Assembly (NCBI RefSeq): GCF_900091605.1
Contig: NZ_FMCQ01000008.1
Coordinates: forward strand, 1-64,000
Source: Micromonospora tulbaghiae
GTDB lineage: Bacteria; Actinomycetota; Actinomycetes; Mycobacteriales; Micromonosporaceae
Direction: 5' to 3'
DNA: 64,000 nt
Each line of letters starts with the position of its first letter. Position 1 is the stretch's first letter. Of this stretch, positions 1 through 64,000 are shown piece after piece. A model generated the notes under the pieces. That model made no database searches. It worked only from the letters and a program-made list of their open reading frames with translations, and was not told the DNA's origin. Position numbers and translations under genes: made by a program.

Positions 1-241
1 CCTTCTTCGTCGCCGCGATGATCGCCTTCACGTTGGCGGTCTGCTCGTCGTTCAGGTCGATGTGGGACTGGGTGCCCTGCACACCGTGCGGGATCAGCTT
101 GTCACCCTGCACGCTAACGCTGACCGGCTTGGCGCTGGCCGTGGTGTCGGCCGCGTGAGCGGCGACCGGGCCGGCGAACACGCCACCGGTGAAGGCCAGA
201 CCAGCGATACCCAGGATGCTCTTCCGCAGGATCGTGTTCAT
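1..241 (-). CDS. Secreted protein of unknown function, N-terminal part
   Basis: The first 80 residues are present; the rest lies beyond the left edge. It starts MNTILRKSILGIAGLAFTGG, a Sec signal peptide with basic n-region, hydrophobic core and an AHA-A-type cleavage site near residue 30. The mature part begins with a Lys/Val-rich stretch and then the segment HGVQGTQSHIDLNDEQ followed by a helical NVKAIIAATKK. I recall similar Micromonosporaceae exported proteins that continue into a lysozyme-like or peptidoglycan-associated fold, but that part is not visible here, so no function is assigned. Its upstream region (242-690) carries degenerate tandem repeats. Confidence 0.75.
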   Translation of the reverse strand, partial: MNTILRKSILGIAGLAFTGGVFAGPVAAHAADTTASAKPVSVSVQGDKLIPHGVQGTQSHIDLNDEQTANVKAIIAATKK

Positions 242-371
242 GAGGGGGCTCCATTCGGGGGATCGACGCCCACACCGACGGGGGCCGGCGCGGGTGCGAG
301 CACCGTCAGGCGCTCAAAAAGTCTTCGAGGGGGGATCTCGGCTGCTCGCGGGGCAGGGGGTGCCTCGTCGC

Positions 372-533
372 GACGCCGGAAGCATGTCCAACGACCCGCC
401 ACCCGGCATCATTCCCGGGCTCACGCCGCCAGGGGAGCAGCGCGGGGGTTCACGTCGTCGGAACCGTGTTCAACGACCAGCCCGCCGGGATGATTCCCTG
501 CGGCTCACGTCGCCGGAACCGTGTTCAACGACC
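372..533. repeat. Three degenerate copies of a 25-bp repeat
   Basis: Copies are at 372-396, 454-478 and 509-533. The second and third differ at one position and share the core CGGAACCGTGTTCAACGACC; the first is more diverged. The stretch between copies two and three (ATGATTCCCTGCGGCTCACG) is echoed after copy one (ATCATTCCCGGGCTCACG), so the underlying unit is about 55 bp. It lies 130-290 bp upstream of the secreted protein start, so a regulatory role is possible but unproven. Confidence 0.7.
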
Positions 534-689
534 GACAGCCCGCGGCTGTTCCCGCAGGCAGCGCGCCTCTTGCGCGGCTCGGCTGATGCTCGGTCGTTCA
601 CCCGGTTACAACGCCACCCACCCGCCGACGATTCCGCCGTCAGAGTGCCGCCCACCACCCCCGAAACGGACACCACACCACCCCGCGCC

Positions 690-750
690 GTCGATCATGA
701 GGTTGGCGGCGACAAAACGGGCACCGGCCGCCGCCAACCTCATGATCGAC
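690..750. repeat. Family B palindrome, copy 1
   Basis: A perfect 22-bp inverted repeat (arms 690-711 and 729-750) with core GATCATGAGGTTGGCGGCG and a 17-nt loop. The reverse complement of the loop is nearly identical to the loop of copy 2 at 34750-34808. The two sites are therefore homologous elements inserted in opposite orientations, not chance hairpins. Confidence 0.85.
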
Positions 751-773
751 GCGGCCGGGCTGGGCCGCCCTGC

Positions 774-844
774 GCGATCTTGCACTTGGAGCCCACCGAA
801 TGCCCGGTTGGCGAGGTTTGCGGGGTGCCAAAGTGCAAGATCGC
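774..844. repeat. Family A palindrome, copy 1
   Basis: Perfect 14-bp arms GCGATCTTGCACTT at 774-787 and AAGTGCAAGATCGC at 831-844 flank a 43-nt interior. Its reverse complement aligns along most of its length, interior included, with copy 2 at 921-994. It therefore belongs to the same family in inverted orientation. Confidence 0.85.
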
Positions 845-920
845 CGAGCCCGGAAGGAGACCAGGACGGTCATGACTCGCCGCCCATAAGAGCTGCGACA
901 AAGATCCCCGCAACCCGATC

Positions 921-994
921 GGCGATCTTGGAGTTGTGGCACCTCGCAAACTTCGCGAAAAGGGCAAGGTGGGCGCCACGACTGCAAGATCGGC
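921..994. repeat. Family A palindrome, copy 2
   Basis: Imperfect arms GCGATCTTGGAGTTGTGGC on the left and GCCACGACTGCAAGATCGGC on the right. The interior shares GGCACCTCGCAAAC with the reverse complement of copy 1. Together copies 1 and 2 make a large inverted arrangement spanning 774-994. Confidence 0.75.
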
Positions 995-1065
995 GAGGTC
1001 CACGCTCCAGCGGAGCAGCGACGGGCAGGGCTGAACGGTGAGCGCGTGAGGCGACGCGCAGGCCG

Positions 1066-1153
1066 CGGAGCGCCGGAGCGCCGGAGCGTCGGAGCGTCGG
1101 AGCGTCGGAGCGTCGGAGCGTCGGAGCGTCGGAGCGTCGGAGCGTCGGAGCGA
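1066..1153. repeat. 8-bp microsatellite, 11 tandem units
   Basis: The unit CGGAGCGT is repeated head to tail 11 times over 88 bp. The first two copies read CGGAGCGC and the last CGGAGCGA; the eight in the middle are identical. Such purity points to recent slippage or copy-number change. It is not inside a credible gene. Confidence 0.95.
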
Positions 1154-1172
1154 ACGGATCATGGAAGGAAAG

Positions 1173-1188
1173 GGCCCTCATAAGGGCC
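1173..1188 (-). terminator. Hairpin after the response-regulator gene
   Basis: GGCCCT (1173-1178) pairs with AGGGCC (1183-1188) across a 4-nt loop. Read on the minus strand, the direction of the operon, the hairpin is followed by the pyrimidine tract CTTTCCTTCC. It lies about 55 bp after the stop codon of the upstream regulator gene. Confidence 0.6.
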
Positions 1189-1241
1189 GAAATCTTCCAA
1201 GATCTGCCACGGTCACCCTCGCCGGACGGACCCCGGGCCGG

Positions 1242-1925
1242 TTACGGCTCGAACTTGTAGCCCAGGCCCCGGACCGTGACGATGTAGCGCGGCGCGGACG
1301 GCTCCGGCTCGATCTTGGAGCGCAGCCGCTTCACGTGCACGTCGAGCGTCTTGGTGTCGCCCACATAGTCGGCACCCCAGACCCGGTCGATCAACTGGCC
1401 GCGGGTGAGCACCCGCCCGGCGTTGCGCAGCAGCAGCTCCAGCAGTTCGAACTCCTTGAGCGGGAGTTGCACCCCGGCGCCGCCGACTGTCACCACGTGC
1501 CGTTCGATGTCCATCCGGACCGGGCCGGCGGCGAGCGTCGGCACGCCCGTCTCGTTCGACTCGGCGCTCTGCCGCCGCAGCACCGCCCGGATCCGGGCGA
1601 CCAGTTCGCGCGGCGAGTACGGCTTGGTCACGTAGTCGTCGGCGCCGATCTCCAGGCCGACCACCTTGTCGATCTCGCTGTCCCGCGCCGTGACCATGAT
1701 GATCGGCACGCGCGAGCGCTGGCGGAGCTGCCGGCAGACCTCGGTGCCGGACATCTCCGGCAGCATCAGGTCGAGCAGCACGATGTCGGCGCCGGTCCGG
1801 TCGAACTCGGTGAGGGCGGCGGGGCCCGTCGCGGCGACGGAGACCTCGAACCCCTCCTTGCGGAGCATGTAGGACAGGGCGTCGGAGAACGACTCCTCGT
1901 CCTCGACCACCAGTACGCGGCTCAA
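1242..1925 (-). CDS. regX3: OmpR-family response regulator, RegX3/PhoP type
   Basis: A 227-residue regulator with an N-terminal receiver domain (about 1-115). Visible are acidic residues D9 and E10, phospho-acceptor D52, T79 and K101. A C-terminal winged-helix DNA-binding domain (about 130-225) ends in the typical VRGLGYKFEP. It lies directly downstream of its sensor kinase with a 21-bp gap. In actinomycetes this pair senses phosphate limitation through the Pst/PhoU system and binds GTTCACC direct repeats; such repeats occur three times in this window. The Streptomyces name would be phoP and the mycobacterial name regX3. Family assignment is firm; regulon assignment is inferred from context. 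Confidence 0.93.
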   Translation of the reverse strand: MSRVLVVEDEESFSDALSYMLRKEGFEVSVAATGPAALTEFDRTGADIVLLDLMLPEMSGTEVCRQLRQRSRVPIIMVTARDSEIDKVVGLEIGADDYVTKPYSPRELVARIRAVLRRQSAESNETGVPTLAAGPVRMDIERHVVTVGGAGVQLPLKEFELLELLLRNAGRVLTRGQLIDRVWGADYVGDTKTLDVHVKRLRSKIEPEPSAPRYIVTVRGLGYKFEP

Positions 1926-1946
1926 CGGGTGTTTCCTTTCCTGTGG

Positions 1947-3239
1947 TCAGACCTGCCGGAGCTCGGCCGGGCCGGCCTCGATCCCAGCGGAGGCGAGTGT
2001 CGTCTCCAGGTCGTCCGGGGGGCGTGCGGGCAACCGGAGGGTGAACGTCGACCCTCCACCAAGGGTGCTCGACACTTCCACCCGGCCGCCATGGTTGCTG
2101 GCGATGTGCTTGACGATGGCCAGGCCCAGGCCGGTGCCGCCGGTCGCCCGGGAGCGGGCCTGGTCGGCCCGGTAGAACCGCTCGAAGATCCGGTCGACCT
2201 CGTTCGGGGCGATGCCGATGCCCTGGTCGGCCACGGCGATCTCGACGTGTTCCTCGGTGCCTGTGACTGTCACCCGGACCGTGGTGTCCTCGCCGGAGTA
2301 GGTGATCGCGTTCTCCACCAGGTTCGCGACCGCTGTGGCGAGTTGGCTGTCGCTGCCGTACACGGTCAGGCCCCGCTGCCCGCCGACGGCGATCTCCACC
2401 CGGCGGGCGGTGGCGGCGGTGCGGGTCCGGTCGACGACCTCGGCGAGCACCCAGTCCACCGAGACCGGCTCGGGGGCGGGCTGCGGTTCGGCGCCCTGAA
2501 GACGGGTCAGTTCCAGCAGCTCCTGCACCAGGCGGCCGAGCCGGGTCGACTCGTGCTGGATCCGCTCGGCGAACCGCCGCGCGGCCACCAGGTCCTCGGA
2601 CAGGTCGGGCGCGCCGCCGGCAGCCGGCTCGGTGGCGTCGACGAGCGCCTCGGCGAGCAGTTGCAGCGCGCCGATCGGCGTCTTCAGCTCGTGGCTGACG
2701 TTCGCCACGAAGTCCCGGCGTACCCGCGCGAGACGGTGCGACTCGGTGACGTCCACCGCCTCGATCGAGATGTAGCCGGAGCCCAGTCCCATCGCCCGCA
2801 GGTGTACGCCGAGCGGGTTGTCCCCGCCGCCGTCGCGGCCCCGCGGCAGGTCCAGCTCGATCTCGCGCCGCACGCCCGTGCGGCGGACCTGCCCGGCGAG
2901 GGTACGGATCAACGGGTGCGCCGCGATCGACCCCGGCGTCGCCCCGGTACGGAGCAGACCCATCGCCCGGGCGGCCGGGTTCACCAGCACCGGCACGTCG
3001 TCCGGGCCGAGCACCACCACACCTGCCCGCAGCGAGTCGATCGTCTTGCGGCCGAGCCCGGATAGGCCCCCCTGCTGGTCGTCCGGAATCGTCGTCCTCC
3101 CTGCGTCACGACGGAGGCTCCCGCCGCCCCGCGACGCCCGGCGGCGCCGCCATTCGTCAACGGGTCCGGACAGCAGCGCCCCGGCGACCAGCCCGGTCAC
3201 CAGCGCTCCGGCCACCACGGCGGCCACCGCCCATTCCAC
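1947..3239 (-). CDS. senX3: Phosphate-sensing histidine kinase, SenX3/PhoR type
   Basis: A 430-residue membrane kinase. It has one N-terminal transmembrane helix (about 2-24), a PAS-like region (about 65-165) and a dimerisation/phosphoacceptor helix with H183 in FVANVSHELKTPIG. The HATPase domain carries N (NLVENAITYSGED), G1 (DQGIGIA), F (ERFYRADQARS) and G2 (TGGTGLGLAIVKH) boxes. It lies upstream of and in operon with the response regulator and is divergent from phoU. In this family PhoU and the Pst transporter set kinase activity, and both are encoded in the window. The start is within 200 bp of PHO-box-like repeats, so autoregulation is likely. Confidence 0.93.
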   Translation of the reverse strand: MEWAVAAVVAGALVTGLVAGALLSGPVDEWRRRRASRGGGSLRRDAGRTTIPDDQQGGLSGLGRKTIDSLRAGVVVLGPDDVPVLVNPAARAMGLLRTGATPGSIAAHPLIRTLAGQVRRTGVRREIELDLPRGRDGGGDNPLGVHLRAMGLGSGYISIEAVDVTESHRLARVRRDFVANVSHELKTPIGALQLLAEALVDATEPAAGGAPDLSEDLVAARRFAERIQHESTRLGRLVQELLELTRLQGAEPQPAPEPVSVDWVLAEVVDRTRTAATARRVEIAVGGQRGLTVYGSDSQLATAVANLVENAITYSGEDTTVRVTVTGTEEHVEIAVADQGIGIAPNEVDRIFERFYRADQARSRATGGTGLGLAIVKHIASNHGGRVEVSSTLGGGSTFTLRLPARPPDDLETTLASAGIEAGPAELRQV

Positions 3240-3311
3240 CCGGCGATCGTAGGGTCATTGTTAACCCGGGGATCGGGCACAAAGGGACGAACCACTCTCG
3301 CTTTCGGCAAA

Positions 3312-3350
3312 GTTCACCTGCGGGCCCCGCGTCGTTCATCCGCGTTCACC
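3312..3350 (+). promoter_or_regulatory. PHO-box-like repeats in the senX3/phoU divergent region
   Basis: GTTCACCTGCG at 3312 and GTTCATCCGCG at 3334 are exactly two 11-bp units apart, with a third GTTCACC at 3344. These resemble the 11-bp direct repeats bound by PhoP in Streptomyces. The position between the divergent kinase and phoU genes matches the known bidirectional PHO-box arrangement of phoRP-phoU. Binding is inferred. Confidence 0.7.
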
Positions 3351-3439
3351 CTGGTGCAGGCCGTTCGGCCTAGCGTGGGGCGCGCACCTGCTCCTGCCGT
3401 ACCCCTCGGGGTCGCGGCCACCGACCTCAGGAAGTGACG

Positions 3440-4084
3440 ATGCGCGACGAGTTCCGGGCCGACCTGCAGATTGTCAGCCAGTTGCTGGTGGACATGGCCG
3501 AGGCGGTACGCGCGGCCATGCGGCAGGCCACGAAGGGTCTGCTGACCGCCGACCGGACGGCCGCCGAGACGGTGATCGCGCGGGACGCCGAGATCGACGA
3601 GCTGTACCGGCACGTGGAGGAGCGGGTCTGCGACCTGCTGGCTCGGCAGGCGCCGGTCGCCTCCGACCTGCGCGCCATGATCACCGCCCTGCACGTGGCC
3701 GCCGACCTGGAGCGGATGGGCGACCTGGCCGACCACGTGGCCAAGACGGCGCTGCGGCGGCACCCCTCGCCGGCCGTCCCGGCGGAGCTGCGGCCGGTCT
3801 TCACCGACATGGCCGGGATCGCCGACCGGATGGCCGAGAAGATCGGGTCCGTGCTGGCCAAGCCGGACGCCGACGTGGCTGCCGAACTGGACGGCGACGA
3901 CGACGCGATGGACGACCTGCACAGGAGCCTGTTCGGCGTGCTGCTCGGCGACGACTGGCCGTACGGGGTGGAGACGGCGATCGACGCCACGCTGCTGGGC
4001 CGCTTCTACGAGCGCTTCGCCGACCACGCGGTGAACGCGGGCGAGCACGTGGTCTACCTGATCACCGGTTCGACGTCCGGCTGA
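3440..4084 (+). CDS. phoU: Phosphate signalling protein PhoU
   Basis: 214 residues, starting MRDEFRADLQIVSQLLVDMA; all-helical with two PhoU repeats. The metal-binding signature of the second helix pair is seen in LERMGDLADHVAKTA and again in RFYERFADHAVNAGEHV, the paired E/D-xxR-xxD-H motifs of the family. PhoU couples the Pst transporter to the sensor kinase and represses the Pho response when phosphate is plentiful. The ATG at 3440 was chosen over an upstream GTG at 3434 because AGGAAG sits at proper spacing. It is divergent from senX3 and convergent with gpmA. Confidence 0.95.
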   Translation: MRDEFRADLQIVSQLLVDMAEAVRAAMRQATKGLLTADRTAAETVIARDAEIDELYRHVEERVCDLLARQAPVASDLRAMITALHVAADLERMGDLADHVAKTALRRHPSPAVPAELRPVFTDMAGIADRMAEKIGSVLAKPDADVAAELDGDDDAMDDLHRSLFGVLLGDDWPYGVETAIDATLLGRFYERFADHAVNAGEHVVYLITGSTSG

Positions 4085-4089
4085 GAACC

Positions 4090-4124
4090 GTGGGCGGGGC
4101 CGCCTCGGGGGAGGCCCCGCCCAC
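4090..4124. terminator. Bidirectional hairpin between phoU and gpmA
   Basis: A perfect 12-bp stem, GTGGGCGGGGCC (4090-4101) with GGCCCCGCCCAC (4113-4124) and an 11-nt loop, fills the 46-bp gap between the two convergent genes. There is no T-run on either side, typical of high-GC actinomycete terminators. Confidence 0.8.
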
Positions 4125-4130
4125 GCCGTC

Positions 4131-4898
4131 TCAGCGGCCCTGGTTGGCGACCGCGGCAGCGGCGGCCTTGGCCGCCGCCGGGTCCAGGTACGTCCCGCCG
4201 AGCACCTGCGGGCGCAGGTCGGCGTCCAGGTCGTAGCGCAGCGGGATGCCGGTCGGGATGTTCAGCTTGGCGATCGCCTCGTCGGAGATCTGGTCGAGGT
4301 GCTTGACCAGGGCTCGCAGCGAGTTGCCGTGCGCGGCGACCAGCACGGTACGGCCGGCCAGGATGTCCGGCACGATCGAGTCGTACCAGTAGGGCAGCAT
4401 CCGTTCGACGACGTCCTTCAGGCACTCGGTGCGCGGCATCAGCTCGGTCGGCAGCAGCGCGTACCGGGGGTCGCCGACCTGGGACCACTCGTCCGCGTCG
4501 TCGATCGGCGGCGGCGGCGTGTCGTACGACCGGCGCCAGAGCATGAACTGCTCCTCGCCGTACTCGTCGAGGGTCTGCTTCTTGTCCTTGCCCTGCAGGG
4601 CGCCGTAGTGACGCTCGTTGAGCCGCCACGACCGGCGCACCGCGATCCAGTGCCGGTCGGCGGCGTTCAGCGCCAGCTCGGCGGTGCGGATCGCCCGGCG
4701 CATCAGGCTCGTGTGCACCACGTCCGGCAGCAGGTCGTGCTCGCGCAGCAGCTCGCCGCCGCGCCGCGCCTCGGTCTCCCCCTTGGCGGTCAGGTCGACG
4801 TCGACCCAGCCGGTGAAGAGGTTCTTGGCGTTCCAGTCGCTCTCGCCGTGCCGCAGCAGGACCAGCGTCCCGACGGTGGGCCCCTCGCTCGCAGTCAT
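4131..4898 (-). CDS. gpmA: 2,3-bisphosphoglycerate-dependent phosphoglycerate mutase
   Basis: 255 residues. The catalytic RHGESDWN motif places the phosphohistidine at H17. Also present are the family blocks [18 protein letters not shown] and a second catalytic histidine in [18 protein letters not shown]. It interconverts 3- and 2-phosphoglycerate in glycolysis. The start at 4898 (MTASEGP) is supported by an AGGAT ribosome site and by family length; an ATG three codons earlier lacks spacing for it. Linkage of gpm to senX3-regX3 is also seen in Mycobacterium. Confidence 0.95.
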
Positions 4899-5050
4899 GC
4901 CGATCATCCTGCCGTACCGGCCGGGCGGACACGCGGCGACCTGTGGTGACGACCACCACGTGGAAAACCTGATGACCACGGCTCCGGCCCGGCACTAGGT
5001 TGTAAGGCGTTCTGAACGGGCCGGTCATTACCAAAAACGGGGGCGTCGGG

Positions 5051-6376
5051 ATGCGGACGGTGCGAGGCTGGTTCCAGGACACGGCCGGTGGCCTGCCACG
5101 GACGTTCTGGTACCTCTGGGCCGGCACGCTGATCAACCGGCTCGGCTCGTTCGTCCTGATCTTCCTGGCCATCTACCTGACCCAGGAACGCGGCTTCTCG
5201 GCCTCCCAGGCCGGTCTGGTGATCGGCCTCTGGGGCGCCGGCGGCGCGGTCGGCACCACCATCGGCGGCACCCTGACCGACCGCTGGGGGCGGCGGCCCA
5301 CGCTGCTCACCGCGCACGTCGGCGCCGCGGGCATGATGATCGCGCTGGGCCTCGCCCGTCCGCTGTGGGCGGTCGCAGTGGGCGCGCTGCTGCTCGGCGC
5401 GTTCACCGAGGCGGCCCGGCCCGCCTTCGGCGCGATGATGGTCGACGTGGTGCCGGACAAGGACCGGCTGCGCGCCTTCTCGCTCAACTACTGGGCCATC
5501 AACCTCGGCTTCGCCTGCGCGGCCGTGCTCGCCGGCTTCGCCGCCCAGGGCAGCTACCTGCTGCTGTTCCTGGTGAACGCGACCACCACGCTGGTGACCG
5601 CGCTGATCATCTTTGCCAAGGTCGGCGAGACCCGCGGCCCGGTCACAGTGCTCCCCGCCAAGGGCATGCCGGCGCCGCCCGGCGCGCTGCGCACCATCCT
5701 CGCCGACCGGGTGTTCCTCGGCTTCGTCGCGCTCAACCTGCTCGCCGCGCTGGTGTTCCTCCAGCACATCTCGATGCTGCCGATCGCCATGGGCGACTCC
5801 GGGCTCAGCCCGGCCACCTACGGCTCGGTGATCGCACTCAACGGCGTGCTCATCGTGTTCGGCCAGCTCTTCGTACCCCGGCTCATCAAGGGCCGCAGCC
5901 GCTCGCACGTGCTGGCGCTCGCGTCGCTGGTGATGGGCGCCGGATTCGGGCTCACCGCGCTCGCCGACACGGTCTGGCTCTACGGCCTGACCGTGCTGAT
6001 CTGGACCGTCGGCGAGATGCTCAACTCGCCGTCGAACGCCACCCTGATCGCGGAGCTGTCCCCGGCCGCGCTGCGTGGCCGCTACCAGGGCGTCTTCTCG
6101 CTGTCCTGGCAGCTCGCCGGCGCCGCCGCGCCGATCCTCGGCGGCCTGACGCGCGAGCACGCCGGCAACAGCGCGCTCTGGCTCGGCTGTGCGGGCATCG
6201 GCGTCGTGGCGGCGATCGCCCACCTGATCTCCGGGCCGGCCCGGGAGCGCCGCGCGGTCGCGCTGCGCGCCGTGGGCACGCCCGTCACGCCGGTCACCGC
6301 CACCGCCGCCCCGGCGCCCGAGGCGGCCGAGGCCGCGGCGACCGCACCCGCCGACCCGGTCCGCGCCGGTTCCTGA
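5051..6376 (+). CDS. MFS transporter (DHA1-type), first of a tandem pair
   Basis: 441 residues with about 12 predicted membrane helices. The cytoplasmic loop 2-3 carries the MFS signature GGTLTDRWGRRPTLL, and a long Ala/Pro-rich tail follows the last helix. It resembles H+-coupled drug or metabolite exporters. The substrate cannot be told from sequence. It is a close paralogue of the next gene: both open with a W-x-D-TAGGLP-TFWYLW block. It is divergent from gpmA, with its promoter region in 4899-5050. Confidence 0.88.
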   Translation: MRTVRGWFQDTAGGLPRTFWYLWAGTLINRLGSFVLIFLAIYLTQERGFSASQAGLVIGLWGAGGAVGTTIGGTLTDRWGRRPTLLTAHVGAAGMMIALGLARPLWAVAVGALLLGAFTEAARPAFGAMMVDVVPDKDRLRAFSLNYWAINLGFACAAVLAGFAAQGSYLLLFLVNATTTLVTALIIFAKVGETRGPVTVLPAKGMPAPPGALRTILADRVFLGFVALNLLAALVFLQHISMLPIAMGDSGLSPATYGSVIALNGVLIVFGQLFVPRLIKGRSRSHVLALASLVMGAGFGLTALADTVWLYGLTVLIWTVGEMLNSPSNATLIAELSPAALRGRYQGVFSLSWQLAGAAAPILGGLTREHAGNSALWLGCAGIGVVAAIAHLISGPARERRAVALRAVGTPVTPVTATAAPAPEAAEAAATAPADPVRAGS

Positions 6377-6456
6377 GTACGCCCCGGCGCGACCGCACCG
6401 AGGCGGGTGGATACGGTACGGGACGGAATCGGTAAGGAAACCTTCCTGGAGGACGG

Positions 6457-7707
6457 GTGCGCGGCCTGCGGCGCTGGTGGGACGACACGGCCGGCGGACT
6501 GCCGGCCACGTTCTGGTACCTCTGGTCCGGCCTGCTGATCAACCGGGCCGGCGCGTTCGCGCTGCTGTTCCTGTCGCTCTACCTGACCGCCGCGCGGGGC
6601 GCCCCGCCCTCGCTGGCCGGGTTGGTGGTCGGCGCGTACGGGATCGGTGGCGCGGCCGGGACGCTGCTCGGCGGCGTGCTGGCCGACCGGTGGGGACGGC
6701 GGGCCACCCTGCTCGCCGCCCACCTCGCCGCCGCCGGGCTGATGGCGGCACTGGCGTTCAGCACGCACCTGGCGGTGATCGCCGTACTCGCCACGCTGGT
6801 CGGGGTGGCGCACTCGATGCCCAGCCCGGCGTTCGTGGCCGCCATCGTGGACGTGGTGCCGGAGGCCCGCCGCTCCCGCGCGTTCAACCTCCAGTTCTGG
6901 GCGTTCAACCTGGGCATGGCGGTGGCCTCGCTGCTGGCCGGTCTGCTCGCCGAGGCCAGCTTCGTGGCGCTGTTCCTGGTCGACGCCGCTGCCACGCTGA
7001 CGGCGGCGGTGGTGATCGCGCTGAAGGTGCCGGAGACGCTCACCCGGCGGCCCGCGCTCACGCCGCGGGCGGTGGCAGGACGCCGTCCCGGGCTGCACAC
7101 CGCGCTCACCGACCGCACGTTCCTGGTGTTCGTCGCGCTGACGTTTCTGCTGGCCGTGCTGACCATGCAGACCTCCACGATCATGCCGCTGGCGATGCGC
7201 GCGGACGGTCTGCGCCCGTCGGCGTACGGGCTGGTGGTGGCGCTCGGCGGCGCGCTGATCGTAGTCGGGCAGCTGTTCGTGCCCCGGCTCATCGAGCCGT
7301 ACCGCAAGTCGACCGTGCTGGCCGTCTCCACCGGCCTGATGGCGCTCGGGTTCGGCGCGCTCACAGTCGCCGACGGGTTGCCGCTCTACCTCGGTGCCGC
7401 GGTGGTCTGGACGATCGGGCAGATGCTCGCCGCGCCGCCGAACGCACAGATCAACGCGGACCTCGCGCCGCCCGAACTGCGCGCCCGATACCAGTCGGTG
7501 TTCTACCTGACGTTCCCGGCCGCGTCGTTCGTGGCGCCGGCGCTCGGCGGGCTCAGCCTGGAACGCCTGGGCGAGCGGCACTGGCTGGTGGTGGGCGCAC
7601 TCGGCCTGGTGGCCGCGGCCGGGCATCTGCTCGCCGGGCCGCGCCGGGAGCGGCGGGTGGCCGCGCTGCGGGCTGCGGCCGCGGAACCGGTCAAGTCCGC
7701 CCGCTGA
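6457..7707 (+). CDS. MFS transporter (DHA1-type), second of a tandem pair
   Basis: 416 residues, GTG start preceded by GGAGGACGG. About 12 membrane helices; loop 2-3 motif GGVLADRWGRRATLL; conserved MADG/LRPSAYGLV block matching GDSGLSPATYGSV in the upstream paralogue. The pair is colinear with an 80-bp gap, so it is probably one transcription unit arising by tandem duplication. It ends before a strong hairpin. Export of small molecules is the family role; substrate unknown. Confidence 0.88.
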   Translation: MRGLRRWWDDTAGGLPATFWYLWSGLLINRAGAFALLFLSLYLTAARGAPPSLAGLVVGAYGIGGAAGTLLGGVLADRWGRRATLLAAHLAAAGLMAALAFSTHLAVIAVLATLVGVAHSMPSPAFVAAIVDVVPEARRSRAFNLQFWAFNLGMAVASLLAGLLAEASFVALFLVDAAATLTAAVVIALKVPETLTRRPALTPRAVAGRRPGLHTALTDRTFLVFVALTFLLAVLTMQTSTIMPLAMRADGLRPSAYGLVVALGGALIVVGQLFVPRLIEPYRKSTVLAVSTGLMALGFGALTVADGLPLYLGAAVVWTIGQMLAAPPNAQINADLAPPELRARYQSVFYLTFPAASFVAPALGGLSLERLGERHWLVVGALGLVAAAGHLLAGPRRERRVAALRAAAAEPVKSAR

Positions 7708-7722
7708 GGGGAGACAACGGCA

Positions 7723-7758
7723 GAGCGCCCACCCCGACCCCCGTCGAGATGGGCGCTC
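7723..7758 (+). terminator. Hairpin after the MFS pair
   Basis: GAGCGCCCA (7723-7731) pairs with TGGGCGCTC (7750-7758) across an 18-nt loop, 16 bp after the stop codon. It likely ends the tandem MFS transcript. Confidence 0.7.
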
Positions 7759-8081
7759 ATACCGTACGCCCGGCGGCGGCGGGCGACACTCACCCCCGTA
7801 AGCGTCGCCCGCTCGCGCCGCCGGTTCCACGGGCGGCACCGTCCCCCAACGGTGTGCTCCACCCGATCTTCGCGTCTCGCCTGCGCGGATCTGATCGATC
7901 CACCGCTCCCCCGAACGAAAACAAGCGTGACGCGGTGCAATAAAGTTAGTTCGCCCGGATTCCGGATTCAACCCAGAACGCTGTCTTGCCCGTCACAGCA
8001 CCCGTGTCGGAAACCCGGCTGTCCGTGCCGTCGTCCCTGGAATGGCAAACACGGGGTTCCCGTCGGCCATTCCCGCAAACC
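7759..8081. other. Intergenic region between convergent MFS and histone-like genes
   Basis: No gene was found in this roughly 320-bp gap. A second hairpin, GCGGGCGAC (7779-7787) with GTCGCCCGC (7804-7812), may act with the one at 7723-7758. A lower-GC patch around 7915-7950 (AACAAGCG ... CAATAAAGTTAG) has no feature I can name. Confidence 0.6.
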
Positions 8082-9266
8082 TCAGCCGTCCTCGCGATTC
8101 GGGTTCTCGGTCCGGAAGAAGTTGCTCTGCCGGCCGTCCCGCATCTGCTCCTGGTAGATCAGGTTCAGCCGCCGCAGGTCGAACGTGCGGAACCAGTCGT
8201 CCCAGGTGATCTCGCGGATCCGGCTGCTCTCCCGGTACCCGGGGATGTTGAACGTCAGCACCCCGGGCCGGCCCTCGCGCTCGGTGCCGGCGATGGTGGC
8301 GGGCTTCGCGCCCCGCGCCCGCGCCCAGCGCTGGATCACCTCGTGGTCACGGGTGACCAGGCTCCGGCCCGGACGCTCCGGCCGGTCCGCGAGTGACGTG
8401 ATGAGCTGCGACGATCCGATCGACCGGCTGGACGCCGGCCCACGGGTCGGCGCGGTCTGCGCAGTCGGCGCCTTCCGAGCCGGTGCCGCCTTGGCCCGAG
8501 CCGGTGCCGCCTTCGCCCGCGACGGGGCCGCCTTGGCACGCGAAGGAGCGGCCTTCGCCCGCGACGGGGCGGCCTTGGCACGCGACGGGGCCGCCTTCGC
8601 CCGCGACGGGGCTGCCTTCGCCCGCGACGGAGCCGCCTTCGCCCGAGCGGGCGCGGCCTTCGCACGGGACGACGCAGCGGTGGCCCGCCCGGGTGCCGCC
8701 TTCGCCCGAGCCGAAGTCGCCTTGGCTCGAGACGGGGCCGCCTTCGACCTCGTCGCGGTCGCCCGCGACGAAGTCGCCTTCGCTCGGGACGGAGCCGCCT
8801 TGGCACGCGCTGTCGTCGCCCGCGCGGAAGTCGCCTTCGCTCGGGCGGGCGCCGCCTTGCGCGTACCCGTCGCCTTGGCCCTGGCGCCGGTGGCGCGTGC
8901 GGCCGGCGCGGCCTTGGCCGGCGACGCGGCGCTCCGGCGGGCCGACGTGGTCCGCTTCGCCGCCGTGGTCTTCTTGGCGGCGGTGCTCTTGCGGGTCGCC
9001 GACGGACGACCGGCCGGGCCGGTGCTCCGCCGGGCGGCGCCGCCCTCCCCGCGCATGCTTCGCGCCAGGGTCTTCACCAGTTCCGGCTTCCGCAGCGCGG
9101 AGATCCCCGTGACCCCGCGCCGCCGGAGCTGGCTGCGGATGTCGTCGACCTTCATCCGGGAGATCGCCGACTCCGACACCCCGGGGGTGTTCGGCGTCTG
9201 ATTGCCGGTTTGCCGCTTGGTCCGAGTCGCAGTCGTGCCGCGACCTGAGCTGTTGCGCTGAGCCAT
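8082..9266 (-). CDS. Histone H1-like protein with Rho-N/SAP-like head and repeat tail
   Basis: 394 residues in three parts. Residues 1-70 hold a short helical module (ISRMKVDDIRSQLRRRGVTG...KPELVKTLAR) like the Rho termination factor N-terminal or SAP-like domain. Residues about 75-270 are a lysine/alanine/proline-rich tail dominated by the heptad AKAAPSR or close variants, as in bacterial histone H1-like proteins. The last ~100 residues form a separate conserved domain (TRDHEVIQRWARARGAKPATI ... EITWDDWFRTFDL) seen in small proteins of unknown function. Probable DNA or RNA binding, nucleoid associated. The ATG at 9266 follows GGAGCGTGTC. Confidence 0.85.
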   Translation of the reverse strand: MAQRNSSGRGTTATRTKRQTGNQTPNTPGVSESAISRMKVDDIRSQLRRRGVTGISALRKPELVKTLARSMRGEGGAARRSTGPAGRPSATRKSTAAKKTTAAKRTTSARRSAASPAKAAPAARATGARAKATGTRKAAPARAKATSARATTARAKAAPSRAKATSSRATATRSKAAPSRAKATSARAKAAPGRATAASSRAKAAPARAKAAPSRAKAAPSRAKAAPSRAKAAPSRAKAAPSRAKAAPSRAKAAPARAKAAPARKAPTAQTAPTRGPASSRSIGSSQLITSLADRPERPGRSLVTRDHEVIQRWARARGAKPATIAGTEREGRPGVLTFNIPGYRESSRIREITWDDWFRTFDLRRLNLIYQEQMRDGRQSNFFRTENPNREDG

Positions 9267-9343
9267 GGGACACGCTCCTCGACAGTCCGTCCTCGGCCCG
9301 CGGTGGGTCCCAGTGCTCCGCACCGCGCGGGGCGGCATACCCG

Positions 9344-9877
9344 TCAGGAGGGCTCCGAACCTCCGGCGGACGATCCGGCAGTGGCGGACGGCTCGAAAAG
9401 GTGCGCGAACGCGGCCAGGTTGGCTGTCGACTCGCCGCGCTTGACCCGCCACTCCCACTCCCGGCGGATGGCGGTGCCGAAGCCGATCTCCAGCATGCTG
9501 TCGAACGACTCGTCGGCGTACGTCAGCACGGAACCAAGCAGCCGGTCCAGCTCGTCGGCGTCGATCCCGGCCAGGTTGACCCGCCCGGTCAGGTAGACGT
9601 CGCCGACCGAGTCGATGGAGAACGAGACGCCGTACATGCGGGCGTTGCGCTGGAGCAGCCAGGCCCACAGCTCCTCGCGGCGCTCGTCGGGCTGGCGCAT
9701 CACGAACGCCTCGACCCGCAGCGCGTGCTCACCCACGATCAGGTTGCAGATCGTCTTGAGCTTGTGCGTGCCGGGCAGCGTCACCGCGTACGACGCCTCG
9801 CCGGTCGACTCCCACTCCAGCTCACGCTCCGCGCAGACGGACTCGATCAGCGCGGCGACCTCACTCCTGCGGCTCAT
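9344..9877 (-). CDS. YbjN domain-containing protein
   Basis: 177 residues from the ATG at 9877; a GTG nine bases earlier is possible. The body matches the YbjN / type III secretion chaperone-like fold, with the conserved W-x-LLQRNARMYGVSFSID and a C-terminal acidic tail. In Mycobacterium the gene next to mshA (Rv0487) is the same kind of protein. Its biochemical role is not established. It lies 45 bp after the stop of mshA, so co-transcription is likely. Confidence 0.85.
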   Translation of the reverse strand: MSRRSEVAALIESVCAERELEWESTGEASYAVTLPGTHKLKTICNLIVGEHALRVEAFVMRQPDERREELWAWLLQRNARMYGVSFSIDSVGDVYLTGRVNLAGIDADELDRLLGSVLTYADESFDSMLEIGFGTAIRREWEWRVKRGESTANLAAFAHLFEPSATAGSSAGGSEPS

Positions 9878-9922
9878 CGCACCCACTCTACGACCGGCGT
9901 ACCGGGGCCGCCCGGTGGCGGA

Positions 9923-11284
9923 TCACCAGGAGCACAGCAGGGCCGGGTCGCCGAGCCGCCGCGCCAGCCGGGCCCGGTGCTCGGTGATCGCCTCCCCGTA
10001 GACCGCGAGCAGGCCGGAGGCGGTGCGGTGCCAGGAGAAGTCCCGGGCGTGCCGCTCGGCGCCCCGGCCCAGCGCGGCACGGCGTGCCCGGTCGGGCAGC
10101 AGCCGGGCCATCGCGCGGGCCCAGTCCACCGGGTCGTGCCCGTCGATGAGCATGCCGCTGACGCCGTCGCGTACCGCGGTGACCAGGCCGCCCACTGCGG
10201 CGGCCAGCACCGGAGTGCCGCACGCCTGGGCCTCCAGCGCGACCAGCCCGAACGACTCGTTGTGCGACGGCACCGCGACCAGATCGGCGGCGCGGTAGAG
10301 CGCGGGCAGGTCCGCGCCGGTCTGCGGCGGGAGGAAACGCACCCGGTCGGCGATGCCGAGCGAGTGCGCGAGTTCGATCAGCGCGGTGGGCCGGTCCAGG
10401 CCGGTGCCACTCGGCCCGCCGCAGATCACCACGGTCAGATCGCCGGCCAGCGCCGGATCCCGTTCGCGCAGCGCAGCGGCGGCGCGGACCAGCACGTCCG
10501 GTGCCTTGAGCGGCTGGATCCGGCCGACGAACGCGACCACGTACCCGTCGGTCGGCAGGCCGAGCCGGCGTCGTGCGGCCCGGGTCGCGGCGTCCCGGTC
10601 GCCCGCGGCGGGACGGAACCGCTCCAGGTCGACACCGGGTTCCACGACCGCCACCCGGTCCGGGGCGGCCGCGTACCGGTCGAGCAGGTCGCGGGCCTCG
10701 ACCCGGGTGTTCGCGACCAGCCGGTCCGCCTCGGCGACCACCTGCTCCTCGCCGATCACCCGTGCCTTCGGCTCGGGACGGTCCCCGGCGGCGAGGCGGG
10801 CGTTCTTGACCTTGGCCAGGGTGTGCGCGGTGTGCACCAGCGGTACGCCCCAGCGCTCCTTGGCCAGCCAGCCGACCTGGCCGGAGAGCCAGTAGTGCGA
10901 GTGGAGCAGGTCGTAGTGGCCCGGCGGGCGGGCCGCCTCGGCCCGCAGCACCCCCGCGGTGAAGGCGCAGAGCTGACCGGGCAGTTCCTCCTTGGTCAGC
11001 CCTTCCAACGGCCCGGCGGTGACGTGCCGGACGGACACACCGGGTGCCACCTCGACCACCGGGGGCAGGTCACCGGCGGTGGCCCGGGTGAAGATCTCCA
11101 CCTCGACGTCGGCCTCGGCCAGCCGCCGGGCCACCTCCAGGATGTAGACGTTCATGCCGCCCGCGTCGCCCGTACCGGGCTGGTGCAGCGGCGACGTGTG
11201 CACCGACAGGGTGGCGATACGGCGGGGCCGCGGCCACGGAAGGGCACCTCGCTGACGACCGACACCGGTGTGCAAATCCGCCAC
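9923..11284 (-). CDS. mshA: D-inositol-3-phosphate glycosyltransferase (mycothiol synthesis)
   Basis: 453 residues, GT4 family with GT-B fold. The N-terminal domain carries [22 protein letters not shown] and the acceptor-site SHYWLSG. The C-terminal UDP-GlcNAc domain carries [12 protein letters not shown] and the E-x7-E motif in [16 protein letters not shown]. It transfers GlcNAc to inositol-3-phosphate, the first committed step to mycothiol. The GTG at 11284 was chosen because GAGGGAG lies 5 bases upstream; a TTG 57 bases earlier has no such site. The final mycothiol step, MshD, is also in the window. Confidence 0.95.
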
Positions 11285-11455
11285 GTCCGCTCCCTCTGTC
11301 ACGGTTGATGCCGTCCCGCACGACCGGCGCTTCTCGGTCAACCCGTGTGCCGGATCTCATCTTCCCCATCGGGGTACCGAAATGCTTTCCGCCGGGTCCC
11401 GGGCGTGACGGACCTCATCCCGCCGCCTGGCCCGGCGACGGGAGACAATGACCGG

Positions 11456-12220
11456 ATGACTTCAGTCGCCATCGTCACCGGGGCGTCCAGCGGGATCGGC
11501 GCGGCCACCGCCCGCCGGCTCGCCGCCGAGGGATTCCACGTGCTGGCCGCCGCCCGGCGTACCGACCGGCTGGCCGCGCTCGTCGCGGAGATCGAGGCGG
11601 CCGGCGGCGCGGCGACAGCTGTGGCCTGCGACGTGACCTCGGACGAGTCGGTCGCCGGCCTGGCCGCCGCCGCCGAGGCCGTCACCGGGCCGGTCACGCT
11701 GCTGGTGAACAACGCCGGCGGCGCCCGCGGCCTGGACCCGGTCGAAACGGCCGACGTGGGCGACTGGCAATGGATGTACGACGTCAACGTGCTCGGCACG
11801 CTGCGCGTCACCAAGGCGTTGCTCCCCGCGCTGGAGCGCTCCGGCGCCGGCACGATCGTGATCGTCAGCTCCACCGCCGGGCGCGTGGTCTACGAGGGCG
11901 GCGGCGGCTACACGGCCGCCAAGCACGCGCAGACCGCGGTCGCCGGCACGCTGCGGCTGGAGCTGTGCGGCCGTCCGGTCCGGGTGATCGAGATCGACCC
12001 CGGCATGGTGAAGACCGAGGAGTTCGGCCTGGTCCGCTTCGGCGGCGACGCCGACCGGGCCGAGGCGGTCTACGCCGGAGTCGCCGAACCACTCGTGGCC
12101 GACGACGTGGCCGACTGCGTCGCCTGGTGCGCGACCCGCCCGCACCACGTCAACATCGATCAGCTCGTGGTCCGCCCGCTGGCTCAGGCCGCGCAGCACA
12201 AGGTCCACCGGACGTCGTGA
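11456..12220 (+). CDS. SDR family NAD(P)-dependent oxidoreductase
   Basis: 254 residues, classical short-chain dehydrogenase. The cofactor motif is TGASSGIGAATARRL at the N-terminus, followed by NNAGG. Catalytic residues are S in VIVSSTAG and Y/K in YTAAKHA. It resembles the YdfG / serine-type oxidoreductases that act on 3-hydroxy acids, but the substrate is uncertain. In Mycobacterium an SDR (Rv0484c) also sits close to mshA and murB. Divergent from mshA. Confidence 0.9.
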   Translation: MTSVAIVTGASSGIGAATARRLAAEGFHVLAAARRTDRLAALVAEIEAAGGAATAVACDVTSDESVAGLAAAAEAVTGPVTLLVNNAGGARGLDPVETADVGDWQWMYDVNVLGTLRVTKALLPALERSGAGTIVIVSSTAGRVVYEGGGGYTAAKHAQTAVAGTLRLELCGRPVRVIEIDPGMVKTEEFGLVRFGGDADRAEAVYAGVAEPLVADDVADCVAWCATRPHHVNIDQLVVRPLAQAAQHKVHRTS

Positions 12221-12276
12221 AGCGCGAGGAGTGAGCCGGTCTTGCGAGCCCCGCAGTCGCTGACCCGGAGGCATTG

Positions 12277-13059
12277 ATGGAGCGTCCGCTCGGCGCGGCC
12301 ACCCGGGGGACGACGAACCCCAACCGGCTCCGGCGGGTGGACAACTGGATCGTCGAGACATGCGGCGACGCGCTGCGCGCCGCCGCCGACCCGCTCGTGG
12401 TGGACCTGGGCTACGGCGCCACCCCGGTAACCCCGGTCGAACTGCGGGCCCGTCTCGCGGCCGGGGTCCGCCCGGACGTGCGGGTGGTCGGCCTGGAGAT
12501 CGATCCGGTACGCGTCGCCGCCGCCCGTCCCGCCGCCGACCCGCCCGGGCTGACGTTCGCCCGGGGCGGCTTCGAGCTGGCCGGACTGCGTCCCGCGCTG
12601 GTGCGGGCGTTCAACGTGCTACGCCAGTACGACGAGAGCGAGGTGGCCGACGCCTGGCGTACCGTCACCGGGCGGCTCGCGCCGGGCGGGCTGCTGGTCG
12701 AGGGCACCTGCGACGAGCTGGGCCGGCTCGGCTCGTGGGTGCTGCTGGACGCCGCCGGCCCGCGCACGCTCACCCTGTCGGCGAAGCTGACCACGCTGGA
12801 GACCCCGGCGACGCTCGCCGAGCGGCTACCGAAGGCGCTGATCCACCGCAACGTGCCGGGCGAACGCATCCACGGCCTGATCGACGCGCTGGAGCACGCG
12901 TGGCGTTCGGCCGCCGGTTACGCCCCGTTCGGCCCCCGGCAGCGCTGGCTGCAGACGGTCGAGGCGGTGAAGGAGACAGGCTGGCCGATCCTGGACACCC
13001 CGCGCACGTGGCGCCACGGCTACCTCACGCTCCCCTGGCCCGCCGTAGCCCCCCGCTGA
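12277..13059 (+). CDS. Class I SAM-dependent methyltransferase-like protein
   Basis: 260 residues; GGAGG ends 5 bases before the ATG at 12277. Motif I is recognisable as VVDLGYGATPVTPVEL, less glycine-rich than usual, and the acidic residue after strand 2 is in VVGLEIDPVRV. The C-terminal half is unlike common methyltransferases. Substrate unknown. Transcribed with the SDR gene direction; the family-A palindrome at 13081-13154 follows its stop. Confidence 0.75.
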   Translation: MERPLGAATRGTTNPNRLRRVDNWIVETCGDALRAAADPLVVDLGYGATPVTPVELRARLAAGVRPDVRVVGLEIDPVRVAAARPAADPPGLTFARGGFELAGLRPALVRAFNVLRQYDESEVADAWRTVTGRLAPGGLLVEGTCDELGRLGSWVLLDAAGPRTLTLSAKLTTLETPATLAERLPKALIHRNVPGERIHGLIDALEHAWRSAAGYAPFGPRQRWLQTVEAVKETGWPILDTPRTWRHGYLTLPWPAVAPR

Positions 13060-13080
13060 CCCGCCCGCCGCCCGCCGCCC

Positions 13081-13154
13081 GCCGATCTTGCAGTTGCAGC
13101 CCTCACATAGCGCGCGGACCAGACATTCCGGCGGCCGCAACTGCAAGATCGCCG
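13081..13154. repeat. Family A palindrome, copy 3
   Basis: Left arm GCCGATCTTGCAGTTGC (13081-13097) matches right arm GCAACTGCAAGATCGCC (13137-13153) over GATCTTGCAGTTGC. It sits between the convergent methyltransferase and murB genes, 21 bp after the former, where it could also form a transcript-ending hairpin. Confidence 0.85.
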
Positions 13155-13230
13155 GCGCAGGAGGACGGCGGGCGGTGCAGGAGCACGGCGGGCGGGCGGG
13201 TGAGTGAGGGCAGCCGGCAGGGGCCCTGGG

Positions 13231-14322
13231 TCAGATGGTGCAGTTGATGAGGACTGGCTCGGGGTGCAGGGTTACGCCGAAGCGGGACTGCACGCCGTCG
13301 CGGATCTCGCGGGCCAGCGCCACCAGCGCGGCCGTACTCGCGGTGCCGGAACGGTTCGTCAGCGCCAGCGTGTGCTTGCTGGAGATGGCGACGCCCTCGG
13401 GGCCCGCGTACCCCTTGCCGAACCCGGCCTTGTCGATCAGCCACGCCGCGCTGACCTTCACCGTGCCGTCGGCGCCCGGCCAGTGCGGCGGCTGCCCCAG
13501 GTCGGCGGCGCGTTCCCGCACCTGCTCGAACACCTCGCCCGGCAGCACCGGGTTGGTGAAGAACGAGCCCACCGACCAGGTGTCCGGGTCGGCCGCGTCC
13601 AGCACCATGCCCTTGCCTGCGCGCAGCTTGCGCACCGTGGCGCGGGCATCGGCGAGCGGCACCCGGTCACCGACCTCGACGCCGAGCGCCCGGGCCAGTT
13701 CGGCGTAGCGGACCGGGCCGGACAGTTGGGACCGGGTGAGCCGGAAGTCGACGGTGAGCACCACCCAGCGGTCGCTGTACTTGAAGATGCTGCCCCGGTA
13801 GACGAACCCGCAGTCGGCCGCGGCGATCCGCACCACCTCGCGGCGGGTCCGGTCGTACGCCTCGACGGCGACGATCGTCTCGGCGACCTCCTGGCCGTAG
13901 GCGCCGACGTTCTGGATCGGGGTCGCGCCGGCCGACCCGGGGATGCCGGAGAGGCACTCCAGCCCGGACCAGCCGCGCTCGACGGTGGCGGCGACGAGGT
14001 CGTCCCACGGCTCACCGGCTTCGACACGTACCGTGACGGTGTCGCCGTCCTCGGCGACGACCTGGAACCCCCGGGAGCGGACGAGCACGACGGTGCCGGG
14101 GAAGCCCTGATCGCCGATCACGACGTTGCTGCCGCCCGCCAGCACCAGTACGGCCTGCTCCCGGGCTTCCGCTTCCTGCACTTTTAGTACGATCTGGGCG
14201 GCGTCCCCGGCGATCTCCAGCCGCCCGGCGGGGCCACCGAGCCGGAGCGTGGTGTAGCGCGCCAGGGTGGCCGGATCGGTCGGGTCACCGGCAGTCGCCG
14301 GTTCGGCGTAGACGTCTGACAC
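13231..14322 (-). CDS. murB: UDP-N-acetylenolpyruvoylglucosamine reductase
   Basis: 363 residues, FAD-dependent reductase making UDP-MurNAc for peptidoglycan. FAD/substrate motifs are visible: YTTLRLGGPAG, LAGGSNVVIGD, SGIPGSAGATPIQNVGAYGQE and the catalytic serine in WSVGSFFTNPVL. The C-terminal HTLALTNRSG is also typical. The GTG at 14322 (MSDVYAEP) is preferred; a GTG at 14331 is possible. Linkage to mshA and an SDR repeats a mycobacterial arrangement (Rv0482-Rv0486). Confidence 0.95.
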   Translation of the reverse strand: MSDVYAEPATAGDPTDPATLARYTTLRLGGPAGRLEIAGDAAQIVLKVQEAEAREQAVLVLAGGSNVVIGDQGFPGTVVLVRSRGFQVVAEDGDTVTVRVEAGEPWDDLVAATVERGWSGLECLSGIPGSAGATPIQNVGAYGQEVAETIVAVEAYDRTRREVVRIAAADCGFVYRGSIFKYSDRWVVLTVDFRLTRSQLSGPVRYAELARALGVEVGDRVPLADARATVRKLRAGKGMVLDAADPDTWSVGSFFTNPVLPGEVFEQVRERAADLGQPPHWPGADGTVKVSAAWLIDKAGFGKGYAGPEGVAISSKHTLALTNRSGTASTAALVALAREIRDGVQSRFGVTLHPEPVLINCTI

Positions 14323-14392
14323 GCCTTTCACCCTAGGCTGAGGGGTAGCCGGAGCACCCACTGGTGGCCCGGTCACCCCCGGGAGGATGGCG

Positions 14393-15148
14393 ATGAGCAG
14401 ACTGCACCACACGAAGGACTTCTGGATCGGCGCGCTGCGCACGGAGGGCCCCGCCTTCGCCACGGCGGTGGCGGAGGCGCCGCCCGAGACACCCGTGCTG
14501 TCCTGTCCCGGCTGGACGGTGACCGATCTCGCTCATCACCTGACCCGCACGTACGCCTGGGCGGGCACCGTGCTGACCGCCGGCGTGCCGACCCGCCCCG
14601 AGCGGCACGACCCGGAGCCGCCCGCGGGCCTGACCGCGGCGCAGTGGTACGCGCAGGAGTACGAGCGGATCAGCGCGCTGCTGGAGGCGACGGACCCGGA
14701 GGCGCCGGCCTGGAACTTCGCGCCCCAGCCGAAGAAGGCGGCCTTCTGGCCGCGCCGGCTCGCGCACGAGACCGCCGTGCACCGCTGGGACGCCCAGCTC
14801 GCGATCGGTGCGGGTGATCCGATCGAGGCGAAGCTCGCGGCCGACGGGGTGAGCGAGGTGCTGGACACCTGGCTGCCGGCGGGACGGCGGGTGCATCCGG
14901 GGCAGTGGCGCGGCGTGGTGCAGCTGAACGCGACCGACGCGGCGCAGGAGTGGTACCTGCGGTTGCGGGGCGAGGGCGTCGCGCTGCTGGACACCGCGAC
15001 GATCCTCGACCACGACGACCACCGTGCGCGGGCGCAGGTGGCCGGCACGGCGAGCGATCTGCTGCTGGCGCTGATGGGCCGGATCAGCTTCGACGCGCTG
15101 GACGTGGCGGGCGACCGTTCCCTGCTGGGCGGCCTGCGGGCCGGCTGA
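14393..15148 (+). CDS. Maleylpyruvate isomerase-family mycothiol-dependent enzyme
   Basis: 251 residues. The N-terminal DinB-like four-helix bundle has the family pattern CPGWTVTDLAHHL near residue 38, with the metal-binding histidines in DLAHHL and AHETAVHRWDAQ. A C-terminal SCP2-like domain follows. Proteins of this group use mycothiol as cofactor or conjugate it to substrates, which fits the nearby msh genes. The ATG at 14393 is used because GGGAGG lies 6 bases upstream; an ATG two codons earlier abuts it. Confidence 0.85.
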   Translation: MSRLHHTKDFWIGALRTEGPAFATAVAEAPPETPVLSCPGWTVTDLAHHLTRTYAWAGTVLTAGVPTRPERHDPEPPAGLTAAQWYAQEYERISALLEATDPEAPAWNFAPQPKKAAFWPRRLAHETAVHRWDAQLAIGAGDPIEAKLAADGVSEVLDTWLPAGRRVHPGQWRGVVQLNATDAAQEWYLRLRGEGVALLDTATILDHDDHRARAQVAGTASDLLLALMGRISFDALDVAGDRSLLGGLRAG

Positions 15149-15163
15149 CGAACGGCATCACGC

Positions 15164-15190
15164 GGAGAGGGGCGGCCATCGCCCCTCTCC
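15164..15190 (+). terminator. Intrinsic terminator
   Basis: GGAGAGGGGC (15164-15173) pairs with GCCCCTCTCC (15181-15190) around a 7-nt loop, then TTCTTTT follows. A rare example in this window of a hairpin with a T-rich tail. It insulates the downstream sugar operon. Confidence 0.85.
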
Positions 15191-15208
15191 TTCTTTTCGG
15201 ACACCTCT

Positions 15209-15267
15209 GAGAGCGCTCTCTTGACAAGGTCCACGCCCCTCCCCCACGCTGTCGTGAGAGCGCTCTC
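15209..15267 (+). promoter_or_regulatory. Promoter with two LacI-type operators
   Basis: Two identical perfect palindromes GAGAGCGCTCTC lie at 15209-15220 and 15256-15267. A consensus -35 hexamer TTGACA (15221-15226) abuts the first. A weak -10 (around 15245-15250) precedes the second. This layout blocks polymerase from both sides. The palindrome resembles operators of LacI-family sugar repressors such as CebR, and a LacI-family gene ends the operon. No second copy was seen elsewhere in the window. Confidence 0.88.
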
Positions 15268-15324
15268 TTAGTTCCGGAACCGCCTTCCACCACCCGTTTC
15301 GACGACCCGAGAGGTCAGGACAGC

Positions 15325-16632
15325 ATGCTCACCTTCACGCGCCGCCGCCTGGCGGCGGTTGCAGTGGTCGCCGCCACCGCGCTGCTCGGCACCACCGCCT
15401 GCGGCGGCGGCGACGATGCCGCCGCCGACGGGCCGATAACGCTCACCGTCGACGTCTTCGGCCAGTTCGGTTACGCCGATCTCTACCAGGAGTACATGGC
15501 CAGCCACCCCGGCGTGAAGATCGTCGAGCGCGGCACCGGCGGCAACCTCGACGAGTACTCCCCGAAGCTCACCCAGTGGCTCGCCGCGGGCAAGGGCGCC
15601 GGTGACGTGGTCGCCATCGAGGAGGGCCTGCTCGTCGAGTACAAGGCCAACCCCCAGAACTTCGTCAACCTGCTCGACCACGGCGCGGCCGACCTGAAGG
15701 GCAACTTCCTCGACTGGAAGTGGAACCAGGGGCTCACCGCCGACGGCAAGCAGCTCATCGGCCTCGGCACGGACGTGGGCGGCATGGCGATGTGCTACCG
15801 GACCGACCTGTTCGCCAAGGCCGGTCTGCCCACCGACCGGGAGGCCGTGTCCAAGCTCTGGCCCACCTGGCAGGACTACATCAAGGTCGGTGAGCAGTTC
15901 ACCGCGAAGAAGACCGGCGCCTCGTTCCTGGACGCGGCGACGAACACCTTCAACACGATCCTGCTCCAGACCGCCGGCAACAGCAGCGGCTACAGCTACT
16001 ACGACACCGGCAACAACCTGGTCGTGGGCAGCAACCCGGCGGTGAAGCAGGCGTACGACACCACGATGGACATCATCGACTCGGGGCTGTCCGGCAAGTA
16101 CGGCTCCTGGTCCGAGGAGTGGGTGTCGGCGTTCAAGCAGTCGAAGTTCGCCACCGTCGCCTGCCCGGCCTGGATGACCGGCGTGATCGAGGGCTACGCC
16201 GGCGCGGGCGCCAAGGGCAAGTGGGACATCGCCCAGGTCCCCGGCAACGGCGGCAACTGGGGTGGCTCGTTCCTCGCCGTGCCGAAGCAGAGCAAGCACC
16301 AGGCCGAGGCGATCGAGCTGGCCAAGTTCCTGACCAGCGCCAAGGGCCAGATCGGCGCGTTCAAGGCGAAGGGCCCCCTGCCCTCTTCGCCGCAGGCGCT
16401 GGACGACCCGGCGATCCTCGACTCCAAGAACGCCTACTTCTCGGAGGCGCCGGTCGGCAAGATCTTCGCCACCGGGGCCAAGAGCCTGAAGCCGGTCTAC
16501 ATGGGACCGAAGAACCAGGCCGTGCGCACCGAGGTCGAGAACGCCGTCCGCAGCGTGGAGCTGGGCAAGCGCTCACCGGAGCAGGGCTGGACCGACGCGG
16601 TCTCCAAGGCCGAGAAGGCCGCCGCCAAGTAA
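15325..16632 (+). CDS. Sugar ABC transporter substrate-binding lipoprotein
   Basis: 435 residues, family 1 extracellular solute-binding protein. Signal peptide with twin basic start RRRLAAVAVV and lipobox ending at C26 (GTTAC), so it is a membrane-anchored lipoprotein. Aromatic-rich regions in the middle (WQDYIKV, YSYYDTGNN, WSEEWV, GGNWGGSF) fit oligosaccharide binding. First gene of an operon with two permeases and a GH1 beta-glucosidase. A beta-glucoside or cellobiose-like ligand is inferred from that context. Confidence 0.92.
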   Translation: MLTFTRRRLAAVAVVAATALLGTTACGGGDDAAADGPITLTVDVFGQFGYADLYQEYMASHPGVKIVERGTGGNLDEYSPKLTQWLAAGKGAGDVVAIEEGLLVEYKANPQNFVNLLDHGAADLKGNFLDWKWNQGLTADGKQLIGLGTDVGGMAMCYRTDLFAKAGLPTDREAVSKLWPTWQDYIKVGEQFTAKKTGASFLDAATNTFNTILLQTAGNSSGYSYYDTGNNLVVGSNPAVKQAYDTTMDIIDSGLSGKYGSWSEEWVSAFKQSKFATVACPAWMTGVIEGYAGAGAKGKWDIAQVPGNGGNWGGSFLAVPKQSKHQAEAIELAKFLTSAKGQIGAFKAKGPLPSSPQALDDPAILDSKNAYFSEAPVGKIFATGAKSLKPVYMGPKNQAVRTEVENAVRSVELGKRSPEQGWTDAVSKAEKAAAK

Positions 16633-16702
16633 CCCGAGCAGCGCGTGCGGGCGGCTACCCGGCCACGGGTGCCGCCCGCACGGCGGAAAGGAGTCCCGGG
16701 TC

Positions 16703-17692
16703 ATGGCCGTCCAGCTCGACGCCCGCCCGCCGGTCGCACCGGCGCCCCGCCCCACCCGTCCCGGCCTGGGCAACCGGCTCAGCCGGATCGACACCAAGTA
16801 CTCGCCGTACCTGTTCATCGCCCCGTTCTTCCTGTTGTTCGGCGTCTTCGGGGCGTACCCGTTGGCTTACACGTTCTGGGTCTCGCTGCACGACTGGGAC
16901 CTGCTCGGCGCCGAGCACCCGTTCATCGGCTTCGACAACTACACCCAGCTGCTCGCCGACCCGGACTTCTGGCACTCGGTGGTCAACACGCTGGGCATCT
17001 TCGTGATCTCCACGGTCCCCCAGTTGCTGGCCGCGCTCTGGCTGGCCAACCTGCTCAACCGGCAGCTCCGTGCCCGTACCACCTGGCGGATGGCGGTGCT
17101 GATCCCGAACGTCACCTCGACCGCCGCCGTGGCGATCGTGTTCGCGGTGCTGTTCGGGCGCGACTTCGGCATGATCAACTGGCTGCTCGACCACGTCGGG
17201 ATCAACGCGATCGACTGGAAGGCGAACCGGTTCGCCGCCTGGGTCGCCATCTCCACCATGGTCGACTGGCGCTGGACTGGCTACAACGCGCTGATCTTCC
17301 TGGCCGCCATGCAGGCCATCCCCCGCGACCTGTACGAGTCGTCGGCGATCGACGGCGCCGGCCGGGCCCGGCAGTTCTGGTCCATCACGGTGCCGCTGCT
17401 CAAGCCGACGATCATCTTCGCGGTCATCATCTCCACCATCGGCGGCCTGCAGCTCTTCACCGAGCCGCGGATGTTCAACTCCGGCACCAACGCGATCCGC
17501 GGCGGACCGCTGCGGGAGTCGCAGACAGTGACCATGTACATGTTCGAGAACGCCTTCGCGCCGCACTACAACTTCGGCTACGGCTCGGCGGTCGCCTGGC
17601 TGCTGTTCGCCCTCATCGCGGTGGTCGCGGCGATCAACATCCTGCTCCTGCGCCGGCTCGGCGGCGCCTCCCGCAAGGAGGTCTCCCGATGA
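16703..17692 (+). CDS. Sugar ABC transporter permease, first subunit
   Basis: 329 residues, six-helix MalF-type inner-membrane protein. The EAA loop for ATPase contact is seen as [25 protein letters not shown]. Start follows AAAGGAGTCCCGGGTC. Stop overlaps the next permease by 4 bp (ATGA). No ATPase gene is in the operon. In actinomycetes such importers share a genome-encoded ATPase of the MsiK type, which would have to be elsewhere. Confidence 0.92.
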
Positions 17693-18522
17693 CCCGCCTC
17701 TGGTCGGCCAGCCGGCTCACCTACCTGGCGCTGACGCTCTCGGCCGTCCTGTCGATCTTCCCGATCTACTGGATGTTCGTGGTGGCCAGCCGCACCAGCG
17801 ACACGATGGGCCAGGTACCGCCGCCGCTCACGCCCGGCGGCAACCTCGGCGCCAACATCGCCCGGCTGTTCGACAACACCGACGCGTACTTCCTGGCCGG
17901 CCTGATCAACTCGGCCATCGTGGCCAGCACCGTCACGATCTCGGTGGTGTTCTTCTCCACGCTGGCCGGTTTCGCGTTCGCCAAGCTGCGCTTCCGCGGG
18001 CGCAACGCGCTGCTGCTGGCCATCGTCGCCACCATGATGGTCCCCACCCAACTCGGCGTGATCCCGCTCTACCTGCTGATGACGAAGCTGAACTGGAACG
18101 ACCGGCTGCCCGCCGTGATCGTGCCGGCGCTGGTCACCGGCTTCGGCGTGTTCATGATGCGCCAGTACGCGGGCCAGGCGGTGAGCACCGAGCTGATCGA
18201 GGCGGCCCGGATGGACGGCTGCAACACCGCGCGGATCTACTGGAACGTGGTGCTGCCCGCGCTGCGCCCGGCCGCCGCCGTCCTCGGCCTGCTCACGTTC
18301 ATGACCACCTGGAACGACTTCCTGTGGCCGTACGCGGTGCTGAACGACCCGGAGAACCCGACGGTGCAGCTGTCGCTGCGGGCCCTCTCCGACGGGTACT
18401 ACCAGGACATGTCGCAGGTGTTCACCGGCACGGCCATCGCCACGCTGCCGCTGCTGCTGGTGTTCGTCGTCTTCGGCCGCCAGATCATCGGCGGCATCAT
18501 GGAAGGTGCGGTCAAGGCATGA
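17689..18522 (+). CDS. Sugar ABC transporter permease, second subunit
   Basis: 277 residues, MalG-type permease with six helices. The EAA loop is [27 protein letters not shown]. Start and stop both overlap neighbours by 4 bp, giving tight translational coupling between the two permeases and the glucosidase. Works with the 16703-17692 subunit to form the channel. Confidence 0.93.
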
Positions 18523-19886
18523 GCAACGTCCGATTCCCGGAGGGCTTCGTCTGGGGCGGAGCCACCGCCGCGTACCAGATCGAGGGCGCCGCCCGCGAGG
18601 ACGGCCGCGGTCCGTCGATCTGGGACACCTTCAGCCGTACGCCGGGCGCGGTGTTCCAGGGACACACCGGCGACGTGGCCTGCGACCACTACCACCGGTA
18701 CGCCGAGGACGTCGCGCTGATGGCCGAGCTGGGACTGCGGGCGTACCGGTTCTCGGTGTCCTGGCCCCGGGTGCGGCCGGACGGCACCGGCCCGGCCGAG
18801 CCGCGCGGGCTCGACTTCTACGACCGGCTGACCGACGCGCTGCTCGACGCCGGCATCGACCCGATCGTCACGCTCTACCACTGGGACCTGCCGCAGGCGC
18901 TGGAGGACCGGGGCGGCTGGACGGTCCGGGAGACCGCCGAGCACTTCGCCGAGTACGCGCTCGCCGTGCACGGCCGGCTCGGCGACCGGGTGCGCACCTG
19001 GACCACGCTCAACGAACCGTGGTGCTCGGCCTATCTCGGGTACGGCTCCGGGGTGCACGCCCCGGGGCGGCGGGACGCCGGTGACGCGTTCCGGGCCGTA
19101 CACCATCTGCTGCTCGGCCACGGCCTGGCGGCGCGGGCGCTGCGCGCGGCCGGCGCGGAGACGCTCGGGATCACGCTCAACCTGGCCGACGTGCAGCCGG
19201 CGGACGCTGGCAGCGCCGCTGATGCCGAGGCGGTCCGGCTCGTCGACGGCCTGCACAACCGGATCTTCCTGGACCCGCTGACAGGCGGCGGCTACCCGGC
19301 GGACGTGCTGGCCCACGTCAGCCGGATCGTCGCGCCGGACTTCGTCCGGGACGGGGACGAGAAGCTGATCGCCGCGCCGCTGGACCTGCTCGGCCTGAAC
19401 TACTACGCGCCCACCTACGTGGCCGGGCGGGCGGGCGGCGCGGGCGGCGACGCGTGGCCGGGCACCGCCGGAACGGTCGAGTTCCTGCCGCCGGCCGGGC
19501 CGCTGACCGACATGGGCTGGTCGATCGAGCCGGCCGGGCTGACCCGGCTGCTGGAACGCGTGGCGTCCGACCACCCGGGGCTGCCGTTGATGATCACCGA
19601 GAACGGCGGGGCGTTCCCGGACACCGGGCTCGACGAGCGGGGCGGGGTGGCCGACGCCGACCGGGTCGCCTACCTCGACGGGCACCTGCGCGCGGCGCAC
19701 GAAGCCATCGCCCGGGGCGTGGACCTGCGCGGTTATCTCGTATGGTCGGTGCTGGACAACTTCGAATGGGCCGAGGGTTACCGGAAGCGGTTCGGGATCG
19801 TCCACGTCGACTACCTGACCCAGCGGCGCACACCCAAGCGCAGTGCCCGCTGGTACCAGGAGGTGATCGCCCGGAACGGGCTGTGA
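18519..19886 (+). CDS. GH1 beta-glucosidase
   Basis: 455 residues, full-length family 1 glycoside hydrolase. N-terminal signature [15 protein letters not shown]; acid/base E166 in TLNEPW; nucleophile E361 in ITENGG; aglycone-side W in [13 protein letters not shown]. No signal peptide, so it is cytoplasmic and hydrolyses imported oligosaccharides such as cellobiose or related beta-glucosides. Overlaps the upstream permease by 4 bp. Confidence 0.95.
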
Positions 19887-19905
19887 CGAGGTGGTGGTTA
19901 CGGGG

Positions 19906-20913
19906 ATGACGACGGCACAGCGACCGACCCTGGAGGCGGTGGCCCGGCTGGCCGGCGTGTCCCGGGCAACGGTCTCCCGGGTGGTGAACGGCTCGACCAC
20001 AGTCGCCGAGCCGATCCGGCAGGCGGTACGCCGGGCGGTCGAGGAACTCGGGTACGTCCCGAACCTCGCCGCCCGCAGCCTGGTCACCCAGCGGACCGAC
20101 TCGGTGGCGCTGGTGCTGCCCGAGGCGGCCACCCGGGTCTTCTCCGACGACCAGGTGTTCCCGGGCATCATCCGGGGCGCGGCACAGGAGCTGGAGGCCG
20201 CGGACAAGCAGCTCGTGCTGATGCTCGCCGGTTCGCCGGCCGGGCACGAACGGGTCGAGCGGTACACCACCGGCCGGCACGTCGACGGGGTGCTGTTCGC
20301 CTCGCTGCACGGCGAGGACCCGCTGCCCGGCCGGCTGGCCCGGCTCGGCATCCCGGTGGTGTGCAGCGGACGGCCGCTCGACGGCGCCGACGTGCCGTAC
20401 GTCGACGTCGACCACGAAGGCGGCGTGAGCACAGCGGTCCAGCACCTGATCGCGAGCGGACGGCGGCGGATCGCCACCATCGCCGGGCCGCAGGACATGG
20501 TCGCCGGGATCGAGCGGCTGATCGGCTATCGCAGCGCGATCACCGACGCCGGGCTGCCGGAGCTGGTCGCGTACGGCGACTTCACCCGGGAGTCCGGCAC
20601 CGCCGCGATGCGCGAGCTGCTCGCCGCCGACCCGGAACTGGACGCCGTGTTCGCCGCCTCCGACCTGATGGCGCACGCCGCCCTGCGTACGCTGCGGGAA
20701 GCCGGGCGGCGGGTGCCCGAGGACGTGGCGGTGATCGGGTTCGACGACATCGAGACTGCTGCCTACACCGAGCCGCCGCTGACGACGGTGCGGCAGCCGA
20801 TAGTGGAGCTGGGCCGGTCGATGACCCGGCAACTGCTGCGGATCGCCGCGGGCGAGGAGGTCGAGCAGGCGCTGGTGCTGCCGACCGAGCTGGTGCTGCG
20901 CGAGTCCGCCTGA
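19906..20913 (+). CDS. LacI-family repressor of the sugar operon
   Basis: 335 residues. N-terminal helix-turn-helix and hinge (PTLEAVARLAGVSRATVSRVVNG ... AARSL), then a periplasmic-binding-like effector domain with the C-terminal VIGFDDIETAAYTEPPLTTV. It closes the operon it presumably represses through the paired GAGAGCGCTCTC sites at 15209-15267. Starts at GTG 19891 or 19894 are also in frame; ATG 19906 was chosen because family similarity begins there. Confidence 0.9.
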   Translation: MTTAQRPTLEAVARLAGVSRATVSRVVNGSTTVAEPIRQAVRRAVEELGYVPNLAARSLVTQRTDSVALVLPEAATRVFSDDQVFPGIIRGAAQELEAADKQLVLMLAGSPAGHERVERYTTGRHVDGVLFASLHGEDPLPGRLARLGIPVVCSGRPLDGADVPYVDVDHEGGVSTAVQHLIASGRRRIATIAGPQDMVAGIERLIGYRSAITDAGLPELVAYGDFTRESGTAAMRELLAADPELDAVFAASDLMAHAALRTLREAGRRVPEDVAVIGFDDIETAAYTEPPLTTVRQPIVELGRSMTRQLLRIAAGEEVEQALVLPTELVLRESA

Positions 20914-20959
20914 TTTAACCGGTCGCGGCGCGGGCGACGACGGGTCTAGGGTCCGCCGG

Positions 20960-21865
20960 ATGAGTGGAGCCCTGATCCGTCCCGCCCGTGCCGACGACGC
21001 GCCCGCCGTGGTGGCGTTGCGCGCGCTCGTCTACCCGTACCTGGTGCGCGGCGTCGAGTCGACCCGCCGCATGATCGCCGAACCACCGCCCGGCGAGGAC
21101 TGGGCGGCCTGGGTCGCCGAGGCGAACGGGCAGGTGGTCGGCTGGGTGTCGGCGTACCGCAACACGCATACCTCCACACCGGGCGTCGGCGAGATCGCCC
21201 TGCTGCACGTGCACCCGGAGCACCGCCGCCGGGGCGCCGGCACCGCGCTGTTCGACGCCGCGCTCGGTCACCTGCGGACCCTCGGGTCCACCCGGGTGCT
21301 CACTCACGCCCGTACCGAGTCGCTGCCGTTCGCGCAGCGGCACGGCTTCACGCCCAGCCGGGAGCTGCGCTACTCGGCGCTGGACCTGAGCACGCTCCAG
21401 CCGATGCCGCAGGTGCCGCCGGGCGTACGGCTGGTGCCCGCCGCCGGGCTCGACCCGCGCCTGGTGCACCGGGTCGACGCCGAGTCGTCCCGGGACGAGC
21501 CGGGGGACGTACCGACGGACGCGCTCAGCTTCGACCTGTGGCGGCACGAGTGCTGGGACAACCCGGGGCTGGACCGGGAGGCCAGCACGCTCGCCGAGGT
21601 GGACGGGGAGCTGGTCGCGCTGAGCCTGGTCAAGCGGGACGGCGACCGGATGTGGTCGGACTTCACCGGCACGCTGCCCGCCTACCGGGGGCGAGGGCTG
21701 GCCCGGCTGGCCAAGCAGGCCGCGCTGCACGCCGCCGCCGCGCGTGGGGTACGGACCGCGTACACCTCGAACGACGAGGCGAACGCGCCGATGCTGGCCG
21801 TGAACGAGCGGCTCGGCTACCGGCCGGTTGACAGCCAGTGGTCGTGCCGGCGCAAACTCACCTGA
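20960..21865 (+). CDS. Double GNAT-domain acetyltransferase
   Basis: 301 residues with two Gcn5-related domains. The first carries the acetyl-CoA loop HPEHRRRGAGTALFDAAL (about residue 90). The second carries LPAYRGRGLARLAKQAAL and the terminal ANAPMLAVNERLGYRP. Tandem-GNAT architecture resembles MshD and Eis-like proteins, but the acceptor cannot be deduced. Its 3' end overlaps the convergent macro-domain gene by 8 bp. Confidence 0.88.
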   Translation: MSGALIRPARADDAPAVVALRALVYPYLVRGVESTRRMIAEPPPGEDWAAWVAEANGQVVGWVSAYRNTHTSTPGVGEIALLHVHPEHRRRGAGTALFDAALGHLRTLGSTRVLTHARTESLPFAQRHGFTPSRELRYSALDLSTLQPMPQVPPGVRLVPAAGLDPRLVHRVDAESSRDEPGDVPTDALSFDLWRHECWDNPGLDREASTLAEVDGELVALSLVKRDGDRMWSDFTGTLPAYRGRGLARLAKQAALHAAAARGVRTAYTSNDEANAPMLAVNERLGYRPVDSQWSCRRKLT

Positions 21866-22376
21866 GCCCGGCGGCCACCCGCACCGCCGTGGCGTACGTG
21901 TCGGCGCCGAACAGCACCAGCCGGGCCTCGGTGACGTGCGCCGGCGTGGCCGCGTGCAGCACGGTGAGCGCCTGCGCCACCGCGTCCTCGACCGGCCAGC
22001 CGTAGATCCCGGCGGAGATCAGCGGGAACGCGATCCCGGTCGCGCCCAGCCCGTCGGCGACGCGCAGGCTGTTGGCGTAGCAGTCGCGCAGCAGCGCGGA
22101 CCGGTCCTCGCCCGGCGAGAAGACCGGGCCGACAGTGTGCACCACCCAGCGAGCGGGCAGGTTGCCGGCGGTGGTGGCGACGGCCTGGCCGGTGGGCAGC
22201 CCGCGCCCGTAGCGGGAGGCGCGCAACGCCCGGCACTCCTCCAGGATCGCCGGACCGCCGCGCCGGTGGATCGCTCCGTCCACTCCCCCGCCGCCGAGCA
22301 GCGACGAGTTGGCGGCGTTGACTATCGCGTCGACCTGCTGCGCGGTGATGTCCCCCTCGATCAGGACGGTGTCCAT
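21858..22376 (-). CDS. Macro domain protein, O-acetyl-ADP-ribose deacetylase-like
   Basis: 172 residues, nearly all macro domain. Signatures: DAIVNAANSSLLGGGGVDGAIHRRGG near residue 16, GQAVATTAGNLPARWVVHTVGP, and the ribose loop FPLISAGIYGWP. These match the YmdB/MacroD group that removes O-acetyl from ADP-ribose or ADP-ribose from acidic residues. Downstream of and translationally coupled to the EI24 gene: its ATG lies one base after that gene's stop. Confidence 0.92.
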   Translation of the reverse strand: MDTVLIEGDITAQQVDAIVNAANSSLLGGGGVDGAIHRRGGPAILEECRALRASRYGRGLPTGQAVATTAGNLPARWVVHTVGPVFSPGEDRSALLRDCYANSLRVADGLGATGIAFPLISAGIYGWPVEDAVAQALTVLHAATPAHVTEARLVLFGADTYATAVRVAAGLR

Positions 22377-22377
22377 C

Positions 22378-23169
22378 TCAGCCCTCCTCGACGGGCTGGC
22401 CCAGCGAGCGGCGGGCCAGCAGCGCGGCCCCGGCGACGGCAGCCGGCATGACCAGCACCGCGCCGAGCGGGATCAGGAAACACAGGAAGACCGCCACCCC
22501 GAAGCCGAGCGCGGTCGGGCGGTCGGCCCGCAGCCGCGACCGCCGGTCCGGCAGCCGCATCCCCCGCCGGTAGAACGGCGCGCCGACCAGCTCCAGCGCC
22601 AGGAACCAGCCACCCACCAGGGCGCCGACCACAGGCACCACCGTCTGTCCCACCACCGGGATGAAACCGGCGGCGAACAGGGGTACGCCGATCAGCGCGG
22701 ACAGCGCCACCAGGCGCAGCGAGTCGGCGAGGCTGCGCCGCAGCGAGGACCAGAACGGCACGTCCACAGCGCCGGGCGTACCGCCGAGCCGGTCCTCGAC
22801 CCGCTCGGAGATCGCCTCGTAGAACGGGTCACCGATGACCAGCGTGACGGCGGTGAACGTGAGCACCCCGACCAGCGCGGCGACCCCGACCACCGCCAGC
22901 CCGGCGGCGACCCGCAGCAGCCCGCGCCAGGGCGACGACCAGTCGTCGGCGAACGGGGTGAGCCAGCCCGCCAGGTCGTCCACGAAGTAGAGAAGCGTGG
23001 CGAACAGGGCCACGTAGAGCGCGCCGGTGATCAGCGCCGGGATCACGCCGAGCAGCATCAGTTTCGGGCTGCGGACGTACATGCCGAAGCCGCGCAGCAG
23101 CAGCCCGGCGCCGCCGAGGAAGCGGGTGGCCGCGCCGGTGACCGGCGCGACGGTACGGGAGGCGTTCAC
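22378..23169 (-). CDS. EI24 domain membrane protein (CysZ-like)
   Basis: 263 residues, with about five or six hydrophobic helices, matching the EI24/CysZ family (F-x-GDPFYEAISERVEDRLGG, FIPVVGQTVVPVVGA, ELVGAPFYRRG). CysZ of enteric bacteria moves sulfate; in actinomycetes the role is not established. GTG at 23169 was chosen; the hydrophobic core begins soon after. Divergent from the WYL regulator. Confidence 0.85.
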   Translation of the reverse strand: MNASRTVAPVTGAATRFLGGAGLLLRGFGMYVRSPKLMLLGVIPALITGALYVALFATLLYFVDDLAGWLTPFADDWSSPWRGLLRVAAGLAVVGVAALVGVLTFTAVTLVIGDPFYEAISERVEDRLGGTPGAVDVPFWSSLRRSLADSLRLVALSALIGVPLFAAGFIPVVGQTVVPVVGALVGGWFLALELVGAPFYRRGMRLPDRRSRLRADRPTALGFGVAVFLCFLIPLGAVLVMPAAVAGAALLARRSLGQPVEEG

Positions 23170-23209
23170 GACGGCACAGCCTAATCTCCCGGTGCACCAC
23201 AATGGGCCT

Positions 23210-24205
23210 GTGCGTGCGTCCCGGCTGATCTCGCTTGTGCTGCTGCTCCAGTCCCGGGAGACGATGACCGCCGCCGAGCTGGCCCGCGAGCTGGAGGTGT
23301 CCGAGCGCACCGTCTACCGCGACGTGCTGGCGCTCTCCGCCGCCGGTGTCCCGGTGTACGCGGACCGGGGCCGGGCCGGCGGCTACCGGCTGCTCGGCGG
23401 CTACCGGACCCGGCTGACCGGGCTGAGCCGGGACGAGGCAGAGGCGCTGTTCCTGGCCGGGCTGCCCGGACCGGCCGGGGACATGGGACTCGCCGACTCG
23501 GTGGCCGCCGCCGAGCTGAAGGTGCTCGCGGCGCTGCCGCCGAGCCTGCGGGACGCGCCCGCCCGCACCGGGCAACGGTTCCACCTGGACGTGCCGGGCT
23601 GGTTCCGGGAGACCCCGGCGCCGCCGACGCTCGCCGAACTGGCCCGGGCGGTCTGGCGGGACCTGACGGTGGAGCTGCGTTACCGGCGCGGGGACCGTGA
23701 GGTGACCCGCACGCTGGCGCCGTACGGGCTGGTGCTGAAGAACGGGGTCTGGTACCTGGTCGGCCGGGTCGGTGACGCCTGGCGGACGTACCGGGTGGAC
23801 CGGGTGGTCGCGGTCGAGGTGGGCGCCGACGGCTTCGACCGGGACGAGGGTTTCGACCTCGGGGCGTACTGGCGGGAGCAGGCGGGCCCGTTCCTGCGCG
23901 AGCTGCTGCGGGAGCGGGTGACGGTGCGGCTCGGCCCGTCCGGGCTGCGCATGCTGCGGCACCTGGTGGACGCGCCGTTCGTCTACACCGAGGCGGTGGA
24001 CGCGGCCGGGCCGCCGGACGAGCAAGGGCGGCTGGTGCTGCGGCTGCCGGTCGAGTCGGTGGACGTGGCGTACACCCAGTTGCTGGCGCTCGGTCCGGAG
24101 GTGGAGGTGCTGGCGCCGCCGCGGCTGCGGGCACGCTTCGCCGAGGCGGCCCGCCGCGCGGCGGCGCTCTACACCGCACCGTCGAAGGACGCCGGTCAGC
24201 GGTAG
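23210..24205 (+). CDS. WYL-domain transcriptional regulator
   Basis: 331 residues, DeoR/YafY type. N-terminal winged helix (RASRLISLVLLLQSRETMTAAEL ... VSERTVYRDVLAL), then the wing GRAGGYRLLGGYRTRL. The WYL ligand/ssDNA-binding domain has VWYLVGRVGDAWRTYRVDRV, followed by a C-terminal WCX extension. Target genes unknown. GTG 23210 has no clear ribosome site, so a leaderless transcript is possible. The 3' end overlaps the convergent SDR by 10 bp. Confidence 0.88.
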   Translation: MRASRLISLVLLLQSRETMTAAELARELEVSERTVYRDVLALSAAGVPVYADRGRAGGYRLLGGYRTRLTGLSRDEAEALFLAGLPGPAGDMGLADSVAAAELKVLAALPPSLRDAPARTGQRFHLDVPGWFRETPAPPTLAELARAVWRDLTVELRYRRGDREVTRTLAPYGLVLKNGVWYLVGRVGDAWRTYRVDRVVAVEVGADGFDRDEGFDLGAYWREQAGPFLRELLRERVTVRLGPSGLRMLRHLVDAPFVYTEAVDAAGPPDEQGRLVLRLPVESVDVAYTQLLALGPEVEVLAPPRLRARFAEAARRAAALYTAPSKDAGQR

Positions 24206-25110
24206 CCGGCGGGGTCGGCCGGCTTGCCCGGCTTGACCACCTCCTCGTAGTAGCGGGCCCAGTGCGGGCGGCTGCCGTCGACGTCGGTGAAGCCGTACAC
24301 CTGGGCCAGGCCGCCGCTGTCGAGAGACTGCCCGTTCCAGCGGGCCCGGTCCGGGTCGGCGGCCAGGGCTGCCACCGCACGCCCGACGAGCGCAGGCGTC
24401 TCCGACATGACGAAGTGCGGCTCGGTCTTCGCGGCGTCGCGCCAGGTGGCCTCGGTGACGCCGTAGTGTTCGAGCATCGCCTCCGAGCGCAGCCAGCCGG
24501 GCGTGAGCGAGACGGCGGTGCAGTCGTGTGGGGCCAGCTCGTGCGCCTGGCTGAAGCCGAGCCGGTTCACCGACACCTTGGCCAGGTCGTAGAAGACCGA
24601 CAGGCGGTACTCCCGGTCGTTGTGCTCCTTGGTGCCGTCGCCGACCTCGACGACCAGCCCGCCGGGCTTGCGGATCAGCAGCGGCAACGCGAAGTGGCTG
24701 GTGATGATGTGCGTGTCGACGGCCAGCCGCAGCGTGCGGAACCCGGCGTCGAGCGGCTGCTCCCAGACCGGCTTCTCCCAGGTGATCAGCGGGTCCGCGC
24801 CCCAGACGTCGTTGACGAGGACGTCGAGGCGGCCCTGTTCGGCGTCGATCCGCTCGACCAGGCGGCGTACCTGCTCGGGGTCGAGATGGTCGACCGCGAC
24901 GGCGATCCCGGTGCCTCCGGCGGCGGTGACCAGCTCGGCGGTCTCCTCGATGGTCTCCGGCCGGGCCATCTCGGAGCGGCGCTCGCGGGTGGTGCGGCCG
25001 GTGGCGTAGACGGTGGCCCCGGCGGCGCCGAGCTGCACGGCGATCTGCCGGCCTGCGCCCCGGGTCGCGCCCGCGACGAGCGCGACCTTTCCGGTGAGTG
25101 GTGAGTTCAT
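24196..25110 (-). CDS. SDR family oxidoreductase
   Basis: 304 residues. The cofactor motif GATRGAGRQIAVQLGAAGATVYATGR replaces the usual GxxxGxG with GATRGAGRQ, as in a subgroup of long SDRs. Tyr/Lys pair in YDLAKVSVNRLGFS. The C-terminal third (WARYYEEVVKPGKPADPAGYR) is typical of an actinobacterial clade with no assigned substrate. Confidence 0.85.
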   Translation of the reverse strand: MNSPLTGKVALVAGATRGAGRQIAVQLGAAGATVYATGRTTRERRSEMARPETIEETAELVTAAGGTGIAVAVDHLDPEQVRRLVERIDAEQGRLDVLVNDVWGADPLITWEKPVWEQPLDAGFRTLRLAVDTHIITSHFALPLLIRKPGGLVVEVGDGTKEHNDREYRLSVFYDLAKVSVNRLGFSQAHELAPHDCTAVSLTPGWLRSEAMLEHYGVTEATWRDAAKTEPHFVMSETPALVGRAVAALAADPDRARWNGQSLDSGGLAQVYGFTDVDGSRPHWARYYEEVVKPGKPADPAGYR

Positions 25111-25186
25111 GGGATCACCGTGTCACCGATACCTGACAGCGGAAGTCCGGTTTCCCTCCAGACCCGGATGGGCGATCATCACCGGT

Positions 25187-25858
25187 ATGCACCTGCTGCT
25201 GTCCGGGATCGTCGGCTCGGTCGCGTACGGGCTGGCCGGACCCGGCTCGGACACCGACCGGATCGGCGTGTTCGCCGCGCCCACAGTCGCGTTCCACGGC
25301 CTGCACCCGCCCCGCGAGTCGGTCGTGACCACCGACCCGGACGTCACGCTGCACGAGGCCCGCAAGTACGCGCTGCTGGCGCTGAGCGGCAACCCGACCG
25401 CCACCGAGCTGATGTGGCTGCCCGACGACTGCTACGAGACCCGTACCGCATTCGGCGAGGAGCTGATCGCCATCCGGTCGGCGTTCCTGAGCGCGCCCCG
25501 GGTCCGCGACGCCTACCTCGGGTACGCCTCGCAGCAGTTCCGCAAACTCGCCAGCCGGCCCGCCGACGCAGAGGGGCGGCGGCGATCGGCGAAGCACGCC
25601 CGGCACCTCGCCCGGCTGCTGCACCAGGGCCGGGTGCTGTACGCGACAGGTGTGCTGGAGATCCGCCTCGCCGACCCGGGCTGGTTCCGCGCGTTCGGCG
25701 AGCGGGTGGCAGGTGGCGGGCTGGACGAGGCGCAGGCCCTGGTGGCGGCCGCCGAGGCGGAGTTCGATCGGGTCCGCTCGCCGCTGCCGGAGCGCCCGGA
25801 CGAGGAGACAGTGGAACGCTGGCTGCTCGCCGTCCGGGCGGCGTACCTGCCGCGCTGA
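25187..25858 (+). CDS. Nucleotidyltransferase, YcgL-like
   Basis: 223 residues. The pol-beta superfamily signature is complete: GSVAYGLAGPGSDTDRIGVF, with the GS motif and D-x-D metal pair. Then a helical C-terminal half with KHARHLARLLHQGRVLYATG. It matches the predicted nucleotidyltransferase group COG3541. Substrate unknown. Tail to tail with alaX, 9 bp apart. Confidence 0.82.
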   Translation: MHLLLSGIVGSVAYGLAGPGSDTDRIGVFAAPTVAFHGLHPPRESVVTTDPDVTLHEARKYALLALSGNPTATELMWLPDDCYETRTAFGEELIAIRSAFLSAPRVRDAYLGYASQQFRKLASRPADAEGRRRSAKHARHLARLLHQGRVLYATGVLEIRLADPGWFRAFGERVAGGGLDEAQALVAAAEAEFDRVRSPLPERPDEETVERWLLAVRAAYLPR

Positions 25859-25867
25859 ACGGTGTCG

Positions 25868-26605
25868 TCAGTCCGCCAGGCGTACGCGTACCCGGCGGTT
25901 CGCCCGTCCCTTGCTCTCCACCTTGACCACCTGGACCTTGCCGATCTGGGCGGTGGAGGCGACGTGCGTGCCGCCGTCGGCCTGCACGTCCAACCCGACG
26001 ATGTCGACGATCCGCACCTCCTGCTCCTCCGGCGGGATCAGGTTCGACTGGGTACGGATGATGTCCGGCAGCGCGAGCGCCTCGGCGCGCGGCAGCACCC
26101 GCACGGCCACCGACCGGTCGGCGGCCACCTCGGCGTTCACCAGCTCCTCGATGCGGGCCTTGAAGTCCGGCGGCACCTCGGGAAGGTTGAAGTCCATCCG
26201 GGCCTCGCCCGGCTCCATGTTGCCGCCGGTCACGAGCGCGCCGAAATCGCGGAACACCACGCCGCAGAGCACGTGCAGCCCGGAGTGGGTACGCATCAGC
26301 ATGGTCCGGCGGGTGTCCTCCACCGCGCCGGCCACCTCGGTGCCGACCGGCGGCAGCGGGTCACCCTCGGCCGGGATCAGCCACAGGTCGTCGCCCTTGC
26401 GGGTGCCGACGATTCGGGTCTGTACGCCCTGCCAGAGCAGCACCCCGTGGTCCGGCGGCTGCCCGCCGCCACCGGGGTAGAACGCGGACCGGTCCAGCAC
26501 GATGCCCTGCTCGGGATCGGCCGCCAGCACCCGGCAGGTCCACTCGCGCAGGGTCGGGTCGGCGAGGTCGAGCCGGTGCGTACGGCCGTGGTGTGTGACG
26601 CCCAT
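25868..26605 (-). CDS. Alanyl-tRNA editing protein, AlaX type
   Basis: 245 residues, stand-alone homologue of the AlaRS editing domain, which deacylates mischarged tRNA-Ala. The N-terminal part has LDRSAFYPGGGGQPPDHG. The catalytic zinc motif HxxxH is THSGLHVL, and the second metal motif reads QADGGTHV. The place usually taken by Cys in the AlaRS-like CxxxH motif is Asp here. Other AlaX forms may share this. Confidence 0.88.
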   Translation of the reverse strand: MGVTHHGRTHRLDLADPTLREWTCRVLAADPEQGIVLDRSAFYPGGGGQPPDHGVLLWQGVQTRIVGTRKGDDLWLIPAEGDPLPPVGTEVAGAVEDTRRTMLMRTHSGLHVLCGVVFRDFGALVTGGNMEPGEARMDFNLPEVPPDFKARIEELVNAEVAADRSVAVRVLPRAEALALPDIIRTQSNLIPPEEQEVRIVDIVGLDVQADGGTHVASTAQIGKVQVVKVESKGRANRRVRVRLAD

Positions 26606-26616
26606 GGACGGCGACG

Positions 26617-27504
26617 TTACCCGTTCAGGAACTCCGAGACGCGCTCCCGCAGGTCGGCGCGTTCGGTCCAGAGCACGCCGGGCCGGTCGTACACGTGCAG
26701 TGTGGCGTTCGGGAGCGCGGCGGCGAGCCGTTCGGCGACGCCGACCGGGTGCAGGTCGTCCTCGGCGGCGGCGATGACCAGGGCCGGCGCGGTGACCGCG
26801 GCGAGCGACCCGGCGTCGTCGAGCGGGGCCTGGGCGGGCAGGTCGGCCAGCCCCGGCGCGAGCCCGTCGCGCAGCAGCTGGTCGAGCCGCTGCCGCAGGT
26901 ACGCCCACCCGGCCGGGGTGTTGCGCACCGACGGCGGCAGCTCCAGCGACACCGCGTCGGCCAGCGCCGAAGCGTCGCCCTCGGCCACCGCGTCGAGCAG
27001 GCCGGTGAGCCGGGCGCGGGCCACCTCGCCGCGCGGCGTGTCCAGCACGGCGGGCAGGAAGAAGACGAGTTTCTCGAAGCGTTCCGGGCTCTCCACGAGC
27101 AGCCGGCAGAGCGCGCCCGCGCCGAGGCTGGCGCCGAACGCCCGGGTCGCGCCGCCCAGGTCGGCGACGGCTCGCAGGTCACGGGCGAGGTCCAGGTAGC
27201 TCCACCGCCCGGGCGGGGAGTCGGAGCGGCCGTGCCCGCGGAACTGGAAGAAGATGCGCCGCCCGGCCACGCCGCTGCCGAACGGGCGGGTGGTGGCGAT
27301 GCCGCTGCCCAGCCCGTGCGCGAACACGGTGACCGGGTCACCGGTGCCGGTGACCAGCCGTTCCAGGCTCGCCCCGTGCGGGGTGGCGACCAGCTCCGTC
27401 TCCGGCTCGGGCAGCGCGGGCCGCCCGGTGCGGGGCGCGCCGGGACCGGGCCCCCAGGTGCGGGGACCGCCGTCCGGTGGCGGAGGCCAGCGGAAACCTC
27501 TCAC
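26617..27504 (-). CDS. Alpha/beta hydrolase
   Basis: 295 residues with a proline-rich N-terminal extension (about 1-45). The oxyanion-side HGLGSG, a nucleophile elbow GASLGAG with S near residue 124, the acid in AAAEDDLHPV, and a weaker C-terminal His region (LHVYDRPGVLWTER) are visible. The final catalytic His is not obvious. GTG start overlaps the DUF2516 gene by 4 bp (GTGA). Substrate unknown. Confidence 0.8.
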   Translation of the reverse strand: MRGFRWPPPPDGGPRTWGPGPGAPRTGRPALPEPETELVATPHGASLERLVTGTGDPVTVFAHGLGSGIATTRPFGSGVAGRRIFFQFRGHGRSDSPPGRWSYLDLARDLRAVADLGGATRAFGASLGAGALCRLLVESPERFEKLVFFLPAVLDTPRGEVARARLTGLLDAVAEGDASALADAVSLELPPSVRNTPAGWAYLRQRLDQLLRDGLAPGLADLPAQAPLDDAGSLAAVTAPALVIAAAEDDLHPVGVAERLAAALPNATLHVYDRPGVLWTERADLRERVSEFLNG

Positions 27505-27815
27505 CAGGACCCTCGGCCGTCGTGCAGGTCCCGCAGGCCGGGCCGCACGTCGAGCAGGTAGATGAGACCGGCGGCGATGCCGACCAGTCCGAACAGGCTG
27601 ATCGGGCCGAAGCCGAGCAGGGTGAGCGCCAGGCAGACCGCCAGGATGGCGATCCAGCCACCCTTGGGCAGCGTGCCGATCGCGGCGAATCCGTCGCCGC
27701 GCTGGGTGACCGCGTGCACCAGCGCCACCCCCTGAACGACGAGGGCGAAGACGAGCAGGATCAGCTGGATCACGCTTTGGACTGCGAACGCGAAGATCGG
27801 CGCGGCGGTGGCCAT
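27501..27815 (-). CDS. DUF2516 small membrane protein
   Basis: 104 residues with three hydrophobic helices (about 8-32, 50-66, 68-86) and the segment YLLDVRPGLRDLHDGRGSW. In Mycobacterium the equivalent gene (Rv0476) also follows hbhA. A strong hairpin at 27831-27875 separates it from hbhA here, so it may be mostly expressed from its own or read-through transcript. Confidence 0.85.
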   Translation of the reverse strand: MATAAPIFAFAVQSVIQLILLVFALVVQGVALVHAVTQRGDGFAAIGTLPKGGWIAILAVCLALTLLGFGPISLFGLVGIAAGLIYLLDVRPGLRDLHDGRGSW

Positions 27816-27830
27816 GGGTGCAAGCTTATG

Positions 27831-27875
27831 CCGAGACCCCGGAAACGTCCGACAGGACGTTGTCCGGGGTCTCGG
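27831..27875 (-). terminator. Long stem-loop downstream of hbhA
   Basis: CCGAGACCCCGGA (27831-27843) pairs with TCCGGGGTCTCGG (27863-27875), and an inner AACGTCC/GGACGTT extends the stem to about 20 bp with a single bulge and a 4-nt loop. It lies directly after the hbhA stop and is the strongest hairpin near this operon. Confidence 0.85.
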
Positions 27876-27887
27876 TGGAGCATCAGA

Positions 27888-28643
27888 TCATTCGGCGGCC
27901 GGGCGGGTCCGCTTCGTGGTCTTCGGCAGCTTCGCCGACGGGGTGGCCGGCTTGGTCGCCTTGGTGGCGGTCGTCTTGGCGACGGCCTTGGTCGCGGTCG
28001 CCTTGGTGGCGCGGGTGCGCTTCACCGCGGCCGGCTTGGCGGCCACCGCCTCGGCCACCTCGGCCGGGCTGGGCACCTCGGTCGTCGCGGCGACGGCCGT
28101 CGGGGCCTCGTCGGCCTTCGGGGTCTCGTCGGCCTTCGGGGCCACGTCGATGCCGGTGGCCTCGGTGGCCGCGATGTCGGCGTTCACCGTGTCGGCGGCC
28201 TCCAGCACGCCGGCGCCGACGACGCGCTCACCGCGGGCGACCAGTTCGGCGTACGCGGCCAGGGCGCGCTCCTGCGCGGCGTGCGCACCGGCCACCACGA
28301 CGGCGGCGTTGCGGGTGGCGGCCTCGCGCAGCTTGTCCAGGTTGGCGGCCTCGCGCAGCTTCTCCAGGTTGGCGGCCTCACGGAGCTGGTCGAGGTCGGT
28401 GGCGACGGCCCGCTCGCGCAGCCCGGTGGCGGTCTGGTTGGCGGTCTTCAGCGTCTCGGTGGCCTTCTGGCGCAGCTCGAAACCGGTGACGACGGCCTTG
28501 CCGCCGAGGTCGGTCACGACCCGGGTGCCGAGGCCGCTGACCACGGTGGGCAGCTTGCGCAGCTGCTCCAGGGCCAGCTCACCGGCGCCGGCGGCGGCGT
28601 AGAGGGGTGCGGGGATGCGGTTGGTCTTCGGCTGGGTGGTCAT
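27888..28643 (-). CDS. hbhA: Heparin-binding haemagglutinin-like protein
   Basis: 251 residues. The N-terminal part (about 1-150) is helical and amphipathic, with three near-repeats of LREAANLEK. The C-terminal 60 residues are Lys/Ala/Pro/Thr-rich (KRTRATKATATKAVAK), the polycationic tail that in mycobacterial HbhA binds sulfated glycans. In soil actinomycetes the role is unknown; lipid or cell-envelope association is suggested. In operon with the XRE regulator (4-bp overlap), the same order as Rv0474-Rv0475. Confidence 0.85.
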   Translation of the reverse strand: MTTQPKTNRIPAPLYAAAGAGELALEQLRKLPTVVSGLGTRVVTDLGGKAVVTGFELRQKATETLKTANQTATGLRERAVATDLDQLREAANLEKLREAANLDKLREAATRNAAVVVAGAHAAQERALAAYAELVARGERVVGAGVLEAADTVNADIAATEATGIDVAPKADETPKADEAPTAVAATTEVPSPAEVAEAVAAKPAAVKRTRATKATATKAVAKTTATKATKPATPSAKLPKTTKRTRPAAE

Positions 28644-29257
28644 GACTGCTCCTCCTCGGCCGCACCGGCGGCCTTCCGGGCCGCCCGGCGGGCGGTCGTG
28701 TGCTCAGGGGCGGCTGTGGTCGGGGCGGGCGCGGCACCCGCTTCGGTGACGGCTACCGATTCGAGGACCGCCTCGGTCGGGGTGCCCTCCGGCGTGACCG
28801 GACCGGTCGCGGCCGCCGCGACGGTGGCCGGGGCCTCAGTCGCGGTGGCCGTCTCGGTGGTCTCGGCCGTGGTGGCCGCTTCCGTCGTGGTGGCGGCCTC
28901 GGTCGCCTCGGCCAGGCGGGCGTTCTCGCGCCGGAACGTCTCGTAGATCTGGGTGAGCGACTGCTTCTGGGCCATGGTCAGCTCGGGGTCGACGGCGATC
29001 GCCGCGAGTACGCCCTGGCCCTCCTTGTCGTCCAGCAGCCCGGCACGCAGGTACATCGCCGGGGTGGAGACGCGCAGCGCGCTGGCGAGCTGCTGGAGCA
29101 CCTCGGCGCTCGGCTTGCGCAGCCCGCGCTCGATCTGACTCAGGTAGGGATTGCTGACGCCCGCCTGCTCGGCGAGCTGGCGCAGTGAGATCTTCGCGTT
29201 GCGCCGCAGGTCGCGAATGAACCCGCCGACATCGGGAAGGTCCTTGCTGGTGGCCAT
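28640..29257 (-). CDS. XRE-family regulator of the hbhA operon
   Basis: 205 residues. The N-terminal HTH_3 domain (about 12-70) reads ISLRQLAEQAGVSNPYLSQIERGLRKPS. A helical middle and a long Ala/Thr/Glu-rich low-complexity tail (about 115-205) follow; such a tail is longer than usual. Upstream there is a cluster of CGCTAGC and CGCTAACTC repeats (29264-29316), suggesting autoregulation. ATG 29257 is preceded by AGCTAGCGTTGAGTC, with no strong ribosome site. Confidence 0.88.
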   Translation of the reverse strand: MATSKDLPDVGGFIRDLRRNAKISLRQLAEQAGVSNPYLSQIERGLRKPSAEVLQQLASALRVSTPAMYLRAGLLDDKEGQGVLAAIAVDPELTMAQKQSLTQIYETFRRENARLAEATEAATTTEAATTAETTETATATEAPATVAAAATGPVTPEGTPTEAVLESVAVTEAGAAPAPTTAAPEHTTARRAARKAAGAAEEEQS

Positions 29258-29263
29258 GACTCA

Positions 29264-29316
29264 ACGCTAGCTCGGGCCGCTAACTCCTGCAAGCAAAACG
29301 CTAGCCAGAGTTAGCG
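29264..29316. promoter_or_regulatory. Candidate operator of the XRE regulator
   Basis: Direct repeats ACGCTAGC at 29264-29271 and 29298-29305 interlace with the inverted repeat CGCTAACTC (29278-29286) / GAGTTAGCG (29308-29316). The region is AT-richer than its surroundings and lies directly upstream of the XRE gene and divergent from the hydrolase gene at 29371. Confidence 0.72.
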
Positions 29317-29370
29317 GGGTCACCGAAGACGGGTTGCGGAGGCCATGTCCGGTCCGTACCGTTCCCTCCC

Positions 29371-30168
29371 GTGACCAAGATCGATATCAACGGCGCCCAG
29401 CTCGCGTACGACGAGAGCGGCACCGGCACCGCCGTGGTGTTGCTGCACGCCGGCATCGCCGACCGGCGGATGTGGCGCGAGCAGGTCCCGGCGCTCGCGC
29501 AGCGACACCGGGTGATCGCGCTGGACCTGCGCGGCTACGGCGACTCGGAACTGCCGCCCGCGCCGTTCGCCCATCACGACGACGTGATCGGGCTGCTCGA
29601 CGCGCTGGGCATCGAACGCGCCGCGCTCGTCGGGTGCTCGTTCGGCGGCCGGGTGGCGGTGGACGCCGCGCTCGCCCACCCGGAGCGGGTCTCGGCGCTG
29701 GCGCTGTTCGGCGCGCCGGTCTCCGGCAACGAGTGGTCCGAGGAGACCGAGCAGCTCTGGGAGGAACTGGTCGGTGACGTGGACCCGGAGGACTTCGCCG
29801 CCACCGCCGCCGGCGAGGTGCGGTTCTGGGTGGTCGGCCCGACCCGCCGACCGGAGGACGTCGACCCGGAGCTGATCCGGTTCGCCGAGGAGATGGACCG
29901 CCGGGCGCTCGCCGCCGAGCAGGCGCTGAGCGCGATCGAGGTGGGCGAGCTGGACCCGCCGGCCATCGACCGGCTGGGCGAGTTGCGCGTACCGGTGCTC
30001 GTCGGCACCGGCGCCGACGACCTGGCCGACATCCGCCGCCTGGCCGACCGCATCGCCGACGAGGCCCCGAACGGCGTACGCCTCCCCGACGTGCCGAACG
30101 CCGCTCACCTGCTCCCCCTGGAGCGCCCCACCGAGGTCAACACGGCCCTCCTGCCCTTCCTCCCCTGA
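29371..30168 (+). CDS. Alpha/beta fold hydrolase
   Basis: 265 residues. Strand-loop HAGIADRRMW near the N-terminus, catalytic Ser in GCSFGGRVA (near residue 90), acid in VGTGADDLADI, and His in PNAAHLLPLERP. Resembles the 3-oxoadipate enol-lactonase-like group (EC class uncertain). GTG start. Followed by family-A palindrome copy 4. Confidence 0.85.
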   Translation: MTKIDINGAQLAYDESGTGTAVVLLHAGIADRRMWREQVPALAQRHRVIALDLRGYGDSELPPAPFAHHDDVIGLLDALGIERAALVGCSFGGRVAVDAALAHPERVSALALFGAPVSGNEWSEETEQLWEELVGDVDPEDFAATAAGEVRFWVVGPTRRPEDVDPELIRFAEEMDRRALAAEQALSAIEVGELDPPAIDRLGELRVPVLVGTGADDLADIRRLADRIADEAPNGVRLPDVPNAAHLLPLERPTEVNTALLPFLP

Positions 30169-30190
30169 CTCACCCTCCCCCCTCTGCGCG

Positions 30191-30263
30191 TCGATCTTGC
30201 ACTTGCGGCCCTCGGCACGCCTGGGATGCGCGTTCTGCCAGGGCGGTAAGTGCAAGATCGCCG
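30191..30263. repeat. Family A palindrome, copy 4
   Basis: Left arm CGATCTTGCACTT (30192-30204) and right arm AAGTGCAAGATCG (30248-30260). The interior GGCCCTCGGCACGCC ... GTTCTGCCAGGGCGG is nearly repeated in copy 5 (GGTCCCCGGCACGCC ... GTTTGCCGGGGCGG), so the whole element is conserved, not only its arms. It lies between convergent genes. Confidence 0.85.
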
Positions 30264-30293
30264 GGGGCCGGAGAGGGAGGGCGGGGGCGGGGG

Positions 30294-31253
30294 TCACCAG
30301 GTGGGGCGGATGGAACCCACCGGGAGGCCGCCGCCGAGCAGGGGTGGCTCGGCGTACTCGACGAGGATGGGGGCGCGCACGTTCAGGCGGGACAGCGCGG
30401 ACGCCAGGACGGGTGTGCGGGCTCTCGCGGCACCGTCGTCGATCTTCAGGGCCACGGCGCCGACGTCCGGGATCGCCGCCGCGATCACGCCCTCCGCGCC
30501 GATCTTGGCGAGCAGGCCGGGTACGCCGCGCATCAGCCGGGTGTCCTCCGCCTGGGTGCCGCCGACCAATTCCGGGTACGTCCGCATCGCGTCCGCCACG
30601 GTCCGCTCGACGGTGCCGGGCTCGGCGTCGACCAGCCGCAGGAACGCCCGCGCCAGCCCGGTCAGCGAGACGGCCAGCACCGGCGCGCCGCAGCCGTCCA
30701 CGCCGACCGCCGCCGCCCGCTCACCGGTGATCTCCTCGATCGTGGTGGTCAGGCACTGCTGGAGCGGGTGCTCGGGCCGCCAGTAGCCGTCCAGTGGCCA
30801 GCCGGCGGCCAGGCAGGTTCGCACCATGCCGGCGTGCTTGCCGGAGCAGTTCATCAGCACCCGGGCCGGGCCGCCGCCGGCCCGCAGCACCGCCTCCCGG
30901 GCGGCCTCGCCGAACGGCAGGTCCGGCGGGCAGTGCAACGCGTCCTCGGTCAGGCCGGCGTCGCGCAGCAGCGCGGTCACCCGCTCGACGTGGAACTCCT
31001 CGCCCGCGTGGCTCGCCGCGACCAGCGCGATGTCGGCCGGGTCGGTCAGCGGCAACCCGGCCCGGAGCATCCCGATCGCCTGCATCGGCTTGTTCGACGA
31101 GCGCGGGAAGATCGGCGAGGTGACGTCGCCGGCCCCGGCGACCGGCTCACCGGCGGCGTCGAGCACCACCACGGAACCCCGGTGGACGCCCTCCACGAAG
31201 CCGGACCGGACCACCTCGGCGAGCGGCACGCCGCCCTCGTACGTTTTTCCCAC
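30294..31253 (-). CDS. Asparaginase II-family protein
   Basis: 319 residues, matching the asparaginase_II family rather than the classic AnsA/AnsB type. Signatures: SPIFPRSSNKPMQAIGMLRAGLPL, ASHAGEEFH, LMNCSGKHAGMVRTC, and VDGCGAPVLAVSL. Predicted to hydrolyse L-asparagine to aspartate and ammonia in the cytoplasm. Converges on the hydrolase gene across family-A copy 4. Confidence 0.9.
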   Translation of the reverse strand: MGKTYEGGVPLAEVVRSGFVEGVHRGSVVVLDAAGEPVAGAGDVTSPIFPRSSNKPMQAIGMLRAGLPLTDPADIALVAASHAGEEFHVERVTALLRDAGLTEDALHCPPDLPFGEAAREAVLRAGGGPARVLMNCSGKHAGMVRTCLAAGWPLDGYWRPEHPLQQCLTTTIEEITGERAAAVGVDGCGAPVLAVSLTGLARAFLRLVDAEPGTVERTVADAMRTYPELVGGTQAEDTRLMRGVPGLLAKIGAEGVIAAAIPDVGAVALKIDDGAARARTPVLASALSRLNVRAPILVEYAEPPLLGGGLPVGSIRPTW

Positions 31254-31347
31254 GGTATGGACCGTACCGAGGGGACGGACCCGGTCGGCGGCGGGGTGAC
31301 CTGCGACGTCGACCGGGGCGGTACGGGGTCGCTGCTGGGTACGCCGC

Positions 31348-32190
31348 TTACCGGGCGACGGCCGGGAGGCCGAGCAGCGTACGGGCCTCGGCAGTGGTCA
31401 GCGGAGGACGCTGGGCGAGCTGGGCGAAGCCCACCGCCCGCGCGACGAGCTGCATGTTGGACTCCACCGGACGCCCCTTGGCGTACGTGACCGTGTCCTC
31501 CATGCCGACGCGCAGATGACCGCCGGTCGACAGCGAGGCGAGCATCACCGGGATGGTGCTGCGCCCGATGCCGGTGGCCGAGAACGTGGTGCCCTCGGGC
31601 AGGTCGCGCAGCATCTGCTGGGCCGCCACGAGAGTCGCCGTGGTGCCCGGCATGCCGCCCGGCACCCCCATCACGAAGTCGACGTGCACGTGCCCGCCGT
31701 GCGGCAGGCCGTACTTGCCGAGCAGCCGCTGCAACGCGGTGAGGTGACCGAGGTCGAAGATCTCGTACTCGGGGACGACGCCCCGCTCCTGCATGCGGGT
31801 GTGCAGGTCGACGATGAACTCCCACCGGTTGAGGAACACGTCGTCGCCGAAGTTGACAGTGCCCATGGTGCAGGACGCCATGTCCGGCCCGGCATCCAGC
31901 ACCGCCAGCCGGGCGGACTCCGGGTCGGTCACCGCGCCGCCGGAGGAGAGCTGCACGATCAGGTCGGTGTTCTCCCGCAGCGCGGCCACCGTGTCGCGCA
32001 GCCGCCCCTGGTCGAGCGTGGGCCGCGCGTCGTCGTCGCGGATGTGGACGTGGATCACGGCGGCGCCGAGCGCCTCGCACTCCTTGGCGGTCAGCAGCAG
32101 CTCGTCGAGCGTCACCGGCAGCGCCGGCACCTCCGCCTTCGCCGACTCCGCGCCGGTGGGGGCAACCGTGATCAACGTCCCTGTCGTCAT
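31348..32190 (-). CDS. BKACE-family beta-keto acid cleavage enzyme
   Basis: 280 residues, TIM-barrel family of 3-keto-5-aminohexanoate cleavage enzymes (DUF849). Zinc ligands in AAVIHVHIRDDDAR and GHVHVDFVMG; the catalytic region QLSSGG and GTVNFGDDVFLNRWEF. Members condense a beta-keto acid with acetyl-CoA; the keto-acid preferred here is unknown. The upstream gap to ygfZ carries a palindromic element. Confidence 0.9.
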   Translation of the reverse strand: MTTGTLITVAPTGAESAKAEVPALPVTLDELLLTAKECEALGAAVIHVHIRDDDARPTLDQGRLRDTVAALRENTDLIVQLSSGGAVTDPESARLAVLDAGPDMASCTMGTVNFGDDVFLNRWEFIVDLHTRMQERGVVPEYEIFDLGHLTALQRLLGKYGLPHGGHVHVDFVMGVPGGMPGTTATLVAAQQMLRDLPEGTTFSATGIGRSTIPVMLASLSTGGHLRVGMEDTVTYAKGRPVESNMQLVARAVGFAQLAQRPPLTTAEARTLLGLPAVAR

Positions 32191-32255
32191 GCCCCGGATC
32201 CTAGACCGGCGCCCGGCACCTGGTCGACCGGAGGATTTCCGGTGCGAGCGGCGCC

Positions 32256-32303
32256 AGGAAGGGATCCTTCCGCCACCGGGGGCGTTACGAAGGGGCCCTT
32301 CCT
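32256..32303. repeat. Palindromic AGGAAGGG element overlapping the ygfZ stop
   Basis: Self-complementary GGAAGGGATCCTTCC at 32257-32271 and GAAGGGGCCCTTCC at 32289-32302 are themselves related in inverse orientation (AGGAAGGG ... CCCTTCCT). The right half contains the start of the TAG stop codon of ygfZ (32302-32304). I recall similar sequences being common between Micromonospora genes; only this clear copy is in the window. Confidence 0.65.
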
Positions 32304-33411
32304 ACGCGTCGATCGCGGCGGCGCTCTCGCCGACGAGCAGGCGGGCGTCGTCGGGCGTGTTGCGCTTCAGGACGGCGAGCGCCACCTGGCCCAGCTCGTA
32401 GTGCTGCACGGCGGTACCCACGAAGCCGACGGTCCGGCCGTCGAGCGTCACCGGCGTACCGGCGACGGGCGGCTGGTCGCTCGCCACGCCGTCGAGGTGC
32501 AGCAGGACGAGCCGGCGGGGCGGCTTGCCCAGGTTGTGCACCCGGGCCACCGTCTCCTGCCCCCGGTAGCAGCCCTTGTCCAGGTGCACGGCCCGTGCGA
32601 TCAGGTCCACCTCGGCCGGGATCGTCCGGTGGTCCGTGTCCACGCCGGCCCGGGCCCGCTTGGCGGCCACCCGGATCGCCTCGTACGCCCACAGTCCGGC
32701 CACCGGCACACCGGCGCCGCGCAGCTCCGCCACCACCTCGTCCATGCCCGCCCGGGGCACCAGCAGGTCGACGCCGAGCGCCACCCGCCGGGCCCAGCCA
32801 CCCACCGGCAGCGGCTTGACGTCGTACACCACCGAGGGCCGCGCGGGCATCTCGCCGGAACGGAACTTCGGACCCGGCACCGCGACCACGTCGGGAGCGG
32901 CAAGCCCGGTGACGCCGAGCGTGTCCAGCGCGGCCGGCGCCTCCGGCCCGACCAGCGAGAGCAGCGCGTGGTCGGCGGTGGCGTCGCGCGGGTCGACCCT
33001 GCTGAAGAACCGCATCTTCTCCAGGTATGACAGCAGGCCCTCGGTCATCCCCGGCTCGGTGTCCAGCCAGGTGGTCTCGCCGTCGTCGGCGACCATCGCG
33101 TGCTGCTCGACGTGCCCGTGCGGGGAGAGCACCAGCAGCTCGGTGCCCTGCCACGGTGCCAGTGCGGCCAGGTGCTGGCTGGTGAGCGTGTGCAGCCAGC
33201 TGATCCGCTCCTCGCCCGGCACCGCGACCACGCCCCGGTGTGAGCGGTCGACCAGGCCGACGCCGGTGGCCAGGAGCCGCTGCTCGCGCATCGGGTCGCC
33301 GTAGTGGGCGGCCACCGGGCCGACCCCGGCCGCCCGGTGGGCCGGCTCCGGCTGGTCCCGGGTCTGGTCGTCGATGGCGTCGGTGGTCACCGCTCCCGCG
33401 ATGTCGATCAT
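32302..33411 (-). CDS. ygfZ: YgfZ-like folate-binding protein (Fe-S cluster repair)
   Basis: 369 residues, GcvT-like fold. The hallmark KGCYRGQE is intact (HLDKGCYRGQETVARVHN), as are the N-terminal TSQHL and the middle LLSYLEKMRFFSRV. Such proteins bind tetrahydrofolate and help maintain iron-sulfur enzymes. ATG 33411 overlaps the stop of the Fur-family gene by 4 bp, so the two are translationally coupled, in an order Fur then YgfZ. Confidence 0.92.
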   Translation of the reverse strand: MIDIAGAVTTDAIDDQTRDQPEPAHRAAGVGPVAAHYGDPMREQRLLATGVGLVDRSHRGVVAVPGEERISWLHTLTSQHLAALAPWQGTELLVLSPHGHVEQHAMVADDGETTWLDTEPGMTEGLLSYLEKMRFFSRVDPRDATADHALLSLVGPEAPAALDTLGVTGLAAPDVVAVPGPKFRSGEMPARPSVVYDVKPLPVGGWARRVALGVDLLVPRAGMDEVVAELRGAGVPVAGLWAYEAIRVAAKRARAGVDTDHRTIPAEVDLIARAVHLDKGCYRGQETVARVHNLGKPPRRLVLLHLDGVASDQPPVAGTPVTLDGRTVGFVGTAVQHYELGQVALAVLKRNTPDDARLLVGESAAAIDA

Positions 33412-33839
33412 GTGCGTTCCCCGTCCTGTGCGCAGCGGCCGCAGACCCCGAAGAGCGCGACATGCCCGATGTCGACCTTGAACCCACGCTGCTCGTCCAG
33501 CTGGTCGGCGAGCGGACGGAGCATCTCCGGCGCGATCTCGTCGATCGCCCCGCACTCCCGGCACACCAGGTGCACGTGCTGGTGCTCACCCGCCGCATGG
33601 TAGGTCGGCGAACCGTGCGACAGGTGCGTGTGCGTCACCAGGCCGAGCCGTTCCAGCAGCTCAAGCGTGCGGTAGATGGTGGTGATGTTGACGCCGGCCG
33701 CCACCTCGCGGACCGCCGTGTGCACCTGCTCGGGGGTGGCGTGCCCCAGATCCAGGACGGCCTGGAGCACCAGCTGCCGCTGCGCCGTCAGCCGCAGCCC
33801 GCGCGCGCGGAGCATTTCCGCGAGGGAGGATTCGGACAC
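33408..33839 (-). CDS. Fur-family metalloregulator
   Basis: 143 residues. Winged helix with TTIYRTLELLERLGLV; metal-binding segment GEHQHVHLVCRECGAIDE; structural zinc cysteines CRECG and CGRC. GTG 33839 follows GAAGG. The sequence type (HVHLVC...) could be iron, zinc or peroxide sensing; I cannot separate these. Coupling to an Fe-S maintenance protein hints at iron or oxidative control. Confidence 0.88.
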   Translation of the reverse strand: MSESSLAEMLRARGLRLTAQRQLVLQAVLDLGHATPEQVHTAVREVAAGVNITTIYRTLELLERLGLVTHTHLSHGSPTYHAAGEHQHVHLVCRECGAIDEIAPEMLRPLADQLDEQRGFKVDIGHVALFGVCGRCAQDGERT

Positions 33840-33907
33840 CCTTCGATCATAGTTCGGCCGCCGCGCCGGCCGGTCCGCCGCCGGGGGTACGCCACTACGC
33901 TGCGCCA

Positions 33908-34753
33908 GTGGGTACGACACGGGTGGCGGTACTCGGCCGAGGGCTCGTACCGGCGGGTGAGCCGGTGCTGCGCGGCGACGACCGGGGCGTCCTGCACGGC
34001 GACGGCCTGTTCGAGACGCTGCACCTGCGCGACGGCCGCCCCTGGTTGCGCGAGGCCCACCTGACCCGGCTGCGGGCCGGCGCGGCGGCGATCGACATGC
34101 GGCTGCCACCGGACGCCGCGCTGGTCGAGCTGATGGACGCGGTCTGCGCCGACTGGCCCGCGCACACCGAGGGCGCGCTGCGGCTGATCTGCACCCGGGG
34201 ACCGGAGGGTGGTGGGCCGCCCACGGTGTACGCCACGCTCGGCGAGGTGCCGCCGGCCGCCCGCCTGGCCCGGCGGGACGGGGTGACTGTGGCCACGCTG
34301 CCGCTCGGGGTGGCCGCCCGGTCCCGCCCGCAGCTGGAGTGGCTGCCGAGCGGCGTGAAGTCCACCTCGTACGCGCTCAGCACCGCTGCCCGGCGGTGGG
34401 CGCAGCGGACCGGCGTGGACGACGTGCTCTGGGTCTCGACCGACGGCTACGTGCTGGAGGCGCCCACCGCCAACGTGGTGTGGCTGAGCGGCGGGACGCT
34501 CCGCACGGTCCCGGCGGCACAGACCGGAATCCTGCCCGGCGTGACCGCGGCTCATCTGCTGGAACGGGCGGCCGAGCTGAACCTGACCGCGGCCGAGCGC
34601 CTGCCCACCGTGGCCGACCTGCACGAGGCCGAAGGCGTCTGGCTGACCAGCTCCCTACGCGGCGTCGCTGAGATCACGGCCTTGAACGGAACCCCCCGTC
34701 CGAGTTCCCCGCTGACCACCCGCCTACAAACCCTCCTGAACTTCCCCCGTTGA
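33908..34753 (+). CDS. Aminotransferase class IV (aminodeoxychorismate lyase-like)
   Basis: 281 residues, fold type IV PLP enzyme. Residues typical of the family: GDGLFETLHLRDGRPWLREAHL near the N-terminus, PLP-lysine in LPSGVKSTSYALS (near residue 153), Glu in VLEAPTANVVWL. Likely 4-amino-4-deoxychorismate lyase (PabC) or a D-amino acid transferase. In Mycobacterium Rv0812 is the matching neighbour of the FABP-like gene. GTG start; divergent from the Fur gene. Confidence 0.85.
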   Translation: MGTTRVAVLGRGLVPAGEPVLRGDDRGVLHGDGLFETLHLRDGRPWLREAHLTRLRAGAAAIDMRLPPDAALVELMDAVCADWPAHTEGALRLICTRGPEGGGPPTVYATLGEVPPAARLARRDGVTVATLPLGVAARSRPQLEWLPSGVKSTSYALSTAARRWAQRTGVDDVLWVSTDGYVLEAPTANVVWLSGGTLRTVPAAQTGILPGVTAAHLLERAAELNLTAAERLPTVADLHEAEGVWLTSSLRGVAEITALNGTPRPSSPLTTRLQTLLNFPR

Positions 34754-34808
34754 CCATGAAGTTGGCGGCGCCGGTTGCCCGATTTGTCGCCGCCAACTTC
34801 ATGATCGC
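34750..34808. repeat. Family B palindrome, copy 2
   Basis: Arms GACCATGAAGTTGGCGGCG (34752-34770) and CGCCGCCAACTTCATGATC (34788-34806), one mismatch in 19 bp, 17-nt loop CCGGTTGCCCGATTTGT. The loop matches the reverse-complemented loop of copy 1 (GCCGGTGCCCGTTTTGT) at most positions. The left arm begins in the stop codon of the aminotransferase gene, between convergent genes. Confidence 0.85.
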
Positions 34809-34832
34809 CGGGAACAACGGCGGGGGTGGCGG

Positions 34833-35420
34833 TCAGCCGGCCACCCGGGTCAGGCGGGCGGAGAGGTGCGGGCTCAAGGGCTGGCCCACGGCGGCCATCT
34901 CCTGGGCGTAGAGCAGGGCGCCCTCGACGATGCCGAACAGCCGGGCACCGGCGGTGACCTCCTTCGCCGTCGCGGTACGCACGACAGCGTCGGTGACGAA
35001 CTCGATCTGGGTGCCCTTGCGCTTGCCGATGTGCAACTCCATCACGCCGGTGGGCGTGGTCATCAGCGCCTCCAGCTCGTCGGTCACCCGCTCACCGTCG
35101 AGCACCGGACGCCACCAGCCCACCTCACGGCCGGCCGGGCGGACCGCGCGGCTCTGCTCGTCCAGGATCCAGGCCCGCGACTCGTAGAACAGGAACGGCC
35201 GGCCGTCGTGGCTGATCCGGATCTCCTGCGCGTAGTCGAAGTCCTCGATCGTCGGGAACCCACCCCGGCCCCGGCCACGCCACACCCCGACGTACGGCAG
35301 CAGGGCGTCCAGGCTCGGGTGCAGCTTCGGGCCGACGCGCAGGTCGTGGCTCTCCTCGTACGGGTACGGGTCGACCGGCGGCGCGTTCAACCACGGCGGC
35401 TGAAGCGGATTCTCACTCAC
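34833..35420 (-). CDS. FABP/nitrobindin-like heme-binding family protein
   Basis: 195 residues, beta-barrel lipocalin-like protein. The nitrobindin signature GxWxGxGxG is seen as GVWRGRGRG (near residue 46). A C-terminal His occurs in SPHLSARL, matching the axial-His region of nitrobindins. Homologous to mycobacterial Rv0813c. Possible roles are nitric oxide or peroxynitrite handling; unproven. GTG 35420 lies 4 bp after the stop of a 34-residue membrane protein gene. Confidence 0.88.
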   Translation of the reverse strand: MSENPLQPPWLNAPPVDPYPYEESHDLRVGPKLHPSLDALLPYVGVWRGRGRGGFPTIEDFDYAQEIRISHDGRPFLFYESRAWILDEQSRAVRPAGREVGWWRPVLDGERVTDELEALMTTPTGVMELHIGKRKGTQIEFVTDAVVRTATAKEVTAGARLFGIVEGALLYAQEMAAVGQPLSPHLSARLTRVAG

Positions 35421-35424
35421 AGAT

Positions 35425-35529
35425 TCACCACTTACCTCTAGCGATTCGCACTGCGACATAGACCAGGCCACCGGCGAGCGCGCCCAGGCCGGCGACCAGC
35501 AGGCTGACGAACCCGATCTCGGTAACCAT
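35425..35529 (-). CDS. Small single-helix membrane protein
   Basis: 34 residues: begins MVTEIGFVSLLVAG and ends VRIARGKW. One hydrophobic helix spans about residues 5-27 with a positive C-terminus, so an inner-membrane protein with cytoplasmic tail is expected. AGGATG lies 11 bases before ATG 35529; an ATG three codons earlier (35538) is less well placed. It ends 4 bp before the FABP-like gene, suggesting a coupled unit. Function unknown. Confidence 0.7.
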   Translation of the reverse strand: MVTEIGFVSLLVAGLGALAGGLVYVAVRIARGKW

Positions 35530-35552
35530 CCGGGTCATCCTATGCTGGCGGC

Positions 35553-35915
35553 ATGGCGCGCACTCTCGTCGTCAAGGCCACCGCCGGCGCGGACTCCCCG
35601 GAACGCTGCGCCCAGGCGTTCACAGTCGCCTCGACCGCAGCCGCGGCCGGGGTGGACGTCTCGCTCTGGCTCACCGGCGAGTCCACCTGGTTCGCGCTCC
35701 CCGGGCGGGCGCAGACGTTCGAGCTGCCACACTCCGCGCCGCTCGGCGAACTGCTGCACGTGGTCCTGACCACGGGCCGGGTGACCGCATGCACCCAGTG
35801 CGCGGCCCGGCGGGACATCGGCCCGGACGACGTCATCCCCGGCGTACGCATCGCGGGCGCCGCGGTGTTCGTCGAGGAGGCGATGGCAGAGGGCGCGCAG
35901 GCGTTGGTCTACTGA
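35553..35915 (+). CDS. DsrE-family protein
   Basis: 120 residues, DsrE/DsrF-like fold. Motifs: LVVKATAGADSPERCAQAF, VSLWLTGESTWFALPG, then a C-x2-C (TACTQCAARRDI) which could carry sulfane sulfur, and VRIAGAAVFVEEAM. Sulfur-relay function is inferred from the fold and from the nearby sulfurtransferase operon. Divergent from the small membrane protein gene. Confidence 0.82.
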   Translation: MARTLVVKATAGADSPERCAQAFTVASTAAAAGVDVSLWLTGESTWFALPGRAQTFELPHSAPLGELLHVVLTTGRVTACTQCAARRDIGPDDVIPGVRIAGAAVFVEEAMAEGAQALVY

Positions 35916-35994
35916 GCAGTCCGCCCGGGATGTCCACTCTGCCCGGTGCGTCGATCCTGACCCGGCATGTCCGGATTACGCCTACGATGTGAAC

Positions 35995-36378
35995 GTGAGT
36001 GAGGCCATCCGACAGTTCTTCGCGTCGCTGCCGGCGCGCGCCGCGTCAGTGCTGAACAGCCCGATCGGCGGCACGCTCCAGATCGACCTGGCCGACGGCA
36101 ACCGCACCGAACACTGGTACCTGACGCTGGCCCCCGGCTCGGCCCAGGTGAGCCAGGAGGAGCAACGGCAGGCCGACGGCGTGCTGACTCTCTCCACCGA
36201 ACTGTTCGAGAAGCTGGTCACCGGCCGGGAGGCCGGCATGGCCGCGGTGCTGCGCAACGAGGCCACGTTCAGCGGGCACGTCGTGCTGTTCCTGGCGTTC
36301 CGCCGGTTCCTGCCGGCCCGGCCCGACGTACGGGATCCGCGGGACGCCGCCCGCGAACACGTCCGGCGGCTGGCGTGA
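35995..36378 (+). CDS. SCP2 sterol-binding domain protein
   Basis: 127 residues from GTG 35995 (an in-frame GTG 35989 is possible). Its SCP2-like core has the pattern GTLQIDLADGNRTEHWYLTLAPGSAQV and LTLSTELFEKLVTGREAGMAAVLRNEATFSG. Such domains bind hydrophobic ligands or act as accessory domains. The stop overlaps the next gene's GTG by 4 bp, so the two are made together. Confidence 0.82.
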   Translation: MSEAIRQFFASLPARAASVLNSPIGGTLQIDLADGNRTEHWYLTLAPGSAQVSQEEQRQADGVLTLSTELFEKLVTGREAGMAAVLRNEATFSGHVVLFLAFRRFLPARPDVRDPRDAAREHVRRLA

Positions 36379-38453
36379 AGGACCGGGTCAGCATCCTCGA
36401 CGGCAACACGTTCCTGGTCAGCGACGATCGCGGCAACATCCAGCCGTCGTACGACTTCCCCACCGGGCTGTTCTCCTTCGACACCCGGTTCCTCTCCACC
36501 TGGATCCTCACCCTCGACGGGGAACCCCTGCACGCGCTCTCCATCGACGACTCGCTGTCGTACAAGACCCGGTTCTTCCTGGTCCCCGGCGAGCCGACGC
36601 ACTACCTGGACGCGAAGGTCTCGGTCATCCGCAGTCGCGCGATCGGCGGCAGTCTCGACGAGGAACTGACCCTGCTCAACCATTCCGAGCAGGAGAAGGA
36701 GTTCGGGCTCCGGCTGGAGATCGGCTCCGACTTCGCCGACCTGTTCGAGATCAAGCACCAGCGGAACAAGAAGGGACACACCACCCCCACCGTCGAGACG
36801 AACGCGCTGCGGCTGACCTACCGCAGGCGGGCGTTCCACCGCGAGACGCTGGTGACCAGCAGCGCGCCGGCCGAGGTCGACGAGAACGGGATGACGTTCC
36901 GGATCCGGGTCGGACCGCACGGCGAGTGGACCACCCGGCTGCACATCGACACGGTCATCTACGGCGCCCGGGGCGAGGACATCCGGGCCGTCCTGCCGCT
37001 GGGCGGCGAGCGCACGGCGGCCGACATCGAGGCGGAACAGAGCGCCCTGATCAGCCGCGCGCCGAAGCTGGGCTGCGACTGCGAACCGCTGGCCGGGGCG
37101 TACCGGCGCAGCCTCAACGACCTGGCCGCCCTCCGGTACGAGTCGATCACGCTCGGCGTCCGGCTGCTCGCCGCCGGCCTGCCCTGGTTCATGACGCTGT
37201 TCGGCCGGGACAGCATCTTCACCTCGCTCCAGGTGCTGCCGTTCCTGCCCGAGATGGTCAAGCCCACGATCGTCATGCTCGCCGGTCTCCAGGGCAGCCG
37301 GGTCGACGACTTCCGGGACGAGGAGCCCGGCAAGATCCTGCACGAGCTGCGCTACGGCGAGACCGCCGGCTTCGAGGAGCAGCCGCACTCGCCGTACTAC
37401 GGCGCGGCCGACACCACGGCGCTGTTCGTGATCCTGCTCGACGAGTACGAGCGGTGGACCGGTGACGCCGACCTGGTGCGCAAGCTGGAATACGAGACCC
37501 GCGCGGCGCTGACCTGGCTGGACACGTACGGCGACCTGCTCGGCACCGGTTACGTCTGGTACATGTCCCGCAACCCGGAGACCGGCCTGCCGAACCAGTG
37601 CTGGAAGGACTCGCCGGACGCCATCTCCTACGCCGACGGGCAGATGCCCGAGTTCCCCCGGGCCACGTGCGAACTGCAGGGGTACGCGTACGACGCGAAG
37701 CTGCGCGGCGCCCGCATGGCCCGCACCTACTGGAACGACCCGACGTACGCCGACCGGCTGGAACACGAGGCGGCGGAGCTGAAGGAACGGTTCAACCGCG
37801 ACTTCTGGATCCCGGACCGGGAGTACTACGCGCTGGCGCTCGACCCGCTGGGCCGGCAGGTCGACGCGCTCACCTCCAACATCGGCCACCTGCTGTGGAG
37901 TGGCATCGTCGAGGAGTCCCGGGCGCCGGCCGTCGCCGCCCACCTGCTCGGCCCGCGCCTGTTCTCCGGGTGGGGCGTACGCACGCTCGCCGACGACCAG
38001 GGCCGGTACAACCCGGTCGGCTACCACGTCGGCACGGTGTGGCCGTTCGACAACTCGATCATCGCCTGGGGCCTGTGGCGGTACGGCTTCCGGCAGGAGG
38101 CCGGCCAGATCTGCGACGCCCTGCTCAGCGCGTCGCACTACTTCGACGGGCGGCTGCCCGAGGTGTTCGCCGGCTACGAACGCGGCCTCACCGACTACCC
38201 CGTGGAGTACCCCACCGCGTGCAGCCCGCAGGCGTGGTCCGCCGGCACGCCGCTGCTGCTGCTACGGGTGATCCTCGGGCTGGAACCGCAGGGCGAGCAC
38301 CTGATCATCGACCCGGCCGTGCCGCCCGGGATGGGCCGGGTGGAACTGCTCGACATCCCGGGCCGCTGGGGCCGGGTGGACGCGCTGGGCCGCAGCCGGG
38401 AGCCGCACGAGGAACAGCCGTCGCCCCCGGCGCTCACGCTGCCCGGCGGCTGA
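36375..38453 (+). CDS. Glycogen-debranching-like amylo-alpha-1,6-glucosidase family protein
   Basis: 692 residues. N-terminal beta-domain of the GDE_N_bis type (SILDGNTFLVSDDRGNIQP ... GLFSFDTRFLSTWIL) and a C-terminal (alpha/alpha)6 barrel with FGRDSIFTSLQ, WKDSPDAISYADG, GHLLWSGIV and YHVGTVWPFDNSIIAWGLWRYG. The catalytic acids are probably within these loops. Likely acts on alpha-glucans or trehalose-related glycosides; the exact substrate is unclear. Coupled to an SCP2 protein upstream, an uncommon partner. Confidence 0.85.
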   Translation: MKDRVSILDGNTFLVSDDRGNIQPSYDFPTGLFSFDTRFLSTWILTLDGEPLHALSIDDSLSYKTRFFLVPGEPTHYLDAKVSVIRSRAIGGSLDEELTLLNHSEQEKEFGLRLEIGSDFADLFEIKHQRNKKGHTTPTVETNALRLTYRRRAFHRETLVTSSAPAEVDENGMTFRIRVGPHGEWTTRLHIDTVIYGARGEDIRAVLPLGGERTAADIEAEQSALISRAPKLGCDCEPLAGAYRRSLNDLAALRYESITLGVRLLAAGLPWFMTLFGRDSIFTSLQVLPFLPEMVKPTIVMLAGLQGSRVDDFRDEEPGKILHELRYGETAGFEEQPHSPYYGAADTTALFVILLDEYERWTGDADLVRKLEYETRAALTWLDTYGDLLGTGYVWYMSRNPETGLPNQCWKDSPDAISYADGQMPEFPRATCELQGYAYDAKLRGARMARTYWNDPTYADRLEHEAAELKERFNRDFWIPDREYYALALDPLGRQVDALTSNIGHLLWSGIVEESRAPAVAAHLLGPRLFSGWGVRTLADDQGRYNPVGYHVGTVWPFDNSIIAWGLWRYGFRQEAGQICDALLSASHYFDGRLPEVFAGYERGLTDYPVEYPTACSPQAWSAGTPLLLLRVILGLEPQGEHLIIDPAVPPGMGRVELLDIPGRWGRVDALGRSREPHEEQPSPPALTLPGG

Positions 38454-38455
38454 CG

Positions 38456-39307
38456 TCAGGCCGGACAGGGCGTGGTCACCGCGACCCGGACCCGCTCCCC
38501 GGCCCGCAGCGCCAGCACCGCCGGATCGCCCGGACGCGCGTACGCGTCTGCCGAGTCCACCACCGGCGCGACGCCGCCGCCGAACGCGGCGGCCAGCGAC
38601 TGATCAGCCGGCGCCGCCGCCTCGGACCGGGCGGTGCGGGCCGTCCCGCCGCCCGGGCAGGGCGCAGCGAGCACCTGGACCGGCCCGGACGCGCCGCCCC
38701 ACCGGCCCAGCGCCGCCGCCAGCACGGCCGACTCGGAGGCGGCGTCGGCGGACGGGGCCCGGTAGCCGGAACCCATCGGGCGGCAGCCGGTGGCCGCGGT
38801 GAGCAGCACCCGGCCCGGACCACCGGCCCGGCCCTCGACCGTGACGAACTCGCCCGCGTCGGCGCGCAGCAGCGGCTCGCCGTCGAGCGTCGACACGCCG
38901 GCCCGCCAGCCCGACGGCAGCCGGTCGGCGACGCCGCGCAGCACCTCGCGTACGTCGTCGCCCCCGATCGCCACCTCGACGCCGCGTTCCAGCGTCGCGC
39001 CGTCGTCCATCGGCGTGATCCGGCAACCGCGCTCCAGGCGGTCCGGAAGGAGCGCCGGTACGCCCGCGGCGCCGACCGCGGCGGTCAGCTCACCGATCGC
39101 CCGGTCCACCACCGGGCCGGCCTGGTCCAGCGACCGCTGCTCCTTGACCGTCGGCGCGTCCGTACGCACCGACCACCAGGTCAGACCCGCGAGCAGCACG
39201 GCCCACGCCAAGGTGGCGGCCGTCAGCCAGCGCAGCCGGCGTCGGCCACCGGGGCCGGGCCGGCCGGGCGGGGTGGGCGGGGCGTAGCCCGTCTCGACGG
39301 CAGTCAC
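38456..39307 (-). CDS. Membrane-anchored protein of unknown function
   Basis: 283 residues. A Pro/Gly-rich cytoplasmic head (1-27), one transmembrane helix (about 28-46), then an extracytoplasmic Ala/Gly/Val-rich domain. No recognised motif. Four cysteines (RGCRI, ATGCRP, APCPGG, TPCPA) may form disulfides. It is separated from the next gene by 55 bp and converges on the debranching-enzyme gene at only 2 bp. Confidence 0.75.
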   Translation of the reverse strand: MTAVETGYAPPTPPGRPGPGGRRRLRWLTAATLAWAVLLAGLTWWSVRTDAPTVKEQRSLDQAGPVVDRAIGELTAAVGAAGVPALLPDRLERGCRITPMDDGATLERGVEVAIGGDDVREVLRGVADRLPSGWRAGVSTLDGEPLLRADAGEFVTVEGRAGGPGRVLLTAATGCRPMGSGYRAPSADAASESAVLAAALGRWGGASGPVQVLAAPCPGGGTARTARSEAAAPADQSLAAAFGGGVAPVVDSADAYARPGDPAVLALRAGERVRVAVTTPCPA

Positions 39308-39362
39308 CCGGCCATGGTGTCACGGACCGGCGAGCTGCCCGGCTGCGCCTCGGCACCCTCGC

Positions 39363-40415
39363 TCAGACCGGCACCGACCGGCGGGACAGCAGCCACAGCA
39401 GGTAGAAGGGGCGCTGCCGCAGCTCGCCGCGACGGTCGGCGTACTGGTCGGCGGCGAGCACGGCGGAGAAGAACCCGCCCGCGCCCAGCATGCCGAGCAC
39501 CGGCGCCAGATGCGTGCCCTCGACCGCCACCAGGGTCGCCGCGACCGTCGCCACCGCCGCGCCGGCGGCCTGCACGGCCGAGCGCCGGGACACCCGGGCG
39601 ACCTCGGCCCGGGCCGCCCGCACGCCCTCCCGGATCTCCGCGTCGAGCTTCGCGAGCTGCACGAGCGCCCTGTCCGGATCGGTGTCGACCTCCAGCATCC
39701 GGCCCCGCAGGTACGCCTGGGTCGCGGCGAGCGCGTCGCCCTCCTGGGTCAGGATGGCGCAGTAGTCGCGCAGCGAGGTGCCCTCCAGCATCGGCAGGTC
39801 GAGCTGGAGCAGCGGGGTGACCAGCCGTGCCTTCACCGGATCCCCGCTCGGCACGTCGACGACCCGGTGCCCCTTGACGATCAGGTCGAGCGTGCGGTCC
39901 GGGTTGTCGCCCAGTTCGATCCGACCCATGGTGTCGAACGGCGACGAGGTGGACTGCGCGTCCGGCGCCCGCGACTCCAGATGGCTGCGGCGGAAGGTCT
40001 GCGGGAAGTAGACGAGCTGCCCCAGCTCCAGCAGCGGCGCGCAGTCCCGCAGGTACGCGCCGAGGCGGCCCAGGTCGTCGCACTCGGCGAAGAGCTGGTC
40101 GATCTGGATGTCCCCGTACCGGCAGTCCCGGCCGCAGTGCTCCGGATCCTTGCCGCACCGCTTGCAGGTCTCCCGGTTGGCCAGATAGCAGCGCTCGCCG
40201 CCGGGCTGGGAGAGGACCAGCTTGCCGGTGACGAGCGTGGCCCGCTTGGTGAGGAACGACAGGTCGGTGTCGAGGCTTGCCACCGAGACGTCGAACGGGC
40301 GCCGCCGGCCGGGCCCCTCGGTGCGCTGGAGTTCGCGGACGACCTCCTCGCCCCGGTTGCCGTCGATGAAGTCGATCAGATAGCGGCGGGCGTGGGCAGC
40401 GGCGTCGTCGGGCAC
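39363..40415 (-). CDS. Membrane protein with a Cys-rich cluster, unknown function
   Basis: 350 residues, not recognised. A cysteine cluster near residue 85 (CKRCGKDPEHCGRDCRYGD) could bind zinc or an Fe-S cluster. A long soluble middle has LSFLTKRATLVTG, LFAECDDLGRLGAYLRD and MLEVDTDPDRAL. A helical region rich in Arg/Ala then leads to two close hydrophobic helices near the C-terminus (about 281-320). GTG 40415 follows GGAGGGGATCA. A sensor or scaffold is possible; no function is claimed. Confidence 0.75.
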   Translation of the reverse strand: MPDDAAAHARRYLIDFIDGNRGEEVVRELQRTEGPGRRRPFDVSVASLDTDLSFLTKRATLVTGKLVLSQPGGERCYLANRETCKRCGKDPEHCGRDCRYGDIQIDQLFAECDDLGRLGAYLRDCAPLLELGQLVYFPQTFRRSHLESRAPDAQSTSSPFDTMGRIELGDNPDRTLDLIVKGHRVVDVPSGDPVKARLVTPLLQLDLPMLEGTSLRDYCAILTQEGDALAATQAYLRGRMLEVDTDPDRALVQLAKLDAEIREGVRAARAEVARVSRRSAVQAAGAAVATVAATLVAVEGTHLAPVLGMLGAGGFFSAVLAADQYADRRGELRQRPFYLLWLLSRRSVPV

Positions 40416-40497
40416 CTGATCCCCCTCCGGCGCGTCCGGTGCGCACCGCCGTCCAGCCTGCCAGCCACGAGCGAGACGCACAGTCGCCGGAACGGCT

Positions 40498-40532
40498 CGT
40501 GGCCCGCCACCCGGGTGGGGCGGCGGGCCACG
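40498..40532. terminator. Hairpin after the DUF1416 gene
   Basis: CGTGGCCCGCC (40498-40508) pairs with GGCGGGCCACG (40522-40532) across a 13-nt loop, 14 bp after the DUF1416 stop on the minus strand. Confidence 0.7.
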
Positions 40533-40545
40533 ATCAGAGCGTGGG

Positions 40546-40884
40546 TCAGGCGGCGACCGAGACGGTCACCTCGTTGATCCCGCGGGCCGCGGACACGGCG
40601 GTGTCGCCGTTGCCGTGGCGGGACAGCGCCCGCAGCGTCCACGAGCCCGGCGCGGCGAAGAACCGGAACTGCCCGGCCGCCGACGTCACCACCTCGGCGG
40701 TGAACTCGCCGGTCGAGTCGAGCAGGCGCACGTACGCGCCCGGCACGACCTCACCGGACTCGGCCAGCACGCGGCCGGTGATCACTGTTTCCTTCTCCAG
40801 GTCCAGGCCCGCCGGGAGGGGGGCGGACTGGTCCGGCGCGGCGCAGCCGGCGGCAGCCGTCGAGGCGGCGGAGGCGGCGGTCAT
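40546..40884 (-). CDS. DUF1416 protein (SseC-like)
   Basis: 112 residues: a short head with a Cys (GCAAPDQ), then a carboxypeptidase-regulatory-like beta domain (VITGRVLAESGEVVPGAYVRLLDSTGEF ... QFRFFAAPGSWTLRAL). In actinomycetes DUF1416 genes (sseC in Mycobacterium) nearly always pair with a thiosulfate sulfurtransferase, as here with an ATGA overlap. Possible sulfur-related accessory role. Confidence 0.88.
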   Translation of the reverse strand: MTAASAASTAAAGCAAPDQSAPLPAGLDLEKETVITGRVLAESGEVVPGAYVRLLDSTGEFTAEVVTSAAGQFRFFAAPGSWTLRALSRHGNGDTAVSAARGINEVTVSVAA

Positions 40885-41732
40885 CAGGCCTCCCCCGGCT
40901 CGTCGCCGAGCGCCACCGGCACGCCGACGAGCGAGCCGTACTCGGTCCAGGAACCGTCGTAGTTCTTCACGTTGCGGTGCCCGAGCAGCTCCTGGAGCAC
41001 GAACCAGCTGTGCGAGGAGCGCTCGCCGATCCGGCAGTACGCGATCGTCTCCTTGCTGTCGTCCAGCCCGGCGTCGGCGTAGATCTTGCGCAGCTCGTCG
41101 TCGGACTTGAACGTGCCGTCCTCGTTGGCCGCCTTGGACCACGGAACGCTGATGGCGGTCGGGATGTGGCCGGCCCGCTGCGCCTGCTCCTGCGGCAGGT
41201 GGGCGGGAGCGAGCAGGCGGCCCGCGAACTCGTCGGGGCTGCGCACGTCGACCAGGTTCTTGGTGCCGATCGCGTCGACCACCTCGTCGCGGAACGCGCG
41301 GATCGAGGTGTCCGGCTCCTGCGCGACGTACTGCGTCTTCGGCCGCTCCACCGCGTCGGTGACGAGCGGACGGGCGTCCAGCTCCCACTTCTTGCGGCCG
41401 CCGTCGAGCAGCTTCACGTCGCGGTGGCCGTAGAGCTTGAAGTACCAGTACGCGTACGCGGCGAACCAGTTGTTGTTGCCGCCGTACAGGATCACGGTGT
41501 CGTCGTTGGCGATGCCCCGGTCGGACAGCAGCGCCTCGAACTGGCTCTTGTTGACGAAGTCCCGGCGGACCTGGTCCTGCAGGTCGGTGCGCCAGTCCAG
41601 CTTGACGGCGCCGGCGATGTGGCCGGTGTCGTAGGCCGAGGTGTCCTCGTCGACCTCGACGAAGACGACGCCCGGGGCGCCGAGGTTCTTCTCGGCCCAC
41701 TCGGCCGAGACGAGTGCGGTGTCGCGACTCAT
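40884..41732 (-). CDS. cysA: Thiosulfate sulfurtransferase (CysA/rhodanese type)
   Basis: 282 residues, two rhodanese domains. The catalytic loop is TIAYCRIGERSSHSW, with C near residue 233; the first domain is inactive-type, as in CysA2/SseA. Also GNNNWFAAYAYWYFKLYGH. It transfers sulfane sulfur from thiosulfate or 3-mercaptopyruvate-type donors. ATG 41732 follows AGGGAG; it forms an operon with DUF1416. The 207-bp leader carries a cysteine-rich short ORF (41940-42017), implying control by cysteine supply. Confidence 0.93.
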   Translation of the reverse strand: MSRDTALVSAEWAEKNLGAPGVVFVEVDEDTSAYDTGHIAGAVKLDWRTDLQDQVRRDFVNKSQFEALLSDRGIANDDTVILYGGNNNWFAAYAYWYFKLYGHRDVKLLDGGRKKWELDARPLVTDAVERPKTQYVAQEPDTSIRAFRDEVVDAIGTKNLVDVRSPDEFAGRLLAPAHLPQEQAQRAGHIPTAISVPWSKAANEDGTFKSDDELRKIYADAGLDDSKETIAYCRIGERSSHSWFVLQELLGHRNVKNYDGSWTEYGSLVGVPVALGDEPGEA

Positions 41733-41930
41733 CAGATCACTCCCTGGTGAGGATGGTTTGGTGAGCCTGCGCGTGGAGATCGATGTCGATGGTTGTCGCA
41801 CCACACGCGGACCCTGAGCTAGGAACGGATCACGGGTACGTGCGACGGCGCCGCTGCCGGGCGTTGAGGAGGGGGGGAACCGGGAAGGTTCGTGGACCCT
41901 GGGTGACCGCCGTTCAGGCGACCGGAGACA

Positions 41931-41953
41931 GCCCCGCCGTCAGATGACGGGGC
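41931..41953 (-). promoter_or_regulatory. Hairpin overlapping the leader stop codon
   Basis: On the minus-strand RNA, GCCCCGTC at the leader 3' end can pair with GACGGCGGGGC just after the stop codon, with a small bulge. Folding would depend on whether a ribosome occupies the Cys/Arg codons, so this is a candidate attenuation or coupling structure. No T-run follows, so a Rho-dependent or translational mechanism is more likely than a simple intrinsic terminator. Confidence 0.5.
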
Positions 41954-42017
41954 GACACAGGCAGGTGGCCACGCGGCACAGGTCGACCGCGCGCCGTTTG
42001 GTGAGGTGGGTCCCCAT
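41940..42017 (-). CDS. Cysteine-rich leader peptide upstream of the sulfurtransferase operon
   Basis: 25 residues: starts MGTHLTKRRAVDLCR and ends CLCRPVI, with cysteines at 14, 19 and 21. It ends 207 bp upstream of the sulfurtransferase start. Actinobacterial leader peptides of this type (MGTxLTKRRAVDLCR...) precede sulfur-assimilation genes. In mycobacteria similar Cys-rich leaderless ORFs act as cysteine-responsive attenuators. TAATCT lies 8 bases before the ATG, at a distance that suits a leaderless transcript. Confidence 0.85.
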   Translation of the reverse strand: MGTHLTKRRAVDLCRVATCLCRPVI

Positions 42018-42112
42018 GGGCAGGGAGATTACCAGCCGGGGCCACAGCTGCCACCAGGCCGACCAGCATCCGGGACGGCCGGCCCGCTCCCCGGGGCCGG
42101 CCGGTGCCGGCC

Positions 42113-42225
42113 TCAGCCGGCGGAGTTGACGGCAGGCCGGCTGTTCAGCCGGCGGAGTTGACGGCAGGCCGGCTGTTCAGCCGGCGGAGTTGACGGCAGG
42201 CCGGCTGTTCAGCCGGCGGAGTTGA
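42113..42225. repeat. Three 32-bp tandem repeats derived from the DUF2993 stop region
   Basis: Units 42113-42144, 42145-42176 and 42177-42208, followed by a partial copy (42209-42225) that is the true 3' end of the neighbouring gene. Each junction makes a perfect hairpin GCCGGCTG-TT-CAGCCGGC (42136-42153, 42168-42185, 42200-42217). The last hairpin overlaps the stop codon. The array looks like serial duplication of a terminator-like stop region. Confidence 0.92.
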
Positions 42226-42991
42226 TCGGCACGTTCGCCGCGTCCGCCGTGACCACCAGGCCCTCCGGCTTCGGCTCCACCTTGCGCAGGTTGAGCTGGA
42301 ACGGCAGCTCAGGCAGCGGCACGTCGATCGAGATGCCCTGCGCGTACCGGGTCAGCGCGGCCCGCGCCAGCGGCACGTTCGGCAGGCCGTCGGCGGTGAG
42401 GTCGTTGAAGCGCAGTGCCACCTTGTTGCCGGCCACCGTGACGTCGGCGGTGCCGTTGACGGTGAGCTTGATGCCGAGGACGTCCACCGGGGCGGTGACC
42501 GCCAGCTTGCCGTTGCGCTCGCCGAGCGTCAGCCCGGGCCGGTCCAGCAGCTTGGCCAGGCTCTCGTAGGTGACGGTGCCCCGCCCGTCCACGCTCTCGG
42601 CCACCACGTCGCCCCGCCCGGAGCGCAGCGTGTCCAGCGAGGCGGTCACGTTGCGCGCGTCCACGTCCAGCTTCGGCACCTCGACCGCGTCGCCCTGCAC
42701 GTCGCCGCGCACGTCGGTGAGCTGGATCGAGATGCGCTCGTAGCGGCCGTCGAGCACCTGGGTGAGGAACGGGAAGCCACCCACCTCGACCTGCGGCGCG
42801 GCGGACTGCGCGTCCTGCTTGGCGATCTCCTGCCGGACCTGGTCGGCGATGGCGCGCTCGGCCACGCCGGCGGCGACCCGGTCGGCGACGACGAGCAGAC
42901 CGGCCAGCACCAGCAGCAGGACGATGAAGCCGATCAGCACCTTCCGGCCCCGTCGCCGGGGTCGGCCCTCCGCCGGATACGCCTCTGCCAC
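42209..42991 (-). CDS. DUF2993 envelope lipid-binding-like protein
   Basis: 260 residues. An Arg-rich start, one transmembrane helix (about 17-38), then a beta-rich extracytoplasmic domain with [24 protein letters not shown] and [15 protein letters not shown]. This is the DUF2993 family, tubular lipid-binding-like. GTG 42991 follows GGGAGGCGGC. In Mycobacterium a related order exists around Rv0817c. Its stop codon lies in a tandem hairpin array. Confidence 0.85.
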
Positions 42992-43070
42992 GCCGCCTCC
43001 CGTCCTCGCCCCCGTCACCGCGCCTCGCGGCGCAACCGTACTTACCCGAGGCGAATCTTCCCCAACCGCC

Positions 43071-44117
43071 TCAGAGGAACAGCACGCACATGGCGTACGC
43101 GGCGGGCGCGGCCAGCGCGAACCCGCCCAGCGGTCCCTGCATGTGCCGGGCCACCCACATCGTCGGCGGTTCACCGGCCATCAGCCGGCCCGCCTCGGCG
43201 TACCCGACCGCGAGGTCGGCCAGGACGGCGGTGGCCGCGCTGACCACCCCGACCAGGGCGGCGCTGGTCGGGGTGAAACCGACCAGGTAGCTGCCGAGGA
43301 CGGCGCTGGTGAGCGTGCCGAGCATGGCGCCGACGACCACGCCCGCCGCGCCGCGCGGCACCTGCGGGGCGAGCCGGGGCCACGGCGCGACCGCGTCGGT
43401 GAGCCGGGCGACGAGCAACGCCACCCCGGCGGCGGTGAGGCAGACCGTGATCGCCTGGGTGCCCTTGGGGATCCGGCTGAGCACGATGAGCGTGGCGAAG
43501 GCGACCACACCCATCACGATGAGCAGGGTGCCGCCGAGCGAGTCGGTCACCCGGACCCGGTCCACCCGCCGTACGAGCTGCCCCAGCACGGCGAGCAGGA
43601 GCCCGGCCGCGGCGGCGTAGCCGAGCGGGCCCAGGCCGGCGATGTCCGACCGCACGGCGGCGACGTCGGCGATTGCCGCCGTCGCGGCGCTGACGAGCGC
43701 GACGACGAGCAGCGCGGGCGGCCGCATGGCCATCGTCCAGGCCAGCACGAACAGCAGTTGGACGCCGAAGATGATCGCGGCGAACGGCAGCCGGTGCCCC
43801 GGGCCCGAGGTCTGCGCGCCGAGCACCAGGCCGACGCCGAGCAGCGCGGCGAAGCCGGCGACGGTGAGCGCCAGAGGGCGGCGTACCGGGACCGGCGGCA
43901 CCTCCTCCTCGGGCTCCTCGTCGGACTCGTCGTCGGGACGCCGGCCGGGACCGCCCTTGCGCAGCCGGCGCGGGCCCTTGCGTTCCGGCCGGTCGCCCTC
44001 CTCGGCGGGGCCGGTACGCGGGGCGGGCGGGTAGCCACGGGCGGGGCCGGACGGCCCGGCGGACGGATCGTCGGCCCACGGTTCACGACCGGTGTCGCGC
44101 GAGGTGGAGGGAAACAC
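43071..44117 (-). CDS. Polytopic membrane protein, unknown function
   Basis: 348 residues. About 80 N-terminal residues are charged and disordered (Pro/Arg/Glu rich), then eight or nine hydrophobic helices, with [16 protein letters not shown] between helices and [26 protein letters not shown] near the end. It lies 79 bp before the DUF2993 gene on the same strand. No transporter motif is recognised. GTG start. Confidence 0.8.
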
Positions 44118-44369
44118 GCTCCGATCGTGCCAGACCCGGGCGGTTCGGCGGAGGTCCCGGTTTCGGCGACGTTAAAACCTGCGCCGCGATCGAGGGCAGA
44201 AAGGGCAAACGGTAAATCGCGCGAAGGTGACGGCCGGTCCATCGGTTACGCTCAGGCCGTTACCCGCCCGTCGACGACGCCGGGACCCACGCAAGTTCAC
44301 AGTGCCGCCCCCCACCTGGGCGTGTCACTGGTCGCGCGCGGCCGGAAGGCCGCCGGGACGGAGGTGATC

Positions 44370-45083
44370 GTGGAGCTCCTGCTGCTCGTGACCGCGCGGG
44401 CCGGTGAGCCGTCGGCGGTGCTGCCGGCACTCGACCTGCTGCCACACTCGGTTCGCACCGCACCCCGCGACGTCCGCACACTGGTCTCCGGCCCGACCCC
44501 GGACGCCGTCCTGGTGGACGCCCGCTCCGAGTTGAGCGAGGCGCGTGCCACGTGCCGGATGCTGCACGCCACCGGGCTCGGCGTACCGCTCGTCGCGGTC
44601 GTCACCGAGGCCGGGCTGATCGCGCTGAACGCGGACTGGGGCGTCGACGACGTGATCCTGGCCGGCGCCGGGCCGGCCGAGGTGGAGGCTCGCCTGCGGC
44701 TCGCTGTGGGCCGGCTCAGCAACGCCACCGCGGGCGCCGGCGGCTCGATCCGGGCCGGCGAGCTGAACATCGACCCGGACACGTACGCCGCGAAGCTGAA
44801 GGGCCGGCCGCTCGACCTCACGTACAAGGAGTTCGAGCTGTTGAAGTTCCTGGCCCAGCACCCGGGGCGGGTGTTCACCCGGGACCAGCTTCTGCGCGAG
44901 GTCTGGGGCTACGACTACTTCGGCGGCACCCGGACGGTGGACGTACACGTGCGGCGGCTACGCGCCAAGCTCGGCTCGGAGTACGAGTCGATGATCGGCA
45001 CCGTCCGCCAGGTGGGCTACAAGTTCGTCGTCCCGCCGTCGCGCTCGCTGCCGGAGTCGGAGCCCGCCCCGCTGCCGGTCTGA
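44370..45083 (+). CDS. glnR: GlnR-like orphan response regulator
   Basis: 237 residues, OmpR family. The receiver-like N-terminal domain (1-120) retains an Asp ([10 protein letters not shown]) but lacks the usual acidic pair and Lys pattern, as in GlnR. The winged helix (about 140-225) has [57 protein letters not shown] 44370 follows GGAGGTGATC. No kinase is adjacent. Synteny with mycobacterial Rv0818 near mshD and pst genes supports GlnR. Expected role: global nitrogen control. Confidence 0.85.
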
Positions 45084-45106
45084 CCGCCCACGCCCCACCT
45101 CGCTAG

Positions 45107-45134
45107 AGGGCACTTTTCTCGTATGCCCTTTTTG
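45107..45134 (+). terminator. Intrinsic terminator with T-run after glnR
   Basis: AGGGCA (45107-45112) pairs with TGCCCT (45124-45129) over an 11-nt loop and is followed by TTTTT. A further nested structure lies downstream: GCCCGA (45134-45139) with TCGGGC (45171-45176), and CAGCCA (45145-45150) with TGGCTG (45156-45161). The region is AT-richer than most of the window. Confidence 0.8.
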
Positions 45135-45225
45135 CCCGATCAGTCAGCCATATCCTGGCTGCCGGAATTGTCGGGCTTAAGGGGGCGACGGTGCGCGCGG
45201 TTACCACGGGGGCGACGAACGGCCG

Positions 45226-46089
45226 GTGCCGCTGATGCGGGGCTCGACGCTGCGCGCCGCCGGGCTCGTGACCGTCGTGCTGGCCGGCCTGCTCGGTTCG
45301 GCGTTCGCGCTGGGCCGCAGCCTGGTGCCCGACCCGCATCCGTCGGCCGCCGGCGTCGCCACCACGCTCAACGGGCCGCGGTACGGCGAGCAGCCACCCG
45401 GCACCGACTTCCCCGGCGGTACGGCCAGCGCCCGGCCGAGCCCCGACGCCGCGCCGGACGCCGCCCCGGTCGAGCCCGACGGCGACGGCCCGTACGGCAG
45501 CCTGGTCGTCACCGGTTCGTCCCGGGTCGCGCTGACCTTCGACGACGGCCCCGACCCCCGCTGGACGCCGCAGGTGCTCGCGCTGCTGGCGCAGTACGGC
45601 GTGAAGGCGACGTTCTGCGTGGTCGGCGAGAACGCCGAGGCCCATCCGGACCTGATCCGCTCGATCGTGGCCGAGGGGCACACCCTGTGCAACCACTCCT
45701 GGGAGCACGACGTCGACCTGGGCAAGCGGTCCCCGGCGACGATCCGGGCCGACATCCTGCGCACGAACGACGCGATCCTGGCCGCCGCGCCGGGCGCGCG
45801 GATCGCGTACTTCCGTCAGCCGGGCGGAGCCTGGACGCGCCCGGTGGTGTCGGCTTGCGCCGACCTGGGCCTGACCCCGCTGCACTGGAGCGTGGACCCG
45901 TCGGACTGGAGGGCGCCGGGCGCGCTCACCATCGAGACGAGGATCCGCACGCAGATGGGGCCGGGGGCGATCGTGCTCATGCACGATGCGGGCGGGGACC
46001 GTTCCGGCACCGTCGCGGCGTTGCAGGAACTCCTGCCCGAGTTGCTGGGCCGGTTCGAGTTGGAGCCGCTGCCCGTCGGCACCCCGTGA
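45226..46089 (+). CDS. Exported polysaccharide deacetylase
   Basis: 287 residues from GTG 45226 (ATG 45235 is an alternative). N-terminal signal/anchor helix (about 10-30), Pro/Ala-rich linker, then a NodB-type carbohydrate esterase 4 domain. Visible motifs are TFDDGPDP, H-x3-H in CNHSWEHDVDL, RQPGG, and HWSVDPSDW ... IVLMHDAGG. Predicted N- or O-deacetylation of cell-wall or extracellular sugar polymers. Lies 142 bp after glnR behind a terminator. Confidence 0.88.
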   Translation: MPLMRGSTLRAAGLVTVVLAGLLGSAFALGRSLVPDPHPSAAGVATTLNGPRYGEQPPGTDFPGGTASARPSPDAAPDAAPVEPDGDGPYGSLVVTGSSRVALTFDDGPDPRWTPQVLALLAQYGVKATFCVVGENAEAHPDLIRSIVAEGHTLCNHSWEHDVDLGKRSPATIRADILRTNDAILAAAPGARIAYFRQPGGAWTRPVVSACADLGLTPLHWSVDPSDWRAPGALTIETRIRTQMGPGAIVLMHDAGGDRSGTVAALQELLPELLGRFELEPLPVGTP

Positions 46090-46156
46090 CGAGCGCCACC
46101 GATCGCCCGTCCCGTCCGGCGCGAACCGTGGCCGCACGGCCGCTACCGTGACTCAG

Positions 46157-47092
46157 ATGAGCACCGAGCCGACGAGTGGTCCCACAACCGACCGGATCGC
46201 CCGGGCGGACCGGCTGACGCCGGACGAGGTCGCCGAGGTGCTGGCGACGGCCCGCGCCGCCGGTGACGCCGACGGCGCCGACCCGCTCGACGAACACGTG
46301 CTGCTGCGGCTGCGCGACCCCGAGGCGCCCGCCGTGCACCTCACCGCCCGGACCACCGACGGCACCCTGACCGGGTACGCGCACCTCGACACCACCGCCC
46401 CGGCCGAGGGCGTCGGCGTGGAGATGGTCGTGCACCCGGCGTACCGGCGGCGGGGTTCCGGCCGCGCGCTGGCCCGTGGTGTGGTGGCCGCCGCGCCCGG
46501 ACCGCTGCGCGCGTGGGCGCACGGCGACCACCCGTCAGCCGCCGCGCTGGCCGTCGACCTGGGCTTCTCCCGGGCCCGGGTGCTCTGGCAGATGCGCCGT
46601 CCACTCACCGCCGAGCTGCCGGCGCCGGTCGTACCGGACGGCGTGACGCTGCGCGCGTTCCGTCCCGGCGAGGACGACGAGGCCTGGCTGGCGGTGAACA
46701 ACGCGGCCTTCGCCCAGCATCCCGAGCAGGGCAGGTGGACGCTCGACGACCTGCGCGTACGCATCGCCGAGCCGTGGTTCGACCCGGCCGGGTTCCTGCT
46801 CGCCGTCGACCCCGCCACCGGGCGGCTGCTCGGCTTCCACTGGACCAAGGTGCACGAGCGGCCGGGCTCGGCCCGGATCGGCGAGGTCTACGTGCTCGGC
46901 GTCGACCCGTCCGCCCACCGGGGCGGGCTCGGCCGGGTGCTCACCGCCGCCGGCCTGACCCACCTGCGCGACGAGCGCGGGCTGGACCGGGTGATGCTGT
47001 ACGTGGACGAGAGCAACACCGCCGCGGTCGCGCTCTACGAGCGGCTGGGCTTCGCGCGCTGGTCCGCGCACGTCAACTACCAGCTCGGCTGA
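46157..47092 (+). CDS. mshD: Mycothiol synthase
   Basis: 311 residues, two GNAT domains as in MshD. N-terminal domain VEMVVHPAYRRRGSGRALARGVV; C-terminal domain VYVLGVDPSAHRGGLGRVLTAAGLTHLR and LYVDESNTAAVALYERLGFARWSAHVNY. The WxNAAF-type core (AVNNAAFAQHPEQG) is characteristic. It acetylates Cys-GlcN-Ins, the last step of mycothiol synthesis. Its order next to glnR and pst genes matches Mycobacterium Rv0818-Rv0820. Confidence 0.93.
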   Translation: MSTEPTSGPTTDRIARADRLTPDEVAEVLATARAAGDADGADPLDEHVLLRLRDPEAPAVHLTARTTDGTLTGYAHLDTTAPAEGVGVEMVVHPAYRRRGSGRALARGVVAAAPGPLRAWAHGDHPSAAALAVDLGFSRARVLWQMRRPLTAELPAPVVPDGVTLRAFRPGEDDEAWLAVNNAAFAQHPEQGRWTLDDLRVRIAEPWFDPAGFLLAVDPATGRLLGFHWTKVHERPGSARIGEVYVLGVDPSAHRGGLGRVLTAAGLTHLRDERGLDRVMLYVDESNTAAVALYERLGFARWSAHVNYQLG

Positions 47093-47196
47093 GCGCGCGA
47101 CTGCCCGGGAAAATCGTCACAAAGGCGATGCCGGGCCGCTAGTTCACGAAATGGACAACCCTTCCTCAGCGTACGGCCACCTCGTCGGCTGAACGT

Positions 47197-47218
47197 GTTC
47201 ACCGCGCGTTCACTTGCG
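47197..47218 (+). promoter_or_regulatory. PHO box upstream of pstS
   Basis: Two adjacent 11-bp direct repeats GTTCACCGCGC (47197-47207) and GTTCACTTGCG (47208-47218) lie about 110 bp before the pstS GTG, on the coding strand. They match the PhoP-type direct-repeat unit of Streptomyces. Confidence 0.82.
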
Positions 47219-47325
47219 TCCGGCGAACCGTCCACCTGGCCCTCCTACCTTTCGTGTCAGCCGGTCAGCGCCGGCGCCCGGCACTCCGGGCGACCTGACC
47301 AAAGACGTGAAGGGAAACCCCTGAA

Positions 47326-48423
47326 GTGAAGCTCCAGCGGCACGGCGCCATCGCCTGTCTCGCTCTTACCGCGGTTCTCGGTCTCAGCGCCTGCGGCTCG
47401 GACAACAACGAGCCGGCCGGCGCCTCCGGCTCCACCGCAGCGGCGGACTGCGCGACGGGCACGCTGAACGCGCAGGGCTCCTCCGCCCAGAAGAACGCCA
47501 TGGCCGAGTGGATCAAGGCGTACCAGCAGAAGTGCGCCGGTACCACGATCAACTACGAGCCCAGCGGTTCGGGCGCCGGCATCCAGGCGTTCATCGCCGG
47601 CACCGCCGACTTCGCCGGCTCGGACTCCGCCCTCAAGCCGGAGGAGCAGCCGCAGGCCGACGCCAAGTGCGTCGGCGGCCAGGCGCTCAACCTGCCCATG
47701 GTCATCGGCCCGGTCGCTGTCGTCTACAACGTCAACGGCGCGAACGACCTCCAGTTCAGCCCGGCCACCCTGGCGAAGATCTTCGCCGGCAAGGTGACCA
47801 AGTGGGACGACCCGGCGATCAAGGCCGACAACCCGGACGCCAAGCTGCCGTCGACCGCCATCCAGGCCGTGCACCGCTCCGACGAGTCGGGCACCACCGA
47901 CAACTTCACCAAGTACCTCTCCAAGACCGCCGAGGCGGACTGGACGCTCGGCAACTCCAAGGCGTGGAAGGCCCCGGGCGGCGTCGGCGCGGCCAAGTCC
48001 GACGGTGTGGCCAGCAAGGTCAAGAGCACCGACGGCACCATCAGCTACGTCGAGTGGTCGTACGCCGAGAACTCCGACCTGAAGACGGCGAAGATCCGCA
48101 ACGGCAACGGCGAGTTCGTCGAGCTGACCGGCGACTCGGCCGGCAAGACCATCGCCGGCGCCAAGTTCGAGGGTCAGGGCAACGACCTGAAGATGTCGAT
48201 CGACTACAACACCAAGGAGGCCGGGGCGTACCCGATCGTCCTGGCGACCTACGAGATCGTCTGCAGCAAGGGCCTCGCCGCCGACAAGCTGCCGCTGGTC
48301 AAGGGCCTGCTCGGCCACGCCGCCAGCGCCGAGGGGCAGAAGGAGCTCGTCGAGCTGGGCTACGCGCCGCTGCCCGAGACCGTCCGCACCAAGGTCGAGG
48401 CCGCGGTCAAGAGCCTCTCCTGA
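47326..48423 (+). CDS. pstS: Phosphate-binding lipoprotein PstS
   Basis: 365 residues. Signal peptide with lipobox LSAC (C23). Phosphate-binding signatures GSSAQKNAMAEWI, PSGSGAGIQAFIAGTADFAGSD, LPMVIGPVAVVYN and RSDESGTTDNFTKYL. Captures phosphate outside the membrane for PstCAB. GTG start; first gene of pstSCAB. Its PHO box at 47197-47218 implies induction under phosphate limitation. Confidence 0.95.
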   Translation: MKLQRHGAIACLALTAVLGLSACGSDNNEPAGASGSTAAADCATGTLNAQGSSAQKNAMAEWIKAYQQKCAGTTINYEPSGSGAGIQAFIAGTADFAGSDSALKPEEQPQADAKCVGGQALNLPMVIGPVAVVYNVNGANDLQFSPATLAKIFAGKVTKWDDPAIKADNPDAKLPSTAIQAVHRSDESGTTDNFTKYLSKTAEADWTLGNSKAWKAPGGVGAAKSDGVASKVKSTDGTISYVEWSYAENSDLKTAKIRNGNGEFVELTGDSAGKTIAGAKFEGQGNDLKMSIDYNTKEAGAYPIVLATYEIVCSKGLAADKLPLVKGLLGHAASAEGQKELVELGYAPLPETVRTKVEAAVKSLS

Positions 48424-48464
48424 CGCTCCGACCGACACCTCCTCAACACGAAGCGAGCGAGCAG

Positions 48465-49550
48465 ATGGGTGACACCCCTCAGCGCTCGGCCCACGCCGGC
48501 ACCGGCGGGAACCCCGTGGCCACGAGCCACGAGCGACCCGCCGGTGCCTCGGCGCGTGTGGCCGAGCGCCCCGGCAACCCGGGCCGCCCCGACGGTGGCC
48601 TCGGCGGCGGCGGTGCCCTCCCCCGGGCCCGCGCCTTCGGCGCGGAACGGGCGTTCCGCGGCCTGACCCTGGCCGCCGGCACCACGGTCCTGGTGGTCAT
48701 CGCGGCCATCGCGATCTTCCTGGTCGCCAAGGCCGTCCCGGCGCTGCGGGCCAACAACGAGTCGTTCTGGACGTTCGAAGGCTGGTTCCCGAACGACGAC
48801 CCGCCGCAGTTCGGCATCGGCGCGCTCGCCTTCGGCACCGTCCTGAGCTCGCTGCTGGCGCTGCTCATGGCGGTGCCGGTCGCGCTGGGCATCGCCCTCT
48901 ACCTGTCGCACTACGCGCCCCGGCGGCTCGGCAACACCCTGGGCTTCCTGATCGACCTGCTCGCAGCCGTGCCGAGCGTGGTCTTCGGCCTCTGGGGCCG
49001 CGACTACTTCGCCCAGCCGGTGGCCGACCTGTCCGCCTGGCTGAACAGGCACTTCGGCTGGATCCCGATCTTCGGCGACGGCCCGTACGGCAACTCCATC
49101 CTGCTCGGCTCGCTGGTGCTCGCCATCATGGTGCTGCCGATCGTCACGTCGCTGTCCCGCGAGGTGTTCCGGCAGACCCCGACCGCGAACGAGGAGGCCG
49201 CGCTCGCGCTCGGCGCCACCCGCTGGGAGATGATCCGCACCGCGGTCCTGCCGTACGGGCGGCCTGGAGTCATCGCCGCGGTGATGCTCGGCCTGGGCCG
49301 GGCACTGGGCGAGACCATCGCGCTGGCGCTCACGCTCGGCTCCACGTACGCCATCTCGTTCAACATCCTGGCCAGCGGCGGCAACTCGATCGCCGCCAAC
49401 ATCGCCAACCGGTTCGCCGAGGCGAACGACACCGGCCGGGGCGCACTCATCGCCTCCGGCCTGGTGCTGTTCGCGATCACGCTGATCGTCAACATCACCG
49501 CGCGGGCGATCATCTACCGGCGGCGCGAGTTCACGGAGTCGGCCGCATGA
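48465..49550 (+). CDS. pstC: Phosphate ABC permease PstC
   Basis: 361 residues. A disordered Gly/Ala/Arg/Pro-rich N-terminal tail of about 60 residues precedes six helices. EAA-type loop: EEAALALGATRWEMIRTAVLPYGRPG. Also AVPSVVFGLWGR, a PstC hallmark. The stop overlaps pstA by 4 bp. Confidence 0.94.
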   Translation: MGDTPQRSAHAGTGGNPVATSHERPAGASARVAERPGNPGRPDGGLGGGGALPRARAFGAERAFRGLTLAAGTTVLVVIAAIAIFLVAKAVPALRANNESFWTFEGWFPNDDPPQFGIGALAFGTVLSSLLALLMAVPVALGIALYLSHYAPRRLGNTLGFLIDLLAAVPSVVFGLWGRDYFAQPVADLSAWLNRHFGWIPIFGDGPYGNSILLGSLVLAIMVLPIVTSLSREVFRQTPTANEEAALALGATRWEMIRTAVLPYGRPGVIAAVMLGLGRALGETIALALTLGSTYAISFNILASGGNSIAANIANRFAEANDTGRGALIASGLVLFAITLIVNITARAIIYRRREFTESAA

Positions 49551-50635
49551 CCACCACCCTCACCCCCCGCCGCCCGCGCCCGCCGGCCCAGCCGGCCACG
49601 CTGCGGGCGAGGCGACTTCCCGCGTACGCCGCACCGGTCATCGCCGTCGCGGCGCTGCTGCTCGCGGCGGCCCTGGTGTACGGCGCCGGCATCGGCGGCC
49701 CGGTCCTGGTAGTAGTGGTCGGCGCGCTGCTCTACCTGGCCGGTCTCTTCGTCGCGGCGAACGCGGTGGAGGGCCGCCGGTCGGCCCGCAACCGGACCTG
49801 GAGCGCGCTGATCCACTCCGCGTTCGTGCTCGCCGTGCTGCCGCTGGCCTCGGTGGTCTGGACACTCGTCAGCAAGGGCTCCGAGCGGCTGGACGCGAAC
49901 TTCTTCGGCACCTCGATGAACAACATCGGGGCGCGGGACGCCAACGGCGGCGCGTACCACGCGATCGTCGGCACGTTGCAGCAGGTGGGCATCGCCACGC
50001 TGATCACGGTGCCGCTCGGGGTGCTCTGCGCGATCTACATCGTCGAGTACGGCCGGGGCCGGTTCGCGTTCACCATCCGCTTCTTCGTGGACGTCATGAC
50101 CGGCATCCCGTCGATCGTCACCGGCCTGTTCGTGCTGGCGTTCTGGGTGCTGATCGTCTCGCCGTGGTTCAACGACGGCCGGCCGGGCTTCTCCGGATTC
50201 GCCGCCGCGCTGGCGCTGAGCGTGCTGATGCTGCCCACTGTGGTCCGATCCACCGAGGAGATGCTCCGCCTGGTGCCCGCGCCGCTGCGCGAGGGCGCGT
50301 ACGCCCTGGGCGTACCGAAGTGGAAGACGATCCTGCGGGTCGTGCTGCCGACCGCGCTGCCCGGCATCGTCACCGGCATCATGCTCGCCGTCGCGCGGGC
50401 CGCCGGCGAGACGGCGCCGGTGCTGCTCGTCGCCGGCGGCGGCGCGGCGATCAACTTCAACCCGTTCGAGAACAACCAGTCGTCGCTGGCCCTCTTCGTC
50501 TACCAGCAGGCCGGTGAGGCGTCGAAGTACTCGCCGGCACGGGCGTGGACAGCGGCGCTGACCCTCGTCGCCCTCGTCCTCGTCCTCACCGTCGCGGCGA
50601 AGTTGCTGGCCCGTCGTAACCGGCTCGGCCGATGA
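49547..50635 (+). CDS. pstA: Phosphate ABC permease PstA
   Basis: 362 residues, with a long N-terminal membrane region carrying extra helices before the six-helix core. EAA loop: [49 protein letters not shown] is the PstA counterpart of the pore helix. Coupled to pstC by an ATGA overlap; forms the channel with it. Confidence 0.94.
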
Positions 50636-50655
50636 ACCCCGGAGGTACCACCACC

Positions 50656-51432
50656 ATGGCCAAGCGCATCGAAGCCACGAACGTGACCGCCTACTACGGC
50701 GGGTTCAAGGCGATCGAGAACATCAACCTGACCGTCGAGCCGAAGACCGTCACCGCCCTGATCGGGCCGTCCGGCTGCGGCAAGTCCACGTTCCTGCGGT
50801 CGATCAACCGGATGCACGAGGTGCTGCCGGGCGCCCGGGTCGAGGGCAGCCTCACCATCGACGACCAGGACGTCTACGACCGCGACGTGGACGTCACGGC
50901 GGTCCGCCGGATGATCGGCATGGTCTTCCAGCGGCCGAACCCGTTCCCCACCATGAGCATCTTCGAGAACGTGGTGGCGGGCCTGCGGCTCAACGGCGTA
51001 CGGCGCAAGTCGATCCTGGAGGAGGCGGCCGAGCGGGCGCTCCGCTCGGCGAACCTGTGGGACGAGGTGAAGGACCGCCTCGGCAAGCCCGGCGCGGGCC
51101 TGTCCGGCGGTCAGCAGCAGCGGCTCTGCATCGCCCGTACCATCGCCGTCGAGCCGCAGGTGGTGCTGATGGACGAGCCCTGCTCGGCGCTGGACCCGAT
51201 CTCGACGCTGGCCATCGAGGACCTGATGTTCCAGCTCAAGGACAAGTTCACCATCATCATCGTCACGCACAACATGCAGCAGGCCGCCCGGGTGTCGGAC
51301 CGGACCGCCTTCTTCTCCATCGAGAAGACCGGCGATCCGGGCCGCCTGATCGAGTACGACAACACCCAGAAGATCTTCAGCAACCCGGCCCAGAAGAAGA
51401 CCGAGGACTACATCACCGGTCGCTTCGGCTGA
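50656..51432 (+). CDS. pstB: Phosphate ABC ATPase PstB
   Basis: 258 residues. Walker [11 protein letters not shown]-loop VFQRPNPFP; signature LSGGQQQRL; Walker [15 protein letters not shown]-loop VTHNM. Start ATG 50656 follows GGAGG. It powers uptake and, with PhoU, signals to the kinase. The last 20 bp overlap the 3' end of the convergent epoxide hydrolase gene. Confidence 0.96.
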
Positions 51433-52618
51433 GCGGTGCGGCGAAGAACTGCCGCAGGTCGGCCACGAGCAGGTCGGGTACCTGGTGGGCCGCGAAGTGC
51501 CCGCCCCGGTCGTACGTGCGCCAGGAGACGATGTTCTTGTGGTCGCGCTCGGCGAGCGTACGGATCGACTGGAAGTCCCAGGCGAAGTTGGCGAGACCGA
51601 GCGGCACCGTTGTCGGCTCCGGCATGTCCGTTCCCCGTCCGTTCACCTTCTGCGTCGGGTGCACCACCTCTGCGTCCTCGTAGTAGTAGCGGGCCGCTGA
51701 GGCGGCCGTGTTCGTCAGCCAGTAGACGGTCGTGTGGGTGAGCACGTGGTCGACGTCGATCTGATCCCCCATCAGCTGGCCCAGCCAGCCGAGCAGGCCG
51801 ACCGGCGAGTCGGCCAGCGCGTGCGCCACGTTCTGCGGCGCGGTCGAGTGCAGCTTGTCGTAGCCGCCCTGCCGCTGCACGAAGAACTCGGCGAACGCCA
51901 CCTTGCCGCGCTCCTCCTCGGTGAGCGCGGCCAGCTCGGCCGGATCGCCGGACGGCAGGGAGAAGATCTGCGTGACGTGCACACCGAGCACGTGCTCCGG
52001 GTCGGCCCGGCCCACCTCGGGCGACACGAACGCGCCGAGGTCGTTGCCGGCCGCGCCGTACCGGTCGTAGCCGAGGCGGCGCATCAGCTCGGCCCAGGCC
52101 CGGGCGACCCGGTAGCGGTTCCAGCCGCGCTCCCGGGTCGGCCCGGAGAAGCCGAACCCCGGCACCGACGGGATGACCAGGTGAAAGGCGTCGGCCGGGT
52201 CGCCACCGTGCGCCCGCGGATCGGTCAGCGGACCGATCACGTCCAGCCACTCGGCAACGGTGCCCGGCCAGCCGTGGGTGAGGATCAGCGGGGTGGCACC
52301 GGGCTCGGGCGAGCGGACGTGCAGGAAGTGGATCCGCTGCCCGTCGATCTCGGTGGTGAACTGTGGGTACGCGTTCAGCCGCGCCTCCCACTCCCGCCAG
52401 TCGTAGGTGGTGCGCCAGCGCTCGGCCAGGCGCCGTACCCAGCTCAGCGGAACGCCGTACTCCCAGCCGGGCGCGACGGGGCCGGCGGGGGCGGCCGGGT
52501 CGGGGTCGGGAGGTAGTTCCTCGGCCCAGCGGGTCCGTGCGAGCCGGTCGGCGAGGTCGTCCAGGTCGGCCTGCGGGACGTCGATGCGGAACGGGACGAT
52601 CGCTGTGTTGTCTGCCAT
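51413..52618 (-). CDS. Epoxide hydrolase family protein
   Basis: 401 residues. N-terminal EHN-type domain ([22 protein letters not shown]), then alpha/beta hydrolase core with HGWPGT, nucleophile-elbow [15 protein letters not shown] and a C-terminal [13 protein letters not shown] with the catalytic His. Nucleophile Asp in AAGNDLG is typical of epoxide hydrolases. Divergent from a WYL regulator with a strong operator between them. Convergent overlap of 20 bp with pstB. Confidence 0.9.
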
Positions 52619-52638
52619 GCCCAGGAGCGTAGGAGGCA

Positions 52639-52661
52639 ATTAGGAACATCCCGTTCCTAAT
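52639..52661. promoter_or_regulatory. 23-bp operator between epoxide hydrolase and WYL regulator
   Basis: Perfect inverted repeat ATTAGGAAC (52639-52647) / GTTCCTAAT (52653-52661) with a 5-nt centre. It is AT-rich against the background and lies in the 63-bp gap between two divergent genes, overlapping where a promoter must lie. It is probably the binding site of the adjacent regulator. Confidence 0.85.
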
Positions 52662-52681
52662 GAACTGGCAGGATTCGAGAA

Positions 52682-53638
52682 ATGTTGGAGACCTCCGCAC
52701 GGCTGCTGCGCCTGCTGTCGCTGTTGCAGACCCCGCGTGACTGGACTGGCGCCGAACTGGCCGAGCGCCTCGCGGTGAGCACCCGGACCGTGCGCAACGA
52801 CGTGGAGCGGCTACGCGAGCTGGGCTATCCCGTACACGGCACGCGGGGCGCGGTCGGCGGGTACCGGCTGGGCGCCGGTGCGGCCCTGCCCCCGCTGCTC
52901 CTCGACGACGAGGAGGCGGTGGCGGTGGCGGTCGGGCTGCGCACGGCCGCGGGCGGCAGCGTCGCCGGCATCGAGGAGACATCCCTGCGTGCGCTGGCCA
53001 AGCTGGAGCAGGTGCTCCCCCACCGTCTGCGCCGGCGCGTCGCCGCCCTGCACACCCACACCATCCGGGTGCCGCACGACCAGCCCGGCCCGACCGTGGA
53101 CGCCGGGACCCTCAGCCTGATCGGGGCCGCCTGCCGGGACCGGGAGCGGCTGCGGTTCGACTACGTCCGGCACGACGGGACCGCCGATCGACGGGACGTC
53201 GAGCCGTACCGGCTGGTGAACTGGGGCAGGCGCTGGTACCTCGTGGCCTTCGACCCGGCGCGGGACGACTGGCGCACGTTCAGGGTGGACCGGCTCACCC
53301 CGCGTACCCCGACCGGCCCCCGGTTCGCGGCGCGCGAGTTGCCCGGGGACGTGGTGGACCGGGTCCGGCAGGGTGTCTCCTCGGCGGCCTGGCGGCACCG
53401 GGCGCGCGTCCGCGTGCACGCCCCCGCCGAGGCGGTGGCCGACCGGATCAATCCGGCCGTCGGCACTGTCGAGCCGGCCGGCGACAGCGCCTGTCTCCTG
53501 CACACCGGCGCCGACCGGCTGGAGAACATCGCGGTCTGGCTCGGCCTGCTCGACCTCGACTTCACCGTCGAGGAACCGCCCGAACTGGCCGATCTCCTAC
53601 GCACCCTCGCGGCCCGCTACCTTCGCGCCGCCGGCTGA
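52682..53638 (+). CDS. WYL-domain regulator of the adjacent epoxide hydrolase
   Basis: 318 residues, YafY type. Winged helix RLLRLLSLLQTPRDWTGAELAERLAVSTRTVRNDVERL, wing GTRGAVGGYRLGAG, WYL core RRWYLVAFDPARDDWRTFRVDRL, then a WCX tail. The 23-bp palindrome upstream suggests it controls itself and the divergent hydrolase. TTG start at 52682 gives MLETSARL; its ATG-like neighbour at 52684 is out of frame. Ligand unknown. Confidence 0.85.
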   Translation: MLETSARLLRLLSLLQTPRDWTGAELAERLAVSTRTVRNDVERLRELGYPVHGTRGAVGGYRLGAGAALPPLLLDDEEAVAVAVGLRTAAGGSVAGIEETSLRALAKLEQVLPHRLRRRVAALHTHTIRVPHDQPGPTVDAGTLSLIGAACRDRERLRFDYVRHDGTADRRDVEPYRLVNWGRRWYLVAFDPARDDWRTFRVDRLTPRTPTGPRFAARELPGDVVDRVRQGVSSAAWRHRARVRVHAPAEAVADRINPAVGTVEPAGDSACLLHTGADRLENIAVWLGLLDLDFTVEEPPELADLLRTLAARYLRAAG

Positions 53639-53640
53639 CG

Positions 53641-54468
53641 TCAGGACAGACGGAAGCGGGGGGCCTCGACGTCGGAGAGGTCGAGGTGCGGCATGACGGG
53701 GACGCCGGGGTCGCGCTTCACCGCCGCGCCGGCCACACCGCCCAGGTCGCCGGCGGCGGCCACCTCGGCCAGCGTGACCATTGTGGGCGGCAGCATCGTC
53801 AGCTCGCCGGCCTCCGCCCGGGCCAGGGCGTCCGCCGGGCGCAGCCACAGCGTGTGGTCGGCCTCCCCGGAGACGTCCCGGGTCCGCTGCCCCTCGGGCA
53901 GCAGGGCGACGAAGAAGTACGTGTCGAAGCGGCGCGGCTCGAACTCCGGGGTGATCCACCGGCTCCACGGCAGCAGCAGGTCGGATCGCAGCGTCAGACC
54001 CCGACCGGCCAGCAGGTCCGCAAAGCCGACCCGCCGTCCCTCCAGATCCTGCCGGGCCGCCTCCCAGTCGTCGCCGCTCACGTCGCCGACGACCGTGTCG
54101 GGGTCCGGGCCGGCGAGCAGCACGCCCGCCTCCTCGAAGACCTCGCGGGCGGCGGCGCACACCACCGCCTGCGCAGCGGCCGGGTCGAGCCGGAGCCGCT
54201 CCCCCCACTCCGCCGGGCCCGGGCCGGCCCAGCCGAGGTGCGCCTCCGAGTCGGAGCGGTCCACCCCGCCGCCCGGGAAGGCGTACATGCCGCCGAAGGT
54301 CATGGCCGCGACCCGGCGGATCATGTAGACCTCGAACCCGTCGCCGGCCGGGCGGAGCAACAGCACCGTGGCGGCGACCCGGGGCACGGCCGGTACGGCG
54401 CCCTCGGCCCGGAATCGGCGGGCGTGCTCCACCAGGGCGGGGGGTGCGGCGAAGCCGTCGATCGTCAT
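53641..54468 (-). CDS. NUDIX hydrolase
   Basis: 275 residues. The Nudix box is recognisable: GGGVDRSDSE precedes CAAAREVFEEAGVLLAG, with the catalytic REVFEEAG. The N-terminal substrate region VPRVAATVLLLRPAGDGFEVYMIRR fits the NUDT7/8 or CoA-like class. Substrate not deduced. Convergent with the WYL regulator at 2 bp. Confidence 0.9.
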   Translation of the reverse strand: MTIDGFAAPPALVEHARRFRAEGAVPAVPRVAATVLLLRPAGDGFEVYMIRRVAAMTFGGMYAFPGGGVDRSDSEAHLGWAGPGPAEWGERLRLDPAAAQAVVCAAAREVFEEAGVLLAGPDPDTVVGDVSGDDWEAARQDLEGRRVGFADLLAGRGLTLRSDLLLPWSRWITPEFEPRRFDTYFFVALLPEGQRTRDVSGEADHTLWLRPADALARAEAGELTMLPPTMVTLAEVAAAGDLGGVAGAAVKRDPGVPVMPHLDLSDVEAPRFRLS

Positions 54469-54898
54469 GCGCCGAGCCTAGTTCCCGCCTGGCAGTCCGG
54501 TCGGCGACGGTTCCCGTCGACTCACGGGACACACGTGCTCCGAGCGCGGGCCGCCCGGCCACGGTGCGTAGTTCTCCCCGTCCGCCCAAAGGCATACCTC
54601 CGTGCCCTTTGCTCTGCAGCCGAATCCGCAATGGCAACCGTCCGTGTGCGGTGCGCATGAGGCTGCAGAGCAAAGGGGACGAGAGGGCATCGGCCCAGCC
54701 GAGCGGGCTCGGGCTTATGTCCGTAAGAGCGCCTTTGGGCGCCCGGTCCTGGCGAAGAGAGGAGCAATCGCCGTCACGCTGCGCTATCTTCACGCTCCGT
54801 ATTCGATCGACGTCACATGGCCCTTCGGGGCGCAGCGTCGGAAGCCGCAGGAAGCGCGGGACTGCGTCCGTCGGTCGCGCCTGGCAGGGTCGTGACCC
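54469..54898. other. Intergenic region between Nudix and DinB genes
   Basis: A 430-bp divergent intergenic region with no credible gene. It holds the perfect 17-bp inverted repeat at 54605-54677 (listed separately). The pieces GCGCCTTTGGGCGC (54729-54742, self-complementary core) and AGCCGAGCGGGCTCGG (54698-54713) also show dyad symmetry. Promoters of both neighbours must lie in it. Confidence 0.6.
54605..54677. repeat. Family C: perfect 17-bp inverted repeat
   Basis: CCCTTTGCTCTGCAGCC (54605-54621) and GGCTGCAGAGCAAAGGG (54661-54677) are exact complements around a 39-nt interior. It is the same size class as families A and B. No second copy is in the window, so whether it is dispersed in the genome is unknown. 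Confidence 0.85.
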
Positions 54899-55486
54899 GT
54901 GATCGACGACTTCGCGAAGGAATACCTGCACAACGACCTGCGCCAGATCCGCGAGGCGATGCTGTGGAAGCTCGACGGGCTGTCCGAATACGACGTACGC
55001 CGTCCTCTGACCGCGTCCGGCACCAACCTGCTCGGCCTGGTCAAGCACCTGTCGTTCGGGGAGGCCCGGTACTTCGGCGAGGTGTTCGGCAGGCCGTTCC
55101 CGGAACCGCTGCCCCGGTGGGACGACCCGGATCCGGACGGCATCGACATGTGGGCGAGTGAGCACGAGACCCGCGAGGAGGTGATCGGCCGCTACCGGCG
55201 GGCGGCCGAGCACGCGGACGCGACGATCGAGGCCCTCGCCATCGACGCGCCCGGCCACGTGCCGTGGTGGCCCCGTCCGGACGTCAAGTTGTTCAACGTC
55301 CTGGTCCACGTGCTGACCGAGACCGGCCGGCACGCGGGGCACGCCGACATCCTGCGCGAGCAGCTCGACGGCTCGACCGGGACCTGGGCCGAGTACGCAT
55401 ACCTGGAACCCGACCAGCCGACGCTGACGGCGCGGCGGGCGATGATCGAGCGGGCCGCCCGCGCCGCCGCCGACGCCCGCGGCTGA
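54899..55486 (+). CDS. DinB-family protein (DUF664)
   Basis: 195 residues, four-helix bundle. DinB/DUF664 landmarks: LRQIREAMLWKLDGLSEYDVRRP, LVKHLSFGEARYFGEVFG with the first His, and LVHVLTETGRHAGHADILREQLDG with the second and third metal histidines. These enzymes are often thiol-dependent (mycothiol or bacillithiol) transferases; a mycothiol link would fit this genome. GTG start. Confidence 0.85.
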   Translation: MIDDFAKEYLHNDLRQIREAMLWKLDGLSEYDVRRPLTASGTNLLGLVKHLSFGEARYFGEVFGRPFPEPLPRWDDPDPDGIDMWASEHETREEVIGRYRRAAEHADATIEALAIDAPGHVPWWPRPDVKLFNVLVHVLTETGRHAGHADILREQLDGSTGTWAEYAYLEPDQPTLTARRAMIERAARAAADARG

Positions 55487-55547
55487 GCCGTCCCGACCGG
55501 TGGATCACCCTGCCGGCCCCGGAGCGGTACGGGATAGCGTGCCGGGC

Positions 55548-56516
55548 ATGACGCGTTGGGGAATCCTGGCCACCGGAAACATCGCCGCCCGCTTCGCCGA
55601 GGATCTGCGGCTGGTGCCGGGCGCCGAACTGGTGGCGGTCGGCTCGCGTACCCGGGAGAGCGCCGAGCTGTTCGCGCGCCGGCACGACGTGCCGCGGGCG
55701 TACGCCTCGTGGGCGGAACTGGCCGCGGACCCGGACCTGGACGCGATCTACGTGGCCACCCCGCACGCCGCCCACCACGAGGCGGCGCTCGCGTGCCTGG
55801 CCGGCGGCAAGGCCGTGCTGGTGGAGAAGCCCTGCACGCTGGACCTGCCGACCACCACCGAGCTGGTGGAGACGGCCCGCGACCGGGGTCTGTTCCTCAT
55901 GGAGGCCATGTGGATGCGGACCAACCCGCTGATCCTGCGGGTGCTGGAGCTGATCCGGGACGGCGCGATCGGTGAGGTGACGCACGTACGGGCGGACTTC
56001 GGCGTGGCCGGCCCGTTCCCGCCGGAGCACCGGATGCGGGCCCGCACGCTCGGTGGCGGCGCGCTGCTCGACCTCGGCGTCTACCCGCTGAGCCTGGCCC
56101 ACCTGGTGCTCGGCGTGCCGCAGCACGTGCAGGCGTGGGCCAAGCTGACCCCGGAGGCGGTGGACGAGAACACCGGCATGGCGCTCGGCTGGGACTCCGG
56201 CGCGGTGGCGACGCTCAGCTGCGGCATGGTCGGCGCGACAGCGATCACCGCTTCGATCACCGGTACGACCGGCCGGATCGACCTGCCCGAGCTGTTCTTC
56301 CGGCCCGCGCACGTGGTGCTGCACCGGGCCGGCGCCGAACCGGAAACGATCCCGGCGGACCTGACCGGCGGCGGTTACCAGTACGAGGCGATCGAGGTGC
56401 AGCGCTGCCTGGCGGCCGGGCTGACCGAGAGCCCGCTGGTGCCGCACGCCGCGACGCTCGAGGTGATGGGCCTGATCGACGACATCAAGGCCCGGATCGG
56501 CGTCTCCTACGCGTGA
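55548..56516 (+). CDS. Gfo/Idh/MocA family oxidoreductase
   Basis: 322 residues. Rossmann N-terminus GILATGNIAARFAEDL, then the EKPCTLDL motif (conserved EKP) near residue 95 and a C-terminal alpha/beta domain. This is the dehydrogenase class acting on sugars or inositol-like substrates with NAD(P). The second region WMRTNPLILRVLELI is typical of a dihydrodiol-dehydrogenase-like clade. A strong hairpin follows the stop. Confidence 0.88.
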   Translation: MTRWGILATGNIAARFAEDLRLVPGAELVAVGSRTRESAELFARRHDVPRAYASWAELAADPDLDAIYVATPHAAHHEAALACLAGGKAVLVEKPCTLDLPTTTELVETARDRGLFLMEAMWMRTNPLILRVLELIRDGAIGEVTHVRADFGVAGPFPPEHRMRARTLGGGALLDLGVYPLSLAHLVLGVPQHVQAWAKLTPEAVDENTGMALGWDSGAVATLSCGMVGATAITASITGTTGRIDLPELFFRPAHVVLHRAGAEPETIPADLTGGGYQYEAIEVQRCLAAGLTESPLVPHAATLEVMGLIDDIKARIGVSYA

Positions 56517-56546
56517 GGGGTTCCCCGCCACGGCGGGGAACCCCTC
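56515..56546. terminator. Bidirectional hairpin between oxidoreductase and pit genes
   Basis: GAGGGGTTCCCCGCC (56515-56529) and GGCGGGGAACCCCTC (56532-56546) form a perfect 15-bp stem with a 2-nt centre, so the loop would open by a few pairs. It begins inside the TGA stop codon and lies between convergent genes. Confidence 0.88.
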
Positions 56547-56564
56547 GACGTCACCGCGCGGAGA

Positions 56565-57569
56565 TCAGAACAGGGGCCGGACCAGCAGGTACGCGAGGCA
56601 GGCGATCGCGGCGGCGGCCGGGAACGTGATGATCCAGGCGATCACGATGTTGCCCGCCACGTTCCAGCGCACCGCGGAGAGCCGTTTCGTGGATCCCACA
56701 CCCATGATCGCCGAGGTGATCGTGTGCGTGGTGGAGATCGGCGCCTTCAGCACCAGCGCGTTGAAGTAGAGCACCGCGCTGGCCACGGTCTCGGCCGCGA
56801 AGCCCTCCGCGGGGCCGAGGTCGATGATCTTCCGCCCGAGCGTACGGATGATCCGCCAGCCGCCCGCGTACGTGCCGGCCGCCAGCATCGCGGCGGAGGT
56901 CCAGAAGACCCAGCCCGGGATGTGCGTCTTGCTCTCCTGGAAACCGCCGGTGTAGAGCGCGAGCACGATGATGCCCATGGTCTTCGCGGCGTCCTGCATG
57001 CCGTGACCGACCGACATGGCGGCGGCGGACGCGGTCTGCGCCCACCGGAAGCCACGGCTGAGCTTGCCCGGCTGGCCCTTCCGGAACAGCCACATGATCG
57101 CCAGCATCACCAGGAAGCCGAGGATCAGGCCGACCACCGGCGAGAGCACCATCGGGACGAGGACCTTCTCGATGATGGTGCCCCACTGGACGATGCCGTC
57201 GGCGGCGAACAGGGTCGCGCCGACCAGGCCACCGAAGAGGGCGTGCGAGGACGAGGACGGCAGGCCGAAGTACCAGGTGATCAGGTTCCAGATGATCGCG
57301 CCGAGCACGCCGGCGAAGACCACGCCGAGGCTCTCCACCCCGGTCGGCAACGTCACCAGCCCGTCGCCGACCGTCTTGGCCACCCCGGCGCCGAAGTGCG
57401 CGCCGACGAAGTTGCCGACGGCGGCCAGCGCGAGCGCGATCCGGGGGGTCAGCGCCCGGGTCGAGATGCTGGTGGCGATCGCGTTGGCCGCGTCATGGAA
57501 GCCGTTCGTGTAGTCGAACGCCATGGCGACCGCGATCACCGCCAGCACGGCGATGAGTTCGGGTGTCAC
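56565..57569 (-). CDS. pitA: PiT-family inorganic phosphate transporter
   Basis: 334 residues, about ten helices. The duplicated PiT signature is seen as FDYTNGFHDAANAIATSISTRAL near the N-terminus and APISTTHTITSAIMGVGSTKRLSAV near the C-terminus. Low-affinity phosphate/metal symporter. GTG 57569 with an AAGGAG site; 4 bp after the DUF47 gene stop. PHO boxes lie upstream of the pair. Confidence 0.95.
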   Translation of the reverse strand: MTPELIAVLAVIAVAMAFDYTNGFHDAANAIATSISTRALTPRIALALAAVGNFVGAHFGAGVAKTVGDGLVTLPTGVESLGVVFAGVLGAIIWNLITWYFGLPSSSSHALFGGLVGATLFAADGIVQWGTIIEKVLVPMVLSPVVGLILGFLVMLAIMWLFRKGQPGKLSRGFRWAQTASAAAMSVGHGMQDAAKTMGIIVLALYTGGFQESKTHIPGWVFWTSAAMLAAGTYAGGWRIIRTLGRKIIDLGPAEGFAAETVASAVLYFNALVLKAPISTTHTITSAIMGVGSTKRLSAVRWNVAGNIVIAWIITFPAAAAIACLAYLLVRPLF

Positions 57570-57573
57570 TGGA

Positions 57574-58200
57574 TCAGGACTCCTTGACCGCGATGGTCTC
57601 GACGGTGTTGGCCACGTGCTCGAAGGCGTCGCAGGCGGCCTCCAGCTCGTCGGCCACCTCCTTCATCTTCAGCACCGTGAGCGCGTCGTACTCACCGGAG
57701 AAGAGGCGGACCAGCAGCATCCGGTACGCCTGGTCGCCGTCGTTCTCGAGCCGGTTGCACTCGATCCAGTAGTCCTCGAGGTCCTTCATCGACTTCAGCC
57801 GGGGCATCGCCTCGGCGGTGAGCTTGGCCTGCAGGTCCAGCACGTTAACCAGCTCGTGCAGCTCGCGCGGAAGCGACGGGAGCTTGGTCAGGCCGTACAG
57901 GTAGAGCAGGTTGCCGACCGCCTCCAGGTGGTCCATCACGTCGTCGAGCAGCGAGCCGAGCCGGTAGATGTCCTCCCGGTCGAACGGCGTGATGAAGGTG
58001 GAGTTGATCTTCTTGTACAGCTCGTGCGTGATCTGGTCGCTGTCGTGCTCGATGTCGGTCAGCCGCTCGCTGATCGACTGCACGTCGGCACCGGGCAGGC
58101 CCAGCTCGTTGAGCAGGTCGGTCCCCTTCACCAGGTTCTGCGCGGCCCTGGTGAAGAGCTCGTAGAAAGCGCCCTCGGTGGGACGGAAGGAAAACTTCAC
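57574..58200 (-). CDS. DUF47 (PhoU-like) partner of the Pit transporter
   Basis: 208 residues, all helical. Family residues: ERLTDIEHDSDQITHELYKKINSTFITPFDREDIYRL (repeat 1) and a second PhoU-like repeat ending ACDAFEHVANTVETIAVK. DUF47 proteins are usually co-encoded with Pit transporters and thought to regulate them. GTG 58200. First gene of the pair; PHO-box repeats lie 118-150 bp upstream. Confidence 0.93.
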   Translation of the reverse strand: MKFSFRPTEGAFYELFTRAAQNLVKGTDLLNELGLPGADVQSISERLTDIEHDSDQITHELYKKINSTFITPFDREDIYRLGSLLDDVMDHLEAVGNLLYLYGLTKLPSLPRELHELVNVLDLQAKLTAEAMPRLKSMKDLEDYWIECNRLENDGDQAYRMLLVRLFSGEYDALTVLKMKEVADELEAACDAFEHVANTVETIAVKES

Positions 58201-58317
58201 AGCACGGACCTCGTCGTGTCGGTGGAAGGGTGGCCGTCGCCCCCCGGGCGTCTGCTCTGCGCATGCTAGGGACCGCGCCGAACCTACTTTCGATCGGCCC
58301 ACCCCTGGTCAGGCCCG

Positions 58318-58350
58318 ATTCACCGCTCGTTCACCTTCCGTTCACCTGAT
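58318..58350 (+). promoter_or_regulatory. Triple 11-bp PHO-box repeat upstream of DUF47-pitA
   Basis: ATTCACCGCTC (58318-58328), GTTCACCTTCC (58329-58339) and GTTCACCTGAT (58340-58350) follow in exact 11-bp phase. They are on the plus strand, opposite to the operon they probably control, unlike the pstS site. The last copy touches the stop codon of ppk2. Confidence 0.82.
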
Positions 58351-59300
58351 CACTCACGGCGCTGGCTCCGTAACCGGTCACGCTCCCGTTCGACGTCGAA
58401 ATCGGCAGGCGGATACCCCAGATCCAACCCGTCGAACGTCTCCCGCAGCAGGTGGGCGACCGCCCAGTCCCGGTACCACTTGCGGTCCGCCGGCACCACG
58501 AACCAGGGCGCGGCGTCCGTGCCGCAACGCTCGAAGGCCTCGGCGTACGCGGCCTGATAGTCGTCCCAACGTGCCCGGGTGTCCAGATCGCTCGGGTTGT
58601 ACTTCCAGAACTTCGCCGGGTCGGTGAGCCGCTCCATCAGCCGCTCGCCCTGCTCGGCGTACGAGATGTGCAGCATGACCTTCACCACTGTGACCGCCTG
58701 CTCGGTCAGTTCCCGCTCGAAGTCGTTGATGATCGCGTACCGGGACCGCCAGGTCGCCTCATCGACCAGCCCTTCGACGCGAGCGATGAGCACGTCCTCG
58801 TAGTGCGAGCGGTTGAACACGCCGACGTACCCGGGTGGCGGCAGCGCCCGGCGCACCCGCCACAGGAAGTCGTGCCGCAACTCCTCCTCGGTGGGCGGCC
58901 CGAACGAGCGGATGTGCAGCCCGAGCGGGTTCATCGCGCCCGCCACCCGCTTGACCGTGCCGTCCTTGCCGCCGCAGTCCATCGCCTGGAGCACCAGCAG
59001 CACCCGGCGCGGCCGGTCGCCGTCCAGTCCGGCGTCCGCCTGCGCCGGCGCGCTGGTGGCGCTGCCCGGCCCGGCGGCGCCCTGCGCCGAGGCGTACAGC
59101 ATCTCCTGCTGCCGCCCCAGTCCCGCGCCGATCAGCTCGACCTGGGCCCGCGCCCACTCCTTGCGCGCGGGCCCGCGCCCGGCCGCCGCCGGCAGCCCTG
59201 GCGTCGACCGGGGGTCGATCGCCTCCAGGTCCACCGGCCCCGGCGCCACCCGGAGCAACTCCCGCATCGGCCCGCCCTCGGGCCCCACCACCTCACTCAT
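58350..59300 (-). CDS. ppk2: PPK2-family polyphosphate kinase / phosphotransferase
   Basis: 316 residues. Walker A LQAMDCGGKDGTVKR and Walker B VFNRSHYEDVLIARV, lid region KNPS-like in KFWKYNPSDLDTRARWDDYQAAY. Uses polyphosphate to phosphorylate nucleotides or the reverse. ATG 59300 chosen (MSEVVG); ATG 59267 is possible. A PHO box at its 3' end and Pit/DUF47 downstream tie it to phosphate storage. Confidence 0.9.
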   Translation of the reverse strand: MSEVVGPEGGPMRELLRVAPGPVDLEAIDPRSTPGLPAAAGRGPARKEWARAQVELIGAGLGRQQEMLYASAQGAAGPGSATSAPAQADAGLDGDRPRRVLLVLQAMDCGGKDGTVKRVAGAMNPLGLHIRSFGPPTEEELRHDFLWRVRRALPPPGYVGVFNRSHYEDVLIARVEGLVDEATWRSRYAIINDFERELTEQAVTVVKVMLHISYAEQGERLMERLTDPAKFWKYNPSDLDTRARWDDYQAAYAEAFERCGTDAAPWFVVPADRKWYRDWAVAHLLRETFDGLDLGYPPADFDVERERDRLRSQRRE

Positions 59301-59346
59301 CCCCCGATCCTCACCCCCGGAGCCCTTCCCCGCTCGCCCCACTCCG

Positions 59347-59416
59347 CCGATCTTGCGGTTGCGGTCCCCGGCACGCCCGGAAAGCACCGTTTGCCGGGGC
59401 GGCAACTGCAAGATCA
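59347..59416. repeat. Family A palindrome, copy 5
   Basis: Arms GATCTTGCGGTTGC (59349-59362) and GCAACTGCAAGATC (59402-59415), one mismatch in 14. The interior matches copy 4 closely. It lies between divergent ppk2 and sigma-factor genes, so unlike copies 3 and 4 it cannot serve as a terminator for convergent genes. Confidence 0.85.
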
Positions 59417-59487
59417 GCGAGGGCCGCCGGGGGCGGGGCGGGGCGGGCGGGGCGGTGGGGCGGGGGCGGGGGCGGGAGAATGGGTGG

Positions 59488-60441
59488 GTGGAGGAGCTTG
59501 CGGGGGAGTTCGAGGCGGAACGAGGGCGTCTCCTGGCGGTCGCGCAGCGGATGCTCGGCAGCCGCAGCGAGGCCGAGGACGCGGTGCAGGAGACCTGGCT
59601 GCGCTACTCCGGCGCGCTGAGCGACCCGGAGGAGCGCGCCCGCGTACGCGACCTGCGGGGCTGGCTGATCACCACCTGCTCCCGGATCTGCCTGGACGTG
59701 CTCCGCTCCGCCCGGGTGCGCCGGGAGGCGTACCCCGGTCAGTGGCTCCCCGAGCCGGTGGTGACCGCGGCGCCGGCGGCGGACGGGTTCGCGCCCGACC
59801 CGGCCGAGCGGGCGGTACGGGCCGACCAGCTCGGTACCGCGCTGCTGGTGGTGCTGGAACGGCTGACGCCGGAGCAGCGGGTGGCGTTCGTGCTGCACGA
59901 CGTGTTCGCGGTGCCGTTCCCCGACGTGGCGGACGTGCTCGCGGTGACGCCGGAGGCGGCCCGTCAGCTGGCGTCGCGCGCCCGCCGGGCGGTGCACGGG
60001 CCGGACGCGCCCCGGCACAGCGCCGACATCGCCGAACAGCGGCGGGTGCTCGCCGCGTTCGCCGCCGCGGTGGAGTCGGGTGAGCTGGAGCAGTTGGTCC
60101 GCGTGCTCGCCCCCGACGTCGTGTCGATCGGCGACGCCGGCGGTCACTTCCCGGCGGGACGCCGGCCGGTGGCCGGCGTCGACTCGGTCGCCCGCCTGCT
60201 CCTCGGCCTGTACGGCCAGGCCCGGCAGCGGGGTGGACTGCGCGGCCGGCCGGTGCTGGTGGACGGCACGCTGGGGTGGCAGACGGAGTTCTTCCACCGG
60301 GACGGGCGGACCATCCGGATGGTCACCTCGTTCGCGGTCCACGAGGGGCGGGTCACCGGCGTGTTCAACCAGCTCAACCCGGACAAGGTGAGCGGGCTGC
60401 CGCCGCTGGGGCCGGACGCCGTCTGGCCGCCGCGCTGGTGA
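59488..60441 (+). CDS. ECF sigma factor with SnoaL-like C-terminal domain (SigJ/ECF41 type)
   Basis: 317 residues. Region 2 AQRMLGSRSEAEDAVQETWLRY and region 4 RLTPEQRVAFVLHDVFAVPFPDVADVLAVTPEAARQLASRARRAV. A long C-terminal NTF2/SnoaL-like domain follows (LEQLVRVLAPDVVSIGDAGGH, DGRTIRMVTSFAVHEGRVTGVFNQLNPDK), the self-regulatory extension of ECF41/SigJ. No anti-sigma gene is adjacent. GTG 59488; a GGGAG lies about 13 bases upstream. Confidence 0.9.
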   Translation: MEELAGEFEAERGRLLAVAQRMLGSRSEAEDAVQETWLRYSGALSDPEERARVRDLRGWLITTCSRICLDVLRSARVRREAYPGQWLPEPVVTAAPAADGFAPDPAERAVRADQLGTALLVVLERLTPEQRVAFVLHDVFAVPFPDVADVLAVTPEAARQLASRARRAVHGPDAPRHSADIAEQRRVLAAFAAAVESGELEQLVRVLAPDVVSIGDAGGHFPAGRRPVAGVDSVARLLLGLYGQARQRGGLRGRPVLVDGTLGWQTEFFHRDGRTIRMVTSFAVHEGRVTGVFNQLNPDKVSGLPPLGPDAVWPPRW

Positions 60442-60447
60442 GCCGGC

Positions 60448-60954
60448 TCAGACCACCACTGCGAGCCACTTCCGGTACGACGTGGCGAACGGCTCGGTGC
60501 CGTCGCCGAGCGCGCCGAGCAGCCAGCGGGACGCGGCCTCGGCCTCGGTGACCACGTCGTCCGGGTAGCCCCAGCGGGCCCGGTGCACGGCGAACTCGTC
60601 CTCGTCACGCAGCTCGACCAGGCCGGTCTCGCGGCGGCGCACCACGTCCAGGTCGAGGTCGATCAGGTGGACCGTCTCCTCACCCTCCCAGCGGGCCGGG
60701 GTGGCGATGTCGCAGTAGACCTCGCTGGTGCGCGGCGGCGGGTTGAACATGCCGGTCCACCAGCCGTGGTGCGGCACCAGCAGGACGAACGGGATCTGCT
60801 CGACGGACGGGCGGCCGTGGTAGACGGACTCGGTGCCGGCGGGCACGCCGAGCCAGACGCCGAGGTCGTCCTCGGCGAGCCGGCGGGCCGGGTAGTCGCG
60901 GTGGGCGCTGCCGTCGTACTTGCGGTAGATCACGCGGACCACGTCGCTCGGCAT
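60448..60954 (-). CDS. DUF402 domain protein
   Basis: 168 residues. DUF402/FomD-like pattern: VVRVIYRKYDGSAHRDYPARRL, YCDIATPARWEGEETVHLIDLDLDVVRRRETGLVELRDEDEF, with conserved acidic residues that may bind metal and act on nucleoside diphosphates. Exact reaction unknown. Ends 6 bp from the sigma-factor stop, convergent. ATG 60954 is preferred over an upstream TTG/GTG region. Confidence 0.82.
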   Translation of the reverse strand: MPSDVVRVIYRKYDGSAHRDYPARRLAEDDLGVWLGVPAGTESVYHGRPSVEQIPFVLLVPHHGWWTGMFNPPPRTSEVYCDIATPARWEGEETVHLIDLDLDVVRRRETGLVELRDEDEFAVHRARWGYPDDVVTEAEAASRWLLGALGDGTEPFATSYRKWLAVVV

Positions 60955-61078
60955 GCCTGGCACCCTAACCGATTCCGGCCACGCCACGCGATCGGCAGGT
61001 AACCGGACGCGACCCGCCGTCCCGCCACGCCGCCGGAGCGGCCGGACCCCCGTCGGTGCCGGCGGGTACGGTCGCACG

Positions 61079-63220
61079 GTGACCCCGTCCCGCACCGCCA
61101 CCGGCCCGGCCGTCCCGAAGAAGCGCCGCAGTGGCCGCGCCGGTGCCGGGGAGCTGCTGACCGCCGCGGTGGGCGCGGTTCCGGGCGGCGCGGCACGGCC
61201 GGGTCAGCAGCAGATGGCCGAGGCGATCGAGCGCAGCATCGCCTCCGGCGAGCACCTGCTTGTGCAGGCCGGCACGGGCACCGGCAAGTCCCTCGCCTAC
61301 CTCGCTCCGGCGCTGACAGTGGACGGGCCGGTGGTGGTCTCCACCGCCACGCTCGCGTTGCAGTCCCAGCTCGTCGAGCACGACCTGCCGAGGCTGGCCG
61401 ACGCGGTCGAGCCGGTGCTGGGCCGCCGTCCCACCTTCGCCGTGCTGAAAGGGCGCCACCACTACCTGTGCCTGGCCCGGTTGGACAGCTCGGTCGAGGA
61501 CGAGCCGGACGACGTGCTGTTCGACGCGCCGCGCCCCGGCAACGGGGGCACCAAGTGGCTCGGTGAGGCGGGCCGTCTGGGCAAGCAGGTGCAGCGGCTG
61601 CGCGACTGGGCCGAGGAGACCGCCACCGGCGACCGCGACGAGCTGGATCCGGGCGTGGACGACCAGGTGTGGCGCAGCGTGTCCATGCCGGCCCGGGAGT
61701 GCGTCGGCGCGAGCCGCTGCCCGTTCGGCCAGGAGTGCTTCGCGGAGGCGTCCCGGGCGCGCGCCCGGGAGGCCGACATCGTGGTCACCAACCACAGCCT
61801 GCTCGCCGTCGACATGCTCGCCGGGCGGCACATCGTGCCGCCGCACCGGCTGCTCGTGGTGGACGAGGCGCACGAGCTGGCCGACCGGGTCTCCTCCGCC
61901 GCCCAGGCGGAGCTGGTGCCGGAGCTGATCGACAGGTCCACCCGGCGGGCCCGGCCGCTGCTGCGCCCCGACGTGGCCGAGCGGCTCACCGAGGCCGGTG
62001 ACGCGCTCGCGGTGGGGCTGGCCGAGGCGCCGGCCGGGCGGCTCACCGCCGGTCTGCCGCCAGCGCTGCGTGAGGCGTGCACGCTGCTGGACTCGGCGAC
62101 CCGGGCCGCGCTGGAGGCGATCGGCGACGTGAAGGCCGACGACCCCGACCCGGTACGCAAGCAGCAGGCCAAGGCGGTGCTGGACGAGCTGTCCACCACC
62201 GCCCAGCGGCTGCTCGAGGAGGCCGACCACGACGTCGCCTGGGTCGAGAAGCCGGACAACGGCAGTCGCCGGGCGCTCGTGGTGGCGCCGCTGTCGGTGG
62301 CGGGCACGCTCGCCACCCACCTGTACGACGAGCGCACAGTGGTCGCCACCTCGGCCACGCTGGCGCTGGGCGGGCGCTTCGACACGGTGGCCCGGGCGCT
62401 GGGGCTGGACGCGCCGCCGCCCGCCCCGCCGTCCCCGGCCGCCGCCGCGCTCGCCACCGCTGCCGCCGCCGGCCGCGCCCAGGTCACGCCGGTGGCCGCC
62501 ACCGAGGGCAGCCGGGCGGCGATCGGCACCGTACCGGCGACCGAGGGGCCGGGCTGGAGTTCGCTCGACGTCGGCTCGCCGTTCGACTACGCCCGGCAGG
62601 GCATCCTGTACGTGGCAGCGCACCTGCCCCGCCCCAGCGTCTCCGGGCTGCCCGGGCCGGCCGGCGAGGAGCTGCTGGCGCTGGTCGAGGCGCTCGGTGG
62701 TCGTACCCTCGGGCTCTTCTCGTCGCGGCGGGCCGCGCAGCAGGCGGCGGAGCTGGTCCGCGCGCGGACCGACCTGCCGGTGCTGCTCCAGGGCGAGGAG
62801 GCGCTGCCGTTGCTGGTCCGCCGGTTCCGCCAGGAGCGGGAGAGCTGCCTGTTCGGGGTGATGTCGCTGTGGCAGGGCGTGGACGTGCCGGGCGACGCCT
62901 GCCAGCTCGTGGTGATCGACAGGTTGCCGTTCCCCCGCCCCGACGAACCGCTCGCGGCGGCGCGGGCGGCGGCGGTGGACGCGGGCGGCGGCTCCGGGTT
63001 CGCGGCGGTGAGTGTGCCGATCGCGGCGGTCCGGCTGGCCCAGGGCGTCGGCCGGCTGATCCGGGCCACCGGCGACCGGGGCGTCGTCGCGGTGCTCGAC
63101 TCGCGGCTGGAGACGGCGCGCGGGTACGGCCCGTTCCTGCGCCGCTCGCTGCCGCCGTTCTGGTACACGACGCGGCCGGAGGTGGCCCGGGGCGCGCTGG
63201 AACGGCTCGCCAAGAGCTGA
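61079..63220 (+). CDS. DinG/XPD-like ATP-dependent DNA helicase
   Basis: 713 residues, superfamily 2. Walker A GTGTGKS; DEAH box LVVDEAHELAD; motif VI region VRLAQGVGRLIRATGDRG. Four cysteines of the Fe-S domain are visible: one in HHYLCLARL and three in RECVGASRCPFGQECFAEA. An Ala/Pro-rich insertion (APPPAPPSPAAAALATAAAA) lies in the second half. Repair or recombination helicase. GTG start; a hairpin follows. Confidence 0.9.
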   Translation: MTPSRTATGPAVPKKRRSGRAGAGELLTAAVGAVPGGAARPGQQQMAEAIERSIASGEHLLVQAGTGTGKSLAYLAPALTVDGPVVVSTATLALQSQLVEHDLPRLADAVEPVLGRRPTFAVLKGRHHYLCLARLDSSVEDEPDDVLFDAPRPGNGGTKWLGEAGRLGKQVQRLRDWAEETATGDRDELDPGVDDQVWRSVSMPARECVGASRCPFGQECFAEASRARAREADIVVTNHSLLAVDMLAGRHIVPPHRLLVVDEAHELADRVSSAAQAELVPELIDRSTRRARPLLRPDVAERLTEAGDALAVGLAEAPAGRLTAGLPPALREACTLLDSATRAALEAIGDVKADDPDPVRKQQAKAVLDELSTTAQRLLEEADHDVAWVEKPDNGSRRALVVAPLSVAGTLATHLYDERTVVATSATLALGGRFDTVARALGLDAPPPAPPSPAAAALATAAAAGRAQVTPVAATEGSRAAIGTVPATEGPGWSSLDVGSPFDYARQGILYVAAHLPRPSVSGLPGPAGEELLALVEALGGRTLGLFSSRRAAQQAAELVRARTDLPVLLQGEEALPLLVRRFRQERESCLFGVMSLWQGVDVPGDACQLVVIDRLPFPRPDEPLAAARAAAVDAGGGSGFAAVSVPIAAVRLAQGVGRLIRATGDRGVVAVLDSRLETARGYGPFLRRSLPPFWYTTRPEVARGALERLAKS

Positions 63221-63256
63221 CGCCCGCGCCTCCCCGGGTGGGGTGACGCGGGCGTC
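63219..63256. terminator. Hairpin between helicase and AI-2E transporter genes
   Basis: GACGCCCGCG (63219-63228) pairs with CGCGGGCGTC (63247-63256) across an 18-nt loop, starting in the helicase stop codon and lying between convergent genes. Confidence 0.75.
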
Positions 63257-63273
63257 GGCGGAGCTGTTGCCGG

Positions 63274-64000
63274 TCAGGGCGCCTGGGAGGCGACCACCAC
63301 CGCGTCCGGTGGGGTGTCCGGCACGGTACGCGCGGCGAGCCGCCGGACCGCGGTGTTGACCACGGCGATCAGCGGCACCGCGACGAGCGCGCCGGCGATG
63401 CCGGCCAGCACCACACCGGCGGCGATGCCGATGATCACGGCGAGCGGGTGGATGGCCACCGCCCGGCCCATGATCAGCGGCTGAAGCACGTGGCCCTCGA
63501 CCTGCTGCACGCCGACCACCGCGCCGAGGATGATCAGGGCGGTCACCGGGCCGCTGTCGACGAGCGCCACCAGCACGGCCACCACGCCGGACAGGAACGC
63601 GCCGACGATCGGGATGAACGCGCCCAGGAAGACCAGCGCGGCCAGCGGGAACGCGAACGGGATGTCGAACAGCACCAGGAAGATGCCGATGCCGACCGCG
63701 TCGATGAAGGCGACGAGCACGGTGGCCCGCACGTACGCGCCGAGCGTCGCCCAGGACGCGCGCCCGGCGTCGTCGACCTTCCACCGCGCCGCAACCGGCA
63801 GCAGCCGGACCAGGAACCGCCAGATGTTGTTGCCGTCGCGGAGGAAGAAGAACGTGGCGAAGAGCACCAGCACGGCGCCGGTGAGCACCTCGGCCAGCGT
63901 GGCGGCGGTGCTGAGCGCGCCGCTGGTGAACCGCTCGGTGTTGCCGTTGATCCAGTTCTGCGCCTCGTCGATGTAGCGGTCGAGCTGGCTGTCGGACAGG
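63274..64000 (-). CDS. AI-2E family transporter, C-terminal part
   Basis: The gene runs off the right edge; about 240 C-terminal residues are present. Several hydrophobic helices and the characteristic family blocks FVFLGAFIPIVGAFLSGVVAVL-like and VVGVQQVEGHVLQPLIMGRAVAIHPLAVII identify the AI-2 exporter-like (PerM/TqsA) family. The true substrate is usually unknown. Its start lies beyond the window. Confidence 0.88.
   Translation of the reverse strand, partial: LSDSQLDRYIDEAQNWINGNTERFTSGALSTAATLAEVLTGAVLVLFATFFFLRDGNNIWRFLVRLLPVAARWKVDDAGRASWATLGAYVRATVLVAFIDAVGIGIFLVLFDIPFAFPLAALVFLGAFIPIVGAFLSGVVAVLVALVDSGPVTALIILGAVVGVQQVEGHVLQPLIMGRAVAIHPLAVIIGIAAGVVLAGIAGALVAVPLIAVVNTAVRRLAARTVPDTPPDAVVVASQAP

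Follow-up and report, generated by a model that had tools for sequence, protein, structure and literature searches.

What are the long palindromes dispersed between the genes of a 64-kb stretch of the Micromonospora tulbaghiae genome (hereafter the window), how did they come to be there, and what keeps them? The usual explanation for palindromes dispersed in bacterial genomes invokes RAYT transposases and hairpins, and the genus Micromonospora is important for its natural products. Our search of the literature, mostly outside subscription journals, found no description of such an element in this genus.

Copies in the window and across the genome

All five palindrome copies listed in the preliminary description are present where it placed them; we have redrawn their limits from GATC to GATC, which gives lengths of 67 or 68 bp, and two sibling copies belonging to a second family have to be added (table 1). 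The elements were described as intergenic, and indeed none of the five overlaps a gene called from codon usage; the second family B copy lies between predicted convergent genes, with its first 2 bases within the end of the left one. Copy 2 mixes features of family A and of the 68-bp GATCTTGGAGTT subfamily, and is separated from copy 1 by a gap of 81 bp. Pairs resembling copies 1 and 2 recur at the loci L066, L079 and L013 of the same genome, and also at L321 and L330 of genome G021. Judged by eye, the repeated gene that adjoins the first window copies looks like one for a small exported protein; L066 and L079 have paralogues of it.

Table 1. Palindromic elements of the window and an example half-site. 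Strand gives the orientation of the asymmetric centre.
Feature	Coordinates	Strand	Length (bp)	Remarks
Copy 1, family A	776..842	+	67	type paired with the 68-bp subfamily
Copy 2, hybrid	924..991	.	68	left arm GATCTTGGAGTT; right arm that of family A but for one mismatch
Copy 3, family A	13084..13150	-	67	convergent genes on either side
Copy 4, family A	30193..30259	+	67	convergent genes on either side
Copy 5, family A	59349..59415	+	67	neighbours divergent according to the codon-usage gene caller
Family B copy	693..747	.	55	GATCATGAGGTT arms; ends 28 bp before copy 1
Family B copy	34752..34806	.	55	left end GACC, not GATC
Example half-site GATCTTGCASTT	776..787	+		most constrained unit of the element

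Allowing for up to two mismatches, the arm motif matches 14 times in the window, compared with 1.93 matches expected (100 shuffles, maximum 8). Genome-wide, the exact arm occurs 111 times, the strict full family A element 61 times and strict matches to families B and C, siblings of A that usually measure 55 bp and have GATCATG or GATCAAG arms, 100 times; reversed-pattern controls gave 0 in each case. A unifying pattern finds 169 matches (control 0), that is about one site per 38 kb in a genome of 6.49 Mb. One chance match in a coding region (L096 241) was removed from these own-genome sets. The genome and its relatives hold many further copies, bearing out the view of a dispersed REP/MITE-like family, and independent hairpins can be set aside, as was argued at the outset.

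Terminal inverted repeats are present in the elements, and a terminal GATC was seen in nearly all copies inspected. The spacing is rigid, given that a shorter spacer range of 25–38 returned 0 matches in the own genome (3/121 genomes matched). Among the matches listed for the own genome, which cover 100 of the 111 exact-arm occurrences, 95 of 98 exact A arms inspected belong to elements of 67–69 bp, the remaining 3 being unpaired.

Location at gene ends

Most copies sit a short way downstream of genes. Counts of gene context, de-duplicated for overlapping own loci, place 102 of 228 elements between convergent, 88 between tandem and 14 between divergent genes, and the median distance to the nearest 3′ end is 33 bp (n = 204). 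The elements take no account of the direction of transcription, 45 of the 82 tandem cases scored having one orientation, as expected of a random arrangement. The GC skew switches sign at the elements, C-rich and G-poor DNA preceding them on both strands, and the same skew is seen in the 14 divergent contexts. At one position, site A, outgroups have by eye an ordinary terminator-like hairpin, whereas the clade of the window has the element instead; genome G021 also carries it there.

The flanks were compared for complementarity with a baseline of flanks swapped between elements. The best 25-nt complementarity at offsets of up to 4 gave z scores of 2.1 for the own A copies, 1.9 for B/C and 4.9 for the pooled A copies. 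A flanking palindrome in register over positions 11–30 was considered and rejected (z of −0.2, −0.3 and 2.4, respectively). Because complementarity is at most slightly above that of swapped flanks, the extended flank pattern is mainly an effect of composition. Flank positions 1–3 pair above chance in pooled A (z 5.4) and B/C (z 4.9), and less clearly so in own A (z 1.9). Taken one position at a time, the excess is clear for A copies outside the own genome, while in B it is weak at −1/+1.

Hairpins or duplex half-sites

Six window copies, when folded, give stable RNA hairpins (z −5.4 to −9.1), and for this reason a hairpin function has to be kept in view. The two arms vary independently within one genome: at position 10 of family A they are paired in 29/60 copies (28.7 expected), and at position 14 of family B in 12/32 (16.0 expected; one 68-bp match among the 50 listed was left out of the B/C pairing set). 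The 52 aligned copies are 70.1% paired versus 72.9% in shuffles, and RNAalifold found 9 pairs in this alignment, 0 of them compensated. A covariation at position 17 in the pooled set, which comprises copies with up to three arm mismatches, is absent within genomes G031 and G034 and has a p value of 0.04 in the own A set; what remains of it reflects species-level GTC or GCC variants. Rfam gave 0 matches in the window at the gathering threshold; in positions 600–1200 there are five sub-threshold matches, four of them to miRNA models.

The suggestion of a recognised structured site in the form of a hairpin is not upheld, as a variant in one arm is not matched by a compensating one in the other, and RNA structure as the conserved feature was rejected because neither the arms nor the aligned copies show compensated pairs. 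For the same lack of compensation, a pair of inverted half-sites read as duplex DNA and held at a rigid spacing would fit the sequences better than a conserved hairpin.

Arms, centres and cores

The interiors of the copies had also been described as conserved. This holds for the arms and for positions 16–19, whereas the centre is only a loose asymmetric pattern; conservation around the half-site reaches outward to about −4 and inward through 16–19. In 23 orthologous pairs with G021, the difference is 3.1% in the arms, 21.7% in the centre and 33.4% in the flanks, the low arm value being in part a consequence of how the search patterns were defined. Positions 16–19 were left free by those patterns, and only 2 of 128 comparisons differ there (16 pairs of 67 bp), against 20 of 96 at positions 13–15 in the same pairs. 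Six of 29 pairs had been removed beforehand (4 at a different locus, 2 with a centre identity of 0.55 or less), while the pair L310/L017, whose arm types are unlike between the genomes, was retained. The M. humi orthologue of copy 3 (L129) has a different centre.

Four cores recur in many B centres, one per centre and always in the same place, and three of them are common to different arm types; for genomes G031, G034, G116, G620 and G676 the comparison covered elements of matching length among the earlier entries listed. The arm sequences are TTGCASTT, ATGARGTT, AAGGAGTT and others; the cores, 6–10 bp long, are GACAAANSGG, GRAGATC, CGACACGCC and AGCGCT.

Distribution and mobility

With relatives sampled at one genome per species, the unifying pattern matches in 162 of 300 genomes of Micromonosporaceae and, one match each, in 9 of 394 outside the family. 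Within the genus Micromonospora, family A occurs in 80/121 genomes (0 to 83 copies per congener) and B/C in 114/121 (0 to 130); six genomes have neither. In genus g264 there are 118 matches in G727, 8 in G713 and 0–1 in all others among the genomes listed. The site of copy 4 was followed across 50 genomes, G144 being counted as element-carrying. Orthologous copies are mostly common to G021, which implies slow movement.

Near-identical centres bear on spreading within the genome. The four best A centres are 0.897 identical versus 0.761 in simulations, and those of B 0.974 versus 0.744; family C has little excess of near-copies. The high A value rests on two pairs, and one of them, L066/L079, results from duplication of a gene. 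One of the B near-copy pairs lies in the same duplicated surroundings, in another (L096/L079) the shared DNA extends beyond the element, and the shared centre cores raise the B value too. The DNA similarity between L020 and L064 fades out no more than about 10 bp beyond the element, and that between L014 and L103 no more than about 30 bp beyond it. The few unlinked near-copies, together with the patchy distribution, suggest that the elements may spread.

The preliminary description reported no RAYT gene in the window; the whole genome likewise has 0 matches to Y1_Tnp (PF01797) and 0 candidates, on which ground mobilisation by RAYT was rejected. Y1_Tnp is found in 29/121 genomes, and family A in 17 of these 29 versus 63 of the 92 without it; G048 and G057 have 8 and 7 Y1_Tnp matches, 0 A elements, and 39 and 46 B/C elements. 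The recurrent neighbours of the elements, inspected by eye for a trans-acting gene, resemble ordinary metabolic genes, and the exact A arms listed for the own genome gave no sign of a long, autonomous element sharing these ends. The constant terminal GATC may be a target-site duplication; outside it, duplications of at least 4 bp do not exceed chance, and there is a slight excess at 2–3 bp. Site 4 of genome G098 has a single GATC between C-rich and G-rich flanks. In viral contigs the unified pattern has at least 121 matches (120 loci), none of those listed having arms of the A, B or C type at both ends, and a plasmid BLAST search with one B copy gave 16 partial matches (best E 0.05); a phage or plasmid origin was rejected on these results.

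Competing explanations

The explanation we tentatively prefer, giving it close to an even chance, is a REPIN-like but RAYT-less superfamily of mobile palindromes, whose half-sites would be recognised by a trans-acting protein and which are kept at gene ends. The plan consists of two inverted, GATC-initial half-sites, a near-fixed spacer (total about 55 or 67–69 bp) and a loose asymmetric centre. The independent variation of the arms leads us to infer a non-RAYT protein that would bind each half-site as duplex DNA; it would also copy the element into new intergenic places, where insertions just 3′ of stop codons would survive and be retained, probably because transcription arriving from either side is ended or blocked at a site that binds the protein or folds into a hairpin. 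The element would thus act at gene ends, perhaps as a boundary or terminator, although the 3′-end bias could be mere survivorship. A bolder version, possible if doubtful, sees a combinatorial repeat class of arm modules and 6–10-bp cores, read as duplex by a Micromonosporaceae protein system that would spread the elements and, at gene 3′ ends, form a bidirectional roadblock to transcription or a boundary, with the strand-skew switch left around each site as a result.

Bidirectional terminators or mRNA-end hairpins, functioning as RNA and repeated because a good terminator spread, would account for the position at gene 3′ ends, the strong predicted hairpins of the window copies, the C-rich, G-poor DNA ahead of the element on both strands and the replacement of a terminator-like hairpin at site A. 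We nevertheless consider this rather unlikely: compensatory change is absent from arms and centre, a loop has no need of a rigid spacer, the orientation along transcription is random, and the skew is unchanged in the divergent contexts. The independent arms, rigid spacing, in-place constraint, density of sites and nearly complete partnering of the exact A arms listed might instead point to duplex sites at which a DNA-binding protein specific to the lineage docks to organise or insulate the chromosome, in the manner of Noc or SlmA sites, dispersal being incidental; this we judge unlikely, since copy numbers so variable among congeners, down to 0, would be odd for a needed function, and multiple arm families and cores would imply multiple specificities. 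The elements could also be MITEs derived from a DDE transposon that has terminal inverted repeats, but this we find quite improbable. Independent arm variation would suit such repeats, GATC at both ends forms a direct repeat that could be the target duplication, and the G098 site has a single GATC, but the lack of above-chance duplications of at least 4 bp beyond GATC, of a clean empty-site pair and of an autonomous element among the arms listed counts against this reading, as do asymmetric cores at fixed positions, which would be unusual. Classic REP/REPINs moved by RAYT share with our elements the two conserved inverted ends and fixed-length spacer, as outlined in PMC3116915, and the 3′-side location, as outlined in PMC3733652; yet we hold them very improbable given the absence of PF01797 from the own genome, of any positive association across 121 genomes, of A elements from the Y1_Tnp-bearing G048 and G057 (which do have B/C), of a GTAG or CGTC tag and of compensatory changes.

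Comparison with known repeats and biological meaning

Inverted uptake sequences of Neisseria and Pasteurellaceae, in which a short conserved motif is found downstream of genes as inverted pairs, serve as terminators, and Noc and SlmA sites are sequence-specific palindromes numbering tens per chromosome. Unlike uptake sequences, the Micromonospora arms are paired at one spacing (95/98 among the matches listed) and have no single-motif class; unlike Noc/SlmA sites, the Micromonospora site is bipartite, much longer, intergenic and very variable in copy number. Like MITEs, in the parts of PMC2817692 and PMC3116915 available to us, the elements are non-coding, dispersed and bounded by terminal inverted repeats, but they measure only about 55–69 bp, and neither a clear duplication beyond GATC nor, among the arms listed, an autonomous relative was seen.

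The likeness to REPINs or REP-BIMEs, within the accessible text of PMC3116915, PMC2817692 and PMC3733652, is closer to a shared plan: dispersed, intergenic, 3′-side elements with two conserved inverted ends and a variable spacer of fixed length, numbering from tens to hundreds per genome and unevenly distributed among species. According to the same portion of PMC3733652, RAYT-moved REPs and REPINs are tagged at one end with GTAG or CGTC, whereas each Micromonospora end is made up of GATC and about 8 further bp instead of a tagged hairpin; and their palindromes are maintained by compensatory changes, as the accessible parts of PMC2817692 and PMC3116915 have it, which the Micromonospora elements lack. 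Genomes with RAYT-moved repeats have a RAYT gene with the repeats on its flanks; the M. tulbaghiae genome has no Y1_Tnp match, and, again unlike REPINs, its arm families share centre cores and are flanked by a GC-skew switch.

The superfamily thus has the plan and location of REPINs with neither RAYT, in this genome, nor compensation, and so offers a natural test of what else can spread and maintain palindromes of this sort. Should the arms be bound by a protein, it would define some 170 sites throughout the chromosome, located downstream of genes, and could reveal by what means actinobacteria with GC-rich genomes insulate convergent genes.

A superfamily of palindromic elements

The five dispersed palindromes that the preliminary description reported in the window are all present, each running over 67 or 68 bp from GATC to GATC (family A), and the window contains two 55-bp relatives as well.

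Palindromic elements located in the window
Element	Positions
Family A, copy 1	776-842
Family A, copy 2	924-991
Family A, copy 3	13084-13150
Family A, copy 4	30193-30259
Family A, copy 5	59349-59415
55-bp relative (family B)	693-747
Second 55-bp relative (family B)	34752-34806

The genome-wide scan called for in that description (6,485,599 bases in 19 contigs) yielded 61 strict full family A elements. The exact A arm matched 111 times (100 of these matches were itemised) and the reversed pattern not at all; among 98 distinct exact arms in the extracted loci of this genome, 95 have a partner and three have none. At one unpartnered arm (locus L014, 1501), a family B element starts 8 bp behind the remaining arm. 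Lengths in a set of 71 copies, from which one chance match inside a coding region was excluded, are 67 bp (53 copies), 68 bp (17) and 69 bp (one), and the spacing is rigid, because a shorter spacer range gave no match in this genome and matches in 3 of 121 genomes.

Elements with GATCATG or GATCAAG arms (families B and C, respectively) number 100 in the genome by pattern search, the 50 itemised being of 55 bp (46), 56 bp (three) and 68 bp (one); a unifying pattern gave 169 matches. Members of a 68-bp subfamily with GATCTTGGAGTT arms have a 67-bp copy 27-192 bp away at five loci, one of these pairings being window copies 1 and 2; at a sixth locus the distance to another copy is 388 bp. A single convergent intergenic space (L096, 1098-1627) packs four B/C elements and a damaged A element.

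Several other repeats were seen. Copy 2 is followed (~1075-1150) by tandem GGAGCGTC-type repeats, and similar short tandem repeats adjoin copies in loci L006 and L072. Both window and contig start within a repeat containing a gene start (1-241, on to ~674) whose product resembles a small exported protein; its paralogues at L066 and L079 adjoin a similar pair of 67-bp and 68-bp elements, and related DNA also occurs in L164, L057 and L125. A long palindrome of another kind, unlike the GATC families and with CCTTTGCTCTGCAGCC in its arms, occupies 54601-54681. Orthologous places in relatives hold additional GATC-ended palindromes of different lengths. The copy 4 site in relatives has palindromes of ATACCTCAGAGGCATA...TATGCCTCTGAGGTAT and CATGACTGTCAGGCATA...TATGCCTGACAGTCATG types (L286, L305; imperfect in L304). 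Another GATC palindrome, ~50 bp long and of the form GATCTTGGTAGGAAA...TTTCCTACCAAGATC, occurs in L247, L255 and L258, with variant forms in L241 and a portion in L084; it lies close to gene ends in relatives and is partly present in the M. tulbaghiae genome.

Distribution

Among the matches listed, strict family A elements occur in Micromonospora, Virgisporangium, Dactylosporangium, Verrucosispora and an unclassified Micromonosporaceae strain. Within the genus, 80 of 121 genomes carry family A (0-83 copies each) and 114 carry B/C (0-130 copies each); six genomes of 5.1-5.9 Mb (G015, G043, G062, G074, G114, G115) have neither. Matches of the unifying type were found in 162 of 300 Micromonosporaceae genomes and 23 of 44 genera, a count that includes some single matches resembling coding sequence. 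Outside the family, nine of 394 genomes gave one match apiece, which by eye have unlike arms or resemble coding sequence. In the Micromonosporaceae genus g264, one genome (G727) has 118 matches, another (G713) eight, and the remaining genomes among those listed 0 or 1; G727 is a promising genome in which to seek a recently acquired trans-acting gene.

Arms, centres and surroundings

The preliminary description left room for a recognised structured site; the pairing of the arms is better fitted by arms read singly. At arm position 10, C and G are nearly independent on the two sides in 221 copies of many genomes (126 matching vs 115 expected). Single genomes give a clearer result: in M. tulbaghiae, pairs form at A position 10 in 29/60 copies (28.7 expected), at B positions 14 (12/32, 16.0) and 9 (20/32, 18.8), and at C position 15 (8/17, 8.8). 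The opposite signals, from about 40 positions tested, are weak: A positions 17 (p 0.04) and 14 (p 0.06) and B position 13 (p 0.06) in the same genome, and position 13 in genome G031 (p 0.02). In an ungapped alignment of 52 67-bp copies from this genome, 70.1% of cells were paired vs 72.9% after shuffling, all 500 shuffles reaching or exceeding the observed value, and RNAalifold retained nine pairs, none compensated. Six window copies fold strongly (z -5.4 to -9.1), as palindromes necessarily do. We infer that the arms are read individually; the simplest reader would be a putative protein complex of two-fold symmetry acting on duplex DNA. On its outer side the half-site extends to about position -4, on its inner side to positions 16-19.

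The family A centre has an asymmetric pattern, with a fit well beyond that of symmetric-profile simulations (log-likelihood -4671 for 114 copies vs a best of -5062 in 20 simulations). Many B and some C centres contain one of four cores at a fixed position (GACAAANSGG, GRAGATC, CGACACGCC-like or AGCGCT), three of which accompany ATG as well as AAG arms when seven genomes are pooled; a core is present in 27 of 32 B and 3 of 17 C copies of the M. tulbaghiae genome, these classes being descriptive only, since the patterns were set after viewing sequences on partial lists. The AGCGCT core resembles LacI-family operators. Two inverted GAGAGCGCTCTC motifs at 15209-15267 are likewise similar to a LacI-family operator; their AGCGCT core is also the centre of some 55-bp elements.

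According to gene calls from a custom codon-usage script, 228 distinct A copies lie in convergent (102), tandem (88) or divergent (14) settings, 24 having a missing neighbour, at a median of 33 bp from the closest 3' end (n=204). For comparison, intergenic spaces of at least 70 bp in named loci, themselves picked as element carriers, are convergent in 58, tandem in 141 and divergent in 86 cases. The same holds for the 57 copies of B and C that were read. On the plus strand, sequence is C-rich to the left of the element and G-rich to the right (skew about -0.4 and +0.4 across ~45 bp), in A and B/C alike and irrespective of gene orientation; at 3' ends lacking an element, the values are 0.39 for C and 0.35 for G (n=244), and element direction in tandem contexts is random with respect to transcription (45/82 scored). 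The skew fits C-rich Rho-loading stretches on both strands, and it equally fits a local strand-asymmetric mutational process.

Constraint, turnover and spread

Of 29 copies paired between M. tulbaghiae and genome G021 (matched regions averaging 90.8% identity), 23 were used. Differences amount to 3.1% of arm sites (17/552), a figure biased by the use of arms in finding copies, 11.8% of inner half-site positions (38/322), 21.7% of the centre (145/669) and 33.4% of the 30-bp flanks. At positions 16-19 of 67-bp pairs, unused in finding copies, 2/128 differ vs 20/96 at positions 13-15.

The copy 4 site, traced in 50 genomes (the best 30 matches and 20 hand-picked), holds the element in 11 (in one of these it is cut off by the boundary of the extracted region), a remnant in one (G026) and none in 38; of those without, several have an intergenic gap of only 3-43 bp and others different palindromes. 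In G098, whose flanking stretches are 93-94% identical, the gap is 43 bp and holds one GATC, with C-rich sequence on one side of it and G-rich on the other. At a second site (best 30 of 160 genomes), the element follows the first gene in six genomes of the window's clade, M. tulbaghiae and G021 included, and by eye 22 of the 24 others have an ordinary GC-rich hairpin at most ~60 nt from the stop codon. Elements are thus gained and lost on the time scale of the genus.

Centre identity over the four best partners averages 0.897 in A (0.761 in profile simulation) and 0.974 in B (0.744), the B value being partly elevated by cores common to copies; in C it is little above simulation (0.724 vs 0.672). 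The high A value rests on two pairs. One, L066/L079, reflects duplication of a gene (1,062 bp at 95%); in the other, L020/L064, the similar stretch measures 82 bp and exceeds the element by 9 and 6 bp at its two ends. Among B pairs, L014/L103 has 92 bp in common, enclosing the 55-bp element, L096/L079 has 147 bp, and the identical L013/L066 lies within duplicated surroundings. The centre-identity excess and these pairs offer modest evidence of copying, strengthened by the patchy occurrence of the elements both among genera and inside them.

Relation to REP elements

Movement by a RAYT, the Y1_Tnp transposase of REP/REPIN palindromes, would be the familiar explanation, and the plan and location of the Micromonospora elements match those of REPINs. 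The absence of such a gene, initially claimed for the window, extends to the whole genome, where Pfam Y1_Tnp (PF01797) gave no matches or candidates. It matched in 29 of 121 genomes of the genus, and family A is carried by 17 of these 29 vs 63 of the 92 without it; G048 and G057, with eight and seven Y1_Tnp matches, have no A elements and 39 and 46 B/C matches, B/C being too widespread in the genus for a co-occurrence test. REPs, in the portions of the literature consulted, carry a GTAG or CGTC tag, adjoin a RAYT gene and keep their palindrome through complementary change; the Micromonospora elements show none of these three features and so fail the defining tests of RAYT-moved REPs. A literature search found no description of these elements, and in the consulted portions of a genus-wide genome paper (PMC5765111) 'palindromic' is used solely for CRISPR.

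We tentatively propose, with a little under an even chance of being right, that the elements form a RAYT-less mobile palindrome superfamily whose duplex half-sites would be read by a putative protein and which is kept behind genes, where it probably acts as a boundary or terminator.
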